From: Sphaerisporangium rufum
Lineage (GTDB): Bacteria > Actinomycetota > Actinomycetes > Streptosporangiales > Streptosporangiaceae
Assembly (NCBI RefSeq): GCF_016863395.1
Contig: NZ_BOOU01000085.1
Coordinates: 1-64,000, forward strand
Direction: 5' to 3'
DNA: 64,000 bases
The translations under genes were made by a program, and so were the position numbers. The notes under the pieces were generated by a model. The model saw only the letters and a list, made by a program, of their open reading frames with translations, made no database searches and was not told the origin of the DNA. This document shows positions 1-64,000 of the stretch, piece by piece; the first letter of the stretch is position 1, and every line of letters begins with the position of its first letter.

Positions 1-341
1 TCCTCACCCACTTCCGCCGGGCGGTCGAGATCACCGACGCCTACCCCTACCAGGAGATCGTGCGCTTCCTGGCCTCGCAGCGCGGCACCGAGGAGCAGGT
101 GTTCCGCACCCTGGCGTACTTCGATGGGCTGAACTTCGCCGCCCGGGGCCGGGTGCCGGCGGCGTACTCGGTGGCGCTGATGGACCAGGTCTGCCCGCCG
201 TCGACCGTCTTCGCGGCGCACAACCACTGGGCCGGCCCGAAGGAGATCAACGTGTGGCCGTGGAACGAGCACGAGGGCGGTAGCGGCCGGCAGCTGGACC
301 TACATCTCCGTTACCTGCGCCGGCTGTTCTCGGTGGGCTGA
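1..341 (+). CDS. Acetylxylan esterase / cephalosporin-C deacetylase family hydrolase (3' end only)
   Basis: The reading frame is open from the left edge and stops at TGA 339-341, so only the last 112 or so residues are present. The segment MDQVCPPSTVFAAHNHWAG followed by a WPWNEHEGG motif is the C-terminal signature of the AXE1 alpha/beta-hydrolase family, carrying the catalytic Asp and His of the triad. The nucleophile region is outside the window. Members remove acetyl groups from xylan or small acetylated substrates. The gene belongs to the flank rather than to the polyketide cluster and fits the nearby polysaccharide-degrading gene at 2474-4645. Confidence 0.8.
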   Translation, partial: LTHFRRAVEITDAYPYQEIVRFLASQRGTEEQVFRTLAYFDGLNFAARGRVPAAYSVALMDQVCPPSTVFAAHNHWAGPKEINVWPWNEHEGGSGRQLDLHLRYLRRLFSVG

Positions 342-397
342 CCCTCACCCCGGGCCGCGCACGCCGCCCCCCGACGCCGGTCTCCCCTGCCGAGCCG

Positions 398-1156
398 TCA
401 CGCCGGGCCCGCCGCGTACACCTCGGCGACGTGGCGGGCGGTGGCGAGCAGCGGCTCCACCAGCCGGGGCAGCTCGCGGGCCCGCCGCGAGGCGAGCACG
501 ACGCCGACGGCGGCGACCGGCCGGCCGGCCACCAGGACCGGGACGGCCGCCGAGCAGGAGCCCAGCGTCATCTCCTCGTAGGTGAACGCGCAGCCCTGGA
601 CGCGGACCGCGTCCAGCTCGCGCGCCAGCCGCCCCGGCTCGGTGATGGTGTGCGGGGTCGGGCGTTCCAGCGGCCGGGCCAGGTAGGCGGCGCGGAACCC
701 GGCCGGTTCCCAGGCGAGGATCGCCTTGCCCACCCCGGTCGGGTGCATCGGCAGCCGGGCCCCGACCCGGGAAAGGATGGGCACCGCGCGCCGCCCGTAC
801 ACCTTTTCCACGTACAGCACCTCGGTCCCGTCGCGCACGGCGAGGTGGACGTTCTCCCCGGTGGCGCCGAAGAGTTCCTGCAGCCAGGGCCGGGCGACCT
901 CCGGCAGCCGGCCGGGGCTGAGCATGCCGAGCTCCCACAGCCGCAGGCCGACGTGGTAGCGGCCGTCGCCGTCCCGGCCCAGCACCCGCGCGGCGGCCAG
1001 CTCGCGCACCAGCCGGTGCGTGGTCGTCAGGGGCAGCCCGGCGCGGCGCGCGATGTCGGTGAGGGTGAGCCGGGGGTGGCCGGTGTCGAAGGCGCCGAGG
1101 ACGGCCAGCACCCGGGACGTCACCGTCCGCCCCGCCTGGGAGGATCCGCCGGACAT
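398..1156 (-). CDS. IclR-family transcriptional regulator, divergent from pobA
   Basis: The 252-residue protein has an N-terminal winged helix (about residues 8-70, with LTDIARRAGLPLTTTHRLV as the HTH) and a C-terminal IclR effector domain (LPMHPTGVGKAILAW, then a YEEMTLGSCSAAVPV segment). Start ATG 1156 was chosen because AGGAGGT lies 6 nt upstream. It is divergent from pobA, about 90 bp away, the usual arrangement for PobR/PcaU-type activators that respond to 4-hydroxybenzoate or protocatechuate. The effector is inferred from position only. Confidence 0.88.
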   Translation of the reverse strand: MSGGSSQAGRTVTSRVLAVLGAFDTGHPRLTLTDIARRAGLPLTTTHRLVRELAAARVLGRDGDGRYHVGLRLWELGMLSPGRLPEVARPWLQELFGATGENVHLAVRDGTEVLYVEKVYGRRAVPILSRVGARLPMHPTGVGKAILAWEPAGFRAAYLARPLERPTPHTITEPGRLARELDAVRVQGCAFTYEEMTLGSCSAAVPVLVAGRPVAAVGVVLASRRARELPRLVEPLLATARHVAEVYAAGPA

Positions 1157-1249
1157 GGTGCACCTCCTGGGCGGCCATTCTGCTCCACGCTTCCGCTGGG
1201 CGGAATGTTCGGGTCGCCGGGACCGGGCGGGGGCGGCATGCTCGTTGCC

Positions 1250-2410
1250 ATGCGTACCCAGGTCGGGATCATCGGAGCGGGACCGGCCGGACTGCTGCTG
1301 TCCCACCTGCTGCACCTGCGAGGCATCCATTCGGTGGTGCTGGAACGCCGCGGCCGGGAGTACGTGGAGAGCCGGGTCCGGGCCGGGGTGCTGGAGCAGG
1401 GCACGGTGGACACCCTGGTGGAGTCGGGGGCCGGCGAGCGGTTGCTGCGCGAGGGCCTGCCGCACCACGGCATCGAGCTGCGGTTCGGCGGCGCGGGGCA
1501 CCGGATCGCCTTCGAGAAGCTGGTCCCCGGCCGGGCGATCACGGTGTACGGGCAGCAGGAGGTCGTCAAGGACCTGATCGCCGCCCGGCTGGCCGCCGGC
1601 GGGGACGTCCGCTTCGAGGTCACCGACGTCGTGCCGCACGACATGGACACCGACCGCCCGTACCTGACGTTCGGCGGGGAGCGGCTGGACTGCGACTTCA
1701 TCGCCGGCTGCGACGGGTTCCACGGCGTGTCCCGGCCGTCGATCCCGGCCGGGGTGCTCACCGAGTACGAGCGCGAGTATCCGTTCGCCTGGCTCGGCGT
1801 GCTGGCCGCGGTGCCGCCGTCCACCGAGGAGCTGATCTACGCCCGGACCGGGCGCGGGTTCGCGCTGCACAGCATGCGCTCGCCGGAGATCAGCCGGTTC
1901 TACCTGCAGGTGCCGGTGGACGCGGACGTCGAGGACTGGCCGGACGAGCGGGTGTGGGCCGAGCTGCGGGCCCGGCTGGAGACGGTGCCGGGGTTCACGC
2001 TGGCCACCGGGGAGATCCTGGAGAAGAGCGTCACGCCGATGCGCAGCTTCGTGGCCGAGCCGATGCGGTACGGGCGGCTGCTGCTGGCCGGGGACGCCGC
2101 GCACATCGTCCCGCCGACCGGCGCGAAAGGGCTTAACCTGGCGGTGGCGGACGTCCGGCTGCTCACCGCCGCGCTCGCCGAGTGGTACGCCTCGGGGTCG
2201 GCGGACCTGCTGGACGGGTACTCGGCGGCCTGCCTGCGCCGGGTGTGGCGGGCGCAGCACTTCTCCTGGTGGATGACCACGCTGCTGCACACCTTCGACG
2301 GCGAGGACGCCTACGGGGAGCGGCTGCAGCGCTCCTACCTGGACTATGTGACCTCCTCGGACGCGGCGGCGGCGACGCTGGCGGAGAACTACGTCGGCAT
2401 GCCGTACTGA
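1250..2410 (+). CDS. pobA: 4-hydroxybenzoate 3-monooxygenase
   Basis: This is an FAD/NAD(P)H aromatic hydroxylase converting 4-hydroxybenzoate to protocatechuate. The 386 residues match PobA in length. Visible motifs are the N-terminal Rossmann fold (VGIIGAGPAGLLLSHLL), the PobA-typical ESRVRAGVLEQGTVD, a DG motif (AGCDGFHGVSR) and the FAD-ribityl GD motif (LLLAGDAAHIVPPTGAKGLN). ATG 1250 gives the family N-terminus; an in-frame ATG at 1238 is possible. The divergent IclR gene is its likely regulator. I treat it as catabolic flank; a precursor role in the polyketide cluster is not indicated. Confidence 0.92.
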   Translation: MRTQVGIIGAGPAGLLLSHLLHLRGIHSVVLERRGREYVESRVRAGVLEQGTVDTLVESGAGERLLREGLPHHGIELRFGGAGHRIAFEKLVPGRAITVYGQQEVVKDLIAARLAAGGDVRFEVTDVVPHDMDTDRPYLTFGGERLDCDFIAGCDGFHGVSRPSIPAGVLTEYEREYPFAWLGVLAAVPPSTEELIYARTGRGFALHSMRSPEISRFYLQVPVDADVEDWPDERVWAELRARLETVPGFTLATGEILEKSVTPMRSFVAEPMRYGRLLLAGDAAHIVPPTGAKGLNLAVADVRLLTAALAEWYASGSADLLDGYSAACLRRVWRAQHFSWWMTTLLHTFDGEDAYGERLQRSYLDYVTSSDAAAATLAENYVGMPY

Positions 2411-2426
2411 CCGCCCCCGGCCCGCA

Positions 2427-2468
2427 CGCCGTCCCCGGCGTCCCTGATCCGGGACGCCGGGGACGGCG
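2427..2468. terminator. Bidirectional terminator hairpin between pobA and the glycoside hydrolase
   Basis: Two perfect 18-bp inverted arms (2427-2444 and 2451-2468) enclose the loop TGATCC between convergent stop codons. No T-tract follows, as is usual for actinomycete hairpin terminators. Confidence 0.85.
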
Positions 2469-2473
2469 CGGCG

Positions 2474-4645
2474 TCAGGGGGTGAGGGAGCAGACGGTGCC
2501 GTTGAGGGTGAAGGCCTGCGGCAGGATGTTGGGGCCGTTGTAGTTGACCACGGTGCCCGCCGAGGCCGAGCCGCCGCCGGCGGCCAGCGGGGCGGTGCCA
2601 ACGATCTTGACGTCCCGGCCCTGCTGGGTCCAGGTGGCGCTCCAGCCGCCGCTGATCTGCTGGTAGGGCGTCGGCCAGCTGAAGTCGAGCGTCCAGTCGC
2701 CGATCGCCTTGGTCCCGTTGTTGGTGACGGTGACGTTGAGGACGTATCCGCTGGCCCAGTCGCTCGCCGGCGCGAACTTCACCGCGCAGGTGCTCTCGGC
2801 GGGGGCGCCGGTGGTGAAGGTCAGCGGGGCCGACGGCCCGGAGATCCGGCCGGCGGTGTCCCGGGCCAGCACGTTGACCGTGTAGCGGGTGCCGGGCCGC
2901 AGGTTGCGCACGGTGAACGAGGTGCCGGTCGTCTCGCCCCACTGCTCGCTGGTGGTGCCGTTCTGCCGCTGGATCTCGAACTTGACGCCGCCCATCGTGC
3001 CGGGCGGCGCGAGCCAGCTGAGCGTGGCGGTCCGGTCGGTGACCTCGGTCGCGACCGGCGGGCCCGGCGGGAGGGGGGCGCCGACGACCCGCCCGTCGGT
3101 GGTGTGCACCAGCAGGGTGGTCACCGAGTACGGGGGCAGGGTCTGGGTGGTGGCGGTGCCGGCCTGGGCGGTGGTGACCGAGGTGGCGCCGTTGGTGAGG
3201 GTGCGCACGGTGGGTGCGCCGGCCGCCGGGGTGATCCCGGCGTAGTCGATGGTGACGGTGCGCTCGCTGTCGGGGTCCTTGTTGAGCAGCATCACCGCGA
3301 CGTCCCCGTCGCCGCGCCGGACGGCGTGCGCGGTGACCAGCGCGTCGTCGCTGCCGGCCCGGACGAACCGGTCGCCGGGGCGGGCGAAGTCGCTGGTCAT
3401 CGCGATCGCGTGGTAGACGGGGAAGGGGGTGTTGTAGGGCGGCTCGCAGACGTCGCCGACGCAGCCGCCGCTGGACAGCAGGCCGAAGTCGTTGTAGTCG
3501 GTCTGCCCGGCCTCGGTGGTGATCTTGTCCGGGCCGTTGTGCACGTCCCACCAGTCGACGTTGAAGACGCCTTCGGCGAGCAGCGTCGAGTAGGCGTCCG
3601 CTGCGAAGATCGCGCCTGGCTGGGTGTTCCGGCCGCGGTCGCTGTTGATCTCGGTCATCGCGATGCCGATCCGGTCGGCGTTCGCCCCCGCGTACCGAGT
3701 GATCTGCCGGCGCAGCTCGTACATGGTGTCGCCCAGCACGGCGGGGGTGCGCAGGGTGGCCGCGGTGTCGGCGCCGCTCGGGTACCAGTGCACGATACCG
3801 AAGTCGATCTTGGGACCGGCGATGGACAGCACGGTCTGGTTCCAGGTGGCCGAGTCGCCCGCGGCGATGATGCCGTCCGGCCAGTTGGCCGGGGTGGTCA
3901 ACACCGCGCCGATCTTGATGGTCGGGTCGACCGCCTTCATCGCGTCCGCGAACGCGACGACCTCGCGGGCGTACCCGGCCGGGGTCTTGTCGGCGTGGTC
4001 GTCGGCCTCCCAGTTCGCGCCGTAGTGGCCGTTGCCGTACAGCTCGTTGCCGATCTCCCAGTACTTGGCGCCGTACCCCTTGGTGACGTTGGCGTACTTC
4101 ACCCACTCGGCTGCCTCCTGCGGGCTGCCGGTGCCGTAATTGGCAATGATCATCGGCTGGGCGCCGGTGCGCCGGACCCGGCTCATGAAGGTGTCGAAGT
4201 CGGTGTCCGGGGCGACGTACCCGCCGGGCGCGGTGTGGGTCTTCCAGTGGTAGATGTCGGAGTATGACCCGCCCGGGTAGCGCAGCATCTTCACGCCGGC
4301 GTCCTTGAGCAGGTCGGCGGCGGCGTCCCCGCCGAGGCCGGCGTCCCAGATCGCGTGGTTGGCGCCCATCCCGGTGTCCGGGACGGCGGCCAGGCCGGCC
4401 CGGGCGTTCACCGTGACCGTCACCGCGCCGTCGGCCGCCGCGGCGGGCACGGCGGCCGGCGCGGCGGCGGGCACGGCGGCCGGCGCGGCGGCGGGCAGCG
4501 CGGCGGCCTGGGCGCCCGCCGGGCCGAGCACGCCGGCGGCGAGCAGCGCCGCGGCGGCGGCCAGGGTGTGCCGGGCCCGGCGGGCGGCGCGCGGGCCCGG
4601 CGCGATCGGGTCGGGTGAGGACGTACGCGGACGGCGCAGCGGCAT
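2474..4645 (-). CDS. Secreted multidomain glycoside hydrolase with FnIII and CBM2 (arabinofuranosidase-like)
   Basis: The 723-residue exported protein has an Arg-rich N-terminus and a hydrophobic Ala/Leu core with an AQA-type cleavage site near residue 48. A low-complexity AAVPAAAP repeat follows. The (beta/alpha)8 catalytic domain (about 75-500) carries KYWEIGNELYGNG (probable acid/base Glu) and IAMTEINSD (probable nucleophile Glu), the clan GH-A layout. An FnIII domain (about 525-615) and a C-terminal cellulose-binding CBM2 with paired Cys follow. It resembles alpha-L-arabinofuranosidase or related hemicellulases; the substrate is not determined. It is flank DNA rather than part of the cluster. 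Confidence 0.82.
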   Translation of the reverse strand: MPLRRPRTSSPDPIAPGPRAARRARHTLAAAAALLAAGVLGPAGAQAAALPAAAPAAVPAAAPAAVPAAAADGAVTVTVNARAGLAAVPDTGMGANHAIWDAGLGGDAAADLLKDAGVKMLRYPGGSYSDIYHWKTHTAPGGYVAPDTDFDTFMSRVRRTGAQPMIIANYGTGSPQEAAEWVKYANVTKGYGAKYWEIGNELYGNGHYGANWEADDHADKTPAGYAREVVAFADAMKAVDPTIKIGAVLTTPANWPDGIIAAGDSATWNQTVLSIAGPKIDFGIVHWYPSGADTAATLRTPAVLGDTMYELRRQITRYAGANADRIGIAMTEINSDRGRNTQPGAIFAADAYSTLLAEGVFNVDWWDVHNGPDKITTEAGQTDYNDFGLLSSGGCVGDVCEPPYNTPFPVYHAIAMTSDFARPGDRFVRAGSDDALVTAHAVRRGDGDVAVMLLNKDPDSERTVTIDYAGITPAAGAPTVRTLTNGATSVTTAQAGTATTQTLPPYSVTTLLVHTTDGRVVGAPLPPGPPVATEVTDRTATLSWLAPPGTMGGVKFEIQRQNGTTSEQWGETTGTSFTVRNLRPGTRYTVNVLARDTAGRISGPSAPLTFTTGAPAESTCAVKFAPASDWASGYVLNVTVTNNGTKAIGDWTLDFSWPTPYQQISGGWSATWTQQGRDVKIVGTAPLAAGGGSASAGTVVNYNGPNILPQAFTLNGTVCSLTP

Positions 4646-4836
4646 CGTCGTTCCTCGTCGGCGGGCCGGCCACGCCGGCGAGGTGATCCGGCGGCCGGAC
4701 GGCGCGCCGGCCGGGCCGCGCGGGCCCGGGCACCGGGAGCGTGCGCGGCCCGGCCGTCCCCGGTCAACGAGAACGGCGCACCTGTGCGGGCCGACCTGCG
4801 ACGATGACGGCTTTACCGTGTAACTTTCAGCAAAGG

Positions 4837-5577
4837 TCAGAACCCGCCGTCCACGGTGATGGTCTCCCCGGTCACGTACCGGGACAGGTCACCGGCCAGG
4901 AACAGCACCACGTCGGCCACCTCCTCCGGCCGGCCGAGCCGGCCGAGGGCGGCCAGCGCGCTGAGCCGCCGCTGCCGCTCGGACGGCGCCTGCGGCGGGT
5001 CGTCGGTGTCGATGATGCCGGGCGCCACCAGGTTGACCCGGATGCCGCGCGAGCCCAGTTCCTTGGCCAGGGTGCGGCTCAGGCCGACCAGGCCGGACTT
5101 GGCCGCGGTGTAGTGGGCGCGGCCGGGCAGGCCGCGCAGCGCGGCGGCCGAGCCGACGGTGACCACCGAGCCGCCGTCGGCGAGCACCGCCATGGTGACC
5201 GCCGCGCGGATCACCAGGTACACCGAGGTCAGGTCGCCGTCCAGCACCCGGTGCCACTCGTCGGGGGTGAGGCTCACCAGCGGCCGGTCGCCGATCACGC
5301 CCGCGTTGTTCACCACCACGTGCAGGCCGCCCCGGTCGCGGCAGTGCGCCATCAGCCGCTCGACGTCCTCGGGATCGGCGACGTCCGCACGGAACACCGA
5401 GTGGTCGCCGCCCAGCTCCTTGAGCTCGCGGGCCAGCTCGGCGGCGGCCTCCTCGTCGCCGCGGTAGCAGGCGGTGACGTTCATGCCGGCCGCGGCCAGC
5501 GTCCGCACGACGGCCCGGCCGATGCCGCGGGTGCCGCCGGTGACCAGCGCGTTGCGGCCTTCGAGGTTGAGGTTCAC
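4837..5577 (-). CDS. Polyketide ketoreductase, SDR family (KR 1)
   Basis: The 246-residue SDR has the NADPH motif TGGTRGIGRA near the N-terminus, an NNAGVIGD motif, and the catalytic Ser with a YTAAK Tyr-Lys pair. It ends in an ETITVDGGF segment typical of FabG/type II PKS reductases. It closely resembles the KR at 26166-26924, so the cluster has two such reductases, as in pentangular-polyphenol pathways. The GTG start at 5577 overlaps the TGA of the methyltransferase (GTGA, 4 bp) and has a GGAGGGG site, so it is translationally coupled. It is the last gene of the 7110-4837 operon. Which carbonyl it reduces is not visible. Confidence 0.87.
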   Translation of the reverse strand: MNLNLEGRNALVTGGTRGIGRAVVRTLAAAGMNVTACYRGDEEAAAELARELKELGGDHSVFRADVADPEDVERLMAHCRDRGGLHVVVNNAGVIGDRPLVSLTPDEWHRVLDGDLTSVYLVIRAAVTMAVLADGGSVVTVGSAAALRGLPGRAHYTAAKSGLVGLSRTLAKELGSRGIRVNLVAPGIIDTDDPPQAPSERQRRLSALAALGRLGRPEEVADVVLFLAGDLSRYVTGETITVDGGF

Positions 5578-6629
5578 TGGCCCCTCCGGCACTCGATGAC
5601 GCTCCAGGCGCCGGCGGACGGGACGTTGAGCAGCTCGAAGCCGGCGCTCTCCACCAGCCGCCGCCACTCCCACAGGTCGCGCTCGCGGCCGCCGAAGCGC
5701 AGCATCATGTCCAGGTCGAGCAGCTTGGCGTGGTCCCACTGGTTGGGCGGGCCGATCACCTGCTCGACGATGAACAGCCGGGAGTGGTCGCCGGCCGTCA
5801 TGGCGTCGTGGATCCGGGTCAGGATCGTGCGGGCCGAGTCGTCGTCCCAGTTGTGCAGCACCGCCTTGAGCACGTACGCGTCGCCGCCGGAGGGCACGTC
5901 CTGGAAGAAGTCGCCCGCGGCGAACTTGGCCCGGCCGGCCACGCCGAGCGCGGCCAGCGTCCGCTCGGCCTCGGCCGCCACGCCGGGCAGGTCGAACAGC
6001 AGCCCCTGGGCCAGCGGCGTGCGGCGCAGCAGCTCGCCCAGGAAGTGGCCGCGGCCGCCGCCGACGTCGACGATGAGCGAGAACCGCTCCGGCTCGATCC
6101 GGTCGGCCAGGCCGCGCGCGGTGACCCGGCTCATGTGCTCCATGGCCCGGTCGAACAGCGCGCCGTTCTCCTGGTCGGACTTGAGGTACTCGAAGAACGG
6201 CTTGCCGTAGATGTGCTCGAAGGCCGGCTCGCCGGTCCGCACGGTGTGCATCGACTCGGTGAGCGGCGCCGCGACCAGCTCCCCGCCGTTGAACAGCACG
6301 ATGTCCAGCACGCTGTCGGGGTTGTCGCGCCGCAGCATGTCCGACAGCGGGGTGAGCTCGAACGAGCCGTCCGGGGTCTCGCGGAGCAGCTCGATCGCGG
6401 TCGCCGCGCGCAGCACCCGGGCCAGCGACCCGGCGTGGCAGCCGGTGTCCTCGGCCAGCTCGGCGGAGGTGCGCGGCCCGCCGGCCAGGTGGTCGGCCAC
6501 GCCCAGCCGGGCGACCAGGTGCACCAGCTGCGAGACGCGCTTGCCGCTGGTCAGCAGCAGCAGGCGGGCCGCCGGGGGGAGCTGGGCGGTGAAGGGGGCT
6601 CCGACGATGCCCGGGGGTCTGTTCTCCAT
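5574..6629 (-). CDS. SAM-dependent O-methyltransferase (TcmO/TcmN C-terminal type)
   Basis: The 351-residue protein has an N-terminal dimerization winged helix (about 20-110: SQLVHLVARLGVADHLAGG) and a Rossmann SAM domain with IVDVGGGRGHFLGELLR. The post-motif LKAVLHNWDDD carries the His that acts as general base in plant- and antibiotic-type O-methyltransferases. ATG 6629 is preferred with AGGAAGGA 9 nt upstream; an upstream ATG at 6659 includes that site and is less likely. It lies between a DUF1772 gene and a KR in a minus-strand operon. It probably methylates a phenolic OH of the aromatic core; position unknown. Confidence 0.87.
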   Translation of the reverse strand: MENRPPGIVGAPFTAQLPPAARLLLLTSGKRVSQLVHLVARLGVADHLAGGPRTSAELAEDTGCHAGSLARVLRAATAIELLRETPDGSFELTPLSDMLRRDNPDSVLDIVLFNGGELVAAPLTESMHTVRTGEPAFEHIYGKPFFEYLKSDQENGALFDRAMEHMSRVTARGLADRIEPERFSLIVDVGGGRGHFLGELLRRTPLAQGLLFDLPGVAAEAERTLAALGVAGRAKFAAGDFFQDVPSGGDAYVLKAVLHNWDDDSARTILTRIHDAMTAGDHSRLFIVEQVIGPPNQWDHAKLLDLDMMLRFGGRERDLWEWRRLVESAGFELLNVPSAGAWSVIECRRGQ

Positions 6630-6645
6630 GAGTCGCGGTCCTTCC

Positions 6646-7110
6646 TCAAAGGAGCGCACCGGCGCTCGCCACGAGATTGATCGCCAGGGCGGTCACCGTG
6701 AGCGCGGTGCGCACCGCGTTCCACGTCCGCCAGCGGTAGCGGGGGTCCCGACGCTCCCAGTCGTCCGGCAGGGTGTCCGGATCGAGGGAGATCAGGTACT
6801 TGTTGATCGGCACGTTCTTCGTCACCGAGATGGTCATCACCGACGCCACCGTCAGCGCGGCCAGCGCGTAGAGCACGTGGCCGGTGACGTCCGGCGCGAG
6901 GAAGGCGAGCGCGGCGTCCGCCACGGCCGTTCCCGCCAGCGTGACCGGCATGAACGGGTCGTAGCGCTGGGCGAGGAAGCCGTGCGCGTGCACGTACCTC
7001 GCCGGCGGCAGCGCCAGCAACAGGGGGACGCCGCCGAGCACGGTTCCCAGCAGCACGCCCGCCGCCAGCCCGTTCCCGGTCAGGGCGAGAAGCATGAGGA
7101 CGTTGTTCAT
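6646..7110 (-). CDS. DUF1772 / anthrone-oxygenase-family membrane protein (copy A)
   Basis: This 154-residue protein has four hydrophobic segments and a conserved NVPINKYL element between segments three and four. That pattern is typical of PF08592, a family named for cofactor-free fungal anthrone oxygenases. A role in oxidizing an anthrone or hydroquinone intermediate to a quinone is inferred. ATG 7110 is preceded by GGAAAGG. It heads the operon DUF1772-OMT-KR and is divergent from a second DUF1772 gene at 7299-7754, with SARP-type repeats between them. Confidence 0.8.
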   Translation of the reverse strand: MNNVLMLLALTGNGLAAGVLLGTVLGGVPLLLALPPARYVHAHGFLAQRYDPFMPVTLAGTAVADAALAFLAPDVTGHVLYALAALTVASVMTISVTKNVPINKYLISLDPDTLPDDWERRDPRYRWRTWNAVRTALTVTALAINLVASAGALL

Positions 7111-7153
7111 CCCGCCGCCTTTCCGCGACTCCGCTCGAGCATCTGGTGCCTCG

Positions 7154-7196
7154 ACCTTCCGCACCGGCTCTCGAATCCGCCTAGAGCCCGGCTGTA
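7154..7196 (-). promoter_or_regulatory. SARP-type repeat promoter for the 7110-4837 operon
   Basis: Read on the minus strand, three heptamers are spaced 11 bp apart: TACAGCC (7196-7190), TCTAGGC (7185-7179) and TCGAGAG (7174-7168). Exactly 8 bp later comes a -10-like GAAGGT (7159-7154). The spacing matches known SARP (DnrI/ActII-ORF4) sites. The predicted leader is about 37 nt. The two outer heptamers are degenerate. Confidence 0.6.
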
Positions 7197-7223
7197 GCCG
7201 GGGTCCGGCGGCCCCATGCGCTC

Positions 7224-7255
7224 TCGAGGGGGGTTCGAGCCGGGCGGGCGAGCAT
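7224..7255 (+). promoter_or_regulatory. SARP-type repeat promoter for the 7299 gene
   Basis: TCGAGGG (7224) and TCGAGCC (7235) are 11 bp apart. The second is followed after 8 bp by the -10-like GAGCAT (7250-7255), 44 bp before the GTG start at 7299. Confidence 0.72.
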
Positions 7256-7298
7256 GGGCGGGCAAGCGGGCACCGAGCCGAGGAAGGAGGCGGGCTAC

Positions 7299-7754
7299 GT
7301 GCTGGCACAGGTTGCGGGCGTCGCCGTCCTGGTGGGTGGTGGGATCGTCGCCGGGGTCTTCGTCGCGGTGGCGGTGAGCGTGCTGCCGACGCTCATCGCG
7401 CTGCCGGCCGACCGGTACGTCGAGACGCACCGGATGCTGGGCAAGGGCTACCACCCGCTGATGCCGCTACTGGTCAACGCGACGATGCTGATCGACATCG
7501 CGCTGGCGGCGCTGGTACGCGGGCCGTCCGCGCCGTACTTCGCCGCGGCGGCCGTGCTGCTGCTCGGCACCCAGTTCGTCTCGCATCTGTGCAACGTGCC
7601 GATCAACCGGGCGTTGCACCGGATCGACGTCGCCGCCATCCCGGCCGACTGGCCCGACCCGCGCCCGGCGTGGCGCGGCTGGCACCTGCTGCGCACCGCG
7701 CTGGCGCTGGCCGGGCTGGTCGCGGCGGGTGCGGGCGCGGTGCTGCTCCCGTAG
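7299..7754 (+). CDS. DUF1772 / anthrone-oxygenase-family membrane protein (copy B)
   Basis: This 151-residue paralogue of copy A has the same four-helix layout and the same NVPINRAL element. GTG 7299 was chosen because AGGAAGGAGG lies 8 nt upstream; an in-frame ATG at 7254 lacks a site and sits in the promoter. It is followed after 51 bp by the SchA/CurD gene, probably one transcript. Two divergent copies suggest either two oxidation steps or a heteromeric membrane oxidase; that is inference. Confidence 0.8.
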   Translation: MLAQVAGVAVLVGGGIVAGVFVAVAVSVLPTLIALPADRYVETHRMLGKGYHPLMPLLVNATMLIDIALAALVRGPSAPYFAAAAVLLLGTQFVSHLCNVPINRALHRIDVAAIPADWPDPRPAWRGWHLLRTALALAGLVAAGAGAVLLP

Positions 7755-7805
7755 TGGGGCCACGGGTCTCCCAGGCCATCGTCAACCGACAGAAAGAGGA
7801 CCGTC

Positions 7806-8561
7806 ATGCCGTTCGCCGCCATCACCTACCGGGTCAAGCCCGGGCATGAGGAGCAGATCGCCGAGATCTTCTCGCCGGCCAACTTCAAGCGCGCCCAGGC
7901 GCCGGCGCCGGGCGAGGGGCAGGGCGCGCCCGCCGCGCGCATCCTGGGCACCGGGCTGTTCATCCAGGACGACATCATGGTGCGGGCCATCCAGTACGAG
8001 GGCGAGCTGGACGCGGTGGCCCGGCACATGGCCACCCAGCGCGGCGTGCGGGAGGCCGAGGAGCGGATCGCGCCGTACCTGGCCGAGGAGCGGGACACCT
8101 CCACCGTGGAGGGCTTCCTGTCGTACTTCCGCAGGAGCACCATGCTGTGCGTGCAGCAGCGGACGATCGCCGACGTGCCGGGCGCCCAGCTGGCCGCGCT
8201 GCGTTACAAGGTTAAGCCGGGGCACGCCGACGACATCGCCAAGGTGTTCAGCGAGGTGCAGGCCGAGGCGCGGCCGGCGCTGCGCGACCAGTCCGGCCAG
8301 GAGGTGGGGCTGATCGTGGCGGTCGCGCTGTTCGTCAAGGACGACTCGATGATCCGGGTGGTGCAGTACGACGGCGAACTCGCCGACGTGGCCCGCTACA
8401 TGGCCGCCCGGGGCGGGCGCCCGGACATGGAGCGCAAGCTCGCGCCGTACATGGCCGAGGAGCGGCACGTGGCGACCAAGGAGGACTTCCTGCGGCAGTT
8501 CGAGAAGAACACCATGCGCCGCATCTCGATGCTGTCGGCCGGCCGCCAGCCGGTGGGCTGA
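7806..8561 (+). CDS. SchA/CurD-domain protein, two domains in tandem
   Basis: The 251-residue protein contains two copies of the same roughly 105-residue domain, beginning FAAITYRVKPGHEEQIAEIF and LAALRYKVKPGHADDIAKVF. Each ends with a PY(L/M)AEER segment. The SchA/CurD family is found in type II PKS clusters for spore pigments and pentangular polyphenols, where members act in oxygenation or cyclization; the exact reaction here is not deducible. ATG 7806 has an AGAGGA site. It follows DUF1772 copy B. Confidence 0.85.
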   Translation: MPFAAITYRVKPGHEEQIAEIFSPANFKRAQAPAPGEGQGAPAARILGTGLFIQDDIMVRAIQYEGELDAVARHMATQRGVREAEERIAPYLAEERDTSTVEGFLSYFRRSTMLCVQQRTIADVPGAQLAALRYKVKPGHADDIAKVFSEVQAEARPALRDQSGQEVGLIVAVALFVKDDSMIRVVQYDGELADVARYMAARGGRPDMERKLAPYMAEERHVATKEDFLRQFEKNTMRRISMLSAGRQPVG

Positions 8562-8577
8562 CCCGGCGCCGCCGCGC

Positions 8578-8657
8578 GCGGCCCGGCCGGCACTCCGGCC
8601 GGGCCGCGGTCATGTCCGGGCGCGCGCGAGCCGCCCCCGGTATCCCGGGGGCGGCTC
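8578..8657. terminator. Two tandem hairpins between convergent genes
   Basis: A 13-bp perfect stem (8578-8590 with 8595-8607, loop CACT) is followed by a second 13-bp stem (8628-8640 with 8645-8657, loop TATC). They separate the SchA/CurD gene from cydB, and each may serve one direction. Confidence 0.8.
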
Positions 8658-8671
8658 GTCCCGTCTCGCGG

Positions 8672-9631
8672 TCAGAAGAAGACGGGGGAGCGGGGGCCGA
8701 CCGGGTGGCGGAAGGTCCACCACAGCCAGGCCTGCGCGAGCAGCATCACCGGGAGCACCGGCAGGGCCATCCCGGCGAACAGCGACAGCGAGGCGGCGTC
8801 GGCGGCGCCGTGCAGGACGGCCGGCGCGGCGCCGGCCAGCGCGGCGAGGACCGGGGCGACCGCGCCGGCGGCGGTCAGCGCGAACGCGCGGCCGGGCCGC
8901 GCGGTGACGGCCCGGCCGGCCCCCACGACCGCGGCCAGGCCCGCCACCAGGAACGCCAGCGCGGGCAGCCAGGAGACCGCGCCGCGCACGTCGCCCGAGA
9001 ACGCGCCGGCGACCACCGCCAGCGCGACCGCACCGAGTGCGGGGCGCACCAGGGCGGCGGCGATCCGCCGTGCCTGGTCGCCGGGCGCCTGGGGCACCCG
9101 GACGGCGACGAAGGCGGCGCCGTGCAGCGCGAACAGCAGCACCGTCGCGACGCCGCACAGCAGCGTGAAGGGGTTGAACAGGTCGAAGAACCCGCTGCCG
9201 GCGGCGGCGCCGGGCAGGCCTTGCGTGATGTTGCCGAGCAGCAGGCCGAAGGCGAACGCGAAGCACGCGCACGCGACGGCCAGCACGCGCTCCCAGGTGG
9301 TGCGCCAGCGGTCGGAGTCGCGGCGGCTGCGGAACCAGGTGGCCGCGTCCTTGGCGATCCACCCGGCCAGCATGATGATCACGATCGGCCGGCAGCCGCT
9401 GAGCAGGCGGCTCTCGAACTCGGGAAAGGCACCGGTCATCACGCCGGCGGCGGCGATCAACCACACCTCGTTGGTCAGGAAGAACGGGCCCATGCCGGTG
9501 AGCACCAGCCGGCGGCCCGCGGCGTCATCGGCGAGCCTGGGCAGCAGCATGCCGAGCCCGATGACGAACCCGTCGAGCAGCGCCCAGCCGCCGAGCATCA
9601 GGATGAGAACGGTGAGCCACACGACGTCCAT
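8672..9631 (-). CDS. cydB: Cytochrome bd quinol oxidase subunit II
   Basis: This 319-residue protein has about eight or nine membrane segments. It begins WLTVLILMLGGWALLDGF, the CydB N-terminal helix with its GFxxG element, and contains a GPFFLTNEVWL motif. With CydA it forms the two-subunit quinol:O2 oxidoreductase, a bc1/aa3-independent terminal oxidase. It follows cydA by 92 bp. No cydDC heme/thiol exporter genes are adjacent. It is unusual to find it between PKS tailoring genes and sugar genes. Confidence 0.9.
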   Translation of the reverse strand: MDVVWLTVLILMLGGWALLDGFVIGLGMLLPRLADDAAGRRLVLTGMGPFFLTNEVWLIAAAGVMTGAFPEFESRLLSGCRPIVIIMLAGWIAKDAATWFRSRRDSDRWRTTWERVLAVACACFAFAFGLLLGNITQGLPGAAAGSGFFDLFNPFTLLCGVATVLLFALHGAAFVAVRVPQAPGDQARRIAAALVRPALGAVALAVVAGAFSGDVRGAVSWLPALAFLVAGLAAVVGAGRAVTARPGRAFALTAAGAVAPVLAALAGAAPAVLHGAADAASLSLFAGMALPVLPVMLLAQAWLWWTFRHPVGPRSPVFF

Positions 9632-9723
9632 CTGCGCTTCTCCTCAAAGTGCTGCGAAGGGCTTCGGATCCGCCCGGAATCGCCGGGAGGGAAGGGAACC
9701 GAGGGACACGGCCGGCCGGCGGT

Positions 9724-10986
9724 TCAGAAGGCCGGCGTGACCGCCTCGTCGCTGCGGTCGCGTTTCTCGGTGTCGGCCAGGGTGCGGCCGAGCACCGAGC
9801 CGTCCGGGCCGCGCCGGGCGTACCTGGCGATCAGGAACCAGTCGGTGCCGACGGCGACCACGTACAGCAGGGTGAACAGCACCAGCGACGCCAGCACCGG
9901 GCCGAAGGAGAGCGGGGCGACCGCGTCCTCGGTCTTCAGCCGGCCGTACACCGCCCAGGGCTGCCGGCCGACCTCGCGCACCAGCCAGCCGGCGACGACC
10001 GCGGTGAACGGGATCGGGATCAGCCAGGTGAGCAGGCGCAGCACCAGCTTGCGGCGCTCGATGAACTTCCCGATCAGCATCAGCACGAAGATCAGGCCGA
10101 CGTACTGGTAGATCTCGCCCACCGTCAGCATCCAGTCGAAGAACCCCTTGATCCATGCGGGGGCGGTGCCGGCGGACACGTCGCCGGGCGGCAGGCCGAG
10201 CTCCTGGACCTTGCCGGGGTTGATCACGGCGATCTTGCCTGGCTGGGTCCGGGCCACCAGGTCGACCTGCTGGAAGCCCATGATGCTGGTGGTCCAGGAC
10301 GCGAAGAAGGCCACCAGCAGGCCGAGCCGCAGCGCGCGGCCGTGCACGTCGCGGTCGCCGGTGCCCCGGCGCAGGTGCCAGGCGCTCACCCCGGCGATGA
10401 GGTAGCCGCCGATCAGCAGGGCCGCGGCGATGACGTGCTTGAGCGCGGCCAGCGCGTTGGGGTTGGTCAGCAGCGCGGACAGGTCGGCCAGCCGGGCGGC
10501 GCCGTTCTCCACCACGTCGCCGACCGGGTGCTGCATGTAACCGTTGGCGACGATGATCCAGAACGCGGAGACGTAGGCGGTGATCGTCACCAGGTAGAAG
10601 AGCAGCAGGTGGACGAACTTGGGCAGCCGGCCCCAGCCGAAGATCCACATGCCGAGGAAGGTCGAGTCGAGGAAGAACGCCACCAGCGTCTCCATGGCGA
10701 GCGGCGCGCCGAAGATGTTGCCGGTGTAGGCGGTGAGCCCGGTCCAGTTCATCCCGAACTGGAACTCCAGTAACAGCCCGGTGATGATGCCGACCGCGTA
10801 GTTGATGACGTAGATCTGCCCCCAGAACTTCGTCATGCGCTCGTGCACCGGCTTGCCGGTGATCGCGTAACGGGTCTGCATGAACGCGACGAAGGGGGCG
10901 AGACCCAGCGTGACGATCACGAACAGGAAATGGAAGCTGGTCGTCACGGCGAACTGCAGCCGCGCCAGGTCGAGCACCTCCACCAT
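9724..10986 (-). CDS. cydA: Cytochrome bd quinol oxidase subunit I
   Basis: The 420-residue protein starts with the canonical DLARLQFAVTTSFHFLF, where His19 is the expected high-spin heme ligand. It carries the GRQPWAVYG motif of CydA and a short Q-loop. ATG 10986 fits the family N-terminus; an in-frame ATG upstream at 11025 would span the promoter. It is divergent from the POT exporter gene. A TCTATATGTAGA palindrome sits 22 bp before the start, like sites upstream of a multicopper oxidase and padR. Inference: the oxidase supports respiration when the product or a quinone intermediate stresses the electron chain. Confidence 0.92.
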   Translation of the reverse strand: MVEVLDLARLQFAVTTSFHFLFVIVTLGLAPFVAFMQTRYAITGKPVHERMTKFWGQIYVINYAVGIITGLLLEFQFGMNWTGLTAYTGNIFGAPLAMETLVAFFLDSTFLGMWIFGWGRLPKFVHLLLFYLVTITAYVSAFWIIVANGYMQHPVGDVVENGAARLADLSALLTNPNALAALKHVIAAALLIGGYLIAGVSAWHLRRGTGDRDVHGRALRLGLLVAFFASWTTSIMGFQQVDLVARTQPGKIAVINPGKVQELGLPPGDVSAGTAPAWIKGFFDWMLTVGEIYQYVGLIFVLMLIGKFIERRKLVLRLLTWLIPIPFTAVVAGWLVREVGRQPWAVYGRLKTEDAVAPLSFGPVLASLVLFTLLYVVAVGTDWFLIARYARRGPDGSVLGRTLADTEKRDRSDEAVTPAF

Positions 10987-11007
10987 CGCCCCCAGAAGAG
11001 TCGGCAG

Positions 11008-11019
11008 TCTATATGTAGA
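11008..11019. promoter_or_regulatory. Candidate PadR operator upstream of cydAB
   Basis: TCTATATGTAGA is an imperfect palindrome differing at one position from the perfect TCTACATGTAGA at 59644-59655. It lies 22 bp upstream of the cydA start. Confidence 0.55.
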
Positions 11020-11069
11020 ACCCAAACCTATCCTACTCGCGGGCGGCTGGAACAGCGGTCCAGGTGTCC

Positions 11070-11098
11070 TCGACCCCGCTTTGAGACCGCTTCGAGAT
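11070..11098 (+). promoter_or_regulatory. SARP-type repeats upstream of the POT exporter/rmlA operon
   Basis: Three heptamers, TCGACCC (11070), TTGAGAC (11081) and TCGAGAT (11092), are spaced 11 bp apart, 60 bp before the start. The 8-bp-distant hexamer is GGACGC, so the -10 rule is not met here. Confidence 0.65.
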
Positions 11099-11158
11099 GG
11101 TCGGACGGACGCGGCGCCCGGTTCCGGGGCCGCTCCGCACGTTCGCCCGGAGGGTCCG

Positions 11159-12634
11159 ATGTCGCCGTGGTCCCGTTACCCTCGGTGGTTCGCCACGCTG
11201 TTCCTCACCGACATGTGGGAGCGCTTCAGCTTCTACGGGATGCAGGCCATCCTCGTCCTGTACGCCGTCACCCCCGAGAGCCGCGGCGGCCTCGGGCTGC
11301 CGGCCCCCACCGCCGCCGCGCTGTTCGGCGCCTACATGGCGACCGTCTTCCTGCTCGCCCAGCCGGGTGGCTGGCTGGGTGACCGGGTGCTCGGCGAGCG
11401 GCGCGCCGTCATGTACGGCGGCTGCCTGATCACCGCCGGCCACGTCTGCATGGCGCTGCCGCCGGCCGGCGCGGCCTACGCCGGGCTGGCGCTGATCGCG
11501 CTCGGCACCGGCCTGCTCAAGCCGAGCCTGAGCGCGCTGCTCAGCCGCTTCTACACCGAGCCGGCCCGCCGGGAGGCGGCGTTCTCGGTCTTCTACATGA
11601 GCATCCAGGTCAGTGCGGTGCTCGCCCCGCTGGTCACCGGCTTCCTCGGCGAGTACGTGAGCTGGCACGCCGGGTTCGCCGCCGCGGCCGTCGGCATGGC
11701 CTTCGGCGTCGTCCAGTTCGCCGCCGGCACCCGGCACTTCGAGGGGCACGGCGACCGCCCGGCCCGGCCGGCGTCCGGCGCCGAGCTGTCGCGGGTGGCC
11801 CGCCGGGCCGGCGCCGCCGCGGCGGTGGCCGCGGTGCTGCTGGCCGCGGACGTGGTGGCCGGCACCTTCTCCATCGAGCACGTCCTGATGGCGCTCGGCC
11901 TGGTCTCGCTGGTCGCGCCGCCGCTGTTCCTGCGCGCGCTGCGCCGGCACCCGGCCCTCGGCCCGGCCGACCGGCGCCGGCTCGGCGCCGCCACCTGGCT
12001 GCTGCTGTGCTCGGCGCTGTTCTGGATGGTGGTCAGCCAGGCCGGCTCGCTGCTCAACCTGTTCGCCCACGAGCGCATCGACCGGACGTTCCTGGGCTTC
12101 ACCGTGCCGGCCGGCTGGCTGCAGAGCACCACCCCGCTGATCATCCTGGTGGTGGCGCCGGCCTTCGCCTGGCTGTGGCTGCGGCTCGGGGACCGGTTCG
12201 GCGTCCGGCGCAAGTTCGTCCTCGGCCTGCTGATGGCCGGGGCCAGCTTCATGGTCATGTTCGGCGCCGGCACCGCGGCCGACGGCGAGCGGGCCTCGAT
12301 CCTGTGGCTGCTCGCGGTGTACTTCCTGCAGGCCTGCGGGGAGATCGCGCTCGGCCCGGTCGGCATCAGCGCGGTGGCCGACGCCGCGCCGCCGGCGTTC
12401 CGGGTGCGGATGATGGGCCTGTACTGGCTGTTCGTCGCCTTCGGCGCCTCGCTCGGCAGCATCGTGGTCCGGCTGTCGGCCGCCCTTCCCCAGCCGGTCT
12501 ACTACCTGCTGGTCGGCGGCGCGCTGCTGGCCGCCGCCGGGGCGCTGGCCGCGTTCGGCGGCCGGGTCACCCGCGAGTTCGCCGCACCCCGCAAGGACGC
12601 CCCCGAACCGACGCCCGTCGTGTTGACCTCGTAG
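11159..12634 (+). CDS. POT/PTR2-family MFS transporter
   Basis: The 491-residue protein has about 14 membrane helices. The TDMWERFSFYG motif near residue 20 is the ExxERF signature of proton-dependent oligopeptide transporters. ATG 11159 has GGAGGG 6 nt upstream. It lies in an operon with rmlA (17-bp gap) behind SARP-type repeats. POT members usually import di/tripeptides, but several in biosynthetic clusters are suspected exporters. Substrate and direction here are inferred from context only. Confidence 0.85.
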   Translation: MSPWSRYPRWFATLFLTDMWERFSFYGMQAILVLYAVTPESRGGLGLPAPTAAALFGAYMATVFLLAQPGGWLGDRVLGERRAVMYGGCLITAGHVCMALPPAGAAYAGLALIALGTGLLKPSLSALLSRFYTEPARREAAFSVFYMSIQVSAVLAPLVTGFLGEYVSWHAGFAAAAVGMAFGVVQFAAGTRHFEGHGDRPARPASGAELSRVARRAGAAAAVAAVLLAADVVAGTFSIEHVLMALGLVSLVAPPLFLRALRRHPALGPADRRRLGAATWLLLCSALFWMVVSQAGSLLNLFAHERIDRTFLGFTVPAGWLQSTTPLIILVVAPAFAWLWLRLGDRFGVRRKFVLGLLMAGASFMVMFGAGTAADGERASILWLLAVYFLQACGEIALGPVGISAVADAAPPAFRVRMMGLYWLFVAFGASLGSIVVRLSAALPQPVYYLLVGGALLAAAGALAAFGGRVTREFAAPRKDAPEPTPVVLTS

Positions 12635-12651
12635 ATCCCTCAGGAGGAACC

Positions 12652-13716
12652 ATGAAAGCCCTCGTGCTCTCGGGCGGCAGCGGCACCCGGCTGCGCCCGC
12701 TCAGCCACACCATGCCCAAACAGCTCGTCCCCATCGCCAACAAGCCGGTCCTCGCCTACGGGCTGGAGGCCATCGCCGGCGCCGGCATCACCGAGGTCGG
12801 CATCGTGGTCGGCGACCGGATCGACGACATCCGCGAGGCCGTCGGCGACGGCTCCCGGTACGGCCTGCGGGTCACCTACCTGGAGCAGGCGGCCCCGCTC
12901 GGCCTGGCCCACGCGGTGGTCATCGCCCGCGAGTTCCTCGGCGACGACGACTTCCTGATGTACCTCGGCGACAACGTGGTGCTGGACGGCATCGACGAGC
13001 TGGTGGCGCGGTTCCGGGCCGACCCGTGCGACGCGCAGGTGACCGTGCACCCGGCCGACCCGCGCGAGGGCGGCCTGGCGGTGCTGGACGCCGACGGCCG
13101 GGTGACCGCGGTGGAGGAGAAGCCGAAGAACCCGGTCGGCAACCTGGCACTGATGGGCATCTACGTGTTCACCCCGCTGGTCCACCAGGCGGTGCGCGCC
13201 ATCCGGCCGAGCGCGCGCGGCGAGCTGGAGATCACCGACGCCATCGGCTGGCTGATCGAGCAGGGCCACCACGTGCGCGGCCACCACTATCGGGGCTTCT
13301 GGCGGGACGCCGGGCTGATCGACAGCCTGCTGGAGTGCAACCAGGCGGTGCTGGACCACGTCGGCCCGCGCATCCTCGGCAAGGTCGACGACGAAACCGA
13401 GGTCATCGGCCGGGTCTTCGTCGACGAGCGGGCCACCGTCACCCGGTCCCGGCTGGTCGGGCCGCTGGTCATCGGCCCGGAGGCCATCGTGGACGGCAGC
13501 TACGTCGGCCCCTACACCTCCGTCGGGGAGCAGTGCGTCATCGAGGACTCCTCGGTGGAGTTCTCCATCGTCATGGACCGGGCGCTCATCCGCGAGGTGC
13601 GCGGCGTGCACGGGTCGCTGATCGGCCGGGCCACCTCGGTGCGCGCCGCCGCCGAGCCGGCCCGAGGCGGGCACCGGCTGGTGCTCGGCGAGAACAGCCA
13701 GGTCCTGATGGCCTGA
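12652..13716 (+). CDS. rmlA: Glucose-1-phosphate thymidylyltransferase, long (StrD-like) form
   Basis: The 354-residue enzyme makes dTDP-glucose from glucose-1-phosphate and dTTP, the first step of deoxysugar supply. The nucleotidyltransferase signature LSGGSGTRLRPLSH is at residues 6-19. The C-terminal third is a left-handed beta-helix (hexapeptide repeats around IGPEAIVDGSYVGPYTSVG), typical of antibiotic-cluster RmlA proteins rather than the short cell-wall form. ATG 12652 has CAGGAGGAACC before it. It pairs functionally with the aminotransferase, epimerase and glycosyltransferases elsewhere in the window. Confidence 0.92.
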   Translation: MKALVLSGGSGTRLRPLSHTMPKQLVPIANKPVLAYGLEAIAGAGITEVGIVVGDRIDDIREAVGDGSRYGLRVTYLEQAAPLGLAHAVVIAREFLGDDDFLMYLGDNVVLDGIDELVARFRADPCDAQVTVHPADPREGGLAVLDADGRVTAVEEKPKNPVGNLALMGIYVFTPLVHQAVRAIRPSARGELEITDAIGWLIEQGHHVRGHHYRGFWRDAGLIDSLLECNQAVLDHVGPRILGKVDDETEVIGRVFVDERATVTRSRLVGPLVIGPEAIVDGSYVGPYTSVGEQCVIEDSSVEFSIVMDRALIREVRGVHGSLIGRATSVRAAAEPARGGHRLVLGENSQVLMA

Positions 13717-13736
13717 CCGGTCCCCGTCCCCGCCGC

Positions 13737-13778
13737 GTCCCGGCGGCCGGCCCCGGAAAGGGGCCCGGCCGCCGGGAC
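13737..13778. terminator. Bidirectional terminator hairpin after rmlA
   Basis: A perfect 14-bp stem (13737-13750 with 13765-13778) encloses a further CCCC/GGGG stem and a GGAAA loop. It lies between the convergent rmlA and SDR genes. Confidence 0.85.
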
Positions 13779-13837
13779 GTCCGCGTGGTGGCGGCGTCCC
13801 GGCGGCCGGGGTCGGGCGGGTTCGGACGAGTCGCCGG

Positions 13838-14650
13838 TCAGGTCTCGAACGACTCGGCCAGCCGCCGGGAGGTCTGCACGTCCCAGCCGTGGTAGAGCAG
13901 CCGGCTGACCAGGCGGCGCGGCGCGTACCGGGCGAGCAGCACCTTCGCCTGGTACTCGCGGCCCGGGACGTGCACCGGCCGGCCGGCGGCCAGCGCCGCC
14001 AGGGCCTCCCGGACGACGAACTCCGGCTCGCGGACCCGGCCGAGCGTCCGGCCGCGCCGGCCGGCCGCCCGGTGCAGGTTGGTGCGGGTGGACCCCGGGC
14101 ACAGCGCGAGCACGTGCACGCCGAGCGGCCGCACCTCGCTGTGCACGGTCTGGCTGAGCGAGGTGACGAACGCCTTGGCCGCCGCGTAGGTGGCGCCGCC
14201 GGGGATCTGCAGGTACCCCATCGCGGACGACACGTTGATCACCCCGCCGTGCCGCCGCCGGGCCATCGCGCCGACCGCGGCGCGGGTGAGCCGCAGCACC
14301 GCCAGCACGTTCAGCCGCAGGTTCGCCTCCTCCACGTCGGCGTCCCGGGCGCCGAACGGGCCGACCTGGCCGATGACGCCGGCGTTGTTGACCAGCAGGT
14401 CCACCGGGGCGTCCTCACCGGCCAGCCGCCGCTCGACGCGGGCCAGGTCCAGCGGGTCGGCCAGGTCGGCGGGTAGCACGTCCACCTCGACGCCGTGCCG
14501 CCCGGCCAGCTCCGCGCCGAGCCCGGCGAGCGCCGCCTCGTCCCGGGCCACCAGGACCAGCGCGGTGCCGCGGGCGGCGAGCTCGCGGGCGAAGGCCGCG
14601 CCGAGCCCGCCGGACGCGCCGGTGACCAGCGCCCTGCGGTGCTGTCGCAT
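13838..14650 (-). CDS. SDR-family NAD(P)-dependent oxidoreductase
   Basis: The 270-residue SDR has TGASGGLGAAFARELA at the N-terminus, NNAGVIGQ, an INVSS catalytic Ser and YAAAK. A C-terminal extension of about 40 residues (KVLLARYAPRRLVSRLLY) is typical of the DltE/YqjQ-like classical SDRs and not of the FabG-like KRs in this cluster. ATG 14650 has GAAGGAGAGGAG upstream. It follows the FAD hydroxylase gene by 29 bp and is probably co-transcribed. It likely reduces a carbonyl on the aglycone or sugar; the substrate is not known. Confidence 0.8.
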   Translation of the reverse strand: MRQHRRALVTGASGGLGAAFARELAARGTALVLVARDEAALAGLGAELAGRHGVEVDVLPADLADPLDLARVERRLAGEDAPVDLLVNNAGVIGQVGPFGARDADVEEANLRLNVLAVLRLTRAAVGAMARRRHGGVINVSSAMGYLQIPGGATYAAAKAFVTSLSQTVHSEVRPLGVHVLALCPGSTRTNLHRAAGRRGRTLGRVREPEFVVREALAALAAGRPVHVPGREYQAKVLLARYAPRRLVSRLLYHGWDVQTSRRLAESFET

Positions 14651-14679
14651 GAGATCTCCTCTCCTTCGGGCCGGTGGCC

Positions 14680-16305
14680 CTAGACCAGGGACGGGGCGGT
14701 GCCGGCCAGTACCCGGTCCAGCGCCGCCGCCAGCTCGGCCCGGGGGTCGGCGCTCGCCGCGGTCGCGCGCCAGGCGACGATCCCGTCCGGGCGGACCAGC
14801 AGGGCGCCGGCCGTCCCGGTGCCGGAGACCGCCGGCCACCGGCCCATCGGGTCGGCGAGCACGTCGCGGTGGCTGGTCGCCTCCTCCAGCGCGGGCACCA
14901 CCCGGTAGGCGTCCAGCGGGAGATCCCGCTCGGCGGCCAGCGCGGCGGCGGCGCGCGCCCAGCCGGCGCCACCGGCCGCGGCCAGCAGCACGAAGCCGCG
15001 GCCGAGCAGGTCGAGCAGGTCCACCCGGGCGCCCGGCCGGACCAGCGACAGGTGCGGGACCCGCACCCCGGGGGCCCCCTTGCCGGCCGGCGCGCCGGTG
15101 CCCTCGGGGACGACGGCGGCCGATTCGTAGCGGTAGGTGAACATCAGCTCGGCGTCCGACCGGATGGCCGGTGCCGCCTCCTCGCCGTTCCCCCTGGTCA
15201 TCCGGGAGCGGTCCCGCGAGCGCAGCACCACCTGCCGGGCGGTCTCGGCCGCGACCGGCCGCCGCTCGGCGTCGTAGGTGTCCAGCAGGGCCGGCGCGGC
15301 CCGGCCGCGCAGCACCAGCGCCAGCTTCCAGGCCAGGTTGTGCGCGTCCTGGATGCCGGTGTTGGAGCCGAAGGCGCCGGTCGGCGGCATCACGTGCGCG
15401 GCGTCGCCGGCCAGCAGGACGCGGCCGGCCCGGAAGGCGTCGGCCACCGCCGCCGCCATCGGCCACGGCGCCGCCTGCTCGATGGTCACCGCCAGGTCCG
15501 GGACGCCGGTGCCGGTGCGCACCAGCTCGCGGCACTCCTCCTCGCTCATCGCGGCCGCGCGCGCCGGGTCGCACTCCACGTGCATCAGCCAGCGGTCGGC
15601 ATTGTTGACCGGCAGCAGCGCGGCCCGCATGGGCAGCGCGCGCAGGTAGCAGATGACGAAGCGGCGGTCGCCCAGCACCTCGCGCAGGTCGGCGGTGAAG
15701 GAGATGTTCAGGAAGTCGCTGATGGTGCCGGGCCCGGTGAGCGGGATGCCGAGCTCCTCGCGGACCCGGCCGCGGGCCCCGTCCGCGGCCACCAGGTAGC
15801 CGGCCCGGATGGTGCGCGTCGCGCCGGTGGCGACGTCGCGGACCGTCGCGGTGACGCCGTCGCCGCCCGAGGTGAAGCCGGTCAGCTCGGTGCCGAACCG
15901 CAGGTCGGCGCCGAGCTCGCGGGCGCGGGCGGCGATGGCCGGCTCGGCCTCGTCCTGGTGGCACAGGCACCAGGCGACCGGGGTGTGCTCGGAGAAGTCG
16001 GTGTCGGTGTCCATGAAGTACGCCTGGTCCAGCCGGGTGTGCTCGCCGGCCAGGGTGTGCGCCATGACGACCCCGGAGTTCCCGGCCAGCGCGCGGGCGG
16101 ACTCGGCGGCCCGCAGCCGCCCCTCCACGCCGGCCTGCCGGAACAGCTCCATGGTGCGGGGATTTATACCGCGCGCCCGGGGGTGCGCGGAAAGCCCCTG
16201 GTGCCGTTCGACCAGCACGCAGTCGACGCCCTGGTGGGCGAGGAAAAGAGCCTGGGAAAGGCCGACCAGGCTGCCGCCGACGATCAGCACAGACGTGGAT
16301 TCCAT
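14680..16305 (-). CDS. FAD-dependent aromatic hydroxylase (TcmG/PgaE type), no. 1
   Basis: The 541-residue group A flavoprotein monooxygenase has a Rossmann motif (VLIVGGSLVGLSQALFLA), HPRARGINPRTMELFR near residue 45 and a DG motif (VAADGARGRVRE). It also has LLAGDAAHVMPPTGAFGSNTGIQDAHNLAWKLA split over the FAD site, and a thioredoxin-like C-terminal domain. These are hallmarks of polyketide hydroxylases such as TcmG. It is probably a tailoring hydroxylase on a polycyclic aromatic intermediate. ATG 16305 follows a GGGAGGT site. It is divergent from the P450 gene. Confidence 0.9.
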   Translation of the reverse strand: MESTSVLIVGGSLVGLSQALFLAHQGVDCVLVERHQGLSAHPRARGINPRTMELFRQAGVEGRLRAAESARALAGNSGVVMAHTLAGEHTRLDQAYFMDTDTDFSEHTPVAWCLCHQDEAEPAIAARARELGADLRFGTELTGFTSGGDGVTATVRDVATGATRTIRAGYLVAADGARGRVREELGIPLTGPGTISDFLNISFTADLREVLGDRRFVICYLRALPMRAALLPVNNADRWLMHVECDPARAAAMSEEECRELVRTGTGVPDLAVTIEQAAPWPMAAAVADAFRAGRVLLAGDAAHVMPPTGAFGSNTGIQDAHNLAWKLALVLRGRAAPALLDTYDAERRPVAAETARQVVLRSRDRSRMTRGNGEEAAPAIRSDAELMFTYRYESAAVVPEGTGAPAGKGAPGVRVPHLSLVRPGARVDLLDLLGRGFVLLAAAGGAGWARAAAALAAERDLPLDAYRVVPALEEATSHRDVLADPMGRWPAVSGTGTAGALLVRPDGIVAWRATAASADPRAELAAALDRVLAGTAPSLV

Positions 16306-16390
16306 CCCGCCCTACCTCCCTGTTCGCATATTAATCCGAAATCGAGGGTAGTCTCGGTTCCACCAGGGCGGCAATTTCGCGCCGCTGATT

Positions 16391-16433
16391 TCCAGAGCTT
16401 TTCGAGCCGTCTTCCAGCAGCCGTTGCGATGAT
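16391..16433 (+). promoter_or_regulatory. SARP-type repeat promoter for the P450 gene
   Basis: TCCAGAG (16391), TCGAGCC (16402) and TCCAGCA (16413) are spaced 11 bp apart. After 8 bp comes the -10-like GATGAT (16428-16433), 34 bp before the GTG start at 16468. Confidence 0.72.
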
Positions 16434-16467
16434 ATTCTCCACCGCCCTTCTCATTTCAGGAGAAACA

Positions 16468-17673
16468 GTGGCCGAGCCCGTGGAGAATGATTTCCCGCTG
16501 CCGTTCCCGCCTGAGGTCCCGGTGCCGTGGGAGCCGGCGCCGGTCCTCGCCGCGTTGCGCCGGGACCGGCCGGTCGCGCCGGTCGCGCTGCCCACCGGCG
16601 ACCGCGCGTGGCTGGTCACCCGGCACGCCGACAACCGGGCCATGCTGGCCGACCCGCGGTTCAGCCGGGCGGCCGCCGCCGCGCCGGGCGCGCCGCGGGC
16701 CCGGGCCATCCCGCTGGAGCGGGACTCGATGACCACCATGGACCCGCCCGAGCACACCCGGCTGCGCGGCCTGGTGATGCGCGCCTTCACCGCCCGCCGG
16801 GTGGAGACGATGCGCCCGCGCGTGGAGGAACTGGTGGCCGAGCTGCTGGACGCGATGGCGGCCGGCGGCCGGTCCGGTGACGTCGTGGCCGGGCTGGCCC
16901 GCCCGCTGGCCATCACGGTCATCTGCGAGCTGCTCGGCGTGCCGAAGGAGGACCGGGAGGGCTTCCAGGAGTGGTCGGAGACCTACCTGGCGGTGACCGG
17001 GGCACCGCCGGAGGCGATGCGGGAGGCGGGCGACCGGCTGAAGGCATTCCTCGCCGAGCTGGTCGCGGCCAAGCGGCGCGAACCCGCCGACGACCTGCTG
17101 AGCGCGCTCGCCGGCGCCGCCGAGGGTGACCGGCTGACCGAGTCGGAGCTGGTCACGCTGGGCGTCACCCTGCTGGTCGCCGGTTACGAGACCGCGGCCA
17201 ACCTGATCTCCGGCGCGGTGTACGCCCTGCTGACCCATCCCGCCCAGCTCGCGGCGCTGCGCGGCGACCCGGCACTGCTGGTGCCGGCGGTGGAGGAACT
17301 GCTGCGCTACGTCCCGCTCGCGGTCACCGGCGGGACGATCAGGGTGGCGGTGGCCGACGCCGAGGTGGGCGGCACGCCGATCCGCCGCGGCGAGGCCGTG
17401 CTGCCGGCCACCACGTCCGCCAACCGGGACGCGTCGGTGTTCGACCGGCCCGACGAGCTGGACCTGGCCCGGCGGCCGAACCCGCACCTGGCCTTCGGGC
17501 ACGGACCGCACCACTGCCTGGGCGCCCAGCTCGCCCGGCTGGAGCTGGGCGCCGCGGTCGCCGGGCTGCTCGCCACCTTCCCGGAGCTGCGGCCGGCCGT
17601 CCCGGCCGGGCGGATCACCTGGTCCAGGGGCAAGATGATCCGCGGGCCGGAGTCGCTGCCGGTCGCCTGGTAG
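16468..17673 (+). CDS. Cytochrome P450 (bacterial class I tailoring type)
   Basis: The 401-residue P450 shows the I-helix oxygen-activation motif AGYETAAN (Thr242), the K-helix EELLR ExxR motif (about 277-280) and the heme loop FGHGPHHCLGAQLARLE with proximal Cys350. It has no membrane anchor and would need a separate ferredoxin and reductase, neither of which is nearby. GTG 16468 with AGGAGA 6 nt upstream is the start. It is probably an oxidative tailoring enzyme of the polyketide or its sugar. It converges on the second FAD hydroxylase with only 19 bp between stops. Confidence 0.93.
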   Translation: MAEPVENDFPLPFPPEVPVPWEPAPVLAALRRDRPVAPVALPTGDRAWLVTRHADNRAMLADPRFSRAAAAAPGAPRARAIPLERDSMTTMDPPEHTRLRGLVMRAFTARRVETMRPRVEELVAELLDAMAAGGRSGDVVAGLARPLAITVICELLGVPKEDREGFQEWSETYLAVTGAPPEAMREAGDRLKAFLAELVAAKRREPADDLLSALAGAAEGDRLTESELVTLGVTLLVAGYETAANLISGAVYALLTHPAQLAALRGDPALLVPAVEELLRYVPLAVTGGTIRVAVADAEVGGTPIRRGEAVLPATTSANRDASVFDRPDELDLARRPNPHLAFGHGPHHCLGAQLARLELGAAVAGLLATFPELRPAVPAGRITWSRGKMIRGPESLPVAW

Positions 17674-17692
17674 CGGGCCCGGCCGGGCGTCT

Positions 17693-19288
17693 TCAGTTGC
17701 GGCACAGCAGGCGGGTCACGGCCTGGTCCAGCGCGGCCACCGGGTCGGCCGGGCGGTGCCGGGCCCGCCAGCCGACGAAGCCGTCCGGCCGGACCAGCAC
17801 CGCACCGTCCCGCGCGATGCCGTGCGCCTCGTGGCCGCCCGGCACCTCGATGTCGATCCCGATCCGGTAGGCGTCCACCGGCAGCCCGAACCCGCCGGTC
17901 ACCTTGGGCACCGCGTCCACCCACGCCGAGGTCGCGCCGCCGGACAGCAGCACCAGGCCGCGCCCGTACAGGTCGAGCAGGGACATGTCCCGCCCGGCCA
18001 GCCGGGCCGGCAGGTGCGGCGCCCGGCCACCCGGCCGCCCGTCCAGCTCGGCCGGCGGCACGAACCGGGTGGGCTCGCCGCCGATCACCGCGCCGGAGCC
18101 GTAGGTGTAGCCGAGGATCACCGACTCCGACGGCCACAGCGTCTCGGCCGCGTCGGCGTCGGCCAGGCCCATGTTGACCTCGCGCTTGAGCACCGCCTGG
18201 GCGATCGTCTTGGCGGCCACCGGGCGGCGCTCGGCCTCGTAGCTGGACAGCAGGGCGGGGCCGGCGTGGCCGTGCAGCACCGCGGCGAGCTTCCAGGCCA
18301 GGTTGTGCGCGTCCTGGATGCCGGTGCCCGATCCGTAGGCCCCCGACGGCGGCATGGAGTGCGCGGAGTCGCCGACCAGGAAGGCGCGGCCGACCCGGTA
18401 GGTGCCGGCCAGCAGCGCGTCGATGTCGTAGGCGAGCACCGTGGTGCCGTCGGCGAGCTGCGGGACGATGCGCACGTCGAGGTCGGGCAGCCCGACCGCC
18501 TTGCGGATCAGGTCGACCGACAGGTCCTCGGTGAAGGTCTCCGGCGACTCGCCGCGAGCCGGGTCGTAGGGGAAGCTCACCACCCAGCGCTCCTCGGAGT
18601 CGTGCGGCATCAGCACGGTCCCGAGGATCGGCTCGCGCAGGTGGCACAGCCCGACCGAGCGGCCGCGCAGCGCCTCCGAAAGATCGGCCTCGAAGACCAG
18701 CGTCACCGTGTGGCCGAGCCGGCCGGCCCCGGCGCGCGGGACGCAGAGCCGCTCGCGGATCGGGCTCGGGCCGCCGTCCGCGGCGATCAGGTAGTCGGCG
18801 CGCACGACGTCGTCCCGTCCGGACCGCAGGTCGCGCAGGGTGCCGGTCACGCCGCCCCGGTCGAGGTCGAAGCCGTCGAGCCGGGTGGAGAAGCGGATGT
18901 CGGCGCCGAGCTCCTCGGCGCGGCGCCGCAGGATGGTCTCCAGCACGTCCTGGTCGATCGGCACCCAGGGGCAGGGGCTCGCGTCCCGCGCGTCCTCCTG
19001 CATCTCCATCGGCCGGGACCGCTCCTCGGGCCCGGACAGGGTGCCCGCGTGCAGGATGATCTTGCCGTCGAAGGGCCGGCGGGCGGCCAGGATCTCCTCC
19101 TCCAGGCCCGCCTGCCGGTAGAGCTCCAGCGTGCGTGAGTTGATGGTGCGCGCTCGCGGGTGGATCAGCGTGCCGGAGTGCCGCTCGACCAGCAGGACCG
19201 GAACGTCCTGCCGGGCCAGGAAGACCGCGGAGCTGAGCCCGGCGAGCCCGCCACCCACGATCAGTACGGCCGTGCGGTGGTGATACAT
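17693..19288 (-). CDS. FAD-dependent aromatic hydroxylase (TcmG/PgaE type), no. 2
   Basis: The 531-residue paralogue of hydroxylase no. 1 has VLIVGGGLAGLSSAVFLA, HPRARTINSRTLELYR, the DG motif AADGGPSPIRERL and FLVGDSAHSMPPSGAYGSG. It also has the C-terminal thioredoxin-like domain. Two such enzymes imply two ring hydroxylations or a sequential oxidation. ATG 19288 has an AGAAGGG site. It lies directly downstream of the SARP gene but has its own SARP-type promoter in the 129-bp gap. Confidence 0.9.
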   Translation of the reverse strand: MYHHRTAVLIVGGGLAGLSSAVFLARQDVPVLLVERHSGTLIHPRARTINSRTLELYRQAGLEEEILAARRPFDGKIILHAGTLSGPEERSRPMEMQEDARDASPCPWVPIDQDVLETILRRRAEELGADIRFSTRLDGFDLDRGGVTGTLRDLRSGRDDVVRADYLIAADGGPSPIRERLCVPRAGAGRLGHTVTLVFEADLSEALRGRSVGLCHLREPILGTVLMPHDSEERWVVSFPYDPARGESPETFTEDLSVDLIRKAVGLPDLDVRIVPQLADGTTVLAYDIDALLAGTYRVGRAFLVGDSAHSMPPSGAYGSGTGIQDAHNLAWKLAAVLHGHAGPALLSSYEAERRPVAAKTIAQAVLKREVNMGLADADAAETLWPSESVILGYTYGSGAVIGGEPTRFVPPAELDGRPGGRAPHLPARLAGRDMSLLDLYGRGLVLLSGGATSAWVDAVPKVTGGFGLPVDAYRIGIDIEVPGGHEAHGIARDGAVLVRPDGFVGWRARHRPADPVAALDQAVTRLLCRN

Positions 19289-19330
19289 ACGGGAGAGCCC
19301 TTCTGGATCCGTCGGGACCGTGACGATCCG

Positions 19331-19362
19331 ATCGTCCCGCGGACCGCTCGAAGCGCTCTCGA
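19331..19362 (-). promoter_or_regulatory. SARP-type repeat promoter for FAD hydroxylase no. 2
   Basis: On the minus strand TCGAGAG (19362-19356) and TCGAGCG (19351-19345) are 11 bp apart. After 8 bp comes the -10-like GACGAT (19336-19331), 42 bp before ATG 19288. Confidence 0.75.
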
Positions 19363-19417
19363 ATCGGAGTGGGCACGCCACCCGGCCGCCGGCGGCCCGG
19401 TGGCCGCCTGGTGACCG

Positions 19418-21262
19418 CTAGATGGCGCAGTGCTCGCGTTCCTCCTCCGCCCCGTACAGGCGGATCAGCTCGGGGATGGCACAGGACAGGTCGCCGCGCG
19501 GGGCGCTCGCCGAGATGGTCATCAGCCGCATGTCGATCAGGTGGGACAGGATGTCCTCGGCGGAACTGATGCTCACGTTGAGCAGGTCGGCGGTGCTGCG
19601 GGTGGAGAAGACCCGCTGCCGGGAGGAGCCGAGCACGGTGAACGCCTGGCGCATCTCCGGGTCGAGCTGCCGGAAGCTGCAGGCCAGCCGGGTGCGGACG
19701 TCGAGGTCGCCCCACCGTAACTCGGTGAGCCGCGAGCTCTCGTCGGTCAGCTTGGACCGGTAGCGCTCCAGGGTCCAGTGCGGCGCGGCGGCCAGCCGCT
19801 CCCCGGCGATCCGCAGGCCGAGCGGCAGCGCGCCGCACATCTCCACGATCGAGCGGGCCGCGTTCTCCTCCGCCGTCACCCGGTCGCCACCGATGATCTT
19901 GCGCAGCAGTTCCAGCCCGGAATCCACGTCGAAGGCGCCCAGCTCGATGTGGTCGGCGCTGGTCAGCCCGTAGAGCGGCGAGCGGCTGGTGACGATGACG
20001 GCGCTGTTCGGCCCGGTGGGGAACAGCGGCCGCACCTGGGCGCCGGAGCAGGCGTCGTCCAGCACGACCAGCAGGCTGCGGTCGGCGCTCCAGGTGCGGA
20101 ACAGGTTCCGGCGCGCCTCGATCCCCTTCGGGATCTGCTCGTCGCGCAGGCCGCCCGCCCGCAGCATCGCGCCGAGGGCGTCCTCGCTGTCGCGGGGCTC
20201 GGCGGACATGCCGCGCAGGTTGACGTACAGCTGGCCGTCGGCGAACCGGCTGCGTACCCGGTGGCCGACGTGCGTGGCCAGCGCCGTCTTGCCCACCCCG
20301 GCCATGCCGGTTAGGGAGACGATCGGCAGCGCGCTGGCGTTGCCGGTGCCGTCCAGCGAGACCTCGATCCGGCCGCGCACGTCGCTGCGGTCGGTGAAGT
20401 CGACGATGTCCGGCGGCAGCTCGGCCGGCGGCGCCGGCGGGGCGGCCCGTACCTGAGCGGTGCCCCGCGCCCCCTCCGGGCGCCGGGCGGGCAGCTCCAG
20501 CGACGGGTCGCCGCGCAGGATCGCCTGCTGCAGCCGCTGCACGGGCTGCGACGGCTCCAGGCCGAGCTCCTCGTTGAGCATCGCGCGCAGCCGCTGGTAG
20601 ACGGCGAGCGATTCGCTGCGCCGCTCGGAGCGGTAGAGCGCGAGCATGAGTCGCGAGTAGAACCCCTCGCAGATCGGGTAGTTGGCGGTGAGCTCCTTCA
20701 GCTCGCTGATCTGCTCGCGGTGCCGGCCGAGGCGCAGCGCCGCGTCCATCCGCATCTCCAGCGCGTTGAGGTGGCTCTCCTCCAGCTTGGTGGCGTGCGC
20801 GTCCAGCAGCCGGCCGCGCGGCACATCGGTGAGCGCGCTGCCGCGCCACAGCGTGAGCGCGTGTCCGAGCGTCTCGGACGCCTGCTCCAGCTCGCCGGCC
20901 TGCAGGGATTCGCGTCCCTGCTTGACGAGCCGCTCGAAGTGGTGGATGTCGATGGCCTCCGGCGGCACCTGTGCCTCGTAGCCGGCGGCCTTGGTGACGA
21001 GGAACTCCTCGCCCGGGTGCCCCGCAGCGGTCATCATGCGGCGCAGTTGGTAGATGTACGTCTGCAGTGTCGTCGCCGCGCTGATGGGGGGAGAGTCCCC
21101 CCACAGCTCGTCGATCAGTGCGTCCGCCCTGGTGATCCGGTTGTAATTGATCAACAGCAAGGACAGTACCGTGCGGAGTTTCGGTGCTGAGGGCGTTAAA
21201 TCCTGCTCGCCGATACGCACCTCGAATGTTCCTAGAACCTTGAAAAGCATGACGGTCCCCAT
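19418..21262 (-). CDS. AfsR-like SARP transcriptional activator with NB-ARC ATPase domain
   Basis: The 614-residue protein has an OmpR-type winged helix (about 20-100: PKLRTVLSLLLINYNRITRA), a bacterial transcriptional activation (BTAD) domain (about 105-250), a linker and an NB-ARC domain. The ATPase shows Walker A GMAGVGKT at 319-326, Walker B LLVVLDDAC and a GALPLGL motif. It lacks AfsR's C-terminal TPR array. It is the only SARP in the window and the probable owner of the tandem TCGAGNN repeats. Two TTA leucine codons are present (Leu22 at 21197-21199 and Leu515 at 19718-19720), so translation probably depends on the bldA tRNA. An alternative start is ATG 21250. Confidence 0.92.
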   Translation of the reverse strand: MGTVMLFKVLGTFEVRIGEQDLTPSAPKLRTVLSLLLINYNRITRADALIDELWGDSPPISAATTLQTYIYQLRRMMTAAGHPGEEFLVTKAAGYEAQVPPEAIDIHHFERLVKQGRESLQAGELEQASETLGHALTLWRGSALTDVPRGRLLDAHATKLEESHLNALEMRMDAALRLGRHREQISELKELTANYPICEGFYSRLMLALYRSERRSESLAVYQRLRAMLNEELGLEPSQPVQRLQQAILRGDPSLELPARRPEGARGTAQVRAAPPAPPAELPPDIVDFTDRSDVRGRIEVSLDGTGNASALPIVSLTGMAGVGKTALATHVGHRVRSRFADGQLYVNLRGMSAEPRDSEDALGAMLRAGGLRDEQIPKGIEARRNLFRTWSADRSLLVVLDDACSGAQVRPLFPTGPNSAVIVTSRSPLYGLTSADHIELGAFDVDSGLELLRKIIGGDRVTAEENAARSIVEMCGALPLGLRIAGERLAAAPHWTLERYRSKLTDESSRLTELRWGDLDVRTRLACSFRQLDPEMRQAFTVLGSSRQRVFSTRSTADLLNVSISSAEDILSHLIDMRLMTISASAPRGDLSCAIPELIRLYGAEEEREHCAI

Positions 21263-21284
21263 CGCCCCGGCCCCTGGTATGGCC

Positions 21285-21355
21285 TATGCAGTACGGCATA
21301 ACCACCTAGAAAGGCAATTACCACATTAAGCCACTGACGGGTAGAACGTCTACCC
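21285..21355 (-). promoter_or_regulatory. Two inverted repeats in the SARP gene promoter region
   Basis: TATGC-N6-GCATA (21285-21300) lies 23 bp upstream of the SARP start. A perfect GGGTAGA-N3-TCTACCC (21339-21355) lies 77 bp upstream. They are candidate operators for control of the activator; the second could instead be a small terminator of the long PKS operon. No SARP-type tandem repeat is present, so autoactivation is not suggested. The rest of the 184-bp gap (21263-21446) shows nothing else. Confidence 0.45.
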
Positions 21356-21446
21356 ATTGGCGGTTCGGATCCCGGGAAGCCGCCTGTCGCGTTTTCCGAG
21401 GCCGGAGCGAGGGCCCGGTTCCGGCCATCAGACCGAAACCTGAATA

Positions 21447-22370
21447 TCAGTCAGCCGTAAAATCGAATTCACGATGGAGACCGAGGTAGGCCTGCTGCTC
21501 GCCGTGCTCCGGCTCGGCGAGGAAGGACAGCAGGCTGTACCGCCACGGGGTGAAGTCCGCGTGGAACACCGCGAAGCGTCCGGGGTCGATGGCCAGCAGG
21601 CCGGCCGCGTTCTGGTGCAGCGGGTTCGGAGGCAACGTCGCACCTGCCCGCAGCGCGTCGAAGTAGTTCTGTACCGTGCGGTACGTCGTCCCCGGAACGG
21701 TGGGCGCGAAGATGGCCTCCTGCGGCAGCGCCGAGTCGTTGCGGATCAGGAACGTGCCGCCGGCCGGCAGCCGGCGCGGCAGCACCAGCCGGGCCCGGTC
21801 TCCGGCCTGGACGAACCGGATGACCGCGTCGTAGCGCGGCAGGACCGCCGTCCCGCGCTCCGCCGACACCTCCAGCGTCTGCACGCCCACGCCTCCGGTC
21901 GACGAGGCGGCGACCATGTAGTAGGTGCCCGGCTCCAGCGACACGGTCAGCGTCACCGGCCGGCCCGGGTACACCTGGGCTCCTCCGGCGAAGGTCGTGG
22001 TCCGGTATTGGTCGCGCAGCCCCTGCAGGTAGATCGCCGGATCCTTGGACTCGACGTCGTCGAATGCCTTCTTCATCTCCTCGAACGTGGCGCCAGGCTT
22101 GACGCGGAACAGCGCGAGCAACATGCACTCGGCCTCGGTGGTGCTCACCCGGAACGTCACCGGGCCGCTGGGCCGGGGATTGGGGCCGGGAACGGCGAAC
22201 CCCTGCGCCGAGACCGGAAGGTCCAGCACAGGGGGCGGCCCCGGTCGCGAGGCCGCGGCCGGGGCGCCACCGCCGGCACCCGCCGCATCGGCGGGCACCG
22301 GCAGGGTCAGGCTGAGAATCACCGCGAGTCCCGCGGCCGTCCGCAGGACTCCGCGTAGCGGTCCGAGCAT
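21447..22370 (-). CDS. Secreted protein of unknown function, last gene of the PKS operon
   Basis: I do not recognise a family. The 307-residue protein has a signal peptide (hydrophobic VLRTAAGLAVILSLTLPV, cleavage near ADA). The mature part is rich in beta-strand-like sequence (VTLTVSLEPGTYYMVAAS; ARLVLPRRLPAGGTFLIRN), suggesting a cupredoxin- or immunoglobulin-like fold. His and Met residues occur (NPLHQNAAG, HADFTPWRYS) without a clear metal motif. ATG 22370 has AAGGAG 6 nt upstream and follows the biotin carboxylase stop by 2 bp, so it is co-transcribed with core PKS genes. A role in product handling outside the cell is possible. Confidence 0.75.
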   Translation of the reverse strand: MLGPLRGVLRTAAGLAVILSLTLPVPADAAGAGGGAPAAASRPGPPPVLDLPVSAQGFAVPGPNPRPSGPVTFRVSTTEAECMLLALFRVKPGATFEEMKKAFDDVESKDPAIYLQGLRDQYRTTTFAGGAQVYPGRPVTLTVSLEPGTYYMVAASSTGGVGVQTLEVSAERGTAVLPRYDAVIRFVQAGDRARLVLPRRLPAGGTFLIRNDSALPQEAIFAPTVPGTTYRTVQNYFDALRAGATLPPNPLHQNAAGLLAIDPGRFAVFHADFTPWRYSLLSFLAEPEHGEQQAYLGLHREFDFTAD

Positions 22371-22372
22371 GA

Positions 22373-23761
22373 TCACTCCTTGTCGTGGTGGTGCGGCGAC
22401 TCCGGCGGAGCGCCGTCGGTGAGCATCTGGTCGACCAGCGAGGTGGTGTGCTTGCCGTCCTGGAACAGCGGGTGCGCCAGCACCTCGCGCAGGAACGCGG
22501 TGTTGGTGTGCACGCGCGGGCCCTCGACGCGCATCTCGGCCAGGCAGCGGTCCATCCGGGCCAGCGCCTGCTCACGGTCCGGTCCCCAGGCGATCACCTT
22601 GGCCAGCAGCGAGTCATAGTGCGGGCCGACCTGCCAGCCCGGCCGGCCGTGCGTGTCCACCCGGGTGAACGGGCCGCCGGGGACCATGAATTCGGTCAGC
22701 GTGCCCGGCGCGGGCGCGAAGTTGCGGGCCGGGTCCTCGGTGTTGATCCGGCACTCGACCGCGGCGCCGGTGCGCACCACGTCCCGCTGGGTGAACGACA
22801 GCGGCCGGCCGGCCGCCACCGCGATCTGCTCGCGCACCAGGTCGATCCCGGTCACCATCTCGGTCACCGGGTGCTCCACCTGGAGCCGGCAGTTGATCTC
22901 CATGAAGTGGAAGGCGCCGTCCTGGTCCACGATGAACTCGAACGTGCCGGCGCCGACGTAGCCGGTGGCCAGCGCGCCGCGCACCGCGGCCGCACCCATC
23001 TCGGCGGTCAGCTCGGCCGGCAGGCCCGGCGCGGGGGTCTCCTCCACCAGCTTCTGGTGGCGGCGCTGCACCGAGCAGTCGCGCTCCCCCAGGTGGACGG
23101 CGTTTCCGTACCGGTCGCAGAGGATCTGGATCTCCACGTGCCGGGCGGTCTCGCAGAATCGCTCGATGTACACCCGGCCGTCGCCGAAGGTGGCCTGCGC
23201 GTGCGCGCGGGTCTCCCCGTACACCCGCATGAACTCGCCGCCGTGCCGGGCGATGCCCATGCCGCGCCCGCCGCCGCCGGCCGCCGCCTTGATGATCACG
23301 GGGTAGCCGATGGAGTCGGCGAGCGCCTTGGCCTCGGCCGCGGAGTCCAGCGTCTCCGGGCTGCCCGGCAGCACCGGCAGCCCCACCTCGGACATGATCG
23401 TCCGAGCCTGGGCCTTGTCCCCCAGCCGGCCGATCACCTCGGCGGGCGGGCCGATGAAGACCAGCCCGGCCGCCTCGCACACCTCGGCGAAGTAGCGGTC
23501 CTCCGACAGGAACCCGTAGCCCGGGTGCACGGCCTCCGCACCGGTGGCGAGGGCCGCCTCGACCAGCGCGGGGATGTTCAGATAGCTGTCCTTGGCCGGT
23601 GCCGGGCCGATCTGGATGGCCTCGTCGGCGAACCGGACGGCCGCCGAGTCGCGGTCGGCGGTGGAGTGCGCGACGATCGTCCGGATGCCCAGTTCGTGGC
23701 AGGTGCGGGCCACCCGCAGCGCGATCTCGCCGCGGTTGGCGATCAGGATAGACGAGAACAA
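22373..23761 (-). CDS. accC: Acetyl-CoA carboxylase biotin carboxylase subunit
   Basis: The 462-residue ATP-grasp biotin carboxylase begins FSSILIANRGEIALRVART and has the Gly-rich ATP loop KAAAGGGGRGMGI, HVEIQILCD and FMEINCRLQVEHPVTE. It ends after the BC C-terminal domain with a His-rich tail and has no biotinyl (MKM) domain. The best start is TTG 23761, placed 5 nt after GGAGG; no ATG or GTG fits. With the alpha/beta carboxyltransferase next to it, it would supply malonyl-CoA for chain extension, but the biotin carrier protein must come from elsewhere. Confidence 0.9.
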   Translation of the reverse strand: MFSSILIANRGEIALRVARTCHELGIRTIVAHSTADRDSAAVRFADEAIQIGPAPAKDSYLNIPALVEAALATGAEAVHPGYGFLSEDRYFAEVCEAAGLVFIGPPAEVIGRLGDKAQARTIMSEVGLPVLPGSPETLDSAAEAKALADSIGYPVIIKAAAGGGGRGMGIARHGGEFMRVYGETRAHAQATFGDGRVYIERFCETARHVEIQILCDRYGNAVHLGERDCSVQRRHQKLVEETPAPGLPAELTAEMGAAAVRGALATGYVGAGTFEFIVDQDGAFHFMEINCRLQVEHPVTEMVTGIDLVREQIAVAAGRPLSFTQRDVVRTGAAVECRINTEDPARNFAPAPGTLTEFMVPGGPFTRVDTHGRPGWQVGPHYDSLLAKVIAWGPDREQALARMDRCLAEMRVEGPRVHTNTAFLREVLAHPLFQDGKHTTSLVDQMLTDGAPPESPHHHDKE

Positions 23762-23774
23762 TGCAACCTCCAGC

Positions 23775-25442
23775 TCAGGGACAGGCCTGCGCGCCGTGGC
23801 GGCGGAACTTCGCCCGGCGGTCGCGGACGAGCTGCGCGCCGTCCACCGGCACCAGCTCGGCGAGGGCGGACGTGATCGCCGCGCGCAGGTGCGCGGCGGC
23901 ACGCGCCGGATCGGTGTGGGCCCCGCCATCGGGCTCGGGCACCACGCCGTCGATGAGTCCGAGCCGGAGCAGCTCGCGGGCGTCGACCCGCAGCGCCGCG
24001 GCGGCACGCGGCGCCTCCGCGGCGTCGCGCCACAGGATCGCCGCGCACCCCTCCGGGCTGATGATGGAGTAGACCGCGTTCTCGCAGGCGAGCACCCGGT
24101 CGGCGACGCCCAGCGCCAGCGCGCCGCCGCTGCCGCCCTCGCCGGTCACCACGGCCACCACCGGCACCGGCAGGCCGGACATCAGCCGCAGGTTCTCGGC
24201 GATGGCGACCGCCTGGCCGTTCTCTTCGGCGCGCAGCCCGGGCTCGGCGCCCTGGGTGTCGATGAAGGTGACGATCGGCAGGCCGAGCTTGGCCGCGGTG
24301 CGCATCAACCGGGCGACCTTGCGGTGTCCCTCGGGGGTGGCCCGGCCGAAGTTGCGGGCGATCAGCTCGTGCGTGCCGTGGCCCTTCTGGTGGCCGATGA
24401 GCATGATCGGCAGGCCGTCCAGCCGGCCGACGCCGCCCACGATCGCCGGGCAGTCGGCCGACATCCGGTCGCCGTGCAGCTCGACGAACCCGTCCAGCAG
24501 GTAGCCGGCGTAGTCCAGCGTGGTGGGCCGGCCGAGCTCGCGGGCCAGCCGCACCGCCGTCCACGCCTCGCGCGGGCGCAGCAGCGCCGGGTCGGTGACG
24601 ATGGCGCCTACCACCGCGGCCGGTGCCGGCTCGCGCGGGCCGCCCAGCGACAGCAGGCGCGCCAGGGTGTCCCGGAGCTGCCGCCGCGGCTGGATCATGT
24701 CGATCAGGCCGTGGGCGAGCAGGAACTCCGCCGTCTGGAAGTCGGCCGGCAGCGTCTGCCCGATCGTCTGCTCGATCACCCGGCGGCCGGCGAAGCCCAG
24801 CCGCGCCCCCGGCTCGGCGATCATGATGTCCGGCAGCGTGGTGAACGACGCCGCGACCCCGCCGTAGGTCGGGTCGGTGACCAGCGTGATGGTGAGGATG
24901 CCGGCCTCGTCCAGCTCGGCCATCGCCTGGCTGGTCTTGGCCATCTGCATCAGCGAGAACAGGCCCTCCTGCATGCGGGCGCCGCCGGAGGCGGTGACCA
25001 GCAGCAGCGGGACGCGTTCGGCCAGCGCGGTCTCGGCCGCCCGCACGATCAGCTCGCCGGTGGCCGAGCCGAGGCTGCCGCCGAGGAAGCGGAAGTCCAT
25101 GACGGCCGCGACCACCGGCCGGCCCCGGACGGTGCCGCGCGCGCACACCACCGCCTCCGACAGGCCGGTGGTCTCGTGCGCCTCGCGCAGCCGGTCCGGG
25201 TAGGGCCGGGAGTCGGTGAACTCCAGCGGGTCGAACACCGCCGGAACCGGGTCGAGCAGGACGGCCGAGCCCTCGTCCAGCAGCAGGGCCAGCCGCTGCG
25301 GGGCCGAGAGCCGGTCGTGGTGACCGCAGGAGGGGCAGACGTGCAGATCGTCGGCGAACCGCCTGCGGTACACCAGGGAACGGCATCCCGAGCAGATCAG
25401 CCAGTCCGCGTCCGTCACTTGTCCTTCGATGGCCAGGCTCAT
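23775..25442 (-). CDS. Acetyl-CoA carboxylase carboxyltransferase, beta-alpha fusion
   Basis: The 555-residue protein joins AccD and AccA. The beta half begins with a C4 zinc ribbon (CSGC ... CPSC, residues 17-41) and contains [20 protein letters not shown]. The alpha half starts near residue 300 with [23 protein letters not shown] and contains [10 protein letters not shown] and [14 protein letters not shown]. Such fusions are common in type II PKS clusters as the malonyl-CoA source. It is followed by the biotin carboxylase gene (14-bp gap). Confidence 0.92.
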
Positions 25443-25469
25443 AGTCGCTCCAGATGGATGCCGGTCGGT

Positions 25470-25838
25470 TCAGTAGGCCGCCGTGACCTCGTACAGCTCG
25501 AAGTGCCGGTCCGGCGCGCGGTCCAGGTAGGGGACCAGGGGCGCGGTGGTGCCCTGGTGGTCGGGGCCGCGCTCCCAGCGATCGAAGACCTCGAAGTTCT
25601 CCCACTCGCTCATCACGGCGAAGGCCGCCCGGTCCGGGACCGAGCGCAGCAGCTCGTTGCCGAGCAGCCCGGGGGTGCCGGCCATCGCCCGGCTGATGCC
25701 GTGGTAGGCGTTCAGCACCGCCGCGTCGTCACCGGACGGCGCCCGGTACCACACCACGACGCGGACGCGGTGGGACGGGTCGATCGCCGGGGCGACCGCC
25801 GCGCCGCCGGGCGCCGTGCCGCCGCGGGCGCCGCTCAC
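25470..25838 (-). CDS. Antibiotic-biosynthesis monooxygenase (ABM) family protein, copy 1
   Basis: The 122-residue ferredoxin-like ABM protein has a core VRVVVWYRAP, GLLGNELLRSVPDRAAFAVMS and EWENFEVFDRW. TcmH-type members oxidize anthrones or naphthacenones to quinones without cofactors. The GTG start at 25838 overlaps the stop of the upstream ABM gene (GTGA), so the two are coupled and may form a heteromer. A Pro/Ala/Gly-rich N-terminal stretch of about 20 residues precedes the fold. The exact substrate is unknown. Confidence 0.8.
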   Translation of the reverse strand: MSGARGGTAPGGAAVAPAIDPSHRVRVVVWYRAPSGDDAAVLNAYHGISRAMAGTPGLLGNELLRSVPDRAAFAVMSEWENFEVFDRWERGPDHQGTTAPLVPYLDRAPDRHFELYEVTAAY

Positions 25839-26164
25839 CGTGCCGCCCCGACGGCGGACCCGGCCAGGTGGGCCACCACGGTCATCGTCGTCATCGAGCC
25901 GCCCGAGCGGTAGGGGTGCAGCTTGGTGCGGTGCTCCAGGTGCTCGGCGCTGGTCTCGAACTCGCGGAACCGCGGCTCGTCCACCCAGTCGCTGATGATG
26001 TAGTAGACGCTCTCCTCCTCGGCGCCGCGCATCAGCCACTGCCCCCGGTTCGCCGGGTGCTCGGTGATCACGTCGCCGATGCCGAGCCAGGTGCGCTCGA
26101 AGTCGGCCTCCTTGCCCGGGATGATCTGCATCCGGAGCATCACCCGGAAGGTCCCTTCGGACAT
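25835..26164 (-). CDS. Antibiotic-biosynthesis monooxygenase (ABM) family protein, copy 2
   Basis: The 109-residue protein has one ABM domain: FRVMLRMQIIPGKEADFERTW, QWLMRGAEEESVYYIISDW and EFETSAEHLEHRTKLHPYR. It is closer in sequence to actinomycete polyketide ABM proteins than to housekeeping ones. ATG 26164 follows the KR stop by 1 bp. Paired with copy 1, it probably acts in quinone formation or another cofactor-free oxygenation. Confidence 0.8.
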   Translation of the reverse strand: MSEGTFRVMLRMQIIPGKEADFERTWLGIGDVITEHPANRGQWLMRGAEEESVYYIISDWVDEPRFREFETSAEHLEHRTKLHPYRSGGSMTTMTVVAHLAGSAVGAAR

Positions 26165-26165
26165 G

Positions 26166-28885
<2,720 letters not shown>

Positions 28886-28889
<4 letters not shown>

Positions 28890-30160
28890 GCCGCGTCCCG
28901 GACGTCCAGGCTGGACAGCAGCATCGCGGTCTGGAACCCGCCGAAGCCGCTGCCGACCGTCAGCGCCGTGCGCACCCGGTGCTCCCGGGCGGTGTGCGGG
29001 ACGTAGTCCAGGTCGCACTCGGGGTCGGGGGTGTCCAGGTTGGCCGTCGGCGGGACGACGCCCCGCTCGATGGACAGCACCGAGGCGGCGATCTCGATCG
29101 AGCCGATGGCGCCGAGCGAGTGCCCGACCATCGACTTGATCGAGCTGACCGGCACCTCGTAGGCGCGGTGCCCCAGGCTGGCCTTGAACGCCGCGGTCTC
29201 GTGCCGGTCGTTCTGCTTGGTGCCCGACCCGTGCGCGTTGATGTAGTCGATGTCCTCCGGCCGGATCCGCGCCTTGTCCATCGCGACCCGGATGGCCTCG
29301 GCCATCTCCCGGCCGTCCGGCTTCAGGCCGGTCATGTGGAAGGCGTTGCTCCGGGTGGCGAAGCCGGTGATCTCCGCGTAGATGTGCGCGCCGCGCGCCT
29401 TCGCGCGGCCGAGCTCCTCCAGCACGAACACCGCCGAGCCCTCGCCCAGCACGAACCCCTTGCGGTCCCGGTCGAACGGCCGGGAGGCGTGCTCGGGGTC
29501 CTCGTTGCGCGGCGTGGTGGCCCGGATCGCGTCGAAGCAGGCCGAGGTGATCGGCGAGATCGGCGCGTCGGTGGCGCCGGCGATCACCACGTCCGCCGAG
29601 CCCTCGTGGATGAGCTGGGCACCGTGTCCCACCGCGTCCAGACCCGAGGTGCAGCCGGTGGAGATCAGCGCCACCGGGCCCTCGGCGCCGCACGCCCAGG
29701 CCGCCTCGACGGCGAGCGTGCTCGGCACCATGTAGCCGTACAGGTGCGGCACGCCGTAGGTGGAGTCGACGAGCCACTTGCGCCCGCCGTCGCTCAGCAC
29801 GACGTACTCCTCCTCCAGGCCCATCGTGCAGCCGACCGCGCTGCCGATGCTCACGCCGGTGCGGTGCGCGGGCAGCTCGGCCGGGGTGAGCCCGCTGTCG
29901 GCGAGCGCGTCCCGGGTGCAGACCACCGCGAACTGCGCGGCCCGGTCCATCCGCCGGATCTCCTGCGGGGTGAGTCCCTCCTTGGCGGGGTCGAAGTCGC
30001 ACTCGGCGGCCACCCGGGACCGGAACCCGGTCGCGTCGAACAGCGAGATCGCGCGGGTGGCGGTCTTGCCGCTGGTGAGCAGCTCCCAGAAGGCCTTGGT
30101 GCCGATGCCGCCGGGCGCCACGACCCCGATACCCGTAATGACGACCCTCAGCGTGTCCAT
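28886..30160 (-). CDS. Ketosynthase alpha subunit
   Basis: The 424-residue condensing enzyme has active-site Cys170 in STGCTSGLDA, His310 in NAHGSGT and His347 in VGHSLGA. It is the catalytic half of the minimal type II PKS. Its start codon overlaps the cupin stop by one base (TGATG), and its end overlaps the CLF start by 4 bp, so cupin-KS-CLF are translationally chained. Confidence 0.97.
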
Positions 30161-30609
30161 CAGGCGGCGCCCTCTCCCCCGGGTGAGGCGCCGACGGCGG
30201 CGATGGGCTCCCCGGCGGCCGGCAGCGGCTCGGTGTCCACGTGCCCGAGCTCCGGGCGCGGGGCCAGCGGGCCGAGGTGGAAGACGACGAACGCGGTCTC
30301 CGCGCCCTCGTTGACCAGCCGGTGCCGGACGTTCTTCGGCACCATCAGGGACTGGCCGGGCGACAGCGTCACCGGCTCGCCCTCCACCGTCATCACCAGC
30401 GAGCCCCGCTCGACGTACAGGAACTCCTCCGAATACGGGTGATAGTGCTCGCTCACGTACTCGCCGGGCTCCAGCGTGAGCACGCCCATGAAGCCGGAGG
30501 TCGATCCGACGGTCTTCGGGCTGAGCAGGATGCGGATGTCGCCGCCCCGGCGCCGGTTGGGCGCCACATCGCTCGCCGCGACCGGGCAGCAGGCCACCTT
30601 GTCAGGCAT
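30160..30609 (-). CDS. Cupin-fold polyketide cyclase/oxidase (TcmJ-like)
   Basis: This 149-residue single-domain cupin has a metal-binding motif [15 protein letters not shown] (His, His, Glu) and a second motif [10 protein letters not shown] (His). It lies directly upstream of KS-alpha, the position of TcmJ in tetracenomycin-type operons, where it assists later ring closure. A Cys pair near the N-terminus (ACCP) and a Pro/Gly-rich tail follow no known motif. ATG 30609 has a GGAGAGGAACC leader. Confidence 0.85.
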
Positions 30610-30640
30610 GGTTCCTCTCCTTTTAGTCCGCACGGCGCCG

Positions 30641-30973
30641 TCAGGAGCGGGCCGGGTCCTTCTCCCACACGTAGAAGGGCGTGGCCATGGCGTCCTTCGG
30701 CTCCTTCCAGTTGGGGTCGTACGGGCGCACGTGCTTGGCGAGCCGCTCGTTGATGTCCTTGTAGAGCGGGTGGCTGCGCGCGCGGTACAGGTTGGGGGTG
30801 ATCTCGTCGTCCGCCTCGACCAGGTGGAAGTACAGGTCGTGGAAGCGGAACAGCGTCCGGCGGGTCACCCCCACCATGTGCGGCAGCTCGGTGGCGTCGG
30901 ACTCGGCGAAGATGCCGGCGATCTCCTCCGCGGGCCCCGGGTCCAGCCGGGCCACGATCAACGTCCTGCTCAT
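30641..30973 (-). CDS. TcmI-family polyketide cyclase
   Basis: The 110-residue ferredoxin-like cyclase contains [20 protein letters not shown], the family [22 protein letters not shown] region (split around residues 32-53) and HPLYKDIN. TcmI-type enzymes close the last ring of tetracenomycin-like or pentangular skeletons. Together with the TcmN- and TcmJ-like genes this reproduces a tcmI-J-K-L-M-N gene order. Confidence 0.92.
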
Positions 30974-30995
30974 CTGCGTTCCCTCCGTGTCGGGC

Positions 30996-32195
30996 TTATC
31001 GGGCGGGCATCGCCATGCTGCGACGCCCGGCTACAGGCAGGCTTGAGATCTCCTCCAGCCGCCGGGCCACCTGCAGCGGGGTGGGCCGGGCGGCGTTCTC
31101 CCGGGCCAGCCGGGCCGCCGCGTCCCGGTGCTCTGGAGCGGTCAGCAGCGCGGTGACCGCGGCGCGGATCGCCGCCGGCTCGGCCTGCTCGGCGGGCAGG
31201 GTGCGCCCGGCGCCGGTGCCGGCCAGCTGGGCGGCGCTGAACCGCTGGTCGGGCAGCTGCGGGACGACCAGCTGCGGCACCCCGGCGGCGACCGCGGTGA
31301 GCATCGACCCGCCGCCGCCCTGGTGCACCAGGGCCGAACAGGTGGGCAGCAGCAGGTGCAGCGGCACCGACTCCACCACCCGCACGTTCGGGGCCGGTTC
31401 GCCGATGAGCCGGCGGGTGGCCGCGTTGACCGCCACCACGATCTCGGCGTCCAGCCCGGCCAGCGCGCCGACCACCCGGGGCGCCAGGAACGCCTCCGGA
31501 CCGGCGAGCGCGGCGGTGGACACCCCCCAGGTGACGCACACCCGGGTCCGCCCGGCCGGCGCCAGCAGGTCGCGCGGCACCGGCGCCGACCCGTTGTAGG
31601 GCACGTAGCGCATCGGGATGCGCGACAGCTCGACCGGCGCCTGCATGCTCGGCGGGCACGGGTCGACGCTGTGGTCGCCGATCTGGTCCAGGTCGTCCAG
31701 CCCGTACCGCTCCGCCAGCGCGCGCAGCACGGGCACCTCGATGCGGCCGCCGCCGGCCGGACCGGCGTTGGTGCCGTCCGGGCCCCACAGGTGGCGGATC
31801 GCCCGCACGCCGAGCACCCCGGCGACCAGCGGCCCGGTGAACGCCGTCGGCTCGTACACCACCAGGTCCGGCGACCAGGAGGTGGCGAAGTCCACCGCGC
31901 CGGGCGCCATCGCCTCGGCGACGGTGGCGAAGATGCCGATGGCGGCCATCGTCCGGCGGCGGCGCACCTCCGGGTCGGGATTCCCGATCAGCGGCTGGAC
32001 GTCCCGCTTGAACAGCTCGGTGATGTCCACGTCGTCGCCCACCGGCACGGCGAGCTGGCCGCAGCGGGCGACGGTGTCGGCGTGCGCGGGCGGCGCGACG
32101 ACCCGGACCTCGTGGCCGCGGGAGCGCAGCGCCCAGGCCAGCGGCACCATCGGATAGAAGTGGGTGGGCCAGGTGGACACGAACAGGACGCGCAC
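30996..32195 (-). CDS. Glycosyltransferase, GT1 family (antibiotic type), no. 1
   Basis: The 399-residue GT-B enzyme has an N-terminal acceptor domain starting MRVLFVSTWPTHFYPMVPLAWALRSRGH with the usual catalytic His near residue 12. Its C-terminal nucleotide-sugar domain has VHQGGGGSMLTAVAAGVPQLVVP. Family members transfer deoxysugars from dTDP donors to aromatic aglycones. Its presence within the core operon suggests the product is a glycoside. A second, partial GT is at the right edge with a very similar N-terminus. Confidence 0.92.
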   Translation of the reverse strand: MRVLFVSTWPTHFYPMVPLAWALRSRGHEVRVVAPPAHADTVARCGQLAVPVGDDVDITELFKRDVQPLIGNPDPEVRRRRTMAAIGIFATVAEAMAPGAVDFATSWSPDLVVYEPTAFTGPLVAGVLGVRAIRHLWGPDGTNAGPAGGGRIEVPVLRALAERYGLDDLDQIGDHSVDPCPPSMQAPVELSRIPMRYVPYNGSAPVPRDLLAPAGRTRVCVTWGVSTAALAGPEAFLAPRVVGALAGLDAEIVVAVNAATRRLIGEPAPNVRVVESVPLHLLLPTCSALVHQGGGGSMLTAVAAGVPQLVVPQLPDQRFSAAQLAGTGAGRTLPAEQAEPAAIRAAVTALLTAPEHRDAAARLARENAARPTPLQVARRLEEISSLPVAGRRSMAMPAR

Positions 32196-32228
32196 GGGTC
32201 CTCGCCTCCTTCGGCGGGCCGGGGGATG

Positions 32229-33281
32229 TCAGCGGCCGGCGGCCGGGACGTCCCAGCCGGGCTCGGCGGTGATCCGCACCAGGGCCGCCGCGATGGACTG
32301 GCCGGGGGCGGTGCCGAAGAGCAGCACGTTGTCGCCCGCGCGTACCTGACCGGTCTCCACCAGGTGCACGAAGGACGAGAAGACGTCGTTGGCGGCCATG
32401 TGCCCGTTGCCCCGGCCGAAGGCGAAGGTGCCGATCTCCGGCGCCAGGCCGAGCGGCGCGAACACGAACCGGCGCAGGTAGGCCTCCGAGACGTTGACGT
32501 GGCACACCCGCGCCACGTCGGCGGCCGTCACGCCGGCCTCGGCCAGCGTCTGCTCCACCGCCTTGATGGTGGCCGCCGGGGTGAGGGTGACGATCGGCGG
32601 CATCCGCGTCTCGAAGCTCTCCAGGTAGCGACGCGACCGGGTGCGGTGGTCCATCGTGGTGCCGACCGTGCAGGCCGGCGGGAACAGCGGCTCGCCGAAC
32701 CGGTCGACCTCCTCCAGGTCGGTCACCGAACCGAGCGTGATGGACAGCACCTCGGCGAACCCGCCCTGCCGGGACAGCACCAACGCGGTGGCGCCGTCGC
32801 CGAGCGCGCTGCCCGGCGCCGACCGCCAGCGGTCCACCAGCGGGGTGCCGAAGTTGTCGGCCGCGGCGACCAGCGCGGCGTCGCGCTCCGGCGACGCCTT
32901 CAGGTAGCAGTCCGCCAGGTCCATCGCGGCGAAGACGCCGTTGCAGCCCTGCCGCACCTCGAACGCGGGCACGTCCCGGGCGACCGCCTCGCGCAGCACG
33001 TAGTACTGCGGTGACCAGCCGTCCGGCCCCTGGTGCCAGGTGTTGGCGTAGAAGAGCGCGTCGATCTCGTCCGGCGCGCGGCCGGACCGGCGCAGCGCCT
33101 CGGCGCCGGCCAGCGCCGCCATCTCGGGCGCGGACGTCGAGCCCGCCACCCGCACGCCGCTGACGCCGGTCTCGGCGTGCGCCGACTCGTCGCAGTCTCC
33201 GGCCGCGATCGCCTCCTCGATGGTGCGAGTGGGCGGCAGGTACATGCCCGCGCCGGCGATGTGGAGATCGGTTCGTCTCAT
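32229..33281 (-). CDS. KAS-III-like enzyme (starter condensation or acyl transfer)
   Basis: This 350-residue thiolase-fold protein has Cys113 (EVRQGCNGVFAAMD), His261 (VCHVNVSEAY) and a loop GNGHMAANDVF with Asn292 and Asp299. The sequence resembles the CerJ-like acyltransferase branch as much as FabH. In that branch a Cys-His-Asp triad moves an acyl group to an OH or NH instead of decarboxylative condensation. Both roles remain possible: unusual starter, or acylation of the sugar or aglycone with an A-PCP-activated acid. It is the first gene of the long PKS operon and has no Shine-Dalgarno; see the adjoining promoter. Confidence 0.85.
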   Translation of the reverse strand: MRRTDLHIAGAGMYLPPTRTIEEAIAAGDCDESAHAETGVSGVRVAGSTSAPEMAALAGAEALRRSGRAPDEIDALFYANTWHQGPDGWSPQYYVLREAVARDVPAFEVRQGCNGVFAAMDLADCYLKASPERDAALVAAADNFGTPLVDRWRSAPGSALGDGATALVLSRQGGFAEVLSITLGSVTDLEEVDRFGEPLFPPACTVGTTMDHRTRSRRYLESFETRMPPIVTLTPAATIKAVEQTLAEAGVTAADVARVCHVNVSEAYLRRFVFAPLGLAPEIGTFAFGRGNGHMAANDVFSSFVHLVETGQVRAGDNVLLFGTAPGQSIAAALVRITAEPGWDVPAAGR

Positions 33282-33287
33282 GTGCCG

Positions 33288-33330
33288 AGACTCGGTTCGG
33301 CGGCTAGAACTCCGCTCGAATCGCGCTCGG
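33288..33330 (-). promoter_or_regulatory. SARP-type promoter of the 14-gene PKS operon, predicted leaderless
   Basis: On the minus strand CCGAGCG (33330-33324), TCGAGCG (33319-33313) and TCTAGCC (33308-33302) are spaced 11 bp apart. After 8 bp comes GAGTCT (33293-33288), then 6 nt, then the ATG at 33281. Transcription would start at the start codon. Confidence 0.72.
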
Positions 33331-33391
33331 GTCGCCGCCCAGGCCGGCCCCGAGGGTCCGTGACCTGCGATCCGGTGGCACGGAGCGCGGA

Positions 33392-33423
33392 TCGAGCGAG
33401 CTTCGAGCCGGGGCTGCGACCGT
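33392..33423 (+). promoter_or_regulatory. SARP-type repeat promoter for the FAD oxidoreductase at 33470
   Basis: TCGAGCG (33392) and TCGAGCC (33403) are 11 bp apart. After 8 bp comes the -10-like GACCGT (33418-33423). Confidence 0.75.
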
Positions 33424-33469
33424 GAGGCGCACACCGCCGGTGTGCGGGCCGAGGCTATGGAGGTCGAAC

Positions 33470-34654
33470 ATGTACGACGTGATCGTGGTCGGCGCGCGGT
33501 GCGCGGGCGCGCCCACCGCCATGCTCCTGGCCCGCGCCGGGTACCGGGTGCTGCTGCTGGAGCGGGCGAGGTTCCCCCGCGACACCCTGTCCACGCATTA
33601 CCTGCACCAGCCCGGCGTCGCCCGGCTCGCCCGCTGGGGTCTGCTGGACACGATCGCCGCCACCGGCTGCCCGCCGCTACGCGAGACGGTGTACGAGGTC
33701 GGCGGGGTCCGCCTGACCGGCTCCTCGGCGGCGGTGGACGGGCACGCCGAGGCGTACGCGCCGCGCCGCCACGTGCTGGACCGCATCCTGGCCGAGGCCG
33801 CCGCGGCGTCGGGTGCCGAGTTGCGGGAGAACTGCACGGTCACCGGGCTGCTCCGGGACGGCGACCGGGTGTGCGGGGTGCGCTACCGGGCGGCGGGCGG
33901 CGCCGAGTTCGAGGCGCGCGCCCCGCTGACCGTGGGCGCCGACGGCATGCGCTCCACCGTCGCCCGGCTGGCCGGCGCGCGGACCGTGATCGAGGATCCC
34001 CGGCTGACCTGCGTCTACTACACGTACTGGACCGGGGTGCCGTCGGTCTTCGAGCTGTACGAGGCGCCGGGGCGCTGGGTGGGCGCCTCGCCGACCAACG
34101 ACGGCGCGACCTGCGTGGCCGCCTACTTCCCGCAGGAGGAGTTCGAGACCGTGCGCGCCGACGTGGAGGGGGCCTACCTGGCCAACATCCGCGACACCGC
34201 GCCGGACATGTACCGGCGGCTGCAGGGCGGCACCCGGGTGGAGCGGATGTACGGCACCGGCGACCAGCAGAACTTCTTCCGCGAGGCGTCCGGCCCGGGC
34301 TGGGCGCTGGTCGGCGACGCCGGCCACCACAAGGACTCGATCACCGCCCGCGGCATCAGCGACGCGCTGACCCAGGCCGAACTGCTGGCCGGGCGGGTGT
34401 CCGGCACCGACCTGGCCGACGCCGCCGCGCTGGACAAGGCGCTGCGCGCCTTCGGCGAGGACCGGGACCGGGAGCTGGCCGAGATCTACGAGGCCACGCT
34501 GATCGTCGCCCGCCTCCAGGTCCAGCCCGAGCGGCTGACCATGCTGCGGGCCATCGCCGAGGACCCGGGGGACATCGAGCGGTACTTCTCCACCGTCGCC
34601 GGCGCCTGCTCCATCCGCGACCTCTACACCCCCGACCTCCTCGCCCGCCTCTGA
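33470..34654 (+). CDS. FAD-dependent oxidoreductase, geranylgeranyl-reductase/halogenase-like fold
   Basis: This 394-residue flavoprotein has an N-terminal FAD motif VVGARCAGAPTAMLLARAG and a mid-protein DG motif (VGADGMRSTVARL). The C-terminal FAD loop is ALVGDAGHHKDSITARGISDA. It lacks the thioredoxin-like third domain of the TcmG-type hydroxylases and the WxWxIP halogenase motif, so it is more likely a monooxygenase, epoxidase or reductase. ATG 33470 has GGAGG 7 nt upstream. It is divergent from the KAS-III gene. Substrate unknown. Confidence 0.85.
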   Translation: MYDVIVVGARCAGAPTAMLLARAGYRVLLLERARFPRDTLSTHYLHQPGVARLARWGLLDTIAATGCPPLRETVYEVGGVRLTGSSAAVDGHAEAYAPRRHVLDRILAEAAAASGAELRENCTVTGLLRDGDRVCGVRYRAAGGAEFEARAPLTVGADGMRSTVARLAGARTVIEDPRLTCVYYTYWTGVPSVFELYEAPGRWVGASPTNDGATCVAAYFPQEEFETVRADVEGAYLANIRDTAPDMYRRLQGGTRVERMYGTGDQQNFFREASGPGWALVGDAGHHKDSITARGISDALTQAELLAGRVSGTDLADAAALDKALRAFGEDRDRELAEIYEATLIVARLQVQPERLTMLRAIAEDPGDIERYFSTVAGACSIRDLYTPDLLARL

Positions 34655-34691
34655 CCATCGACGGTCGGGCGTGAAAACATAATTCATCCCT

Positions 34692-34707
34692 TGATTTCTA
34701 TGAATCA
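34692..34707. promoter_or_regulatory. Inverted repeat in an AT-rich leader of the Nramp gene
   Basis: TGATT-N6-AATCA (34692-34707), with TGAA-N7-TTCA just upstream near 34672-34686, lies in a 240-bp gap (34655-34896) that is much richer in A/T than its surroundings. The shape resembles Fur-family metal-repressor operators, which would fit a metal transporter, but this is inference. No gene is seen in the gap. Confidence 0.4.
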
Positions 34708-34896
34708 CCGGCGAGTCGGCACCTGACGCGTCTATTTGGACTTTCCATCATTTCCCGGAACAGCTTTCCTTTTGCCAAGGCATGGCATCATGGCCAGTTT
34801 TTCGTGGCGCCAAATCGTGCATCTTTCCGCCGTCCTTTCGAAAATCGAGCCGTCAGGACGTATGAAGTGCTACGCACACTTCCGAGGGAAATGCAC

Positions 34897-36174
34897 ATGA
34901 TCGCTGGTACCCGGCCGGACGGGCCGCCGCCGGTTCTCGTCCGGCCGCCGGGCCGGGCGGAGCGAGGACGGGTGACGCCGATCCTCGGCCCGGCCTTCGT
35001 CGCGGCCATCGCCTATGTCGATCCCGGGAATGTCGCCACGAACCTCACCGCGGGTGCGACGTCGGGATATCTGCTGGTCTGGGTGGTGGTACTGGCCAGC
35101 CTGGTGGCGATACTCGTGCAGTACCAGGCCGCCAAACTCGGCGTCGCCACCGGGCGGAGCCTGCCCGAACTGTGCCGCGAGCGTTTCGGGCCGGCCGGGA
35201 ACCGGCTGCTCTGGCTGCAGGCCGAGGCGGTGGTGCTCGCCACCGACCTGGCCGAGTTCGTCGGCGCGGCGATCGGCCTGCGGCTGCTGTTCGGCATGCC
35301 GGTCATGGCGTCCGCGCTGGTCACCGCGGTGGTCTCGCTGGCCCTGCTCGAACTGCGCCGGCGCGGCCGGACCAGGCCGTTCGAGCTGGTCGGCGCCGCC
35401 GCCCTGCTGCTGGTCGGCGCGGGTATCGGCTACGACATCCTGGCGGTGGGACACCAGTCCGCCGCCGAGCTGGCCACCGGGATGGTGCCCGCGTTCGACG
35501 GCACCGGCTCGCTGGTGCTGGCCATGGGCATCGTCGGTGCGACCGTCATGCCGCACGCCGTCTACCTGCACTCCGCGCTGGCGCGAGGGCACGGGACGGA
35601 CCCGGCGGCGGCCTGGCGGCGGCCCGCCCTGGTCCGGCGGGCGCTGCGGCTGGACTGCGCGCTGGCCCTCGGCGCCGCCACCGCGGTCAACGTCTCCATG
35701 ATCGCCCTGGGTGCCGGGCTGGCCGCGGCGCTCGGCCACGGCTGGCAGGGCGATCTGGCCGACGCGCACGCCGGGCTGGCCGGCCGGGTGAGCGGCGCCG
35801 CCGCGCTGGCGTTCGCGGTGGCGCTGCTGTCGTCCGGGGTGTCCTCCGCCGGGGTCGGCACCCTGGCCGGGGACGTCGTGATGCGCGGCTTCCTCGGCCG
35901 CGGGGTGCCCGTGCACCTGCGGCGCCTCATCACCATGATCCCGGCCGTGCTCGCCCTGGGCTGCGGCGCCCCGCTCACCGGGCTGCTCGTGCTCAGCCAG
36001 GTGGCCATCTCCCTCGGCGTGCCGGTCGCGCTGTTCCTGCTGGTCACGCTGTGCCGGAGCCCGGGGCTGATGGGCCCGCTGGTCAACCACCCGCGCACCA
36101 CCGCCGCCGCGGCCGCGGCCGGCGCGGTGGTCGCCGTCCTCGGCTGCTGCCTGCCCTTCGTCCTGCTGTCCTGA
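34897..36174 (+). CDS. mntH: Nramp-family divalent metal (Mn2+) transporter
   Basis: The 425-residue protein has about 11 membrane helices. The helix-1 metal motif DPGN (AYVDPGNVATN) and the helix-6 motif MPHAVYLHS are both intact. These bind Mn2+/Fe2+ in proton-coupled uptake. ATG 34897 was chosen for GAGGGAA about 9 nt upstream; in-frame ATGs at 34804 and 34891 are alternatives. It is followed after 18 bp by a Mn-dependent oxalate decarboxylase, so manganese supply is the likely role. Confidence 0.9.
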   Translation: MIAGTRPDGPPPVLVRPPGRAERGRVTPILGPAFVAAIAYVDPGNVATNLTAGATSGYLLVWVVVLASLVAILVQYQAAKLGVATGRSLPELCRERFGPAGNRLLWLQAEAVVLATDLAEFVGAAIGLRLLFGMPVMASALVTAVVSLALLELRRRGRTRPFELVGAAALLLVGAGIGYDILAVGHQSAAELATGMVPAFDGTGSLVLAMGIVGATVMPHAVYLHSALARGHGTDPAAAWRRPALVRRALRLDCALALGAATAVNVSMIALGAGLAAALGHGWQGDLADAHAGLAGRVSGAAALAFAVALLSSGVSSAGVGTLAGDVVMRGFLGRGVPVHLRRLITMIPAVLALGCGAPLTGLLVLSQVAISLGVPVALFLLVTLCRSPGLMGPLVNHPRTTAAAAAAGAVVAVLGCCLPFVLLS

Positions 36175-36192
36175 CCTCGAAAAGGAAGACCC

Positions 36193-37341
36193 ATGGCCAA
36201 GCGTTCCCGCGAGCAGATCCCGCAGCCGCAGCGAGACGGCCAGGGCGGCGTCGACACCGGCCCGCGCAACCTCCAGCTGGACCTGCAGAATCCGGACCTG
36301 CTCACCCCGCCGGTCACCGACTACGGCACCGTGCCCAACCTGAAGTTCTCCTTCTCGATGGCGCACACCCGGATCGAGGAGGGCGGCTGGACCCGCGAGG
36401 TCACCCAGCGCGAGCTGCCGGTCGCCACCACGCTGGCCGGCGTGGACATGAAACTCAACCCCGGCGCCTACCGCGAGCTGCACTGGCACAAGCAGGCCGA
36501 GTGGGCGTACGTGCTGGAGGGGAGCTGCCGGATCGGCGCGGTGGACCAGGAGGGCCGGCGCTTCCTGGACGACGTGCAATGCGGCGACCTGTGGTTCTTC
36601 CCCAAGGGCATCCCGCACTACATCCAGGCGCTGGACGAGGGGGTGGAGTTCCTGCTGGTCTTCGACGACGGCATGTTCTCGGAGAACTCCACCTTCATGA
36701 TCAGCGACTTCTTCGCGCACACCCCGAAGAGCGTGCTGGCCAAGAACTTCGGCTGGAGCGAGCCGCAGCTGGCGAGCATGCCGGAGCGGGAGAAGTACAT
36801 CTTCGCCGGCCAGGTGCCGCCGCCGCTGGAGTCGGACCGGGTGGTCAGCCCGACCGCCGACGTGCCGCGCACCTTCAAGCACCGCATGCTCGCCCAGGCG
36901 CCCGAACGCTTCTCCGGCGGGACCGTGCGGATCACCGACTCCACCAACTTCGCCGCCGCCACCACCATCTGTGCCGCCCTGGTGGAGATCGAACCCGGCG
37001 GGCTGCGCGAGCTGCACTGGCACCCCACCAACGACGAGTGGCAGTACTACATCTCCGGGTTCGGGCGGATGGGGGTGTTCGCCGCCTCCGGTGCCGCGCG
37101 GACCTTCAATTTCCAGGCGGGCGACGTCGGCTACGTCCCGTTCGCCTACGGCCACTACGTGGAGAACCTGGGCACCGAGCCGCTGGTCTTCCTGGAAATG
37201 TTCCGCAACCCGCGCTTCGAGGACGTCTCGGCCACCCAGTGGATGGCCAACCTGCCGCCCCAGGTGAGCGCGGACACCCTCAACGTCCCCCGCTCCCTGA
37301 TCGAATCCCTGCCCAAGGAGAAACGCCCCGTCGTCCGCTGA
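36193..37341 (+). CDS. oxdC: Bicupin oxalate decarboxylase
   Basis: This 382-residue two-cupin enzyme converts oxalate to formate and CO2 using Mn. Both metal sites are complete: His97, His99, Glu103, His142 in domain 1 (RELHWHKQAEW; IPHY) and His275, His277, Glu282, His321 in domain 2 (RELHWHPTNDEW). The lid tetrapeptide SENS (163-166) with Glu164 is that of decarboxylases, not oxalate oxidases. Glu335 (LVFLEMF) matches the second-site acid. No signal peptide is visible. It is co-transcribed with the Nramp transporter. Confidence 0.93.
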   Translation: MAKRSREQIPQPQRDGQGGVDTGPRNLQLDLQNPDLLTPPVTDYGTVPNLKFSFSMAHTRIEEGGWTREVTQRELPVATTLAGVDMKLNPGAYRELHWHKQAEWAYVLEGSCRIGAVDQEGRRFLDDVQCGDLWFFPKGIPHYIQALDEGVEFLLVFDDGMFSENSTFMISDFFAHTPKSVLAKNFGWSEPQLASMPEREKYIFAGQVPPPLESDRVVSPTADVPRTFKHRMLAQAPERFSGGTVRITDSTNFAAATTICAALVEIEPGGLRELHWHPTNDEWQYYISGFGRMGVFAASGAARTFNFQAGDVGYVPFAYGHYVENLGTEPLVFLEMFRNPRFEDVSATQWMANLPPQVSADTLNVPRSLIESLPKEKRPVVR

Positions 37342-37349
37342 CCGGCCCA

Positions 37350-37379
37350 GGGGCGCCGCCGCTATCGGGGCGGCGCCCC
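37350..37379. terminator. Hairpin terminator after oxdC
   Basis: An 11-bp perfect stem (37350-37360 with 37369-37379) encloses an 8-nt loop. It overlaps the 3' end of the convergent DUF397 gene. Confidence 0.8.
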
Positions 37380-37562
37380 GGGCCGCACGGCCTGGACGAA
37401 CGCGCGCCACTCGGCGGGAGAGACCACCAGAGCCGGCCCACCGGGATTCTTGCTGTCCCGCACGGCGATGACTCCGGGCAGGTTGCCGGCCACTTCCACG
37501 CATTGGCCGCCATCTCCACTGGACCAGGAGGATTTACGCCATTTTGCGGTACTCAGATCCAT
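37362..37562 (-). CDS. DUF397 small protein
   Basis: The 66-residue protein has the family pattern WRKSSWSSGDGGQCVEVA and VAVRDSK-like (IAVRDSKNPGGP) followed by VSPAEWRAFV. DUF397 proteins nearly always sit beside an XRE/DUF5753 regulator, as here, and are thought to bind and modulate it (Scr1/Scr2-type pairs). The start at 37562 overlaps the regulator's end by 10 bp. Confidence 0.9.
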   Translation of the reverse strand: MDLSTAKWRKSSWSSGDGGQCVEVAGNLPGVIAVRDSKNPGGPALVVSPAEWRAFVQAVRPGAPPR

Positions 37563-38374
37563 TGCGCTCTCACTTCCTCGATGGTGCCGAGCGATAGATT
37601 CCGGGGAAGGGCCGCGGCTCGCAGAGCGTCGTACCGTCCCACGAGGGCCGCGACGGCCTCGCGTTCTCCGATCATGAAGCCGCGCGGTGAGCTCTCGATA
37701 TAGACACTATGCGGCACGCCCCGAAGCTCGGCAATCGTGAACGCGCTTTGCAGGCCGACCGCACACCACGCCGCATACGGCACGATCTGTACCGTTACCC
37801 GAGGCAAGCGGGCGACCTCCATGAGCCTGGTCAACTGCTCGCGCATCATGGAAATGTCCCCCATGGGGCGGCGGAGCGCTCCTTCATCGACGAGACTCCA
37901 GATCATGGGAGCGGCCGGCCGGGTCAGCATCGCCTGGCGTTCCATCCGGCTCCCCAGGCGTCTCTCCAGGTCCTCGGGTGTAATCCCGGGCTCGGTCTCG
38001 AATACCCGCCGAGCATAGGCCTCGGTCTGGAAGAACCCGGGAATCAGCATCGGGTCCCACGTCCGTAGCGCGGAGGCCTGGCTTTCCAGGGTCACGAAAT
38101 CCCGGAAATGCTCCGGCGCCATGTCCCAGCGCGTCCTCTTCCAGAGTTCGTGGAAGACGCCGTCCAGGTGGAGGACCCGGTCGCAGGCGTCGGCGAAGCC
38201 GCGGTCGGGCCTGCGCTTCAGGGTCTCCAGCATGCCGACGGTGCTGACGGCCACGTTGAGCGCGCGGGCGAGGCGGAGCTGGGTCCAGCCCGCTTCGAGC
38301 CGGTGGCGGCGCAGCTCGTAGGCGAAACGTGCTTGCGGTGATTCGTCGGGGTTAATGGAAATTGGATTAGGCAT
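37553..38374 (-). CDS. XRE-family regulator with DUF5753 domain
   Basis: The 273-residue protein has an N-terminal HTH (FAYELRRHRLEAGWTQLRLA, about residues 15-70) and a C-terminal DUF5753 domain (about 95-265: LIPGFFQTEAYARRVF; PYAAWCAVGLQSAFTI). It is one of the many actinomycete regulators acting with DUF397 partners in development or stress. ATG 38374 has AGGAGAAAGC upstream. It is divergent from an anti-sigma-type ATPase gene. Confidence 0.9.
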   Translation of the reverse strand: MPNPISINPDESPQARFAYELRRHRLEAGWTQLRLARALNVAVSTVGMLETLKRRPDRGFADACDRVLHLDGVFHELWKRTRWDMAPEHFRDFVTLESQASALRTWDPMLIPGFFQTEAYARRVFETEPGITPEDLERRLGSRMERQAMLTRPAAPMIWSLVDEGALRRPMGDISMMREQLTRLMEVARLPRVTVQIVPYAAWCAVGLQSAFTIAELRGVPHSVYIESSPRGFMIGEREAVAALVGRYDALRAAALPRNLSLGTIEEVRAQWI

Positions 38375-38392
38375 GCCAGCTTTCTCCTGAAG

Positions 38393-38429
38393 TCTCACAC
38401 CTATCTCACGAGTACGACCGCGGTCTCAC
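38393..38429 (-). promoter_or_regulatory. Direct TCTCAC repeats between divergent regulator genes
   Basis: TCTCAC occurs at 38393, 38404 and 38424 (spacing 11 and 20 bp) just upstream of the XRE/DUF5753 start. It is a possible operator for that regulator. Nothing else stands out in the 219-bp gap. Confidence 0.45.
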
Positions 38430-38593
38430 AAATACTGTGCTTAGACCGTGCAAGGATTCACCCGTCCGACGCTACCGCCGTACCGCACGCTGGGAAAGCG
38501 GATTCCCCGCAAAGGCGGACCACATGATGACCGGAAACGGAATTCGGTTCGGCTATCACTGACCAGGCTTCTTCGAACTCGAAAGGTGGTCCC

Positions 38594-39046
38594 ATGAACA
38601 TGGGCGAGAGCGGCGCTTCGGTACGGGGCGGCTCCCGGATCACGACCGCGCGCCCGCTCGGCACGGTACGGCTGGCCGGCACGCCGGAGTCGGTGACGCA
38701 CGGCCGGTCGTACGTCCGGACGGTGCTGGTCGCCGCGGGAATCTCCGAGGTCGATGACACGGTGTTGCTGGCGGGCGAGTTGATGGGAAACGCGGTCCGG
38801 CATTCGGACTCCGGGCGTCCGGGCGGGACCGTGGAGGTACGGGTGTTCGCCGACGGAACCCGGGTGCGCGTCGAGGTCGGCGACGAGGGATCGCCGGCCG
38901 GGATTCCGGCGGCGGCCGCGGAGGTGGATCCGTTCAGCGAGAGCGGGCGCGGGCTGTGGCTGGTCGATCGGCTGGCCGCCGCCTGGGGCGTGCTGGAGCG
39001 GCCGGGCGGGCGCACGGTGTGGTTCGAGTGCGCCGTTCCTGCCTGA
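38594..39046 (+). CDS. ATP-binding protein, RsbW-like (anti-sigma kinase fold)
   Basis: The 150-residue GHKL ATPase has N-box LLAGELMGNAVRHS and G1 VEVGDEGSP, G2 SGRGLWLVDRLAAAWGV. Such stand-alone ATPases accompany XRE/DUF397 genes in actinomycetes. ATG 38594 has AAAGGTGG upstream. The partner sigma or anti-anti-sigma factor is not adjacent. Confidence 0.88.
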   Translation: MNMGESGASVRGGSRITTARPLGTVRLAGTPESVTHGRSYVRTVLVAAGISEVDDTVLLAGELMGNAVRHSDSGRPGGTVEVRVFADGTRVRVEVGDEGSPAGIPAAAAEVDPFSESGRGLWLVDRLAAAWGVLERPGGRTVWFECAVPA

Positions 39047-39218
39047 CCGGGCCAGGGCGGTGGGCGGTCTGCGGGGGATCGGGGCGAGTGCGGCGGATGG
39101 GCCGGCGCTGATTACCGGTGCTTGACCCGAGGACGGCCGGAAGCATGATCGACGGGTGGCTAGCCTGGGCACAGTCACGCTCAGTGACGGAATGGCAACG
39201 ACAAAAGGAGACCCGATC

Positions 39219-39620
39219 ATGATCCGACGACTGCTGTGGACGGGTGCCGCCTGCGCGGCGCTCGCCGTCATGGCGCCGGCCGCCGCGTCGGCCGACACGG
39301 CGACGTCCCGGCACCAGGTCAAGGCCGAGCAGTCCGCGACCCAGGGCGACTGGGGCGGCGGCGGCCGGTGGGGTGGCGGCCGCTGGGGCGGCGGTCACTG
39401 GGGCGGCGGCTGGGGCGGTCGCTGGGGCGGTTACTGGGGTCCGCGCTGGGGCGGCTTCTGGGGCGGCTATCCCCTGGGTGGCGGCTACTGGGGCGGTGGC
39501 GGCGGCGTAGTCGTCGTCAACGGCGGCGGCGGCTGCGGCGGCGGTGGCCTCGTCTACGGATCCGCCTGCGGCGGCGGCTGCGGCGGCGGGCTGGTCTACG
39601 GATCGTCCCTCTGCGGCTGA
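39219..39620 (+). CDS. Exported Gly/Trp-rich repeat protein
   Basis: The 133-residue protein has a signal peptide (MIRRLLWTGAACAALAVMAP, cleavage near ASA). The mature protein is almost entirely GGGxWGG repeats, a VVVVNGGGGCGGGG segment and two LVYGSxxCGG units with six Cys. ATG 39219 has AAAGGAG upstream. It is probably a surface or wall-associated structural protein. I know no function. It is analogous to the Gly-rich protein at 40759-41469, and both lie near related palindromes. Confidence 0.8.
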   Translation: MIRRLLWTGAACAALAVMAPAAASADTATSRHQVKAEQSATQGDWGGGGRWGGGRWGGGHWGGGWGGRWGGYWGPRWGGFWGGYPLGGGYWGGGGGVVVVNGGGGCGGGGLVYGSACGGGCGGGLVYGSSLCG

Positions 39621-39671
39621 CCGGCAACCGGTCGTAGGAGAGCCAACGGGCGGCTCCTGCGACATTTTTCA

Positions 39672-39710
39672 GCCCGTGGTTGTCAGCAGATTCTGCTGAC
39701 AACCACGGGC
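39672..39710. repeat. 39-bp near-perfect palindrome with GTCAGCAGATTCTG core
   Basis: The 19-bp arm GCCCGTGGTTGTCAGCAGA and its exact reverse complement are separated by one base. The core matches two sites near the small HTH gene (41517-41532 and 41783-41798). It could be a terminator of the Gly-rich gene or a strong operator; the shared core favours protein binding. Confidence 0.7.
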
Positions 39711-39744
39711 GGCATCACACCGGCGGGGCATCACGCGGGCGGTG

Positions 39745-40182
39745 TCAACGGAGAGTGGGTGGGTGGTGGTCTTCTCCGGAGCTGGCGATGGCGTCGGTCA
39801 GGCGCCCCTGCTGCCAGTACCACTCGCGGGTGCCCCGGAGCACGCACACGTACGAGGTGTCGGCGTCCGCCGACCGCCGGGCGGCGTGCTCGGCGACCTG
39901 CTCCCAGGTCGCCATGACGAGCGTCGTGGTGCACCAGCCGGCGCTGACGCTGGTCATCGTGTACGGCTCCGGACCGTCGTCCGGGGCCATCTCGGTGATG
40001 CCGCCGAACAGGTGCGGCCGGGTGCGGGTCAGGACGGCCCGCCACGGCGGCCAGACCGAGGCGGCGAGCAGGGTGAGAAGTGATGTGCCGGCGATCCACC
40101 AGTGCACGTTCAATGCGACTCCGTTCGTCCGCGACCCCGGCGCGCGGACCGGCCGGGGGGTGCGGCTCGTGTCGTCGATCAC
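39745..40182 (-). CDS. Hypothetical protein with one membrane helix
   Basis: I do not recognise this 145-residue protein. Its third codon positions are strongly GC-biased, which supports a real gene. It has one hydrophobic helix (WIAGTSLLTLLAASVWPPW, about 29-48). After that come soluble segments rich in Trp and Thr (SAGWCTTTLVMATWEQVAEHAA; CVLRGTREWYWQQG). The start ATG 40182 has no clear ribosome site. Confidence 0.6.
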   Translation of the reverse strand: MIDDTSRTPRPVRAPGSRTNGVALNVHWWIAGTSLLTLLAASVWPPWRAVLTRTRPHLFGGITEMAPDDGPEPYTMTSVSAGWCTTTLVMATWEQVAEHAARRSADADTSYVCVLRGTREWYWQQGRLTDAIASSGEDHHPPTLR

Positions 40183-40758
40183 CTCGAACCGGCCGGACGG
40201 CGGCCGAGGCGGGACGGGGGAAGAGAAGAGGGGACGGGGGGAGGGGGCCGGCCAGGGCCCGGCAGGGCGGGGAGGAGGTGTTCGCCGTCACCTCCTGGTC
40301 ACGTCCCTGCCGCCGGGCCGAGGCCGGCCGAGGGGCGCGAGCGGCGGGACTCCACCGGCCGGGTCCGGGCGGACGAGTCGCCGGAGGTCCCCGATCGGTC
40401 GAATCACCGCCAGGACCCGGCCGGTGGTGCCGGAGTCCGCGCCGCTCGCAGCTTGGGGGCCACGTTCGAGACGTGGCCGGATCGGCCGGAAAGGCCGGTG
40501 GAGCGGCTGCGTCCCCTCCTCGCAGCCGCCCCGTGGATGCCGGCGCCGTCGCGGCCCTCGCCACGGATGTCGTCCAGAGGCGCCTACTCCGCGTCTCTGG
40601 ACGGCCCCTGTCTCCAGGGCGTGGTCGCGCACGCCGGGTGGTGGCCGGTGCGGTCCCGCCGTTCCGTCACCGCTCGCGCGGTGCGCGAGGTGCCGGTGCC
40701 GGGGGTGGGACGAACCTCGCGGGCCGGCCGGCCCGGGCGGGTCGGCCCGGCCTGACGA
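40183..40758. other. Gene-poor stretch with a purine-rich tract
   Basis: No convincing gene is seen in 576 bp. Overlapping reading frames exist on both strands but are low-complexity Arg/Pro/Gly sequence without ribosome sites or family features. A purine-rich tract (about 40200-40275, with GGGGGAAG and GGGGGGAGGGGG runs) could form a G-quadruplex on the plus strand. Confidence 0.5.
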
Positions 40759-41469
40759 TCAGCCGAGCCTCGTGAACGAGCGCCCGCCACCGAAGTGACC
40801 GCCTCCGGGGTTGCCCCCGCCCGGGTTGCCGCCTCCGGGGTTACCGCCACCGGGATGACCGCCGCCCGGGTTGCCGCCTCCGGGGTTACCGCCACCGGGG
40901 TGACCGCCACCCGGGTTGCCGCCGCCCCAGTGGCCGCCCCAGTGGCCGCCCCAGCGGGGGCCGTGGCCGCCGTGCCAGCGGCCGCCCCACCGGCCGCCCC
41001 AGCCGGTGGCCCAGCGGAACTGGTAGCCGGTGGCGCCGTACCAGCGGCCGGGCAGGCCGACCGGCTGGTCGCACCAGTCGCCCGGCAGGTCGAAGGACCG
41101 GCCGCCGACGATGTACACCGGGTCGCGGTAGGCACAGCCCGGCGCGACGTAGACGCCGCCGTTCATGGCGAACTGGCAGCTCGGCAGGACGAACGTCCGG
41201 CCGCGCAGGATGAACTCGTGGGCGCGCCCGCGGTCCCAGCCGCCGGGTCGGCGGGCTCCGGACCGGCCGGCGGGCGGCCGGAAGGCGTCCCGGGCCGGGC
41301 TCGCCTGGGCGGCGGGCGCGGCGGGGCGGGCGATGGCGGCCGGCGCGGCCGCCTGCCGGGCGGCGCCGGTCGTCGCGCCGGCCGGTGCCGCGGCCGCCAC
41401 CATGGGGGCGAGCACCGCCGTCGCGGCCGCGGCGAGGATGCCGGTGACGAGGGTCTTCTTCGTCGTCAA
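40759..41469 (-). CDS. Exported protein with C-terminal PGGG(N/H) repeats
   Basis: The 236-residue protein has a signal peptide (TKKTLVTGILAAAATAVLAP). An Ala/Pro/Arg linker follows, then a Cys-containing domain (SCQFAMNGGVYVAPGCAYRD ... GDWCDQPVG, about 105-150), a GGRWGGRW segment and about ten PGGGN/PGGGH pentapeptides. The DNA carries matching 15-bp tandem repeats at about 40800-40925. TTG 41469 is preferred because AAAGGA lies 8 nt upstream; GTG 41502 has no site. It is probably wall- or surface-associated. Confidence 0.75.
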   Translation of the reverse strand: MTTKKTLVTGILAAAATAVLAPMVAAAAPAGATTGAARQAAAPAAIARPAAPAAQASPARDAFRPPAGRSGARRPGGWDRGRAHEFILRGRTFVLPSCQFAMNGGVYVAPGCAYRDPVYIVGGRSFDLPGDWCDQPVGLPGRWYGATGYQFRWATGWGGRWGGRWHGGHGPRWGGHWGGHWGGGNPGGGHPGGGNPGGGNPGGGHPGGGNPGGGNPGGGNPGGGHFGGGRSFTRLG

Positions 41470-41498
41470 GAGACGAGTCCTTTCTGAGTCGTGGAAGG

Positions 41499-41753
41499 TC
41501 ACCGACCCGGTTTGTCGTCAGAATTTGCTGACACTATGGGGTCGAACAGGTCGAGCGTCCGGACACCGACCGCTGACGCGACGGCGTCCGCCGTGGTACG
41601 ACGGCATGTGCCTCTTTTGAGCAGACCGTCAATGCACTGCCGGGTGAGGGCGGCCCGCCGGGCGAACTCGGCGACACTGCGAGCCGTCCCGCCCGACATC
41701 AGTACGCGCAGCAACACCGCGCTCCGCAGGTGCATTTGCGGCTTACCCGGCAT
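41499..41753 (-). CDS. Small XRE-like HTH DNA-binding protein
   Basis: This 84-residue protein has a single HTH: SVAEFARRAALTRQCIDGLLKRGTCRRTTADAVASAVGV (helices split at about 26-63). It has no effector domain. ATG 41753 follows GAAAGGTG. A GTCAG-N6-CTGAC palindrome lies 30 bp upstream of its start and a second one in its last codons, just before the Gly-rich gene. Self-control and control of that gene are inferred. Confidence 0.72.
   Translation of the reverse strand: MPGKPQMHLRSAVLLRVLMSGGTARSVAEFARRAALTRQCIDGLLKRGTCRRTTADAVASAVGVRTLDLFDPIVSANSDDKPGR
41517..41532. promoter_or_regulatory. GTCAG-N6-CTGAC palindrome before the Gly-rich gene
   Basis: GTCAGAATTTGCTGAC lies in the 3' end of the small HTH gene, 48 bp before the TTG start of the Gly-rich gene. 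It is a candidate operator. Confidence 0.55.
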
Positions 41754-41782
41754 TGTTCACCTTTCCGAGGGATTGCTACGTC

Positions 41783-41798
41783 GTCAGATTTTGCTGAC
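41783..41798. promoter_or_regulatory. GTCAG-N6-CTGAC palindrome before the small HTH gene
   Basis: GTCAGATTTTGCTGAC differs by one base from the site at 41517. It lies 30 bp upstream of ATG 41753 and is a candidate autoregulatory operator. The remainder of the gap to 42004 shows no gene. Confidence 0.55.
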
Positions 41799-42004
41799 AG
41801 CTCGACTGCGTGTCGCACTCTAATCCGGAGAAGCGCACCTCCGCAGGCGAACAAGGAAGGTCCCCCGGAACCGCTATCTCGCCCCCGGCATTTCATTGAC
41901 AGCGGTCCGGGTCAGGTTTGCCGCCGATTACCTCCTGTCGTCAAGATCTAGCGGGCATCATGAGGGTGATCGCGGCGAGAAAGAGTCGAGGAGCTGACAA
42001 CCTA

Positions 42005-42433
42005 ATGCCGTCCTGGCGCGTGACAGCGGACCCGTCCCCCACTCCACTGAGCGACAGCATCCGCGCTCACATAAGAGACAAAGGCCTCAGCATCCGCGCG
42101 CTGGCCCTGCGATCCGTCGACCCGGGCACTCGGCAGCACCTGACCGCGCAGTGGATAACCGACGTGCTCAGCGGCCGGGTGCCCCGGATGCCCGACCTGT
42201 GGCGGCTGAACGCGCTGGCGACCGGGCTTGGCCTGGATCCCGACACCGTGAAGGCTCTGGCCATCACCCAGTGGATCGGTTGGGACATCGCCGACATCAA
42301 GCTCGCAAGTGGTGAGCGGCTTATATTTCGCGTACCTGGCGATTACACCGATGAACAGTGTGACCGGCTGGCCGACGAGCTGGGCAGGGCGCTGGATCCG
42401 GCTAATAAATCCGACAATCCACGAGAACCATAG
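42005..42433 (+). CDS. XRE-like HTH protein
   Basis: The 142-residue protein has an N-terminal HTH-like domain: LSDSIRAHIRDKGLSIRALA, then WITDVLSGRVPRMPDLWRLN, about residues 14-75. A short C-terminal part (GERLIFRVPGDYTDEQCDRLADEL) follows. It resembles regulator fragments common next to phage- or stress-type genes. GAGGAG lies 11 nt before ATG 42005; an upstream ATG at 41960 is possible. Target unknown. Confidence 0.6.
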   Translation: MPSWRVTADPSPTPLSDSIRAHIRDKGLSIRALALRSVDPGTRQHLTAQWITDVLSGRVPRMPDLWRLNALATGLGLDPDTVKALAITQWIGWDIADIKLASGERLIFRVPGDYTDEQCDRLADELGRALDPANKSDNPREP

Positions 42434-42543
42434 TTTTCCGGATAATGCATCGAGGCCGGCGTCCGATACGCCAAACTTTCTGTCACCCGGGGGCCTGACG
42501 GCCGGACCAAAGCCCGGGAAGTACGGCAGAAAGGCTGCGGTGG

Positions 42544-42945
42544 ATGACCCGTCCGTCCTCGCCGTCCGCGGCAAGCGTGGAGTTCCGGCGCGTCTCGTTG
42601 CCAGGCGGCTGCCCAGGCGTGATCAGCCACCTGGTGCCCGGCCACCGGATCATCGCCTACGTCGGCGAAGCGCATTTCGACCCGGTGCTGACCTCCCGGC
42701 TGGACCAGATCGGCCGGACGGCGCTCGAGCTGCTCCAGCCGGTGGAGGAGACCCGCCCGAAACCCGCGCTGCGCGTCCGGGTGCGGCGCAGCGGGGACCT
42801 CGGGTCCGAGCTGGCGGTCGCCGAGATCGATGCCGAAGACCTCGTCATCGGCGTCGACCAGGCCCTCATGTCGGCCGACCTGGCCACCTTCCTGAGCGAG
42901 GCCGGCACCCGGGTCACCCGCGACTTCGTCCGGCGGATCGGCTGA
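42544..42945 (+). CDS. Hypothetical protein
   Basis: I do not recognise this 133-residue soluble protein. Codon use is typical of the genome. It contains VISHLVPGHRIIAYVGEAHFD and an ELAVAEIDAEDLVIGVDQALM segment. It is followed 70 bp later by a two-component system, so a role with it is possible but not supported. Confidence 0.55.
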   Translation: MTRPSSPSAASVEFRRVSLPGGCPGVISHLVPGHRIIAYVGEAHFDPVLTSRLDQIGRTALELLQPVEETRPKPALRVRVRRSGDLGSELAVAEIDAEDLVIGVDQALMSADLATFLSEAGTRVTRDFVRRIG

Positions 42946-43015
42946 TCGCCGGCTCGTTCGGCGATCATGCGCATCCGAGGTGGTTCGTCCGTACAATCCC
43001 CATCGGGGGTGGGCG

Positions 43016-44770
43016 ATGGCCACGCGTTCCACGGGCACCACCGCGTCACCGCGTTCAGCCGGCGCCGCCACGTCACCGCGTTCCACCGGCGCCACCGCGT
43101 CGCTCGCCGTCGCGGCCGGAGCGGCGTGGCTGCTGGTCGTCACCGTGCTGGCGGCCGGTCAGGGCGTCATCTGGCGCAACGGCCTGATCTGGGCGCTCGG
43201 CGCGATCGTCGGCCTCACCTTCCTCACGGTCGGGGTGGTGATCTCGCGGGAGCACCCGGGCAACCAGGTCGGCCCGCTCATGGTCGTGCTCGGCATCGCC
43301 TGGATCCCCCAGCAGTTGCTGTTCCTCCCCGACGAACCGCTGTGGGCGCTGGCGTCGTGCGGCATGTGGGCGGGGGTCGCCTGCCACCTGTTCCTCGCCT
43401 TCCCGACCGGCCGGCTGGAGTCCGTGTCCTACCAGGTGGTGACCGCCCTGGCGTACGGCACGGCCCTGGTGCTGCCCGGCGCCCAGGCCCTGCTCCGCCT
43501 GCCGCTGCCCGCGCCGCTCCGGCACACCGTCCTGCAGATCGACGCGTCGTCCTGGCAGGTGACCGTGTCCATCTGCGCCGCGGTGCTCGTCCTCACCGTC
43601 CGGCGCTGGCGCCGGGCCGGTCACGCGCAGCGCCGGGCGATCGCCCCGGTCACCGGCGCGTCGATGGTCGCCACCGTCGCCTTCGCCTGGGACCGGATGG
43701 CCGACCTGATGCCCCCGAACCCGCTGCAGCTTCCCGCCGTCCTCGTCATGCTGGCCTCCTTCGTGGCGGTCCCGCTGGCGTACCTGGCCGGGCTGATGCG
43801 CAGCCGGATGGACCACGGCCGGGTGGCCGAGCTCGTGGTCCAGCTGAGCAGGCGCCGGCGGCCGGACACGCTGCGCGACGAGCTGGCCGCCACCCTGCGG
43901 GACCCCGGGCTGGCCGTGGGCTACTGGACCGCGGAGCAGGACCGCTACGTGGACGCCGACGGCCGCCCGGTCGACCTCGCGCCCGGCCCGGGCCGGGCCG
44001 TCACCCGCGTCGACCAGGGCGAGGCGCCGCTCGCCGTCCTCGTGCACGACGCCGGCCTCCTCCAGCAGCCGTTGCTGGTCGAGGCCGCGTGTGCCGCCGC
44101 CGCGCTCGCGCTGGAGAACGAACGGCTCACCGCGGACCTGCGGGCCCGGCTGCGGCAGCTCGCGGCCTCCCGGCGGCGGATGCTGCAGGTGGGCGAGTCC
44201 GAACGCCGCAGGCTCGAACGCGACCTGCACGACGGCGTGCAGCAGCGACTGCTGTCGGTGGCGATGACGCTCGGCCTGGCCGAGGCCGCCGGCGCCGACC
44301 CCGGGCGGGCCGGACCGCTGGTCGGCGAGGCCAAGGCAGCGGTGCTGGCCGCGCTGGACGACCTGCGCGCGGTCAGCCACGGCATCCACCCGCCGGTGCT
44401 GACCGAGCGCGGCCTTTCGGGCGCGGTCAAGGAGCTGGCCGCCGTCTCCCCGGTCCCCGTCACCTGCGAGGTGACGCTGGGCGGGCCGCTGCCTCAGTCG
44501 GTGGAGACCGCGGCGTACTACATCGTCAACGAGGCGCTGGCCAACGTGACCCGGCACGCCGCCGCGTCCCGGGCCTGGGTGCGGCTCGCCCGACGCGACG
44601 GCGGCCTGCTGGTCGAGGTGGGCGACGACGGCGCCGGCGGGGCCGACCCGGCCGGCGGCTCGGGGCTGGCCGGGCTCGCCGACCGCGCCGAGGCCAACGG
44701 CGGCCGGCTCACGATCGACAGCCCGCCGGGGAAGGGAACCGTGCTGAGGGTGGTCCTGCCGTGCGCGTAG
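43016..44770 (+). CDS. Sensor histidine kinase, NarL/DesK type
   Basis: The 584-residue kinase has several N-terminal membrane segments (about 35-280), a linker, the HisKA_3 phosphoacceptor helix with the H of RRRLERDLHDGVQQRL and a HATPase domain (YYIVNEALANVTRHA; VGDDGAGGADPAGGSGLAGL). The first 30 residues are a tandem TRSxGxxxSPRS repeat. ATG 43016 has GGGGGTGGG upstream. It overlaps the response regulator by 10 bp. Its signal is unknown. Confidence 0.88.
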   Translation: MATRSTGTTASPRSAGAATSPRSTGATASLAVAAGAAWLLVVTVLAAGQGVIWRNGLIWALGAIVGLTFLTVGVVISREHPGNQVGPLMVVLGIAWIPQQLLFLPDEPLWALASCGMWAGVACHLFLAFPTGRLESVSYQVVTALAYGTALVLPGAQALLRLPLPAPLRHTVLQIDASSWQVTVSICAAVLVLTVRRWRRAGHAQRRAIAPVTGASMVATVAFAWDRMADLMPPNPLQLPAVLVMLASFVAVPLAYLAGLMRSRMDHGRVAELVVQLSRRRRPDTLRDELAATLRDPGLAVGYWTAEQDRYVDADGRPVDLAPGPGRAVTRVDQGEAPLAVLVHDAGLLQQPLLVEAACAAAALALENERLTADLRARLRQLAASRRRMLQVGESERRRLERDLHDGVQQRLLSVAMTLGLAEAAGADPGRAGPLVGEAKAAVLAALDDLRAVSHGIHPPVLTERGLSGAVKELAAVSPVPVTCEVTLGGPLPQSVETAAYYIVNEALANVTRHAAASRAWVRLARRDGGLLVEVGDDGAGGADPAGGSGLAGLADRAEANGGRLTIDSPPGKGTVLRVVLPCA

Positions 44771-45408
44771 CGATCTGCGAGGACTCCACGCTGTTCCGCG
44801 AGGGCCTGGCCCGGCTGCTGGCGGAGTCGGGGTTCGCGGTGGCGGCGTGCGTCGACAACGCCGCAGACCTGCTCGCGCACGTGGCGCAGGACCCGCCCGA
44901 GGTGGCCGTGCTGGACATCCGCCTGCCGCCCACCCACACCGACGAAGGGCTGCGGGCCGCGGTCACGCTGCGGGAACGGCATCCGGAGGTGGGCGTGCTG
45001 GTGCTGTCGCACCACGTCCGGGTGAGCTACGCGGTCGAACTGCTCGGCGGCCGCACCGACGGCGTCGGCTACCTGCTCAAGGACCGGGTGTCGGACCTGG
45101 CGGAGTTCGCCGCGGCCATCCGCCGGGTCGGGTCGGGCGGGTCGGTGCTGGACCCGGTCGTCGTCGAGCGGCTCGTCGGCCGCCACCGGCAGCCCGGCGA
45201 CCCACTGGGACGGCTCACCGAGCGCGAGCGCGCCGTGCTGCGGCTGATGGCCGAGGGCCGCACGAACATGGCGATCGCCGAACGGCTGGTCATCGCCGAG
45301 CGCACCGTGGAGAAGCACTGCACGAGCATCTTCGTCAAGCTCGGCCTGGAGGCGAGCGCGCACGACCACCGGCGGGTGCTCGCGGTGCTGCGGTACCTGA
45401 ACGCCTGA
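44761..45408 (+). CDS. LuxR/NarL-family response regulator
   Basis: The 215-residue protein has a receiver domain with acidic pocket (AICEDS), phosphoacceptor Asp in AVLDIRLP and a Lys in LLKDRV. The C-terminal LuxR HTH is LTERERAVLRLMAEGRTNMAI ending TVEKHCTSIFVKLGL. GTG 44761 overlaps the kinase stop, indicating coupling. Targets may include the operon starting at 45688. Confidence 0.9.
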   Translation: MRVAICEDSTLFREGLARLLAESGFAVAACVDNAADLLAHVAQDPPEVAVLDIRLPPTHTDEGLRAAVTLRERHPEVGVLVLSHHVRVSYAVELLGGRTDGVGYLLKDRVSDLAEFAAAIRRVGSGGSVLDPVVVERLVGRHRQPGDPLGRLTERERAVLRLMAEGRTNMAIAERLVIAERTVEKHCTSIFVKLGLEASAHDHRRVLAVLRYLNA

Positions 45409-45687
45409 GGGCGGGTCCGCCGGCCCCCGTCCTCGTCGGCGCGTCGGGTGCTCCGGCGGCCCGGCCGGGTGCGCGGCGGCCGCGCGGCGGCGCCGGGGGG
45501 GCGGATGCGCGGCGGCCCGATGGTACGGATAACCGCACCCGGATGAGGAGGCCAGCCGGGTTCCCGGTCCGGCGGCCGTCGTCGAGGATCAAGGCGACGG
45601 GGAGTCGCCGTGACGCGGCGACCGGTTGCCGCCCGGTCACCGGGCCGGGAACGGCCGCCGGGACCGGGCCGAGGAAGGGACACGCTG

Positions 45688-46848
45688 ATGGCGGTGGACG
45701 CTGGAGTGCGGCGGCTGCTCGCGGACTCCGGGCAGGCACGTCCGCGGGTGAGCCCGCGCACCGACCTGATCACGACGCTGCTCGGCGTCTGGTTCGGCAT
45801 CGGGCTGATGATCGACGCCTGGGCGCACAGCAACCTGGCCGAGCTGGAGACGTTCTTCACGCCCTGGCACGCGGCGTTCTACTCGGGGTTCGCGGCGGTG
45901 TCGGGCTGGATCATCTGGCAGGTCTACCGCAACGTGCGCGCGGGGCGGAGCGGGACGGCCGCGGTACCGGACGGGTACCTGGCCGGGCTGCTCGCCATCC
46001 CCGGGTTCGCCGCGTTCGGGCTGGCCGACCTGATGTGGCACACGTTGCTGGGCATCGAGCAGACCATCGACATCCTGTTCAGCCCGTCCCACCTGGGGCT
46101 GATCGTGACGATGATGCTGATCATCACCAGCCCGCTCCGCTCGGCGTGGAGCGCCCCGGACCTCGGGGACCGGCCCCGCCTGCCGCGCCTGCTCCCCGCA
46201 CTGATCTCTCTCGGCTTCGCCGCCGCGCTGGTGTCGCTGTTCCTGTCCTACGGCAACGCCGTCCAGTGGAGCACGGAGGGCATCGTCCGGGCCTTCTCCA
46301 GCGCGGAGGACGGCATGGCCGGTTCGCTGGCCGCCTCGATCGTCATCACGAACGTGATGCTGCTCGCCCCGGTTCTGTTCCTGCAGCGCAGGTGGCACCT
46401 GCCGTTCGGGAGCGTGACCGTGCTGTCGGTGGTGGCCGTCCTGATGCCCGGCGCGCAGACGGCCTTCGACAACATCCCGGTCCTGCTGACGTTCGTCGCC
46501 GCCGGGCTGGCGGGCGACCTGCTGATCCGGTGGCTGCGCCCCTCGCGGGAGCGCCGGGCGGCCTACTGGGCCTTCGCCGGCCTGTCGTCGTTCGTCACCT
46601 GGTCGCTGTACGTCGCGGTCGCCTCGCTGGTCACTGGGCGGCTGCCCGCCGTACCCGAACTGTGGACCGGCGCCCCGATCGTCGCGGGTCTCATCGGCCT
46701 GGCGCTCGGCGTCCTGTTCCTGCCGAACGCGGTACCGGCGGCGGCCGGTTCCCTGCCGGGCGCGGTGCCGGCGGCCGGCGAGCCCGGCGCCCCGTTCCCG
46801 GACCAGGCGCCGGCCCGGGCGGGCGAGTCCGGCGCCCGGCGGGCATGA
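45688..46848 (+). CDS. Polytopic membrane protein of unknown function
   Basis: The 386-residue protein has about ten membrane helices and conserved-looking charged or aromatic residues within them (GLMIDAWAHSN; FFTPWHAAFYSGF; LADLMWHTLLGIE; FSPSHLGLIV). The four His in or near helices suggest metal or heme contact. ATG 45688 has GAGGAAGGG upstream. It is coupled to the next gene by an ATGA overlap. The preceding gap (45409-45687) shows nothing identifiable. Confidence 0.72.
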   Translation: MAVDAGVRRLLADSGQARPRVSPRTDLITTLLGVWFGIGLMIDAWAHSNLAELETFFTPWHAAFYSGFAAVSGWIIWQVYRNVRAGRSGTAAVPDGYLAGLLAIPGFAAFGLADLMWHTLLGIEQTIDILFSPSHLGLIVTMMLIITSPLRSAWSAPDLGDRPRLPRLLPALISLGFAAALVSLFLSYGNAVQWSTEGIVRAFSSAEDGMAGSLAASIVITNVMLLAPVLFLQRRWHLPFGSVTVLSVVAVLMPGAQTAFDNIPVLLTFVAAGLAGDLLIRWLRPSRERRAAYWAFAGLSSFVTWSLYVAVASLVTGRLPAVPELWTGAPIVAGLIGLALGVLFLPNAVPAAAGSLPGAVPAAGEPGAPFPDQAPARAGESGARRA

Positions 46849-48302
46849 TCAGGCCGCTCCGGCTGATCCGCCTGGCCGTCCTTGCGATGGTGGCGGCCCT
46901 GCTGATCGCCCCGCCCGCCGCGGCGCACGACGTCCGGGCGGGGGCCGACCTGCGGATCGCGCAGACGATCGCGGGCGCGGAGCTGACCCTCGTGATCAAG
47001 GCGACGACCCGGGTGCCGGGGCCGCTGCGCGTCGAGGTGATCGGTTTCCCCGCCGCCCCCGCCCTTGACCTGCGGCTCCGGTCGATGACCGGCGGTGGGG
47101 TCACCCGCGGCACGGCGGCCCCCGGCCGGCCCGCGCGGTTGCGGGCCGAGGAGACCGGGCCGCACGAGCTGTCCGTCACCGCCGGGGGCGAGACCACGGT
47201 GATCCCGTTCCGGGTCCTGGTGGACCGCGGCTCGGGGTGGGAGTTCCTGATCTACGGCGGCCTGTTCACCGCCGGCCTGCTCCTGGTGGGCGGCCTGCTC
47301 ACCGGGGCGTTCGGCCGGCGCGGCCGGTCGGCGTTCGTGGTGACCGCGGTCGCCGCCGCGGGGCTCACGGTCGCCGCGCTGATCGTGGTGCTCGACCCCT
47401 GGCTGCCCGCCGGACCGCCGGACGGCGCCGAACCGCGTCCCACGGACGCGCCGGCCGGCCGGCCGTACGTCCAACGGGTGATCACCACCGTGCCGGCCCG
47501 GCCGGCCCCGGGCGAGGAGTTCGTGGCGCGGGTGGAGCTGTTCGACGGGTCCACCGGGCGGCCCGTCGACGATCTCGCCGTGCACCACGAGGCCATGGCC
47601 CACCTGGTGGTCACCGCCGAAGACGGCCGCTACTTCCGCCACGTCCACCCGCTGCGGACCGCGCCGGGCCGCCTTGAGGTACGGCTGCGCGCCGGACCTC
47701 CCGGTCGCTACCTCACCTACGTCGAGCTCGAACGCACCGACTCCGGCGGCCAGCTCCTCACCGGCGCCTTCACGGTCGGCGGGCGGGACGCCGCGGACCC
47801 GGGAGACGGCGCGGACGGTGCCGGCGCGGACGTGGCCGACGCGGACGTGGCCGGTGATGCGGGTGCCGGCGGTACCGGTACAGACGCAGGGAACGGTACG
47901 GCCTCGGGCACGGGTACGGGCTCCGGAAACGGCGCACGCTCCGGAAAGGGCGCGGGCTCGGGGAGCGGCGCGGGTGCCACGGCGCCGGGTGACCCGGAGG
48001 TTCCGGCGGCCCCGGCCGGGACGGTGACGGTGACGCCGGCCGTGCCCCGGGCGGGGCGGCCGGCCACCGTCGAGGTGGCCACCGCCGGGACACCGCTGCC
48101 GTGGCTCGGGATGGCGGGCCACCTCATCGTGCGGTCGGCGGACGGCGGGTTCCTCGGCCACGTCCACGAGATGGGGACGCCCGGCGCCCGGCTGCGCTTC
48201 ACCTTCGGCTTCCCCGTGCCGGGCCGCTACCTCGCCTGGGCGCAGTACGCCACCGGCCGCGGCATCACCACCGTGCCCTTCACCGTGGAGGTACCCCGTT
48301 GA
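46845..48302 (+). CDS. Exported membrane-anchored protein with two His/Met (YtkA-like) domains
   Basis: The 485-residue protein has a signal peptide ending AAAHD, a first extracytoplasmic domain, a membrane hairpin (about 130-195), then two related domains. These read HHEAMAHLVVTAEDGRYFRHVHP and GMAGHLIVRSADGGFLGHVHEM, separated by an 80-residue Gly/Ala/Ser/Asp low-complexity linker. The repeated MAxHLxV-(D)G-xxHVH pattern suggests copper binding. It lies between a His-containing membrane protein and a YtkA-like protein, so metal delivery or redox sensing is inferred. Confidence 0.7.
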   Translation: MIRPLRLIRLAVLAMVAALLIAPPAAAHDVRAGADLRIAQTIAGAELTLVIKATTRVPGPLRVEVIGFPAAPALDLRLRSMTGGGVTRGTAAPGRPARLRAEETGPHELSVTAGGETTVIPFRVLVDRGSGWEFLIYGGLFTAGLLLVGGLLTGAFGRRGRSAFVVTAVAAAGLTVAALIVVLDPWLPAGPPDGAEPRPTDAPAGRPYVQRVITTVPARPAPGEEFVARVELFDGSTGRPVDDLAVHHEAMAHLVVTAEDGRYFRHVHPLRTAPGRLEVRLRAGPPGRYLTYVELERTDSGGQLLTGAFTVGGRDAADPGDGADGAGADVADADVAGDAGAGGTGTDAGNGTASGTGTGSGNGARSGKGAGSGSGAGATAPGDPEVPAAPAGTVTVTPAVPRAGRPATVEVATAGTPLPWLGMAGHLIVRSADGGFLGHVHEMGTPGARLRFTFGFPVPGRYLAWAQYATGRGITTVPFTVEVPR

Positions 48303-48679
48303 CCCGCGCGAAGCGCCTGCTGGTCCTGGCGTTCGCCGCGCTGGTGGCGGCCGCGGTGGCCGCGTTCGCCGTCGCCCGCGCCTCGGGCGCCGACCCGGTG
48401 ACCGCCGCGGGCACCCGCTACACCGTCACCGTCACCGCCGCCCGGGACACGATCGACGTACGAGTGGACCGGGGCGCGGCCGACACCGTAACCATCGCCG
48501 CCGTGATGCCCGCCATGGGTCACGCGATGCCCGAGGTCACCGCCCGGAAGGCGGCCCCCGGCCACTTCGTCGCCGAGGGCGGCCTGTTCTCCATGGACGG
48601 GGGGTGGGAGCTGTCGGTGCGCCTCACCGGCCCGGCCGGCGAGGAGACCCTCACCCTCACCACGCTCGTCGGCGACTAG
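48299..48679 (+). CDS. YtkA/FixH-like exported domain protein
   Basis: The 126-residue protein has one N-terminal helix (KRLLVLAFAALVAAAVAAFA) and a beta-rich domain with VMPAMGHAMPEV and a GLFSMDGGWELSVRL segment, as in YtkA-like proteins. The HAM/GHAM His-Met cluster could bind copper. The start is probably TTG 48299, overlapping the previous stop (TTGA). It is the third gene of the 45688-48679 operon. Confidence 0.7.
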   Translation: MTRAKRLLVLAFAALVAAAVAAFAVARASGADPVTAAGTRYTVTVTAARDTIDVRVDRGAADTVTIAAVMPAMGHAMPEVTARKAAPGHFVAEGGLFSMDGGWELSVRLTGPAGEETLTLTTLVGD

Positions 48680-48687
48680 CGCCCGGT

Positions 48688-48729
48688 CCGCCTTGCCCGG
48701 CCGGGCGGGTGACCGGGCCGGGCAGGCGG
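48688..48729. terminator. GC-rich hairpin after the YtkA-like gene
   Basis: CCGCCTTGCCCGGCC pairs with GGCCGGGCAGGCGG (one bulged base) between convergent genes. Confidence 0.6.
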
Positions 48730-48774
48730 TGCCCCGGTGCCTCGTCCCGCGGCCGGGCGGGTGGTGCCGGAGAC

Positions 48775-48844
48775 GGGCGCGGCGGCGAGCGCCGGATCGT
48801 CCAGGCCGGGATGGCGGGCCGGGGGGCGCGGCGGCGAGCGCCGG
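48775..48844. repeat. Direct repeat in the convergent gap
   Basis: A 21-bp sequence (48775-48795) recurs exactly at 48824-48844, in a 205-bp gap with no gene. It is probably remnant or low-complexity DNA. Confidence 0.6.
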
Positions 48845-48884
48845 GCCGTCCGGGGGCAGGGCGGCGAGGGACGCCAGGCCCGGG

Positions 48885-50744
48885 TCAGGAGGGCGCGGTG
48901 GCGGCGAAGGACGGGTCGTCCAGGGCCTCGGCCATCCGGGCCGGGGTCCGGCCGCGCAGGAACACCGCCACCGGCAGCTCGGTCCCCCGGTCCCGGCCCA
49001 CCCGGTTGGCCAGCTGGATCGCCACGATCGAGGTGGCGCCCTGCTGGAAGATGTCGTCCTGCGGCCCCACCGGCCGGCCGAGCAGCTCGGTCACGTGCGC
49101 CAGCACCAGGCCGAGGGTGCCCGTCCCGCCGGGGTCCGCCGGTGCCTCCGCCACCGGCCCGCCGTCGAGCAGCCGGGCCAGCGCGGCATTGTCGATCTTG
49201 CCGATGCTGGTCACCGGCAGGGCCGGGACGCGCCGGACGGTGTTGGGCACGAACGCGGCCGGAAAGCGCGCCGACAGCGCCGCGTGCACCTCCTCCTCCG
49301 CCGGGCCGCCGCCCGCCGCCGTGTAGAAGGCCGCCAGCGACTCCACGGTGATGCCGCCGGCCGGCAGCGGGACCACCACCGCGCTGCCCACCCCGGGCAC
49401 CGCGCACACCGCGCGCTCCACCTCGCCCGGGTCGACCCGCACCCCGCGCACCTTGAGCTGCCGGTCCTTGCGCCCGCGGTAGCGGATGAGCCCGTCCGGC
49501 GCCACCACCCCGAGGTCGCCGGTCAGGTAGACGCGCACCTGCTCGCCGTCCGGCCCGAGCGGGAGCGTCGGGAAGCGGCGGGCGGTCTCCGCCTCGTCGT
49601 TCAGGTAGCACAGCGCCAGCCCGGCGCCGGAGACGGCGATCTCACCGGCCTGTCCGCGCGGCACCACCCGGCGCTCGTCGTCCAGCAGGTACACCCCGGT
49701 GGCGGCGATGGCGGTGCCGATCGGCACCTCCTCGTCCTCCGCGCCGGTCGCGGCGTACCCGGTCGGACACATGGTCGCCTCCACCGGGCCGTACAGGTTC
49801 AGCACCCGCAGGCCGGGATGCCGGCCGATGGCGGCCGCGATGTGCTTGGCAGACGCCTTCTCGCCGCCGAGCATGACCGCCGACAGGCCGGCCAGGGCGT
49901 CCACGTCGTCGTCCACCGTCGCGTTGAACAGCGTCGGGGTGAGGAACACGGTGTTGACGCCGCGCGCCACCGCGGCGCGGATGTCGCCGTAGCCGAAGTG
50001 CTCGCTCTCGCGCAGCACGGTGGTGCCGCCGTTGACCAGCGGGCACCACACCTCGAAGCCGAACCCGTCCCAGGCGACCGGGGCGGACTGCAGCATGACC
50101 GTGTCGTCGGCGAAACCGATCATCTTCTCCACGGCCACCCGGATGGTGCCACGGTGCGGGGACAGCACGCACTTGGGGGTTCCGGTGCTGCCGGAGGTGA
50201 AGAAGACGCAGCACGCCTCCTCCGGGACCAGCGCGCCGGCCGGCCCCGCGGGCGCCGCCGGCACCGGTACCGGCACCGTGCAGGACGGCGCGGGCGCGGG
50301 CGCGGCCGAGCCGTCCAGCAGGCCGGCCAGCGCCACCACCGGGACGCCGGCGATCGGCGGGGCGGCCTCGTCGGCCACGCACAGCCGGGCGCCGGTCCGG
50401 GTGAGCACGTCCTCGACCCGGCCGGGCGGCCACTCCAGCGGGATGGCGGTATAGGCGGCGCGCAGCTTCAGCACGCCGAGCAGGGTGGCGATCATGTCCG
50501 GGCTCCGGGCCGCCCTCACCGCGACGATCCGGCCGGCGCCCACCCCCAGCCGGGCCAGCGACGCGGCCACCCGGCCGGCCCGGGCGACCAGTTCGGCGTA
50601 GCTCACGTCGCCGTCCCGCCACCGCACGGCGGGCGCGTCCGGCCGCCGGGCCGCCCACAGCTCCACCAGCGTCTCGATGCGGTCGCCGTCCTCGAAGCCC
50701 GCCTCCGGGCCGAGCAGGACCGACAGTGACGTCTCCTCCGGCAT
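48885..50744 (-). CDS. NRPS-type adenylation-carrier didomain protein (A-PCP)
   Basis: The 619-residue protein has an adenylation domain (about 20-525) with P-loop FFTSGSTGTPK (181-191), AWDGFGFEVW (224-233), NLYGPVEAT (316-324), YLTGD (406-410) and catalytic Lys516 (GKIDNAAL). A C-terminal carrier domain has Ser572 in FQQGATSIVAI. It activates an amino or aryl acid and holds it as a thioester. No condensation or thioesterase domain is present. An acyltransferase such as the KAS-III-like enzyme may transfer the group. ATG 50744 has AAGGAG upstream. Substrate not deduced. Confidence 0.9.
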   Translation of the reverse strand: MPEETSLSVLLGPEAGFEDGDRIETLVELWAARRPDAPAVRWRDGDVSYAELVARAGRVAASLARLGVGAGRIVAVRAARSPDMIATLLGVLKLRAAYTAIPLEWPPGRVEDVLTRTGARLCVADEAAPPIAGVPVVALAGLLDGSAAPAPAPSCTVPVPVPAAPAGPAGALVPEEACCVFFTSGSTGTPKCVLSPHRGTIRVAVEKMIGFADDTVMLQSAPVAWDGFGFEVWCPLVNGGTTVLRESEHFGYGDIRAAVARGVNTVFLTPTLFNATVDDDVDALAGLSAVMLGGEKASAKHIAAAIGRHPGLRVLNLYGPVEATMCPTGYAATGAEDEEVPIGTAIAATGVYLLDDERRVVPRGQAGEIAVSGAGLALCYLNDEAETARRFPTLPLGPDGEQVRVYLTGDLGVVAPDGLIRYRGRKDRQLKVRGVRVDPGEVERAVCAVPGVGSAVVVPLPAGGITVESLAAFYTAAGGGPAEEEVHAALSARFPAAFVPNTVRRVPALPVTSIGKIDNAALARLLDGGPVAEAPADPGGTGTLGLVLAHVTELLGRPVGPQDDIFQQGATSIVAIQLANRVGRDRGTELPVAVFLRGRTPARMAEALDDPSFAATAPS

Positions 50745-50788
50745 GTCCACCACTCCTTGCGCTCCGTCCACGGGCAGCCAGGGACGCC

Positions 50789-50831
50789 ACGATCGCAGCG
50801 CGGGCTCGAGCGGCGCTCGTCCGGCGCTCGA
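50789..50831 (-). promoter_or_regulatory. SARP-type repeat promoter for the A-PCP gene
   Basis: On the minus strand TCGAGCG (50831-50825), ACGAGCG (50820-50814) and TCGAGCC (50809-50803) are spaced 11 bp apart. After 8 bp comes the -10-like GATCGT (50794-50789), 44 bp before ATG 50744. Confidence 0.77.
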
Positions 50832-50848
50832 CGGCGCCGGCCGGCCGT

Positions 50849-50880
50849 TCGAGCCGGCTTCGAGCAGGCGTTGTCACCCT
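50849..50880 (+). promoter_or_regulatory. SARP-type promoter of the aminotransferase gene, predicted leaderless
   Basis: TCGAGCC (50849) and TCGAGCA (50860) are 11 bp apart. After 8 bp comes CACCCT (50875-50880), then 6 nt, then ATG 50887. No Shine-Dalgarno sequence is present. Confidence 0.7.
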
Positions 50881-50886
50881 TGCGCA

Positions 50887-52110
50887 ATGAAACAGACTCT
50901 TGGTGACCTGGCGTTCTATGGGGGACCCGCGGCCTTCACCGAGCCGCTGTTCGTGGGCCGTCCCAACATCGGCGACCGCAAGCTGCTGTTCGAGCGGCTG
51001 GAACAGGCGCTGGACCGGCGGTGGCTGACCAACCAGGGCCCGCTGGTGCTGGAGTTCGAGCAGCGGGTGGCCGAGCTGGCCGGCGCCCGGCACTGCGTGG
51101 CGATGTGCAACGCGACCCTGGCCCTGCAGATCGCCGCCCGGGCGATGGGGATGACCGGCGAGGTCATCATGCCGTCGTTCACCTTCGTCGCCTCGCCGCA
51201 CGCGCTGTCGTGGATCGGCGTCACGCCGGTCTTCTGCGACATCGACCCCGAGACGCACCTGATGGACCCGGCGCACGTGGAGTCCCTGATCGGCCCGGCC
51301 ACCACCGGGATCATGGGCGTCCACCTGTGGGGCCAGCCGTGCGCCCCGGGCACGCTGCCCGCGCTGGCCCGCCGGCACCGCCTGCCGCTGCTGTACGACG
51401 CGGCGCACGCGGTCGCCACCCGCTGGCACGGCCGGCCGGTCGCCACGCTCGGCGACGCGTCGGTGTTCAGCTTCCACGCCACCAAGTTCGTCAACGCCTT
51501 CGAGGGCGGCGCGCTGGTCACCGACGACGACGGCCTGGCCGCCACCGCCCGGGCGATGCGCAACTTCGGGCAGACCGGCGAGGACCAGGTGACCTACCTG
51601 GGCACCAACGCCAAGATGTCGGAGGCGTCGGCGGCGATGGGGCTGACCTCGCTGGAGGCGATGCCCGAGCTGCTGGCCCGCAACCTCGCCAACCACCGGC
51701 GGTACGCCACCGAGCTGGCCGGCGTGCCGGGGGTGCGGGTGCTGCCGTACACCAGCGGGAACAACCACCAGTACGTGGTCATGGAGATCGACGAGCGGGT
51801 GACCGGGGTGAGCCGGGACCTGCTGCGCGCCGTGCTGACCACCGAGAACATCCGGTGCCGGTCCTACTTCGCGCCGGGCTGCCACATGATGGACACCTAC
51901 CGCGGCTCGCCCCGGCTGCCGCACACCGAGGCCGTCTCCCGGCGGGTGCTGGGCCTGCCCACCGGAACGGCCGTGCGCGACGACGAGGTGATCCGCGTCT
52001 GCGAGATCATCCGATTCGTCGTCGCGCACGGCCCCGCGATCGCGGCGAAGGTCACGAACGGCTCAGCCGCGCGTACTTCCGCCCGGCCGCCGGCACCGAC
52101 ACCGCGATGA
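50887..52110 (+). CDS. PLP-dependent sugar aminotransferase (DegT/DnrJ/EryC1/StrS family)
   Basis: The 407-residue enzyme has PLP-Lys200 in SFHATKFVNAFEGGA, the cofactor Asp in LYDAAHAVA and an MCNATLALQIAARAM phosphate-binding region. The HATK-FEGGA form is common in aminotransferases making 4-amino- or 3-amino-dideoxy sugars on dTDP-ketosugars, so the product probably carries an aminosugar. ATG 50887 is the natural family start yet lacks a ribosome site. Its last 59 bp overlap the convergent ABC permease gene. Confidence 0.9.
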   Translation: MKQTLGDLAFYGGPAAFTEPLFVGRPNIGDRKLLFERLEQALDRRWLTNQGPLVLEFEQRVAELAGARHCVAMCNATLALQIAARAMGMTGEVIMPSFTFVASPHALSWIGVTPVFCDIDPETHLMDPAHVESLIGPATTGIMGVHLWGQPCAPGTLPALARRHRLPLLYDAAHAVATRWHGRPVATLGDASVFSFHATKFVNAFEGGALVTDDDGLAATARAMRNFGQTGEDQVTYLGTNAKMSEASAAMGLTSLEAMPELLARNLANHRRYATELAGVPGVRVLPYTSGNNHQYVVMEIDERVTGVSRDLLRAVLTTENIRCRSYFAPGCHMMDTYRGSPRLPHTEAVSRRVLGLPTGTAVRDDEVIRVCEIIRFVVAHGPAIAAKVTNGSAARTSARPPAPTPR

Positions 52111-52906
52111 CCGCGACGGCCCACGCCACGGCGGTGACCGCGGGGTGGGCCAGCGGGATCGACGGGTGCCCGAGGCCGGCCACGCCGGCCTGGGTGCCGA
52201 AGAGCTCCCGGGCCCCGCTGACCACCGCGGTCAGCGGGTTCCACTCGGCCACCGGCTGCAGCCAGCCCGGCAGGCTGGCCAGCGGCACGTACGAGCTGGA
52301 CACGAACATCAGCGGGAACACCCAGGTCAGCCCGGCCGCGGTCGCCGTCTGGGCGTTCGGCACCGAAAGCCCGATCATGACGCCGAGCCAGCCCACCGCG
52401 TAGGCGAAGAACTCGATGAGCGCCGCGCCGGCCAGCACGCCGCCGATGCCGTTCGGCGCCCGCCAGCCCACCAGCAGCGCGATGCCCATCATCACCGCCA
52501 GCAGCGCCGTGTTGCGGACCAGGTCGGCGACGGTCCGGCCGAGCAGCACCGCCGACCGGGCCACCGGCAGCACCCGGAACCGGTCGACGACGCCGCGCTG
52601 CAGGTCCTCGGCCAGGCCGATGGCGGTGGACGCCGCGCTGAACACGACGGTCTGGGTGAACACCCCGGCCATCAGGTAGTCGCGGTAGCTGCCGCCGTCC
52701 GGCAGCGCGACGATGCCGCCGATCACGTACACGAACAGCAGGACGTTGGTGATCGGCTGCACCATGGTCCAGAACAGGGCCTGCGGCTCGCGCAGCACCT
52801 GCAGCAGGTGCCGGCGGGTCAGCACCAGCACGTCGCCGGCCGCCCAGCCGAGGCTCGCGACTCCCGCGGTCATCGGGCCTCTCCCCTCTGCGATTCCCGC
52901 GGTCAT
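52052..52906 (-). CDS. ABC-2 type transporter permease (DrrB-like)
   Basis: The 284-residue protein has six membrane helices and the ABC-2 signature region (VFPLMFVSSSYVPLASLPGWLQPVAEWNP, about 215-243, split here by helix ends). With the DrrA-like ATPase it probably exports the product or gives self-resistance. ATG 52906 overlaps the ATPase stop (ATGA) and has GGAGG; a second start with its own GGGGAGAGG site lies at 52873 because a 33-bp block is duplicated. Confidence 0.9.
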   Translation of the reverse strand: MTAGIAEGRGPMTAGVASLGWAAGDVLVLTRRHLLQVLREPQALFWTMVQPITNVLLFVYVIGGIVALPDGGSYRDYLMAGVFTQTVVFSAASTAIGLAEDLQRGVVDRFRVLPVARSAVLLGRTVADLVRNTALLAVMMGIALLVGWRAPNGIGGVLAGAALIEFFAYAVGWLGVMIGLSVPNAQTATAAGLTWVFPLMFVSSSYVPLASLPGWLQPVAEWNPLTAVVSGARELFGTQAGVAGLGHPSIPLAHPAVTAVAWAVAVIAVSVPAAGRKYARLSRS

Positions 52907-52922
52907 CGCGCGCCTCCCGTCT
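52857..52922. repeat. 33-bp direct duplication at the permease start
   Basis: Units 52857-52889 and 52890-52922 match at 28 of 33 positions. Each contains a ribosome site and an in-frame ATG, giving the N-terminus MTAGIAEGRGPMTAGVA. Confidence 0.8.
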
Positions 52923-53856
52923 GCGGCTCCCCGGTCAGCGCCAGGAAGACCTCGTCCAGCGTGCGCCGGCGCACGCTGAAGTCCACCAGCCGGACGCCGG
53001 CCGCGGCGAGCGCGTGCACCACCTCGCTGAGGAGTTCCGCCTGGTCGGGTACCGGGGCGCTGACCCGCAGCGCCCGGGTGTCCACCTCGGGGCGGGTGCG
53101 CGCCGCGTGCTCGATGATCCGCTCGGTCTTGTCCAGCATGTCCGCCGAGGCGACCACCACCTCCAGGCAGGACCCGCCGGCCCGCGCCTTGAGCTCGTCC
53201 GGCGTGCCCTCGGCGACCACCCGGCCGTGGTCGACCATGGTGATGGTGTCGGCGAGGTTGTCGGCCTCCTCCAGGTACTGCGTGGTGAGCAGCACCGAGT
53301 GTCCCTCCCGGGCCAGCTCGGCGACGGTCTCCCACAGCGCGAACCGGCTGCGCGGGTCCAGGCCGGTGGTCGGCTCGTCCAGGAACACGACGGGCGGGCG
53401 GGACAGCAGGCAGGCGGCCAGGTCGAGCCGGCGGCGCTGGCCGCCGGAGTAGGTGCGGGCCGGGCGGCCGGCGAAGCCGCCGAGGCCGAAGCGCTCGACG
53501 AGTTCACCGGCGCGGGCCCGCGCCGCCCGGCGGGACAGCCGGCACAGCCGGCCGACCATCTCCAGGTTCTCCCGCCCGGTGAGGTGGTCGTCCACCGAGG
53601 TGCGCTGGCCGGTCACCCCGATGATCTTCCGGACGGCGCCGGCGTCCCGCAGCACGTCGACGCCCATGATGGTGGCCCGCCCGGCGTCCGGGCGCAGCAG
53701 CGTGGTGAGCACCCGGACGGCCGTGCTCTTGCCGGCCCCGTTCGGGCCGAGCAGGGCGAGCACGCCGCCCACCGGCAGCTCCAGGTCGAAGCCGGACAGG
53801 GCCTGGACCGACCCGTAGGTCTTCACCAGGCCCTCGGCGAGGATCGCGCTGGTCAT
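52903..53856 (-). CDS. ABC transporter ATPase (DrrA-like)
   Basis: The 317-residue ATPase has Walker A LLGPNGAGKST, Q-loop, signature SGGQRRRLDLA, Walker B VVFLDEPTTGLD and a DrrA-type C-terminal domain ending FSVRRRTLDEVFLALTG. It pairs with the permease downstream for drug export. ATG 53856 overlaps the epimerase stop (ATGA). Confidence 0.93.
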   Translation of the reverse strand: MTSAILAEGLVKTYGSVQALSGFDLELPVGGVLALLGPNGAGKSTAVRVLTTLLRPDAGRATIMGVDVLRDAGAVRKIIGVTGQRTSVDDHLTGRENLEMVGRLCRLSRRAARARAGELVERFGLGGFAGRPARTYSGGQRRRLDLAACLLSRPPVVFLDEPTTGLDPRSRFALWETVAELAREGHSVLLTTQYLEEADNLADTITMVDHGRVVAEGTPDELKARAGGSCLEVVVASADMLDKTERIIEHAARTRPEVDTRALRVSAPVPDQAELLSEVVHALAAAGVRLVDFSVRRRTLDEVFLALTGEPQTGGAR

Positions 53857-54914
53857 CCGCCGGCCCGCGGGGTGACGTCGCGCAGCCGCGCGGTGGCGAA
53901 CTCCTTGAACCCGGTCTCGAAGTCCACGGTCGGCCGCCAGTCCAGCTCGGCCATCAGCCGCTCGGGGGAGGCGGCGATGTGCCGGATGTCGCCCAGCCGG
54001 TAGGTGCCGCTGATGTACGGCTCCTGCCCGCCGGCCGCGGCGGCCAGCACCCTGGCCATGTCGATCAGCGGCCGGGGGTCGCCGCTCGCCACGTTGAACG
54101 CGCGGAACCCGGTCCCCTGCCACCCGGCGGCGGCCACGTTGGCCGCCGCCACGTCCCGGACGTGCACGTAGTCGCGCAGCTGCGTGCCGTCCTCGTACAC
54201 GTTCGGCGGCTCGCCGCGGTCCAGGGCGGCGCGGAAGGCCGCGACCGTCCCGGAGTACGGGCTGCCGTAGGAGATGTCCGGCCCGTACACGCTGTGGTAC
54301 CGCAGCGCGACGCACGAGCCGCCGGTCTCGTGCGCCCAGATCCGGCACAGGTACTCCTGGGCGAGCTTGGTGACCGCGTAGATGTTGCGCGGCTCGGCCT
54401 CGGCGTCCTCCAGCACCCGCACCGGGGCCAGCGGCAGCCCGCAGGACGGGCAGGGCGGGTCGAACCGCCCGGCCCGCAGGTCCTCGTCCCGCCGGGGCGC
54501 GGGGGTGACCTCGCCGTGCTCGGGGCAGGCGTAGCGGCCCTCGCCGTACACCACCACCGAGCTGGCCAGCACCAGGCGCGGGGTGCCGGCCCGCGCCATG
54601 GCGGCCAGCAGCGCCGCGGTGCCGAGGTCGTTGCAGCCGACGTACTTGGCCGCATCGAAGATCTCGCGGCCCCGCCCGGGCAGCGCGGCCTGGTGACACA
54701 CCAGGTCGACGCCCGCGACGGCCCGCTCGGCGGCCCCGTCGTCCCGCAGGTCCGCCCAGATCGTCTCCGCGCCTTCGGGGGCCGCCGGCGGCACCGGGCC
54801 GTGGGCGTCCTCCAGCGCGGCGTCGATCACGCGGACCTCGTGGCCCTTTGCCAGGAAGGCCGCCACGGCCTGCCTGCCGATGAATCCGGCTCCGCCGGTG
54901 ACCAGGATGCGCAT
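53853..54914 (-). CDS. NAD-dependent nucleotide-sugar epimerase (dTDP-hexose 4-epimerase type)
   Basis: The 353-residue extended SDR has TGGAGFIGRQAV at the N-terminus and the catalytic YAVTK. An insertion after the Ser region contains a Cys set (YACPEHGE ... CPSCGLPL), as in dTDP-L-rhamnose 4-epimerase-type enzymes. GTQLRDYVHVRDVA follows. It probably inverts C4 of the cluster's dTDP-sugar. It follows a methyltransferase gene by 28 bp and is coupled to drrA-like downstream. Confidence 0.85.
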   Translation of the reverse strand: MRILVTGGAGFIGRQAVAAFLAKGHEVRVIDAALEDAHGPVPPAAPEGAETIWADLRDDGAAERAVAGVDLVCHQAALPGRGREIFDAAKYVGCNDLGTAALLAAMARAGTPRLVLASSVVVYGEGRYACPEHGEVTPAPRRDEDLRAGRFDPPCPSCGLPLAPVRVLEDAEAEPRNIYAVTKLAQEYLCRIWAHETGGSCVALRYHSVYGPDISYGSPYSGTVAAFRAALDRGEPPNVYEDGTQLRDYVHVRDVAAANVAAAGWQGTGFRAFNVASGDPRPLIDMARVLAAAAGGQEPYISGTYRLGDIRHIAASPERLMAELDWRPTVDFETGFKEFATARLRDVTPRAGG

Positions 54915-54942
54915 TGATCCTCCTGCTCTCGCGGGCGGCCGG

Positions 54943-55680
54943 TCAGGCCTTGACGACGAAGCTCACGAAGTAGCGGGCCGGGATGACCTCCAGCACCTCG
55001 CCGAACTCCTGGCGGAGCACCGGCTCGACCTCGCGGGAGCGCAGCAGGTGGCTGCGGTAGGAGGCGGGACGCACCCGGCCGTTGGTGGCGCGCAGCATCA
55101 GCGCGCCGCCGAGGAACTTGGCGCAGTTCACCAGGTGGCGGAAGCTGCCGTGCTTGTGCCGCTGCTCCTCGTGGAAGTGGTCGATGGTCCACAGGTTGCC
55201 GACCAGGATGGCCCCCGGGGCCAGGAAGGACTTCAGCCGGCGGAGCACCTGGCGGACGTTGCCCAGGTGGTGGATCGCGTCCACGCACATCACCATGTCG
55301 GCCTGGCCGAGCCCGTGGTCGGCCCAGAAGTCGCCGCACACCATCTTCAGCGCCGGGTGGTCGACCCGCCGGGTGGCGATCTCGATCGCCTGGGGGGAGA
55401 TGTCCAGCGCGGTGATCTCGGTCGGCCTGGCCAGCTCGGCGGCCATCGCGGTGAACTCCCCGGTGCCGCAGCCGAACTCCAGCACGGTGCCGATGTCGGT
55501 GGCGTGCCGGGTCATCAGCGCGGCGATGTCCTTCTTCACCAGTTGGAGCTGGTCGCCGAAGACCGGCACCTGCTCCAGGGTGTCCCGGTCCCAGAACCGC
55601 TGGGACCAGTACGCCGCCCCGTCCGGCGGGTACCGCCGCACGATGCGCGCCCCGGCCCCAGCCATCATTTCCGCGAACAT
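54943..55680 (-). CDS. Class I SAM methyltransferase
   Basis: The 245-residue enzyme has motif I VLEFGCGTGEFTAMA, an LDISPQ acidic-loop segment and MCVDAIHHLGNVRQVL in motif IV. Its position between a secreted-protein gene and the sugar epimerase favours a sugar N-, O- or C-methyltransferase, but a polyketide target is equally possible. ATG 55680 has GGGAGG upstream. Confidence 0.85.
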   Translation of the reverse strand: MFAEMMAGAGARIVRRYPPDGAAYWSQRFWDRDTLEQVPVFGDQLQLVKKDIAALMTRHATDIGTVLEFGCGTGEFTAMAAELARPTEITALDISPQAIEIATRRVDHPALKMVCGDFWADHGLGQADMVMCVDAIHHLGNVRQVLRRLKSFLAPGAILVGNLWTIDHFHEEQRHKHGSFRHLVNCAKFLGGALMLRATNGRVRPASYRSHLLRSREVEPVLRQEFGEVLEVIPARYFVSFVVKA

Positions 55681-55704
55681 ATGTTCCTCCCGTTCGAGTG
55701 GCCG

Positions 55705-57189
55705 TCAGGGCGACGGTGCCCGTACGACATGGATGTCCTGTGGGTTGTCCGGTGTGTCGTTGGTCAGGACGAGCGCCGCGTGGAAGCCCGCCCTGGTGTG
55801 CCCGAGCCCGACGGAGGTCCCCAGGTAGGGGGCGCCCGACCAGGTGGCCGCCTTCTCGATGTCGAACGGCCCGGCCAGGTGCCGTTCCCGCCACGCCTTC
55901 GGGGCGGTCGCGCACCGCGGGCCGCGGCAGGTGAGCATCCAGACGTCGGTGGGGGCGCCCGGATCGGGGGTGTTGGCACGGAAGTCGTGGTAGGTGACGG
56001 CCACCTCGCCGCTGTCCCCCACGTCCACCTGCGGCAGGAACGCCTGGCCGGCGCCGCCCGCCGGGCTGTCCGGCGACCGGTCCACCCGGATGGGCGCGGT
56101 CCACCGCCGCCCGCCGTCATAGGAGGCGGACAGCCCGATCGAGCTGCGGCTGGCCGCCATGGTCGCGTCTCCCCACACCGCGTACAGCGCGCCGGTGCGC
56201 CGGTCCACCCCCAGGTCGGGGACGAGCCCGCGGGCGCTGACCGGGCGTACGGCGTCCGGCAGCAGCGGGTCGTTCACCGCCGTGGTGGTGATGGTGGCCG
56301 GCGCCGACCAGGTGGCCCCGCCGTCGGCGGAGCGCGCCGCGCGGATCCGCGACGGGATGGCCGGATTCGGCGGTCCGGCGACCGGGAAGTCGCCCTCGTA
56401 GAACAGGTTCACCAGGTCGCCGCCCGGCAGGACCGCGATCTGGTTGCCGACCGTCCCGGCGCCCGGCTCGGCCGGCCGGTGGATCGCCCGGGCGGGCTCG
56501 AAGGTGCGGCCGCCGTCGACCGTCCGGGTGAACATGAGCTCGTGCCGGTTGTCCTCGGCCCGGGCCCGGTTCCACACCACGTAGGCGCGCGAGGGGTCGC
56601 GCGGGTCGGTGGTGATGGACGGCCGGTCGTTGAAGTAGGCCGGGTTCGGGTCGCGGATCAGCTCGACCGGGTCCGACCAGGTGGCGCCGTCGTCGTCCGA
56701 CCGGTAGGCGAGGATGACGATGGAATCACCCCACGAGGAGGCCATCGCCACCGCGAGCAGCCGCCCGCCGGTGGTGTAGGCGACCGCGGGGTTGCTGGTG
56801 CCGCTGAAGGGCCCGCCGGAGCACTTGGTGAGCTTGGGGAGCGGGGTGCTCCGCCAGGTCGTCCCGCCGTCCCTGGTGGTGGCCACGACGATGCCGCCGC
56901 GGGCCGCGCCGGAGGCGGACCGGTCCTGCTGCCAGGCGACCGCGATCCGGCGGGGGTCGTGCGGTCGGGTGGCCAGCCAGGGCTCGAACTCGGTGTTGTT
57001 CACCTTCACCGGATCCGCGCAGCTCGCGAAGGGGGAAGGCCCGGACACCGTGACGGAGCCGGCCGGCCCCGCCGTGGCGGTGGCCTCGGCGCGGGGCGCC
57101 GGGGCGGTCACCAGGAGGGTTCCGGTGGTCACGGCGGCCAGGGCCAGGCCCATGCGTGCGGGTCGCCGGTGGATCGTGTTGCCGCTCAT
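55705..57189 (-). CDS. Secreted sialidase-fold (Asp-box beta-propeller) protein
   Basis: The 494-residue exported protein (signal peptide to about residue 37) has five Asp-box motifs (TRDGGTTW, SDDDGATW, TVDGGRTF, SADGGATW, SYDGGRRW), the mark of six-bladed sialidase-like propellers. It lacks an obvious sialidase Arg triad and FRIP motif, so exo-glycosidase activity is uncertain. It heads a SARP-type-promoter operon with methyltransferase, epimerase and ABC exporter genes, which suggests a role outside the cell in the compound's life cycle. No Shine-Dalgarno precedes ATG 57189. Confidence 0.8.
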   Translation of the reverse strand: MSGNTIHRRPARMGLALAAVTTGTLLVTAPAPRAEATATAGPAGSVTVSGPSPFASCADPVKVNNTEFEPWLATRPHDPRRIAVAWQQDRSASGAARGGIVVATTRDGGTTWRSTPLPKLTKCSGGPFSGTSNPAVAYTTGGRLLAVAMASSWGDSIVILAYRSDDDGATWSDPVELIRDPNPAYFNDRPSITTDPRDPSRAYVVWNRARAEDNRHELMFTRTVDGGRTFEPARAIHRPAEPGAGTVGNQIAVLPGGDLVNLFYEGDFPVAGPPNPAIPSRIRAARSADGGATWSAPATITTTAVNDPLLPDAVRPVSARGLVPDLGVDRRTGALYAVWGDATMAASRSSIGLSASYDGGRRWTAPIRVDRSPDSPAGGAGQAFLPQVDVGDSGEVAVTYHDFRANTPDPGAPTDVWMLTCRGPRCATAPKAWRERHLAGPFDIEKAATWSGAPYLGTSVGLGHTRAGFHAALVLTNDTPDNPQDIHVVRAPSP

Positions 57190-57195
57190 GGCAGG

Positions 57196-57238
57196 AGAAT
57201 CGCCGGGCGGGCTTTACCTCTGCTCGAAGACCGCTCGA
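57196..57238 (-). promoter_or_regulatory. SARP-type promoter of the 57189-52052 operon, predicted leaderless
   Basis: On the minus strand TCGAGCG (57238-57232), TCGAGCA (57227-57221) and degenerate TAAAGCC (57216-57210) are spaced 11 bp apart. After 8 bp comes GATTCT (57201-57196), then 6 nt, then ATG 57189. Confidence 0.65.
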
Positions 57239-57254
57239 ACGGCCGGACGTCAGG

Positions 57255-58037
57255 TCAGGCGTTTCCGCCGGTACCGACCAGTCGCGGGCCCAGGAAGGTG
57301 AGCGCGAACTCGACCGGGATCGGCCGGCCGAAGCGCTCCATCACGCGCATGCCGCGCTTGGCGATCTCCCACACCTGGTCGCCGCTGAGGCACAACACGT
57401 TGCGCAGGTGGTACGGCGTGGAGGAGCGGGTCACGCCGACGTCGGCGGGGATGTCCCGCCAGGGTTTGACGGCACGTTCCACGACCAGGACGGCCAGGTC
57501 CGAACGCCGGAGCAGGAAGGTGTCGGCGCTGACCTCTCCGGCGAGCAGGTCCTCGCCCAGGCCCCAGCAGGCGGTGACCCGCAGGGTGCCCGGATCGGGG
57601 GCGCGCACCACCGCGGTGACGCGCGCGGGGATGAAACGCTGGGCGAGCAGCAGCACGCCCTCGCCCTGCTCACGGCCGGCCGTGCGGGCCAGGAGCTCGA
57701 TCGCGGCGGTCTCCACCGCCTCGGTGCCGCGGATGTTGCGGAAGACCAGCGGGGGCGGCACCTGCTCGGCGCCGGCCACGCACACCCGCAGGTCCACCGC
57801 CGGATCGGCCTCGTGCTGGGCGAGCTCGTCGTAGGCGTCGGTGACGACGGGACCGAGCGGGCCGAGCCCGCCGCGGGGAGGAAGGGCGTCAGAGGGCACG
57901 GCGACGCAGAAACCGGCGGCACCGTGCCACTCGTCGGCCAGGGCGCTCATGCGCTCGGCCGCGGCGCGCAGCGGGCCGCCGTCCGGTCGCCGGCCCGGTG
58001 GCCACAGCAGGCGCACCGGGCCCTGGTTCGATCCCAT
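57255..58037 (-). CDS. Degenerate stand-alone PPDK/PEP-synthase N-terminal ATP-grasp-like protein
   Basis: The 260-residue protein matches the second half of the PPDK_N fold used by PEP synthase and rifampin phosphotransferase: TACWGLGEDLLAGEVSADTF (compare SWGLGE in the family) and LSGDQVWEIAKRGMRVMERF followed by GRPIPVEFAL. The usual RSSA..ED ATP-binding start is replaced by CVAGAEQV, and the swivelling His and PEP-binding domains are absent. It is probably co-transcribed with the multicopper oxidase upstream (14-bp gap). Function unknown; a resistance, scaffold or partner-dependent phosphotransfer role is possible. Confidence 0.7.
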   Translation of the reverse strand: MGSNQGPVRLLWPPGRRPDGGPLRAAAERMSALADEWHGAAGFCVAVPSDALPPRGGLGPLGPVVTDAYDELAQHEADPAVDLRVCVAGAEQVPPPLVFRNIRGTEAVETAAIELLARTAGREQGEGVLLLAQRFIPARVTAVVRAPDPGTLRVTACWGLGEDLLAGEVSADTFLLRRSDLAVLVVERAVKPWRDIPADVGVTRSSTPYHLRNVLCLSGDQVWEIAKRGMRVMERFGRPIPVEFALTFLGPRLVGTGGNA

Positions 58038-58051
58038 AGCTCCCAGGGCTC

Positions 58052-59602
58052 CTAGCTCGAGACCTCGTAGTCCGCCATCATGCCCATGTCCTCATGTTCG
58101 AGGTTGTGACAATGCAGCATGTACCTGCCTTCGTAGCCGGTGAATCTGACAATTATCCGGGTCTTCTGACCCGCTGTCAGACCGACTGTGTCCTTCAGGC
58201 CGGGATCGGCCGCCCGCTCGTCGTCCCCGAGCACCTGGAACTGGTCCAGATGGAGGTGCACGGGATGGTCGGCGCCGTCGATGTCGAGGTTCCAGATCTC
58301 CACCTCGCCGATGCGCGGCCGGGCGAAGATCTTGCCGGGGGCGTAGGTGCGGCCGTTGATGGTCCAGGTGTGCTCGTCGCCCCGCTCGAAGGAGAAGTCG
58401 CGGGTGCGCACGGCCTTGGCCGGGTCGAGCTTCTCGAACTGCGACAGCCGGCCGGGGACGCTGCTCTCGTCCCGCGCGGTGCGGGCGACCCGGAACTTCA
58501 TCACCTTGCCGGTGGACCCGTCGCCCAGCTCGTTCAGCAGCGTCAGCTCGGTACCGGGCTTGTAGCGCCCGAAGTCGATGACCACGTCGTACCGCTCGGC
58601 CGGCGCCATGGTGATCGCCTTGCGGCGCACCGGGCGTTCCAGCAGCCCGCCGTCGCTGCCGATCTGCACGAACGGCGAGGTCTCCCCCTTGTCGAGCCGG
58701 AGCCGGTACCGCCGGGCGTTGGAGCCGTTGAGCAGCCGGAAGCGGTAGCGGACGGCGTCGACCTCCAGCACCGGCCACGGCGCGCCGTTGACCAGGATGA
58801 CGTCGCCGAGCACGCCGAGGTCGAAGTCGTCCTTGACGCCGGGGGACCGGCCGGTGTTGTCCCGCGCCGGGTAGAGGAAGTCGCCGTTGTCGGCGAACGA
58901 CCGGTCGGTGATCATCAGGGGGATCTCGTGCTCGCCGCGGGGGAGCGGGAGCGCGTCCTCGGCGTCGTCGCGCAGGATGTGGAAACCTGCCAATCCTCGG
59001 TAGACCGCCGGGCCGGTGAAGTCCATCCGGTGGTCGTGGTACCAGAGGGTGGCCGCGCGCTGGTCCTGCGGGTAGACGTAGTCCTTGGCACCGTCGCTGA
59101 CCTTGGTGGGTTTCATGGTGCCGTGCGAGCCGTGCCCGGACTGGTGCACCGCGCCGGCGACCGGCATCACCAGGTCGAGGGGATACCCGTCGCTGTCGGA
59201 CGGCGTGTGGCCGCCGTGCAGGTGCGTGCTGGTGGGCACCGGCAGCTCGTTGCGGTGCCGCACCACGATGCGCCGCCCGCTTCGGCTGTCGATCGTCGGT
59301 CCCGGGAAGATCCCGTTGTAGCCCCACACGGTGGTGGCCAGCCCTGGGATGATCTCCACCTTGGCGATCTTCTGGGTGATCTCGTAGTAGTCGGTGCCAC
59401 CGTCGCTACGGGTGGGCTTCAGCACCGGCGGGATGGGCAGCGGCACCTCGAACTGCCCGGGGGCCTTGGCGTCGCTGCTCAGGTCGGCACCGGTCTCCGG
59501 GCTCGCGCCCTGCCGGCATCCGGCGGTCCCCAGGCCGCCGGCGCCCAGTAACACGCCGGCGCCCGCCGTCATCCTCAGAAAATCCCTGCGGCTGCGGGCC
59601 AT
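58052..59602 (-). CDS. Tat-exported multicopper oxidase (CotA/phenoxazinone-synthase-like), no. 1
   Basis: The 516-residue enzyme has a Tat signal (SRRDFLRM) with a lipobox-like Cys near residue 29. All copper motifs are complete: HLHGGH, WYHDH, HPVHLHLDQF and HCHNLEHEDMGMM (T1 Cys, His, axial Met). Such oxidases oxidize phenols or couple aminophenols. Here it could oxidize or dimerize the polyketide, or detoxify it outside the cell. Its promoter region carries a perfect TCTACATGTAGA palindrome. Confidence 0.92.
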   Translation of the reverse strand: MARSRRDFLRMTAGAGVLLGAGGLGTAGCRQGASPETGADLSSDAKAPGQFEVPLPIPPVLKPTRSDGGTDYYEITQKIAKVEIIPGLATTVWGYNGIFPGPTIDSRSGRRIVVRHRNELPVPTSTHLHGGHTPSDSDGYPLDLVMPVAGAVHQSGHGSHGTMKPTKVSDGAKDYVYPQDQRAATLWYHDHRMDFTGPAVYRGLAGFHILRDDAEDALPLPRGEHEIPLMITDRSFADNGDFLYPARDNTGRSPGVKDDFDLGVLGDVILVNGAPWPVLEVDAVRYRFRLLNGSNARRYRLRLDKGETSPFVQIGSDGGLLERPVRRKAITMAPAERYDVVIDFGRYKPGTELTLLNELGDGSTGKVMKFRVARTARDESSVPGRLSQFEKLDPAKAVRTRDFSFERGDEHTWTINGRTYAPGKIFARPRIGEVEIWNLDIDGADHPVHLHLDQFQVLGDDERAADPGLKDTVGLTAGQKTRIIVRFTGYEGRYMLHCHNLEHEDMGMMADYEVSS

Positions 59603-59643
59603 CGTCTCCCCCTCGTCGTCACGTTCTCGATCGTGAGCAAAAC

Positions 59644-59655
59644 TCTACATGTAGA
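59644..59655. promoter_or_regulatory. Candidate PadR operator between divergent genes
   Basis: TCTACATGTAGA is a perfect 12-bp palindrome 42 bp upstream of the multicopper oxidase and 100 bp upstream of the permease-prefix gene. A related half, TCTACTTATACA, follows at 59659. Confidence 0.6.
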
Positions 59656-59754
59656 CACTCTACTTATACATCTTAGGGTCGAGTAAACCTTGAGTAGGGG
59701 CTAAAGTAAGGGTCTGCACCCTTTCTGTCGGGCGGCCTGCCGAGGAGGCGGCAC

Positions 59755-60492
59755 ATGAGCCAGAGTCTGATCGACTCTTACATCACGGAGATGGGGCGTA
59801 GCTTGAGCGGTCCCCGCCGCCTCAAGTCCGATCTTCTCCTCGAGGCGCGCGACAGTCTGACCGATGCGGTCGACGCCTACCGCGACGCCGGTTACGCCGA
59901 AGAAGAGGCGCAGTCGATGGCGCTCGCCGACTTCGGCACGGTCGCCGAGGTGGCCCCCGCCTACCAGCGCGAGCTGGCCCTGGCGCAGGCCCGTCGCACC
60001 GCGCGCTGGTTCGTCGTCCTGATGGCCGCGCAGATGTTCCTGGCCGACGAGAGCTGGCGGTCCACGGGCGCCTGGTCCGACCAGGACCCCACGGCCGGCT
60101 ACCTCTTCTTCACCCGGTTCTGGGACTACAGCCAGATGATCTTCGTCGTGGTGGCGGTCCTGGCGCTGTTCACCTTCGGGCTCGGCGTCCGCTACGTGAG
60201 CGCCCCCTGGCGCTTCGCCCGGGCCACCGGGTGGCTGACCCTGGCGGTCCTCGGGCTGAAGGCCCTGGCCTCGGCCGCACTGCTGCTGGCCACGCCGAAC
60301 CTGGCGTCGGGCATGGTGTCGTCCATCTCCCTCACCCACCCGGCCTCGCTGTTCACCCTGCTCGGTCTGGCCATCTGGGTGTTGCCCAACTGGTACGTCG
60401 CCATCTCCGCGGTGCGCTGCGTGGCGATCTCCACCGCCCGCCGCCTCGGCACCGCCGAGCTCGGCCGGCGCCGCTCGGCGCTGTACCCCTGA
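59755..60492 (+). CDS. Membrane protein with permease-prefix domain (PadR partner)
   Basis: The 245-residue protein has an N-terminal soluble permease-prefix domain (LIDSYITEMGRSLSGPRRLK to EVAPAYQRELALAQARR, about 5-85) and four membrane helices. This domain regularly occurs next to PadR regulators of the short type, as here. ATG 59755 has GAGGAGG upstream. It may be a membrane sensor or regulator for PadR. Confidence 0.8.
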   Translation: MSQSLIDSYITEMGRSLSGPRRLKSDLLLEARDSLTDAVDAYRDAGYAEEEAQSMALADFGTVAEVAPAYQRELALAQARRTARWFVVLMAAQMFLADESWRSTGAWSDQDPTAGYLFFTRFWDYSQMIFVVVAVLALFTFGLGVRYVSAPWRFARATGWLTLAVLGLKALASAALLLATPNLASGMVSSISLTHPASLFTLLGLAIWVLPNWYVAISAVRCVAISTARRLGTAELGRRRSALYP

Positions 60493-60594
60493 ACCGCCTG
60501 CCCGCACCTGATCCCTCTTCCCTCTCGGCGCCGGCCGCCTGGTCCGGCGCCGTTCCGGCGTTTCGGCCCGGGCGCGCGTGCGCGGGGACCGAAA

Positions 60595-60639
60595 GGCCGG
60601 GCCATCCCCAGGAGATCTCCTCCCCGGGACGGCCCGGCC
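60595..60639. terminator. Stem-loop downstream of the permease-prefix gene
   Basis: GGCCGGGCC (60595-60603) pairs with GGCCCGGCC (60631-60639) and encloses a further AGGAGATCTCCT palindrome. Confidence 0.6.
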
Positions 60640-60681
60640 GGGCGGACGACGCGGCCCGCCGGCCGTGCCGGGCCGGCGGAT

Positions 60682-60705
60682 GGTGCGCGCCGGCCGGCGC
60701 GCACC
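60682..60705. repeat. Perfect 24-bp palindrome upstream of padR
   Basis: GGTGCGCGCCGG is followed immediately by its reverse complement with no spacer, about 75 bp before the padR start. It could be a binding site or cruciform. Otherwise the 285-bp gap holds only the hairpin and operator listed beside it. Confidence 0.6.
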
Positions 60706-60758
60706 CGATCCGCTGTCTTCCGCGGCTTTCTCGTTCTCCCTCTTCGAGGGTAGGCCTG

Positions 60759-60780
60759 CTACGTGTAGGCTGTCTACATG
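60759..60780. promoter_or_regulatory. Candidate PadR autoregulatory operator
   Basis: CTACGTGTAG (60759-60768) and a TCTACATG half (60773-60780) overlap the padR start codon, placing a bound repressor over the translation start. Confidence 0.55.
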
Positions 60781-61041
60781 CCAGGGACCTACTTCCTCGA
60801 CCACCACGACCGCGAGGTGCTCGCGGTCCTGGAGCGTGGGCCCCTGTACGGCTACCTCATCATGGAGGCGCTCCGGCTGCGCGCGGGCGAGGAACTCGAT
60901 CTGCCGACCGGAGGCCTCTACCCCATACTTCGCCGGCTGGAGCGCCTGGGTTACGTACGCAGCGCCTGGGTCGCCCTCGACGGCCGGCATCGCCGGACCT
61001 ACGAGCTGACCGAGATGGGACGCCAGGCGCACGTCCGGTAG
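60778..61041 (+). CDS. PadR-family transcriptional regulator, short type
   Basis: The 87-residue protein is a PadR winged helix without the long C-terminal dimer domain: VLAVLERGPLYGYLIMEAL, LPTGGLYPILRRLERLGYV and YELTEMGRQ. PadR proteins repress genes for phenolic stress or drug efflux and release on binding aromatic ligands. CTACATGTAG-like sites at its own start and upstream of the oxidases at 10986 and 59602 suggest a small regulon. No ribosome site precedes ATG 60778. Confidence 0.9.
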   Translation: MPGTYFLDHHDREVLAVLERGPLYGYLIMEALRLRAGEELDLPTGGLYPILRRLERLGYVRSAWVALDGRHRRTYELTEMGRQAHVR

Positions 61042-61054
61042 CCGGCCGGGAGGC

Positions 61055-62548
61055 TCAGGTGGTGATCTCCATCTGGGCCATCATCGCCATGGAGGAGTGC
61101 TCCAGCAGGTGGCAGTGGTACACGTACCGGCCGGTGTAGTCGTCGAACCGCACCTTGAACGTCACGGTCGACCCCGACGGCACGGTGACGGTGTCCTTCA
61201 GCCCCGCCTCGTGCCCGGTCACCGGGACGCCGTCCCGGTCCACGATCTGGAAGTGGGCCAGGTGCAGGTGCATGTTGTGCGGGATGGCCGGCCGCAGGTC
61301 ATCGTTGCGGACCCGCCACAGCTCGGTCACCCCCAGCTTCACGTGCTGGTCGATCCGCGCCGGGTCGAACGTCTTGCCGTCCAGCAGGAACGTGCCGGTG
61401 GCCAGGTCCATCTTGAAGGCCAGGTCCCGGGTGACCGTCGGCGTGCCGATGTCGGGCAGCGGGCGCAGCACGTCGGGCACCACGCTCTCGTCGTCGTCGG
61501 CGTCCCCCGCCACGTCGAAGCGCAGCACCTCACGGGTGCCCTGGTCGCCGCCGCGGTCGTTGACCAGCATGACCTGGGTACCGGTCGCGTACCGGGTGAA
61601 GTCGATCACGACCTCCACCCGCTCGCCCGGCCACACCGGCACCCGGGTCGCCGGCACCGGGGCCGGCAGCAGGCCGCCGTCCGAGGCGATCTGCACCATC
61701 TCGCCGGTCCCGTCCGCGCCGAGCAGGAAGGCCAGGTCGCGGTCCAGGCAGGTGTTCAGCAACCGGAAGCGGTACTTGCGCCGCTTGACGCGGAAGTACG
61801 GCTGCACCCGGCCGTTCACCAGGATGGTGGTGCGCGCCCGGAAGCCGCCCATCGCGTACACCAGCTGTCCCTGCTCGTCGAACTGCGCGTCCCGGAACAT
61901 CAGCGGCACGTCATGCGCGCCGCTCGGCAGCTCCAGCCGGTCCTCGTAGTCGTCCTTGATCATGTAGAAGCCGGCCAGGCCGCGGTAGACGTGCTCGGCC
62001 TCCTTGTGGTGCGCGTGGTCGTGGTACCAGAGCGTCGCGCCCGGCTGGCGGTTCGGGTAGTCGTAGGTGCGGACGGCCCCCGGGTCGAAGGTGTCGGTGG
62101 GGAAGCCGTCGCTCGCCGCCGGCACGTGCCCGCCGTGCAGGTGGACGGCCACCGGCTCGCCGGTCGCGTTGGTGTGCTCGACCACGACCCGCCGCCCGGA
62201 CCGCACCTTGATGGTGGGGCCGGTGAACAGGCCGTTGTAGGTGAGAACGTCGGTCTTCAGGCCAGGGAAGATGTCCGCCTGGGCGGGCTTGATGGCCATC
62301 CGGTACACGTCGGTGTCGGTGGTGGACCGCACCGGGCTCAGCACCGGCGGGATGGTCAGCGCCCGGGAGAACGGCGTCACCGCCGGCGCCACCGTCGCCG
62401 ACACCAGCGCCGGGGCACCCCGGTGGCCGTGCTTGCCGGCCAGGTCCAGCACCCGGCCCTCCGGCGGCGACAGCGCCGCGCGCACCGGCAGCGCGGCGGC
62501 CATCCCGCCGAGCACGCCGAGCTTCATCATGTTCCTTCTACCGATCAT
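61055..62548 (-). CDS. Exported multicopper oxidase, no. 2
   Basis: The 497-residue enzyme has a Tat-like start (GRRNMMKLGVLGGMAAAL) and complete copper motifs: HLHGGH, WYHDHAHH, NMHLHLAHFQ and HCHLLEHSSMAMM. It differs clearly from no. 1 and has a shorter signal without Cys. ATG 62548 has GGAG 8 nt upstream. It may act in oxidative coupling or quinone formation. It shares a divergent SARP-type promoter with the methyltransferase at 62716. Confidence 0.92.
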   Translation of the reverse strand: MIGRRNMMKLGVLGGMAAALPVRAALSPPEGRVLDLAGKHGHRGAPALVSATVAPAVTPFSRALTIPPVLSPVRSTTDTDVYRMAIKPAQADIFPGLKTDVLTYNGLFTGPTIKVRSGRRVVVEHTNATGEPVAVHLHGGHVPAASDGFPTDTFDPGAVRTYDYPNRQPGATLWYHDHAHHKEAEHVYRGLAGFYMIKDDYEDRLELPSGAHDVPLMFRDAQFDEQGQLVYAMGGFRARTTILVNGRVQPYFRVKRRKYRFRLLNTCLDRDLAFLLGADGTGEMVQIASDGGLLPAPVPATRVPVWPGERVEVVIDFTRYATGTQVMLVNDRGGDQGTREVLRFDVAGDADDDESVVPDVLRPLPDIGTPTVTRDLAFKMDLATGTFLLDGKTFDPARIDQHVKLGVTELWRVRNDDLRPAIPHNMHLHLAHFQIVDRDGVPVTGHEAGLKDTVTVPSGSTVTFKVRFDDYTGRYVYHCHLLEHSSMAMMAQMEITT

Positions 62549-62632
62549 GTCGAACTCCGTCCTGCCGGTCACCGGGCGCCACATGATCGGCTCGCCGGCT
62601 GGAGTCCCGGTCCAGAACCGCTCGCGGCCCCG

Positions 62633-62678
62633 GTCTCCATCCGCCCTCGACCGCCGGTCGAGTCCCCGCTGTCAGCGT
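62633..62678. promoter_or_regulatory. SARP-type repeats in the divergent gap of oxidase no. 2 and a methyltransferase
   Basis: On the plus strand TCGACCG (62647) and TCGAGTC (62658) are 11 bp apart. After 8 bp comes CAGCGT (62673-62678), serving 62716. Because TCGA is palindromic the same sites read on the minus strand as TCGACCG, TCGAGGG and TGGAGAC at 11-bp spacing toward oxidase no. 2; no good -10 is seen there. Confidence 0.65.
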
Positions 62679-62715
62679 CTACGCGAATCCCGCAGACGTC
62701 GGCAAGGAGATGACC

Positions 62716-63537
62716 ATGATCGGTCGGCGAGAGCTGCCGCAGGAACAGCAGGAATGGAACCAGCGGTGGGGCGTGCCCTACGGGCGTGACTGCAAGGACC
62801 TGTCGATCGCCCAGCGGATCGACGATCCCGATCCGTCGCGGTTCGGCCCGTTCGCCTACCAGCGCAACAACCACACCCGGCTCTTCGAGTACCCGTGGGC
62901 GTACTTCACCGCCGCCGTCGAGCCGGGCATGCGCGTCGTCGACGTCGGCGGCGGCCTCGGCGGCCTGCAGTTCGTCCTCGCCTCGGAGGGCTGCGAGGTG
63001 GTCAACGTCGACCCCGAGGCCCGCCAGGTGCAGGACTGGGCCGACAAGCGAGGCTGGACCGGCTTCCCCTCGGTCGGCGTGCCGCTCACCGAGCAGAACC
63101 ACAAGCGGCTGAACGACGCCTTCAAGACCGACGTCCGGCTGGTCACCGACAAGATCCAGGACGTCGACCTGCCCAAGGGCACCTTCGACCGGGCGTTCTG
63201 CCTGTCGGTCATCGAGCACGTCGGCCAGGAGGAGGCCCGCGACATGCTGCGGGCGATGCACTCGCTGCTGCGGCCGGGCGGCCTGGTGCTGCTCACCATC
63301 GACCTGTTCCTCGACTGCAAGCCGTTCGGCGTGCTCGACCACAACGTGTGGGGCACCAACGTCGACGTGTACGAGATGGTCAGCGGGCTCGGTTTCGAGG
63401 TGGCCGCGGGCGACCCGCGCGAGCTGCTCGGCTTCCCCGAGTGGGACTACGAGCGGGTGGTGAGCCACATCCCCGACTACCTGATGGGCTACTTCTCCGC
63501 GCTTTCCCAGGCCATCGCGCTGCGCAAGCCGGCCTGA
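62716..63537 (+). CDS. Class I SAM methyltransferase
   Basis: The 273-residue enzyme has motif I VVDVGGGLGGLQFVLA, VVNVDPEAR acidic loop and CLSVIEHVGQEEARDML. A ubiquinone/UbiE-like fold with LLTIDLFLDCKPFG follows. ATG 62716 has AAGGAG 7 nt upstream; the earlier ATG 62710 is too close to it. It lies just before the second glycosyltransferase, so a sugar methyltransferase is plausible, but the substrate is not known. Confidence 0.85.
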   Translation: MIGRRELPQEQQEWNQRWGVPYGRDCKDLSIAQRIDDPDPSRFGPFAYQRNNHTRLFEYPWAYFTAAVEPGMRVVDVGGGLGGLQFVLASEGCEVVNVDPEARQVQDWADKRGWTGFPSVGVPLTEQNHKRLNDAFKTDVRLVTDKIQDVDLPKGTFDRAFCLSVIEHVGQEEARDMLRAMHSLLRPGGLVLLTIDLFLDCKPFGVLDHNVWGTNVDVYEMVSGLGFEVAAGDPRELLGFPEWDYERVVSHIPDYLMGYFSALSQAIALRKPA

Positions 63538-63556
63538 CCCGCGGAGGCGAGGCCCG

Positions 63557-64000
63557 ATGCGAGTCCTGTTCGCGACCTGGGCGACCCGGTCGCACTACTA
63601 TCCTCTGGTCCCGCTGGCCTGGGCGCTGCGCGCCGCCGGCCACGAGGTCCGGATCGCCGGCCAGCCCGACGCCGGTGACATGGTGACGCGGTCCGGCCTG
63701 CCGTTCGTGCCGGCCGGACCCGCGCTGGACCTCGGCGCGGTCATCGAGGGCGTCCGCGAGGTGCCCGCCCCGGACGCGAGCCGGGCGGAGCGGGAACGGG
63801 CCCGCTCGGCCACCGCGGTGCGCATGTTCATGGCCGGATCTGCGGCCATGGCCGACGACCTGCTGGACTTCGCCCGCGGCTGGCGGCCGGACCTGGTGGT
63901 GTACGAGCCGCGCGGTTACGCCGCGCTGCGGGCCGCCCGCGAGCTGGGCGTGCCGGCGGTGCGCTCGCTGTCCGGCGGCACCGACTACACCTACGTCCGG
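63557..64000 (+). CDS. Glycosyltransferase, GT1 family, no. 2 (5' end only)
   Basis: The first 148 residues are present: MRVLFATWATRSHYYPLVPLAWALR, with the catalytic His region, then an acceptor domain ending LRAARELGVPAVRSLSGG. It closely resembles glycosyltransferase no. 1 at the N-terminus, so it is probably an antibiotic-type GT attaching a second sugar. ATG 63557 has GGAGGCGAGG upstream. The frame is open at the right edge, showing that the cluster continues. Confidence 0.88.
   Translation, partial: MRVLFATWATRSHYYPLVPLAWALRAAGHEVRIAGQPDAGDMVTRSGLPFVPAGPALDLGAVIEGVREVPAPDASRAERERARSATAVRMFMAGSAAMADDLLDFARGWRPDLVVYEPRGYAALRAARELGVPAVRSLSGGTDYTYVR

Follow-up and report, generated by a model that had tools for sequence, protein, structure and literature searches.

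For the SARP family of activators, both an 11-bp repeat rule and an 8-bp gap rule have been described (PMC10936776). The 8-bp gap is known for FdmR1 (fredericamycin) and Aur1PR4, SARPs of type II polyketide synthase (PKS) pathways whose heptameric repeats likewise lie 8 bp upstream of the -10 element (PMC7040171). At the Streptomyces coelicolor afsS promoter, AfsR acts as a SARP dimer on two 11-bp direct repeats with a suboptimal -10 element (PMC10936776), and a triplet of heptamers is described as required for activation of pimM by PimR (PMC5930380).

The 64,000-nucleotide stretch of Sphaerisporangium rufum DNA analyzed here (the window; positions 1 to 64,000 of contig NZ_BOOU01000085.1, C85 below) contains a large gene cluster whose product is probably an aromatic, antibiotic-like substance. 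A sequence-only reading had listed twelve places in it with two or three TCGAGNN-like heptamers at 11-bp spacing, ten of them followed after 8 bp by an NANNNT hexamer. The ten hexamers and their gaps each read exactly as given, and 11 of the 12 places hold, with two corrections (11070 and 62633 minus), the second of which removes a place from the list (Table 1). At the POT exporter (11070), which had been called an exception, the register was read one heptamer too far downstream; a GATGGT lies 8 bp off and is kept in the relatives, and the supposed third heptamer, TCGAGAT, sits in the gap and putative -10 element and is not kept there. The other supposed exception, multicopper oxidase 2, has a different conserved site (site P), present in all three clusters. 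The repeats at 62633 minus are a palindromic shadow of the plus-strand site at 62647: GACCGG stands in place of the "hexamer," and neither relative shows an NANNNT at this position.

Table 1. Sites, regulators, and other features of the cluster, in window coordinates, with orthologous sites in the two relatives (first; second)
Feature	Position	Strand	Description	Sequence	Relatives
Site A	7154..7196	-	promoter of 7110->4837 (anthrone-oxygenase-like, O-methyltransferase, SDR)	TACAGCC-GGGC-TCTAGGC-GGAT-TCGAGAG-N8-GAAGGT	128317-; 68270-
Site B	7213..7255	+	promoter of 7254-7754 (anthrone-oxygenase-like)	CCCATGC-GCTC-TCGAGGG-GGGT-TCGAGCC-N8-GAGCAT	128377+; 68333+
Cytochrome bd operon, candidate variant	11030..11062	-	9-bp gap	TGGACCG-CTGT-TCCAGCC-N9-TAGGAT
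Site C	11059..11101	+	POT exporter promoter, corrected register	TCCAGGT-GTCC-TCGACCC-CGCT-TTGAGAC-N8-GATGGT	132333+; 72111+ (last heptamer ACGAGAC)
Site D	16391..16433	+	P450 promoter, three heptamers		137576+; 77392+
Site E	19331..19373	-	FAD monooxygenase promoter (17693-19288)		140597-; 80359-
SARP gene	19418..21262	-	medium SARP, Trans_reg_C + BTAD + NB-ARC, 614 aa, presumed activator
Palindrome	21341..21353		upstream of SARP gene; candidate PadR-type operator	GTAGAACGTCTAC
Site Q, candidate, added here	31015..31057	-	ahead of cyclase-KSa-KSb-ACP (minimal PKS)	TGGAGGA-GATC-TCAAGCC-TGCC-TGTAGCC-N8-CAGCAT	152238-; 91988-
Site F	33288..33330	-	promoter of KSIII-led operon (33245->21447)		154512-; 94297-
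Site G	33381..33423	+	FAD oxidoreductase promoter (33440-34654)		154567+; 94352+
Strain-specific block	34655..48884		~14 kb; Nramp, cupin, DUF5753, HK/RR		absent here in both
DUF5753 protein	37553-38254		in window
HisKA_3 kinase/LuxR-type response regulator pair	43145-45408		in window
Site H	50789..50831	-	A-PCP ligase promoter, three heptamers		157759-; 97554-
Site I	50838..50880	+	DegT/DnrJ aminotransferase promoter		157822+; 97582+ (degenerate)
Site J	57196..57238	-	Asp-box protein-led operon	TCGAGCG-GTCT-TCGAGCA-GAGG-TAAAGCC-N8-GATTCT	164153- (gap 9); 103926-
Palindrome	59651..59663		between multicopper oxidase 1 and HAAS-like gene; candidate PadR-type operator	GTAGACACTCTAC
PadR-family regulator	60778..61041	+	87 aa; preceded by the sequence shown, at 60765-60777	GTAGGCTGTCTAC	gene kept in both
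Site P, added here	62583..62625	-	multicopper oxidase 2	GCGAGCG-GTTC-TGGACCG-GGAC-TCCAGCC-N8-GATCAT	170015-; 109597-
Site K	62636..62678	+	methyltransferase promoter	TCCATCC-GCCC-TCGACCG-CCGG-TCGAGTC-N8-CAGCGT	170080+; 109662+
Four more sites	65977, 66063, 69962, 70027	-, +, -, +	on contig past window; two with two mismatches

The genome was scanned for TCGAG-N6-TCGAG-N10-SANNNT, with the reversed pattern as a control. At ≤1 mismatch, there were 15 matches in 7.80 Mb, 11 of which lie on C85 (73,854 bp, 0.95% of the genome; P ~7e-20, binomial with uniform placement), two of these outside the window, compared with 2 matches for the control across the whole genome. Equal frequency elsewhere in the genome, which the sequence-only reading had named as fatal to its proposal, is not what was found. 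At ≤2 mismatches, a threshold that is too loose, the whole genome gave 119 matches and the control 86, and these matches are mostly noise. Same-strand TCGAG pairs on C85 peak at a spacing of 11 bp (6 pairs, with 3 at the next highest spacing and a background at 11 bp of 0.2 per 74 kb), and in a gap scan over 24 pairs (≤1 mismatch), which is an unbiased test of the 8-bp gap, NANNNT stands at gap 8 in 11 pairs, whereas none of the remaining gaps between 0 and 24 has it in more than 4. These results confirm that the promoter grammar is real and far beyond chance.

A site matrix also bore out the set. When a matrix trained on the two relatives only was applied to S. rufum DNA, its own 15 sites scored 20.7–41.3 (leave-one-out scores likewise favor the set), and two positions exceeded 14.5 in a 1.50-Mb background (77 loci, 19% of the genome), both in loci fetched for holding pattern matches. 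No sites were found on C85 outside the outermost units. The cytochrome bd candidate lies in a block kept in three species and has a matrix score of only 9.9–10.5. Elsewhere in the genome, two candidate trans sites score 26.5 (C96:6926, followed by what we take to be an FmdB-like zinc-ribbon gene) and 22.5 (C59:19987, ahead of DoxX). A further match, C81:46107, recurs letter for letter in 9 of 10 other genomes of the genus and is probably no operator.

Sites are present at orthologous promoters in Sphaerisporangium corydalis and a second congener, giving 44 orthologous sites in 15 sets across the three species. Columns identical in all three make up 94% of TCGAG positions, 81% of the third repeat, 77% of the h1-h2 spacer itself, and 29–33% of the flanks, a comparison that is partly ascertained because the sets were picked as ≤2-mismatch matches at corresponding places. 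The 8-bp gap occurs in 43 of the 44 sites, sets having been selected with a pattern (≤2 mismatches) that contains this gap, and the lone exception is one relative's site J (164153-, gap 9). The sites have the heptameric direct repeats with an 11-bp period that define SARP operators. Together, genome enrichment and conservation support the earlier proposal that they would form a SARP-type regulon within the cluster.

Individual sites call for comment. At site B, the putative -10 element runs into the ATG at 7254, and translation of 7254-7754 therefore probably begins further downstream. Site Q lies within the 3′ end of a glycosyltransferase gene, where the rare codons TCA and GTA are kept in all three species, and coding conservation could contribute to its conservation. 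The aminotransferase gene behind site I was found in the relative G022 by translated search (84% over 407 residues), and the site there is degenerate. A minus-strand site for FAD monooxygenase 14680-16290 occurs in both relatives (137548-, 77364-) and is absent in S. rufum. At 59679 there is a further conserved repeat, TCGAGTA-AACC-TTGAGTA, which was left out of the count since only 5 bp separate it from the nearest TAAAGT.

The sites also tie genes of puzzling role to the pathway. Cluster membership had been proposed from their promoters for the A-PCP ligase (site H) and for the Asp-box protein (site J), and it is supported: in both cases, synteny of gene and site extends over the three species. 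Control by these sites is not universal, since in S. rufum multicopper oxidase 1, the SARP gene, both PadR genes, and FAD monooxygenase 14680-16290 have no acceptable site. The strain-specific block holds no site above a matrix score of 6.2 and is not part of the regulon. The idea that site borders coincide with synteny borders on both sides is not borne out on the left.

Two or three heptamers had been described per promoter. The geometry stands, and the number was understated: 14 of the 15 promoter sets have a third repeat upstream, mostly degenerate and recognizable by a conserved A, site I being the only set whose third repeat is without the A. Six other clusters yielded 32 core sites, of which 20 show this repeat as well. 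The third repeat is of direct relevance to how many SARP protomers occupy the promoter. As a tentative generalization that we hold at somewhat less than even confidence, TCGAG-type SARP promoters may in general be triplets, with apparent doublets carrying a third repeat worn down to about one fixed A, an activator of three adjacent SARP protomers instead of an AfsR-type dimer, and, in this cluster, a PadR-SARP cascade in which a conserved PadR-type palindrome governs the SARP gene and the regulon is legible in the DNA itself.

Could the repeats have been picked by eye from GC-rich DNA? The tetramer TCGA is its own reverse complement and occurs often, the entry 62633 minus in the list of twelve was an artifact of this kind, and 3 of 12 other genomes have no more matches to the pattern than to its control. 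However, the concentration of near-perfect matches on so small a part of the genome, the scarcity of control matches, the two matches outside the window, and conservation in three species refute a chance origin for the set as a whole, and we give that reading next to no credence. A box for an OmpR/PhoP-type or other winged-helix response regulator is slightly less improbable, yet still very unlikely. PhoP and AfsR have in common a box made up of two direct repeats (PMC10972967), and a two-component pair lies within the window; the regulator of that pair is, however, LuxR-type (GerE) and sits in the block that is absent from the relatives' clusters, which keep the sites, and TCGAG is unlike the AfsR/PhoP repeat CGTT(T/C)ATCGNN given in that source (PMC10972967).

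More weight, although still little, goes to the reading in which the same promoters are SARP operators read mainly by another genomic SARP through cross-talk, with the cluster SARP as a modulator. The genome has 24 BTAD matches, the cluster SARP among them; near a perfect site on C59 there are three SARP genes, two of them no more than 8 kb off and the other at ~13.5 kb; and other SARPs serve other clusters with TCGAG arrays. Eight congeners without the cluster have 6–17 matches each (controls, 2–8), several of which adjoin other SARPs. As the pattern is not unique to the cluster and there are 23 other BTAD matches, another SARP could contribute. Against a main role for one of these, the cluster SARP is kept with the cluster at 85% identity in both relatives, and its recognition helix, TTLQTYIYQLRR, differs from those of all 19 other own-genome SARP loci extracted (of 24 matches) and resembles those of SARPs from other TCGAG clusters, a pattern chosen after looking. 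The C59 helices do not resemble it. A relative's SARP (L152) has the helix pattern and no site within its 4.9-kb locus.

We therefore favor the cluster SARP as the reader. Trans_reg_C, BTAD, and NB-ARC each exceed their Pfam cut-offs in this protein, as in a medium SARP, and it matches AfsR with E ~1e-101. Very probably, the sites serve a glycosylated type II polyketide cluster as SARP-dependent promoters, with this SARP binding three repeats and recruiting RNA polymerase. From family knowledge and conservation, we infer that the SARP binds the sites, that three protomers are bound, and that binding activates transcription. In such a mechanism, the SARP would bind one direct repeat at each of three successive helical turns. 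The two repeats closest to the promoter resemble TCGAG, and of the upstream one mostly no more than about NCNA is left; the most proximal repeat stands 8 bp ahead of a weak putative -10 element (GANNNT), and the bound protein would recruit RNA polymerase at promoters without a good -35 element.

The SARP had been called the only candidate regulator, which does not hold: the window also has a PadR gene, the HisKA_3/LuxR-type pair, and the DUF5753 protein. Two short PadR genes (87 and 106 aa) carry the PF03551 winged helix, with 68.9 bits for 60778-61041 and 79.2 bits for L001:4609-4929 (cut-off, 27). The palindrome GTAGANNNTCTAC stands at two cluster places per species in the three species, of 4, 3, and 3 genome copies, and its reversed control is commoner (9, 11, and 12). 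The HAAS match of the gene beside one palindrome is weak (E 0.039, below cut-off). Because the SARP gene has no SARP site and does have the conserved GTAGANNNTCTAC palindrome, its own control would come from a higher level, perhaps through the conserved PadR proteins. Together with this palindrome, the PadR genes point to a possible second regulatory tier, which offers an idea of how to turn on silent clusters of this type.

This type of control is already known, and the cluster is a well-supported example of it. A SARP regulon outside Streptomyces now has a tested, matrix-ready definition, which leaves out a 14-kb insertion that a distance rule would include. FdmR1 is also a medium SARP (~600 aa), with three heptamers at its fdmD site (PMC10972967); relative to FdmR1 and Aur1PR4, this cluster offers 17 sites (15 sets plus P and Q) conserved in three species, with a third repeat that is mostly degenerate. 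AfsR at afsS (PDB 8HVR, 8JKE, 8K60) belongs to the same protein family, but the repeat sequence differs, there are three repeats here and two there, and the base-contacting R92 of AfsR aligns with Q72 of the cluster SARP. The PimR-pimM operator has three heptamers, as here, but PimR is described as a SARP-LAL with an operator upstream of the -35 element (PMC5930380). The chromomycin cluster likewise pairs type II PKS genes with a SARP activator and a PadR repressor (SrcmRI/SrcmRII), the latter of 186 aa (PMC5992853), compared with the two short PadR genes and a shared palindrome in this cluster.

Analysis of Pfam matches in the window identified a type II polyketide cluster with genes for KSa, KSb, ACP, cyclases, KSIII, glycosyltransferases and deoxysugar functions, together with an A-PCP ligase, a BNR/Asp-box protein, multicopper oxidases and cytochrome bd. 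The sequence-only reading had listed 12 places in this cluster with TCGAG-type heptamers and had called two of them exceptions. When all 12 were re-read from the sequence, 10 had two heptamers (h1 and h2) at an 11-bp period and an NANNNT hexamer (-10), as named, exactly 8 bp after the last heptamer. Neither exception stands as described. At the promoter of the POT exporter, the arrangement fits one heptamer earlier, with a GATGGT that is kept in three species; at multicopper oxidase 2 a conserved hexamer is absent, and the place is accounted for by site K on the opposite strand and an additional site, P, which would explain this gene. The -10 hexamers of sites B and P overlap the annotated ATG, so the corresponding genes probably start further down.

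Features discussed in the text (window coordinates unless a contig is named)
Feature	Position	Strand	Remark
POT exporter promoter (site C)	11070
Multicopper oxidase 2, listed place	62633	minus
Site P	62583	minus	Scores in three species: 20.0, 19.6, 17.2
Site Q	31015	minus	Scores in three species: 16.9, 14.7, 16.7
Cytochrome bd genes	8672-10986
SARP gene	19418-21262	minus
Palindrome ahead of SARP gene	21341
Palindrome ahead of HAAS-like gene	59651
Multicopper oxidase 1/HAAS-like gene interval	59640-59700
PadR gene	60778-61041
Second PadR gene	C85:68609-68929		L001:4609-4929
Genes collinear in three species	4837-70352		Except inserted block
Inserted block	34655-48884		14 kb
Left-side gene	3-341		82% match in S. 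corydalis
FAD-binding gene	1238-2410		85% match in S. corydalis
Left-side region	2474-4531		Not shared with S. corydalis
Top background match	C96:6926		L021:6926-6957
Site ahead of DoxX gene	C59:19987		L020:9987-10018

The pattern is not equally frequent across the genome (7.80 Mb in 173 contigs, of which C85, the contig whose positions 1-64000 form the window, has 73,854 bp). A search for TCGAG-N6-TCGAG-N10-SANNNT with at most one mismatch returned 15 matches, 9 in the window, 2 on C85 beyond it, and 4 elsewhere (C59, C36, C81 and C96), compared with 2 for the reversed pattern used as a control; the presence of 11 of 15 on C85 has a P of about 7e-20 (binomial, uniform placement). At two mismatches the signal is mostly drowned in noise (119 matches versus 86 in the control). 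TCGAG pairs at exactly 11 bp number 6 in C85 versus 0.2 per 74 kb of background. Among the 24 C85 pairs with at most one mismatch, NANNNT lies at gap 8 in 11 and at any other gap from 0 to 24 in at most 4; among 80 background pairs, 4 have it at gap 8, and other gaps reach 5 at most.

A 43-bp matrix trained only on the two relatives carrying the cluster, Sphaerisporangium corydalis and a second congener (G022), gave 15 S. rufum sites scores of 20.7-41.3 in C85, and in 77 other loci of this genome (1,502,587 bases) it found 14 positions at or above 10, two of which, C96:6926 and C59:19987, exceeded 14.5 and sit in loci fetched for their pattern matches. When each site set was left out in turn, the S. 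rufum site was equalled or exceeded by 0-2 of 1,122,654 background positions (the first 30 of the 77 loci, these two positions included). The top background match scores 26.5 and lies upstream of what we take to be an FmdB-like zinc-ribbon gene. The match on C59 is a perfect site and might be a trans target or a case of cross-talk; three SARP genes lie near it, two of them within 8 kb and one ∼13.5 kb away.

The sites were compared in 15 orthologous sets (44 sites; set I is without G022), built from matches with at most two mismatches at corresponding places, with the relative's site J added by position. In the 14 three-species sets, identity is 94% for the TCGAG columns and 93% for the -10 A and T, values partly ascertained because the sets were selected by pattern; it is 77% for the h1-h2 spacer, 44% for the 10 bp from the last TCGAG to the hexamer, and 29-33% for the flanks.

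The KSa has a 94% match in S. corydalis, and the SARP is 85% identical in both relatives; for the other 57 genomes searched, the matches listed reach 47% identity at most. The block that interrupts collinearity splits the S. rufum cluster (Nramp, cupin, DUF5753, HATPase, HK/RR and unknowns) and is absent from the corresponding place in both relatives; for its HK and RR, other parts of the G022 stretch give matches of only 34-36%. Matrix scores reach at most 5.0 to the left of 4837, 2.2 to the right of 70357 and 6.2 within this block. Sites and synteny end together at the right border, where none of the four genes called past 70352 matches either relative's stretch, and at the left border in G022. 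In S. corydalis, the left-side gene and the FAD-binding gene also adjoin the cluster, without a site; neither is beside it in G022, so the left border is tentative.

A third, mostly degenerate repeat precedes h1 in nearly all sets. It would lie one turn upstream, with its fourth base at position -8, and 14 of the 15 sets have A there. Identity over columns -11 to -7 is 81%; another turn upstream, the same sets have no similar signal. This repeat lay outside the selection pattern, and leaving out D, H and J, in which three heptamers had already been noticed, A is found at -8 in 11 of 12 sets. As an independent test, we took 32 core matches (at most one mismatch, upstream sequence disregarded) from six other clusters picked for several matches on one contig (G014:C6, G015:C55, G016:C91, Micromonospora marina, Streptomyces musisoli and [Actinomadura] parvosata). 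In these, A occupies -8 in 20 of 32 (P about 5e-12, binomial, local A frequency) and every other upstream column has at most 8; some of the matches are probably not promoters.

Sites P and Q, present in all three species, came from scans in which each species was scored with a matrix built from the remaining two. These matrices contained the third repeat, so both sites were excluded from the evidence for it. Site Q precedes the cyclase and minimal PKS and lies within the end of a glycosyltransferase gene, where coding constraint may contribute to its conservation; it keeps two rare codons, TCA (used for 1.7% of Ser) and GTA (for 1.3% of Val), which hold the A's of the repeats, while two neighbouring residues change. 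We treat Q as a candidate site. Another candidate is a conserved block at cytochrome bd, TGGAYCN-CTGT-TCCAGNC-N9-TANGAT, whose 9-bp gap is also present at the relative's J. The cytochrome bd genes are inside the syntenic cluster in all three species and could guard against a respiratory effect of its product.

Matches are also present in other genomes. The three genus genomes with the cluster have 15, 17 and 22 (controls 2, 5 and 6), and the eight without it have 6-17 (controls 2-8), some of them concentrated on a single contig, as with G015:C55 (eight) and G014:C6 (seven). Matches occur in 11 of 12 genomes selected by a related KSa, but 3 of the 12 are at or below control (0 versus 4, 4 versus 4, and 10 versus 10). 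The grammar is thus common to other SARP clusters and is no mark of this one. The SARP clusters on G015:C55 and G014:C6 (L182-L185), with near-perfect sites, are material for regulon comparison.

The SARP itself has 614 amino acids with Trans_reg_C, BTAD and NB-ARC domains. In an exploratory comparison, a recognition-helix pattern composed after viewing the sequences, [ST]T[LMA]QTY[IV], was found in this SARP and in all seven SARPs that the six other TCGAG clusters yielded (five clusters had at least one; the A. parvosata stretch gave none), and in none of 19 other S. rufum SARP loci extracted from 24 BTAD matches. A relative's SARP, L152, has the pattern, with no site in its 4.9-kb locus.

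The SARP gene lacks a SARP-type site (best matrix score -5.2). A conserved palindrome, GTAGANNNTCTAC, stands ahead of this gene and of a HAAS-like gene (Pfam HAAS at E 0.039 only), and GTAGGNNNTCTAC precedes the PadR gene. The exact palindrome has 4, 3 and 3 copies in the three genomes, two per genome in the cluster; its reversed control is commoner (9, 11 and 12), so the evidence is its position, not its count. We infer that PadR may bind the palindrome, which would put a second layer of control above the SARP. The interval that separates multicopper oxidase 1 from the HAAS-like gene is densely conserved, with CTCTACATGTAGACACTCTACTTAT and TCGAGTA-AACC-TTGAGTA-GGGGCTAAAGT, and departs from the SARP grammar. 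The second PadR gene encodes a short protein with 97% and 99% identity to its counterparts in the relatives, yet the DNA alignments that span the gene are no more than 86% (389 bp) and 82% (1.8 kb) alike, which points to unusually strong purifying selection.

Control by a SARP activator and a PadR repressor is described for the chromomycin cluster in the available text of PMC5992853. Within a general search on SARP repeats, SARP sites and AfsR structures, the passages cited here contain no statement that doublets conceal a third repeat; in the text available, heptamer triplets are given for DnrI, ActII-ORF4, VlmI and FdmR1 and doublets for others (PMC10972967), and PimR activation requires a triplet (PMC5930380). 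The SARP studied here aligns with AfsR over almost its full length; of the AfsR contact residues in the available part of PMC10936776, W74, P79, T88 and R94 are retained in the alignment, whereas K95, Q48, R87 and R92 are replaced by R75, K28, Q67 and Q72. For SARP sites, the same source gives a spacing of 11 or 22 bp and places the -10 after an 8-bp gap, and PMC7040171, as far as available, gives this gap for AfsR, FdmR1 and Aur1PR4, in agreement with the earlier statement that both features are established. The SARP-type sites of this cluster belong to an already known kind of control.
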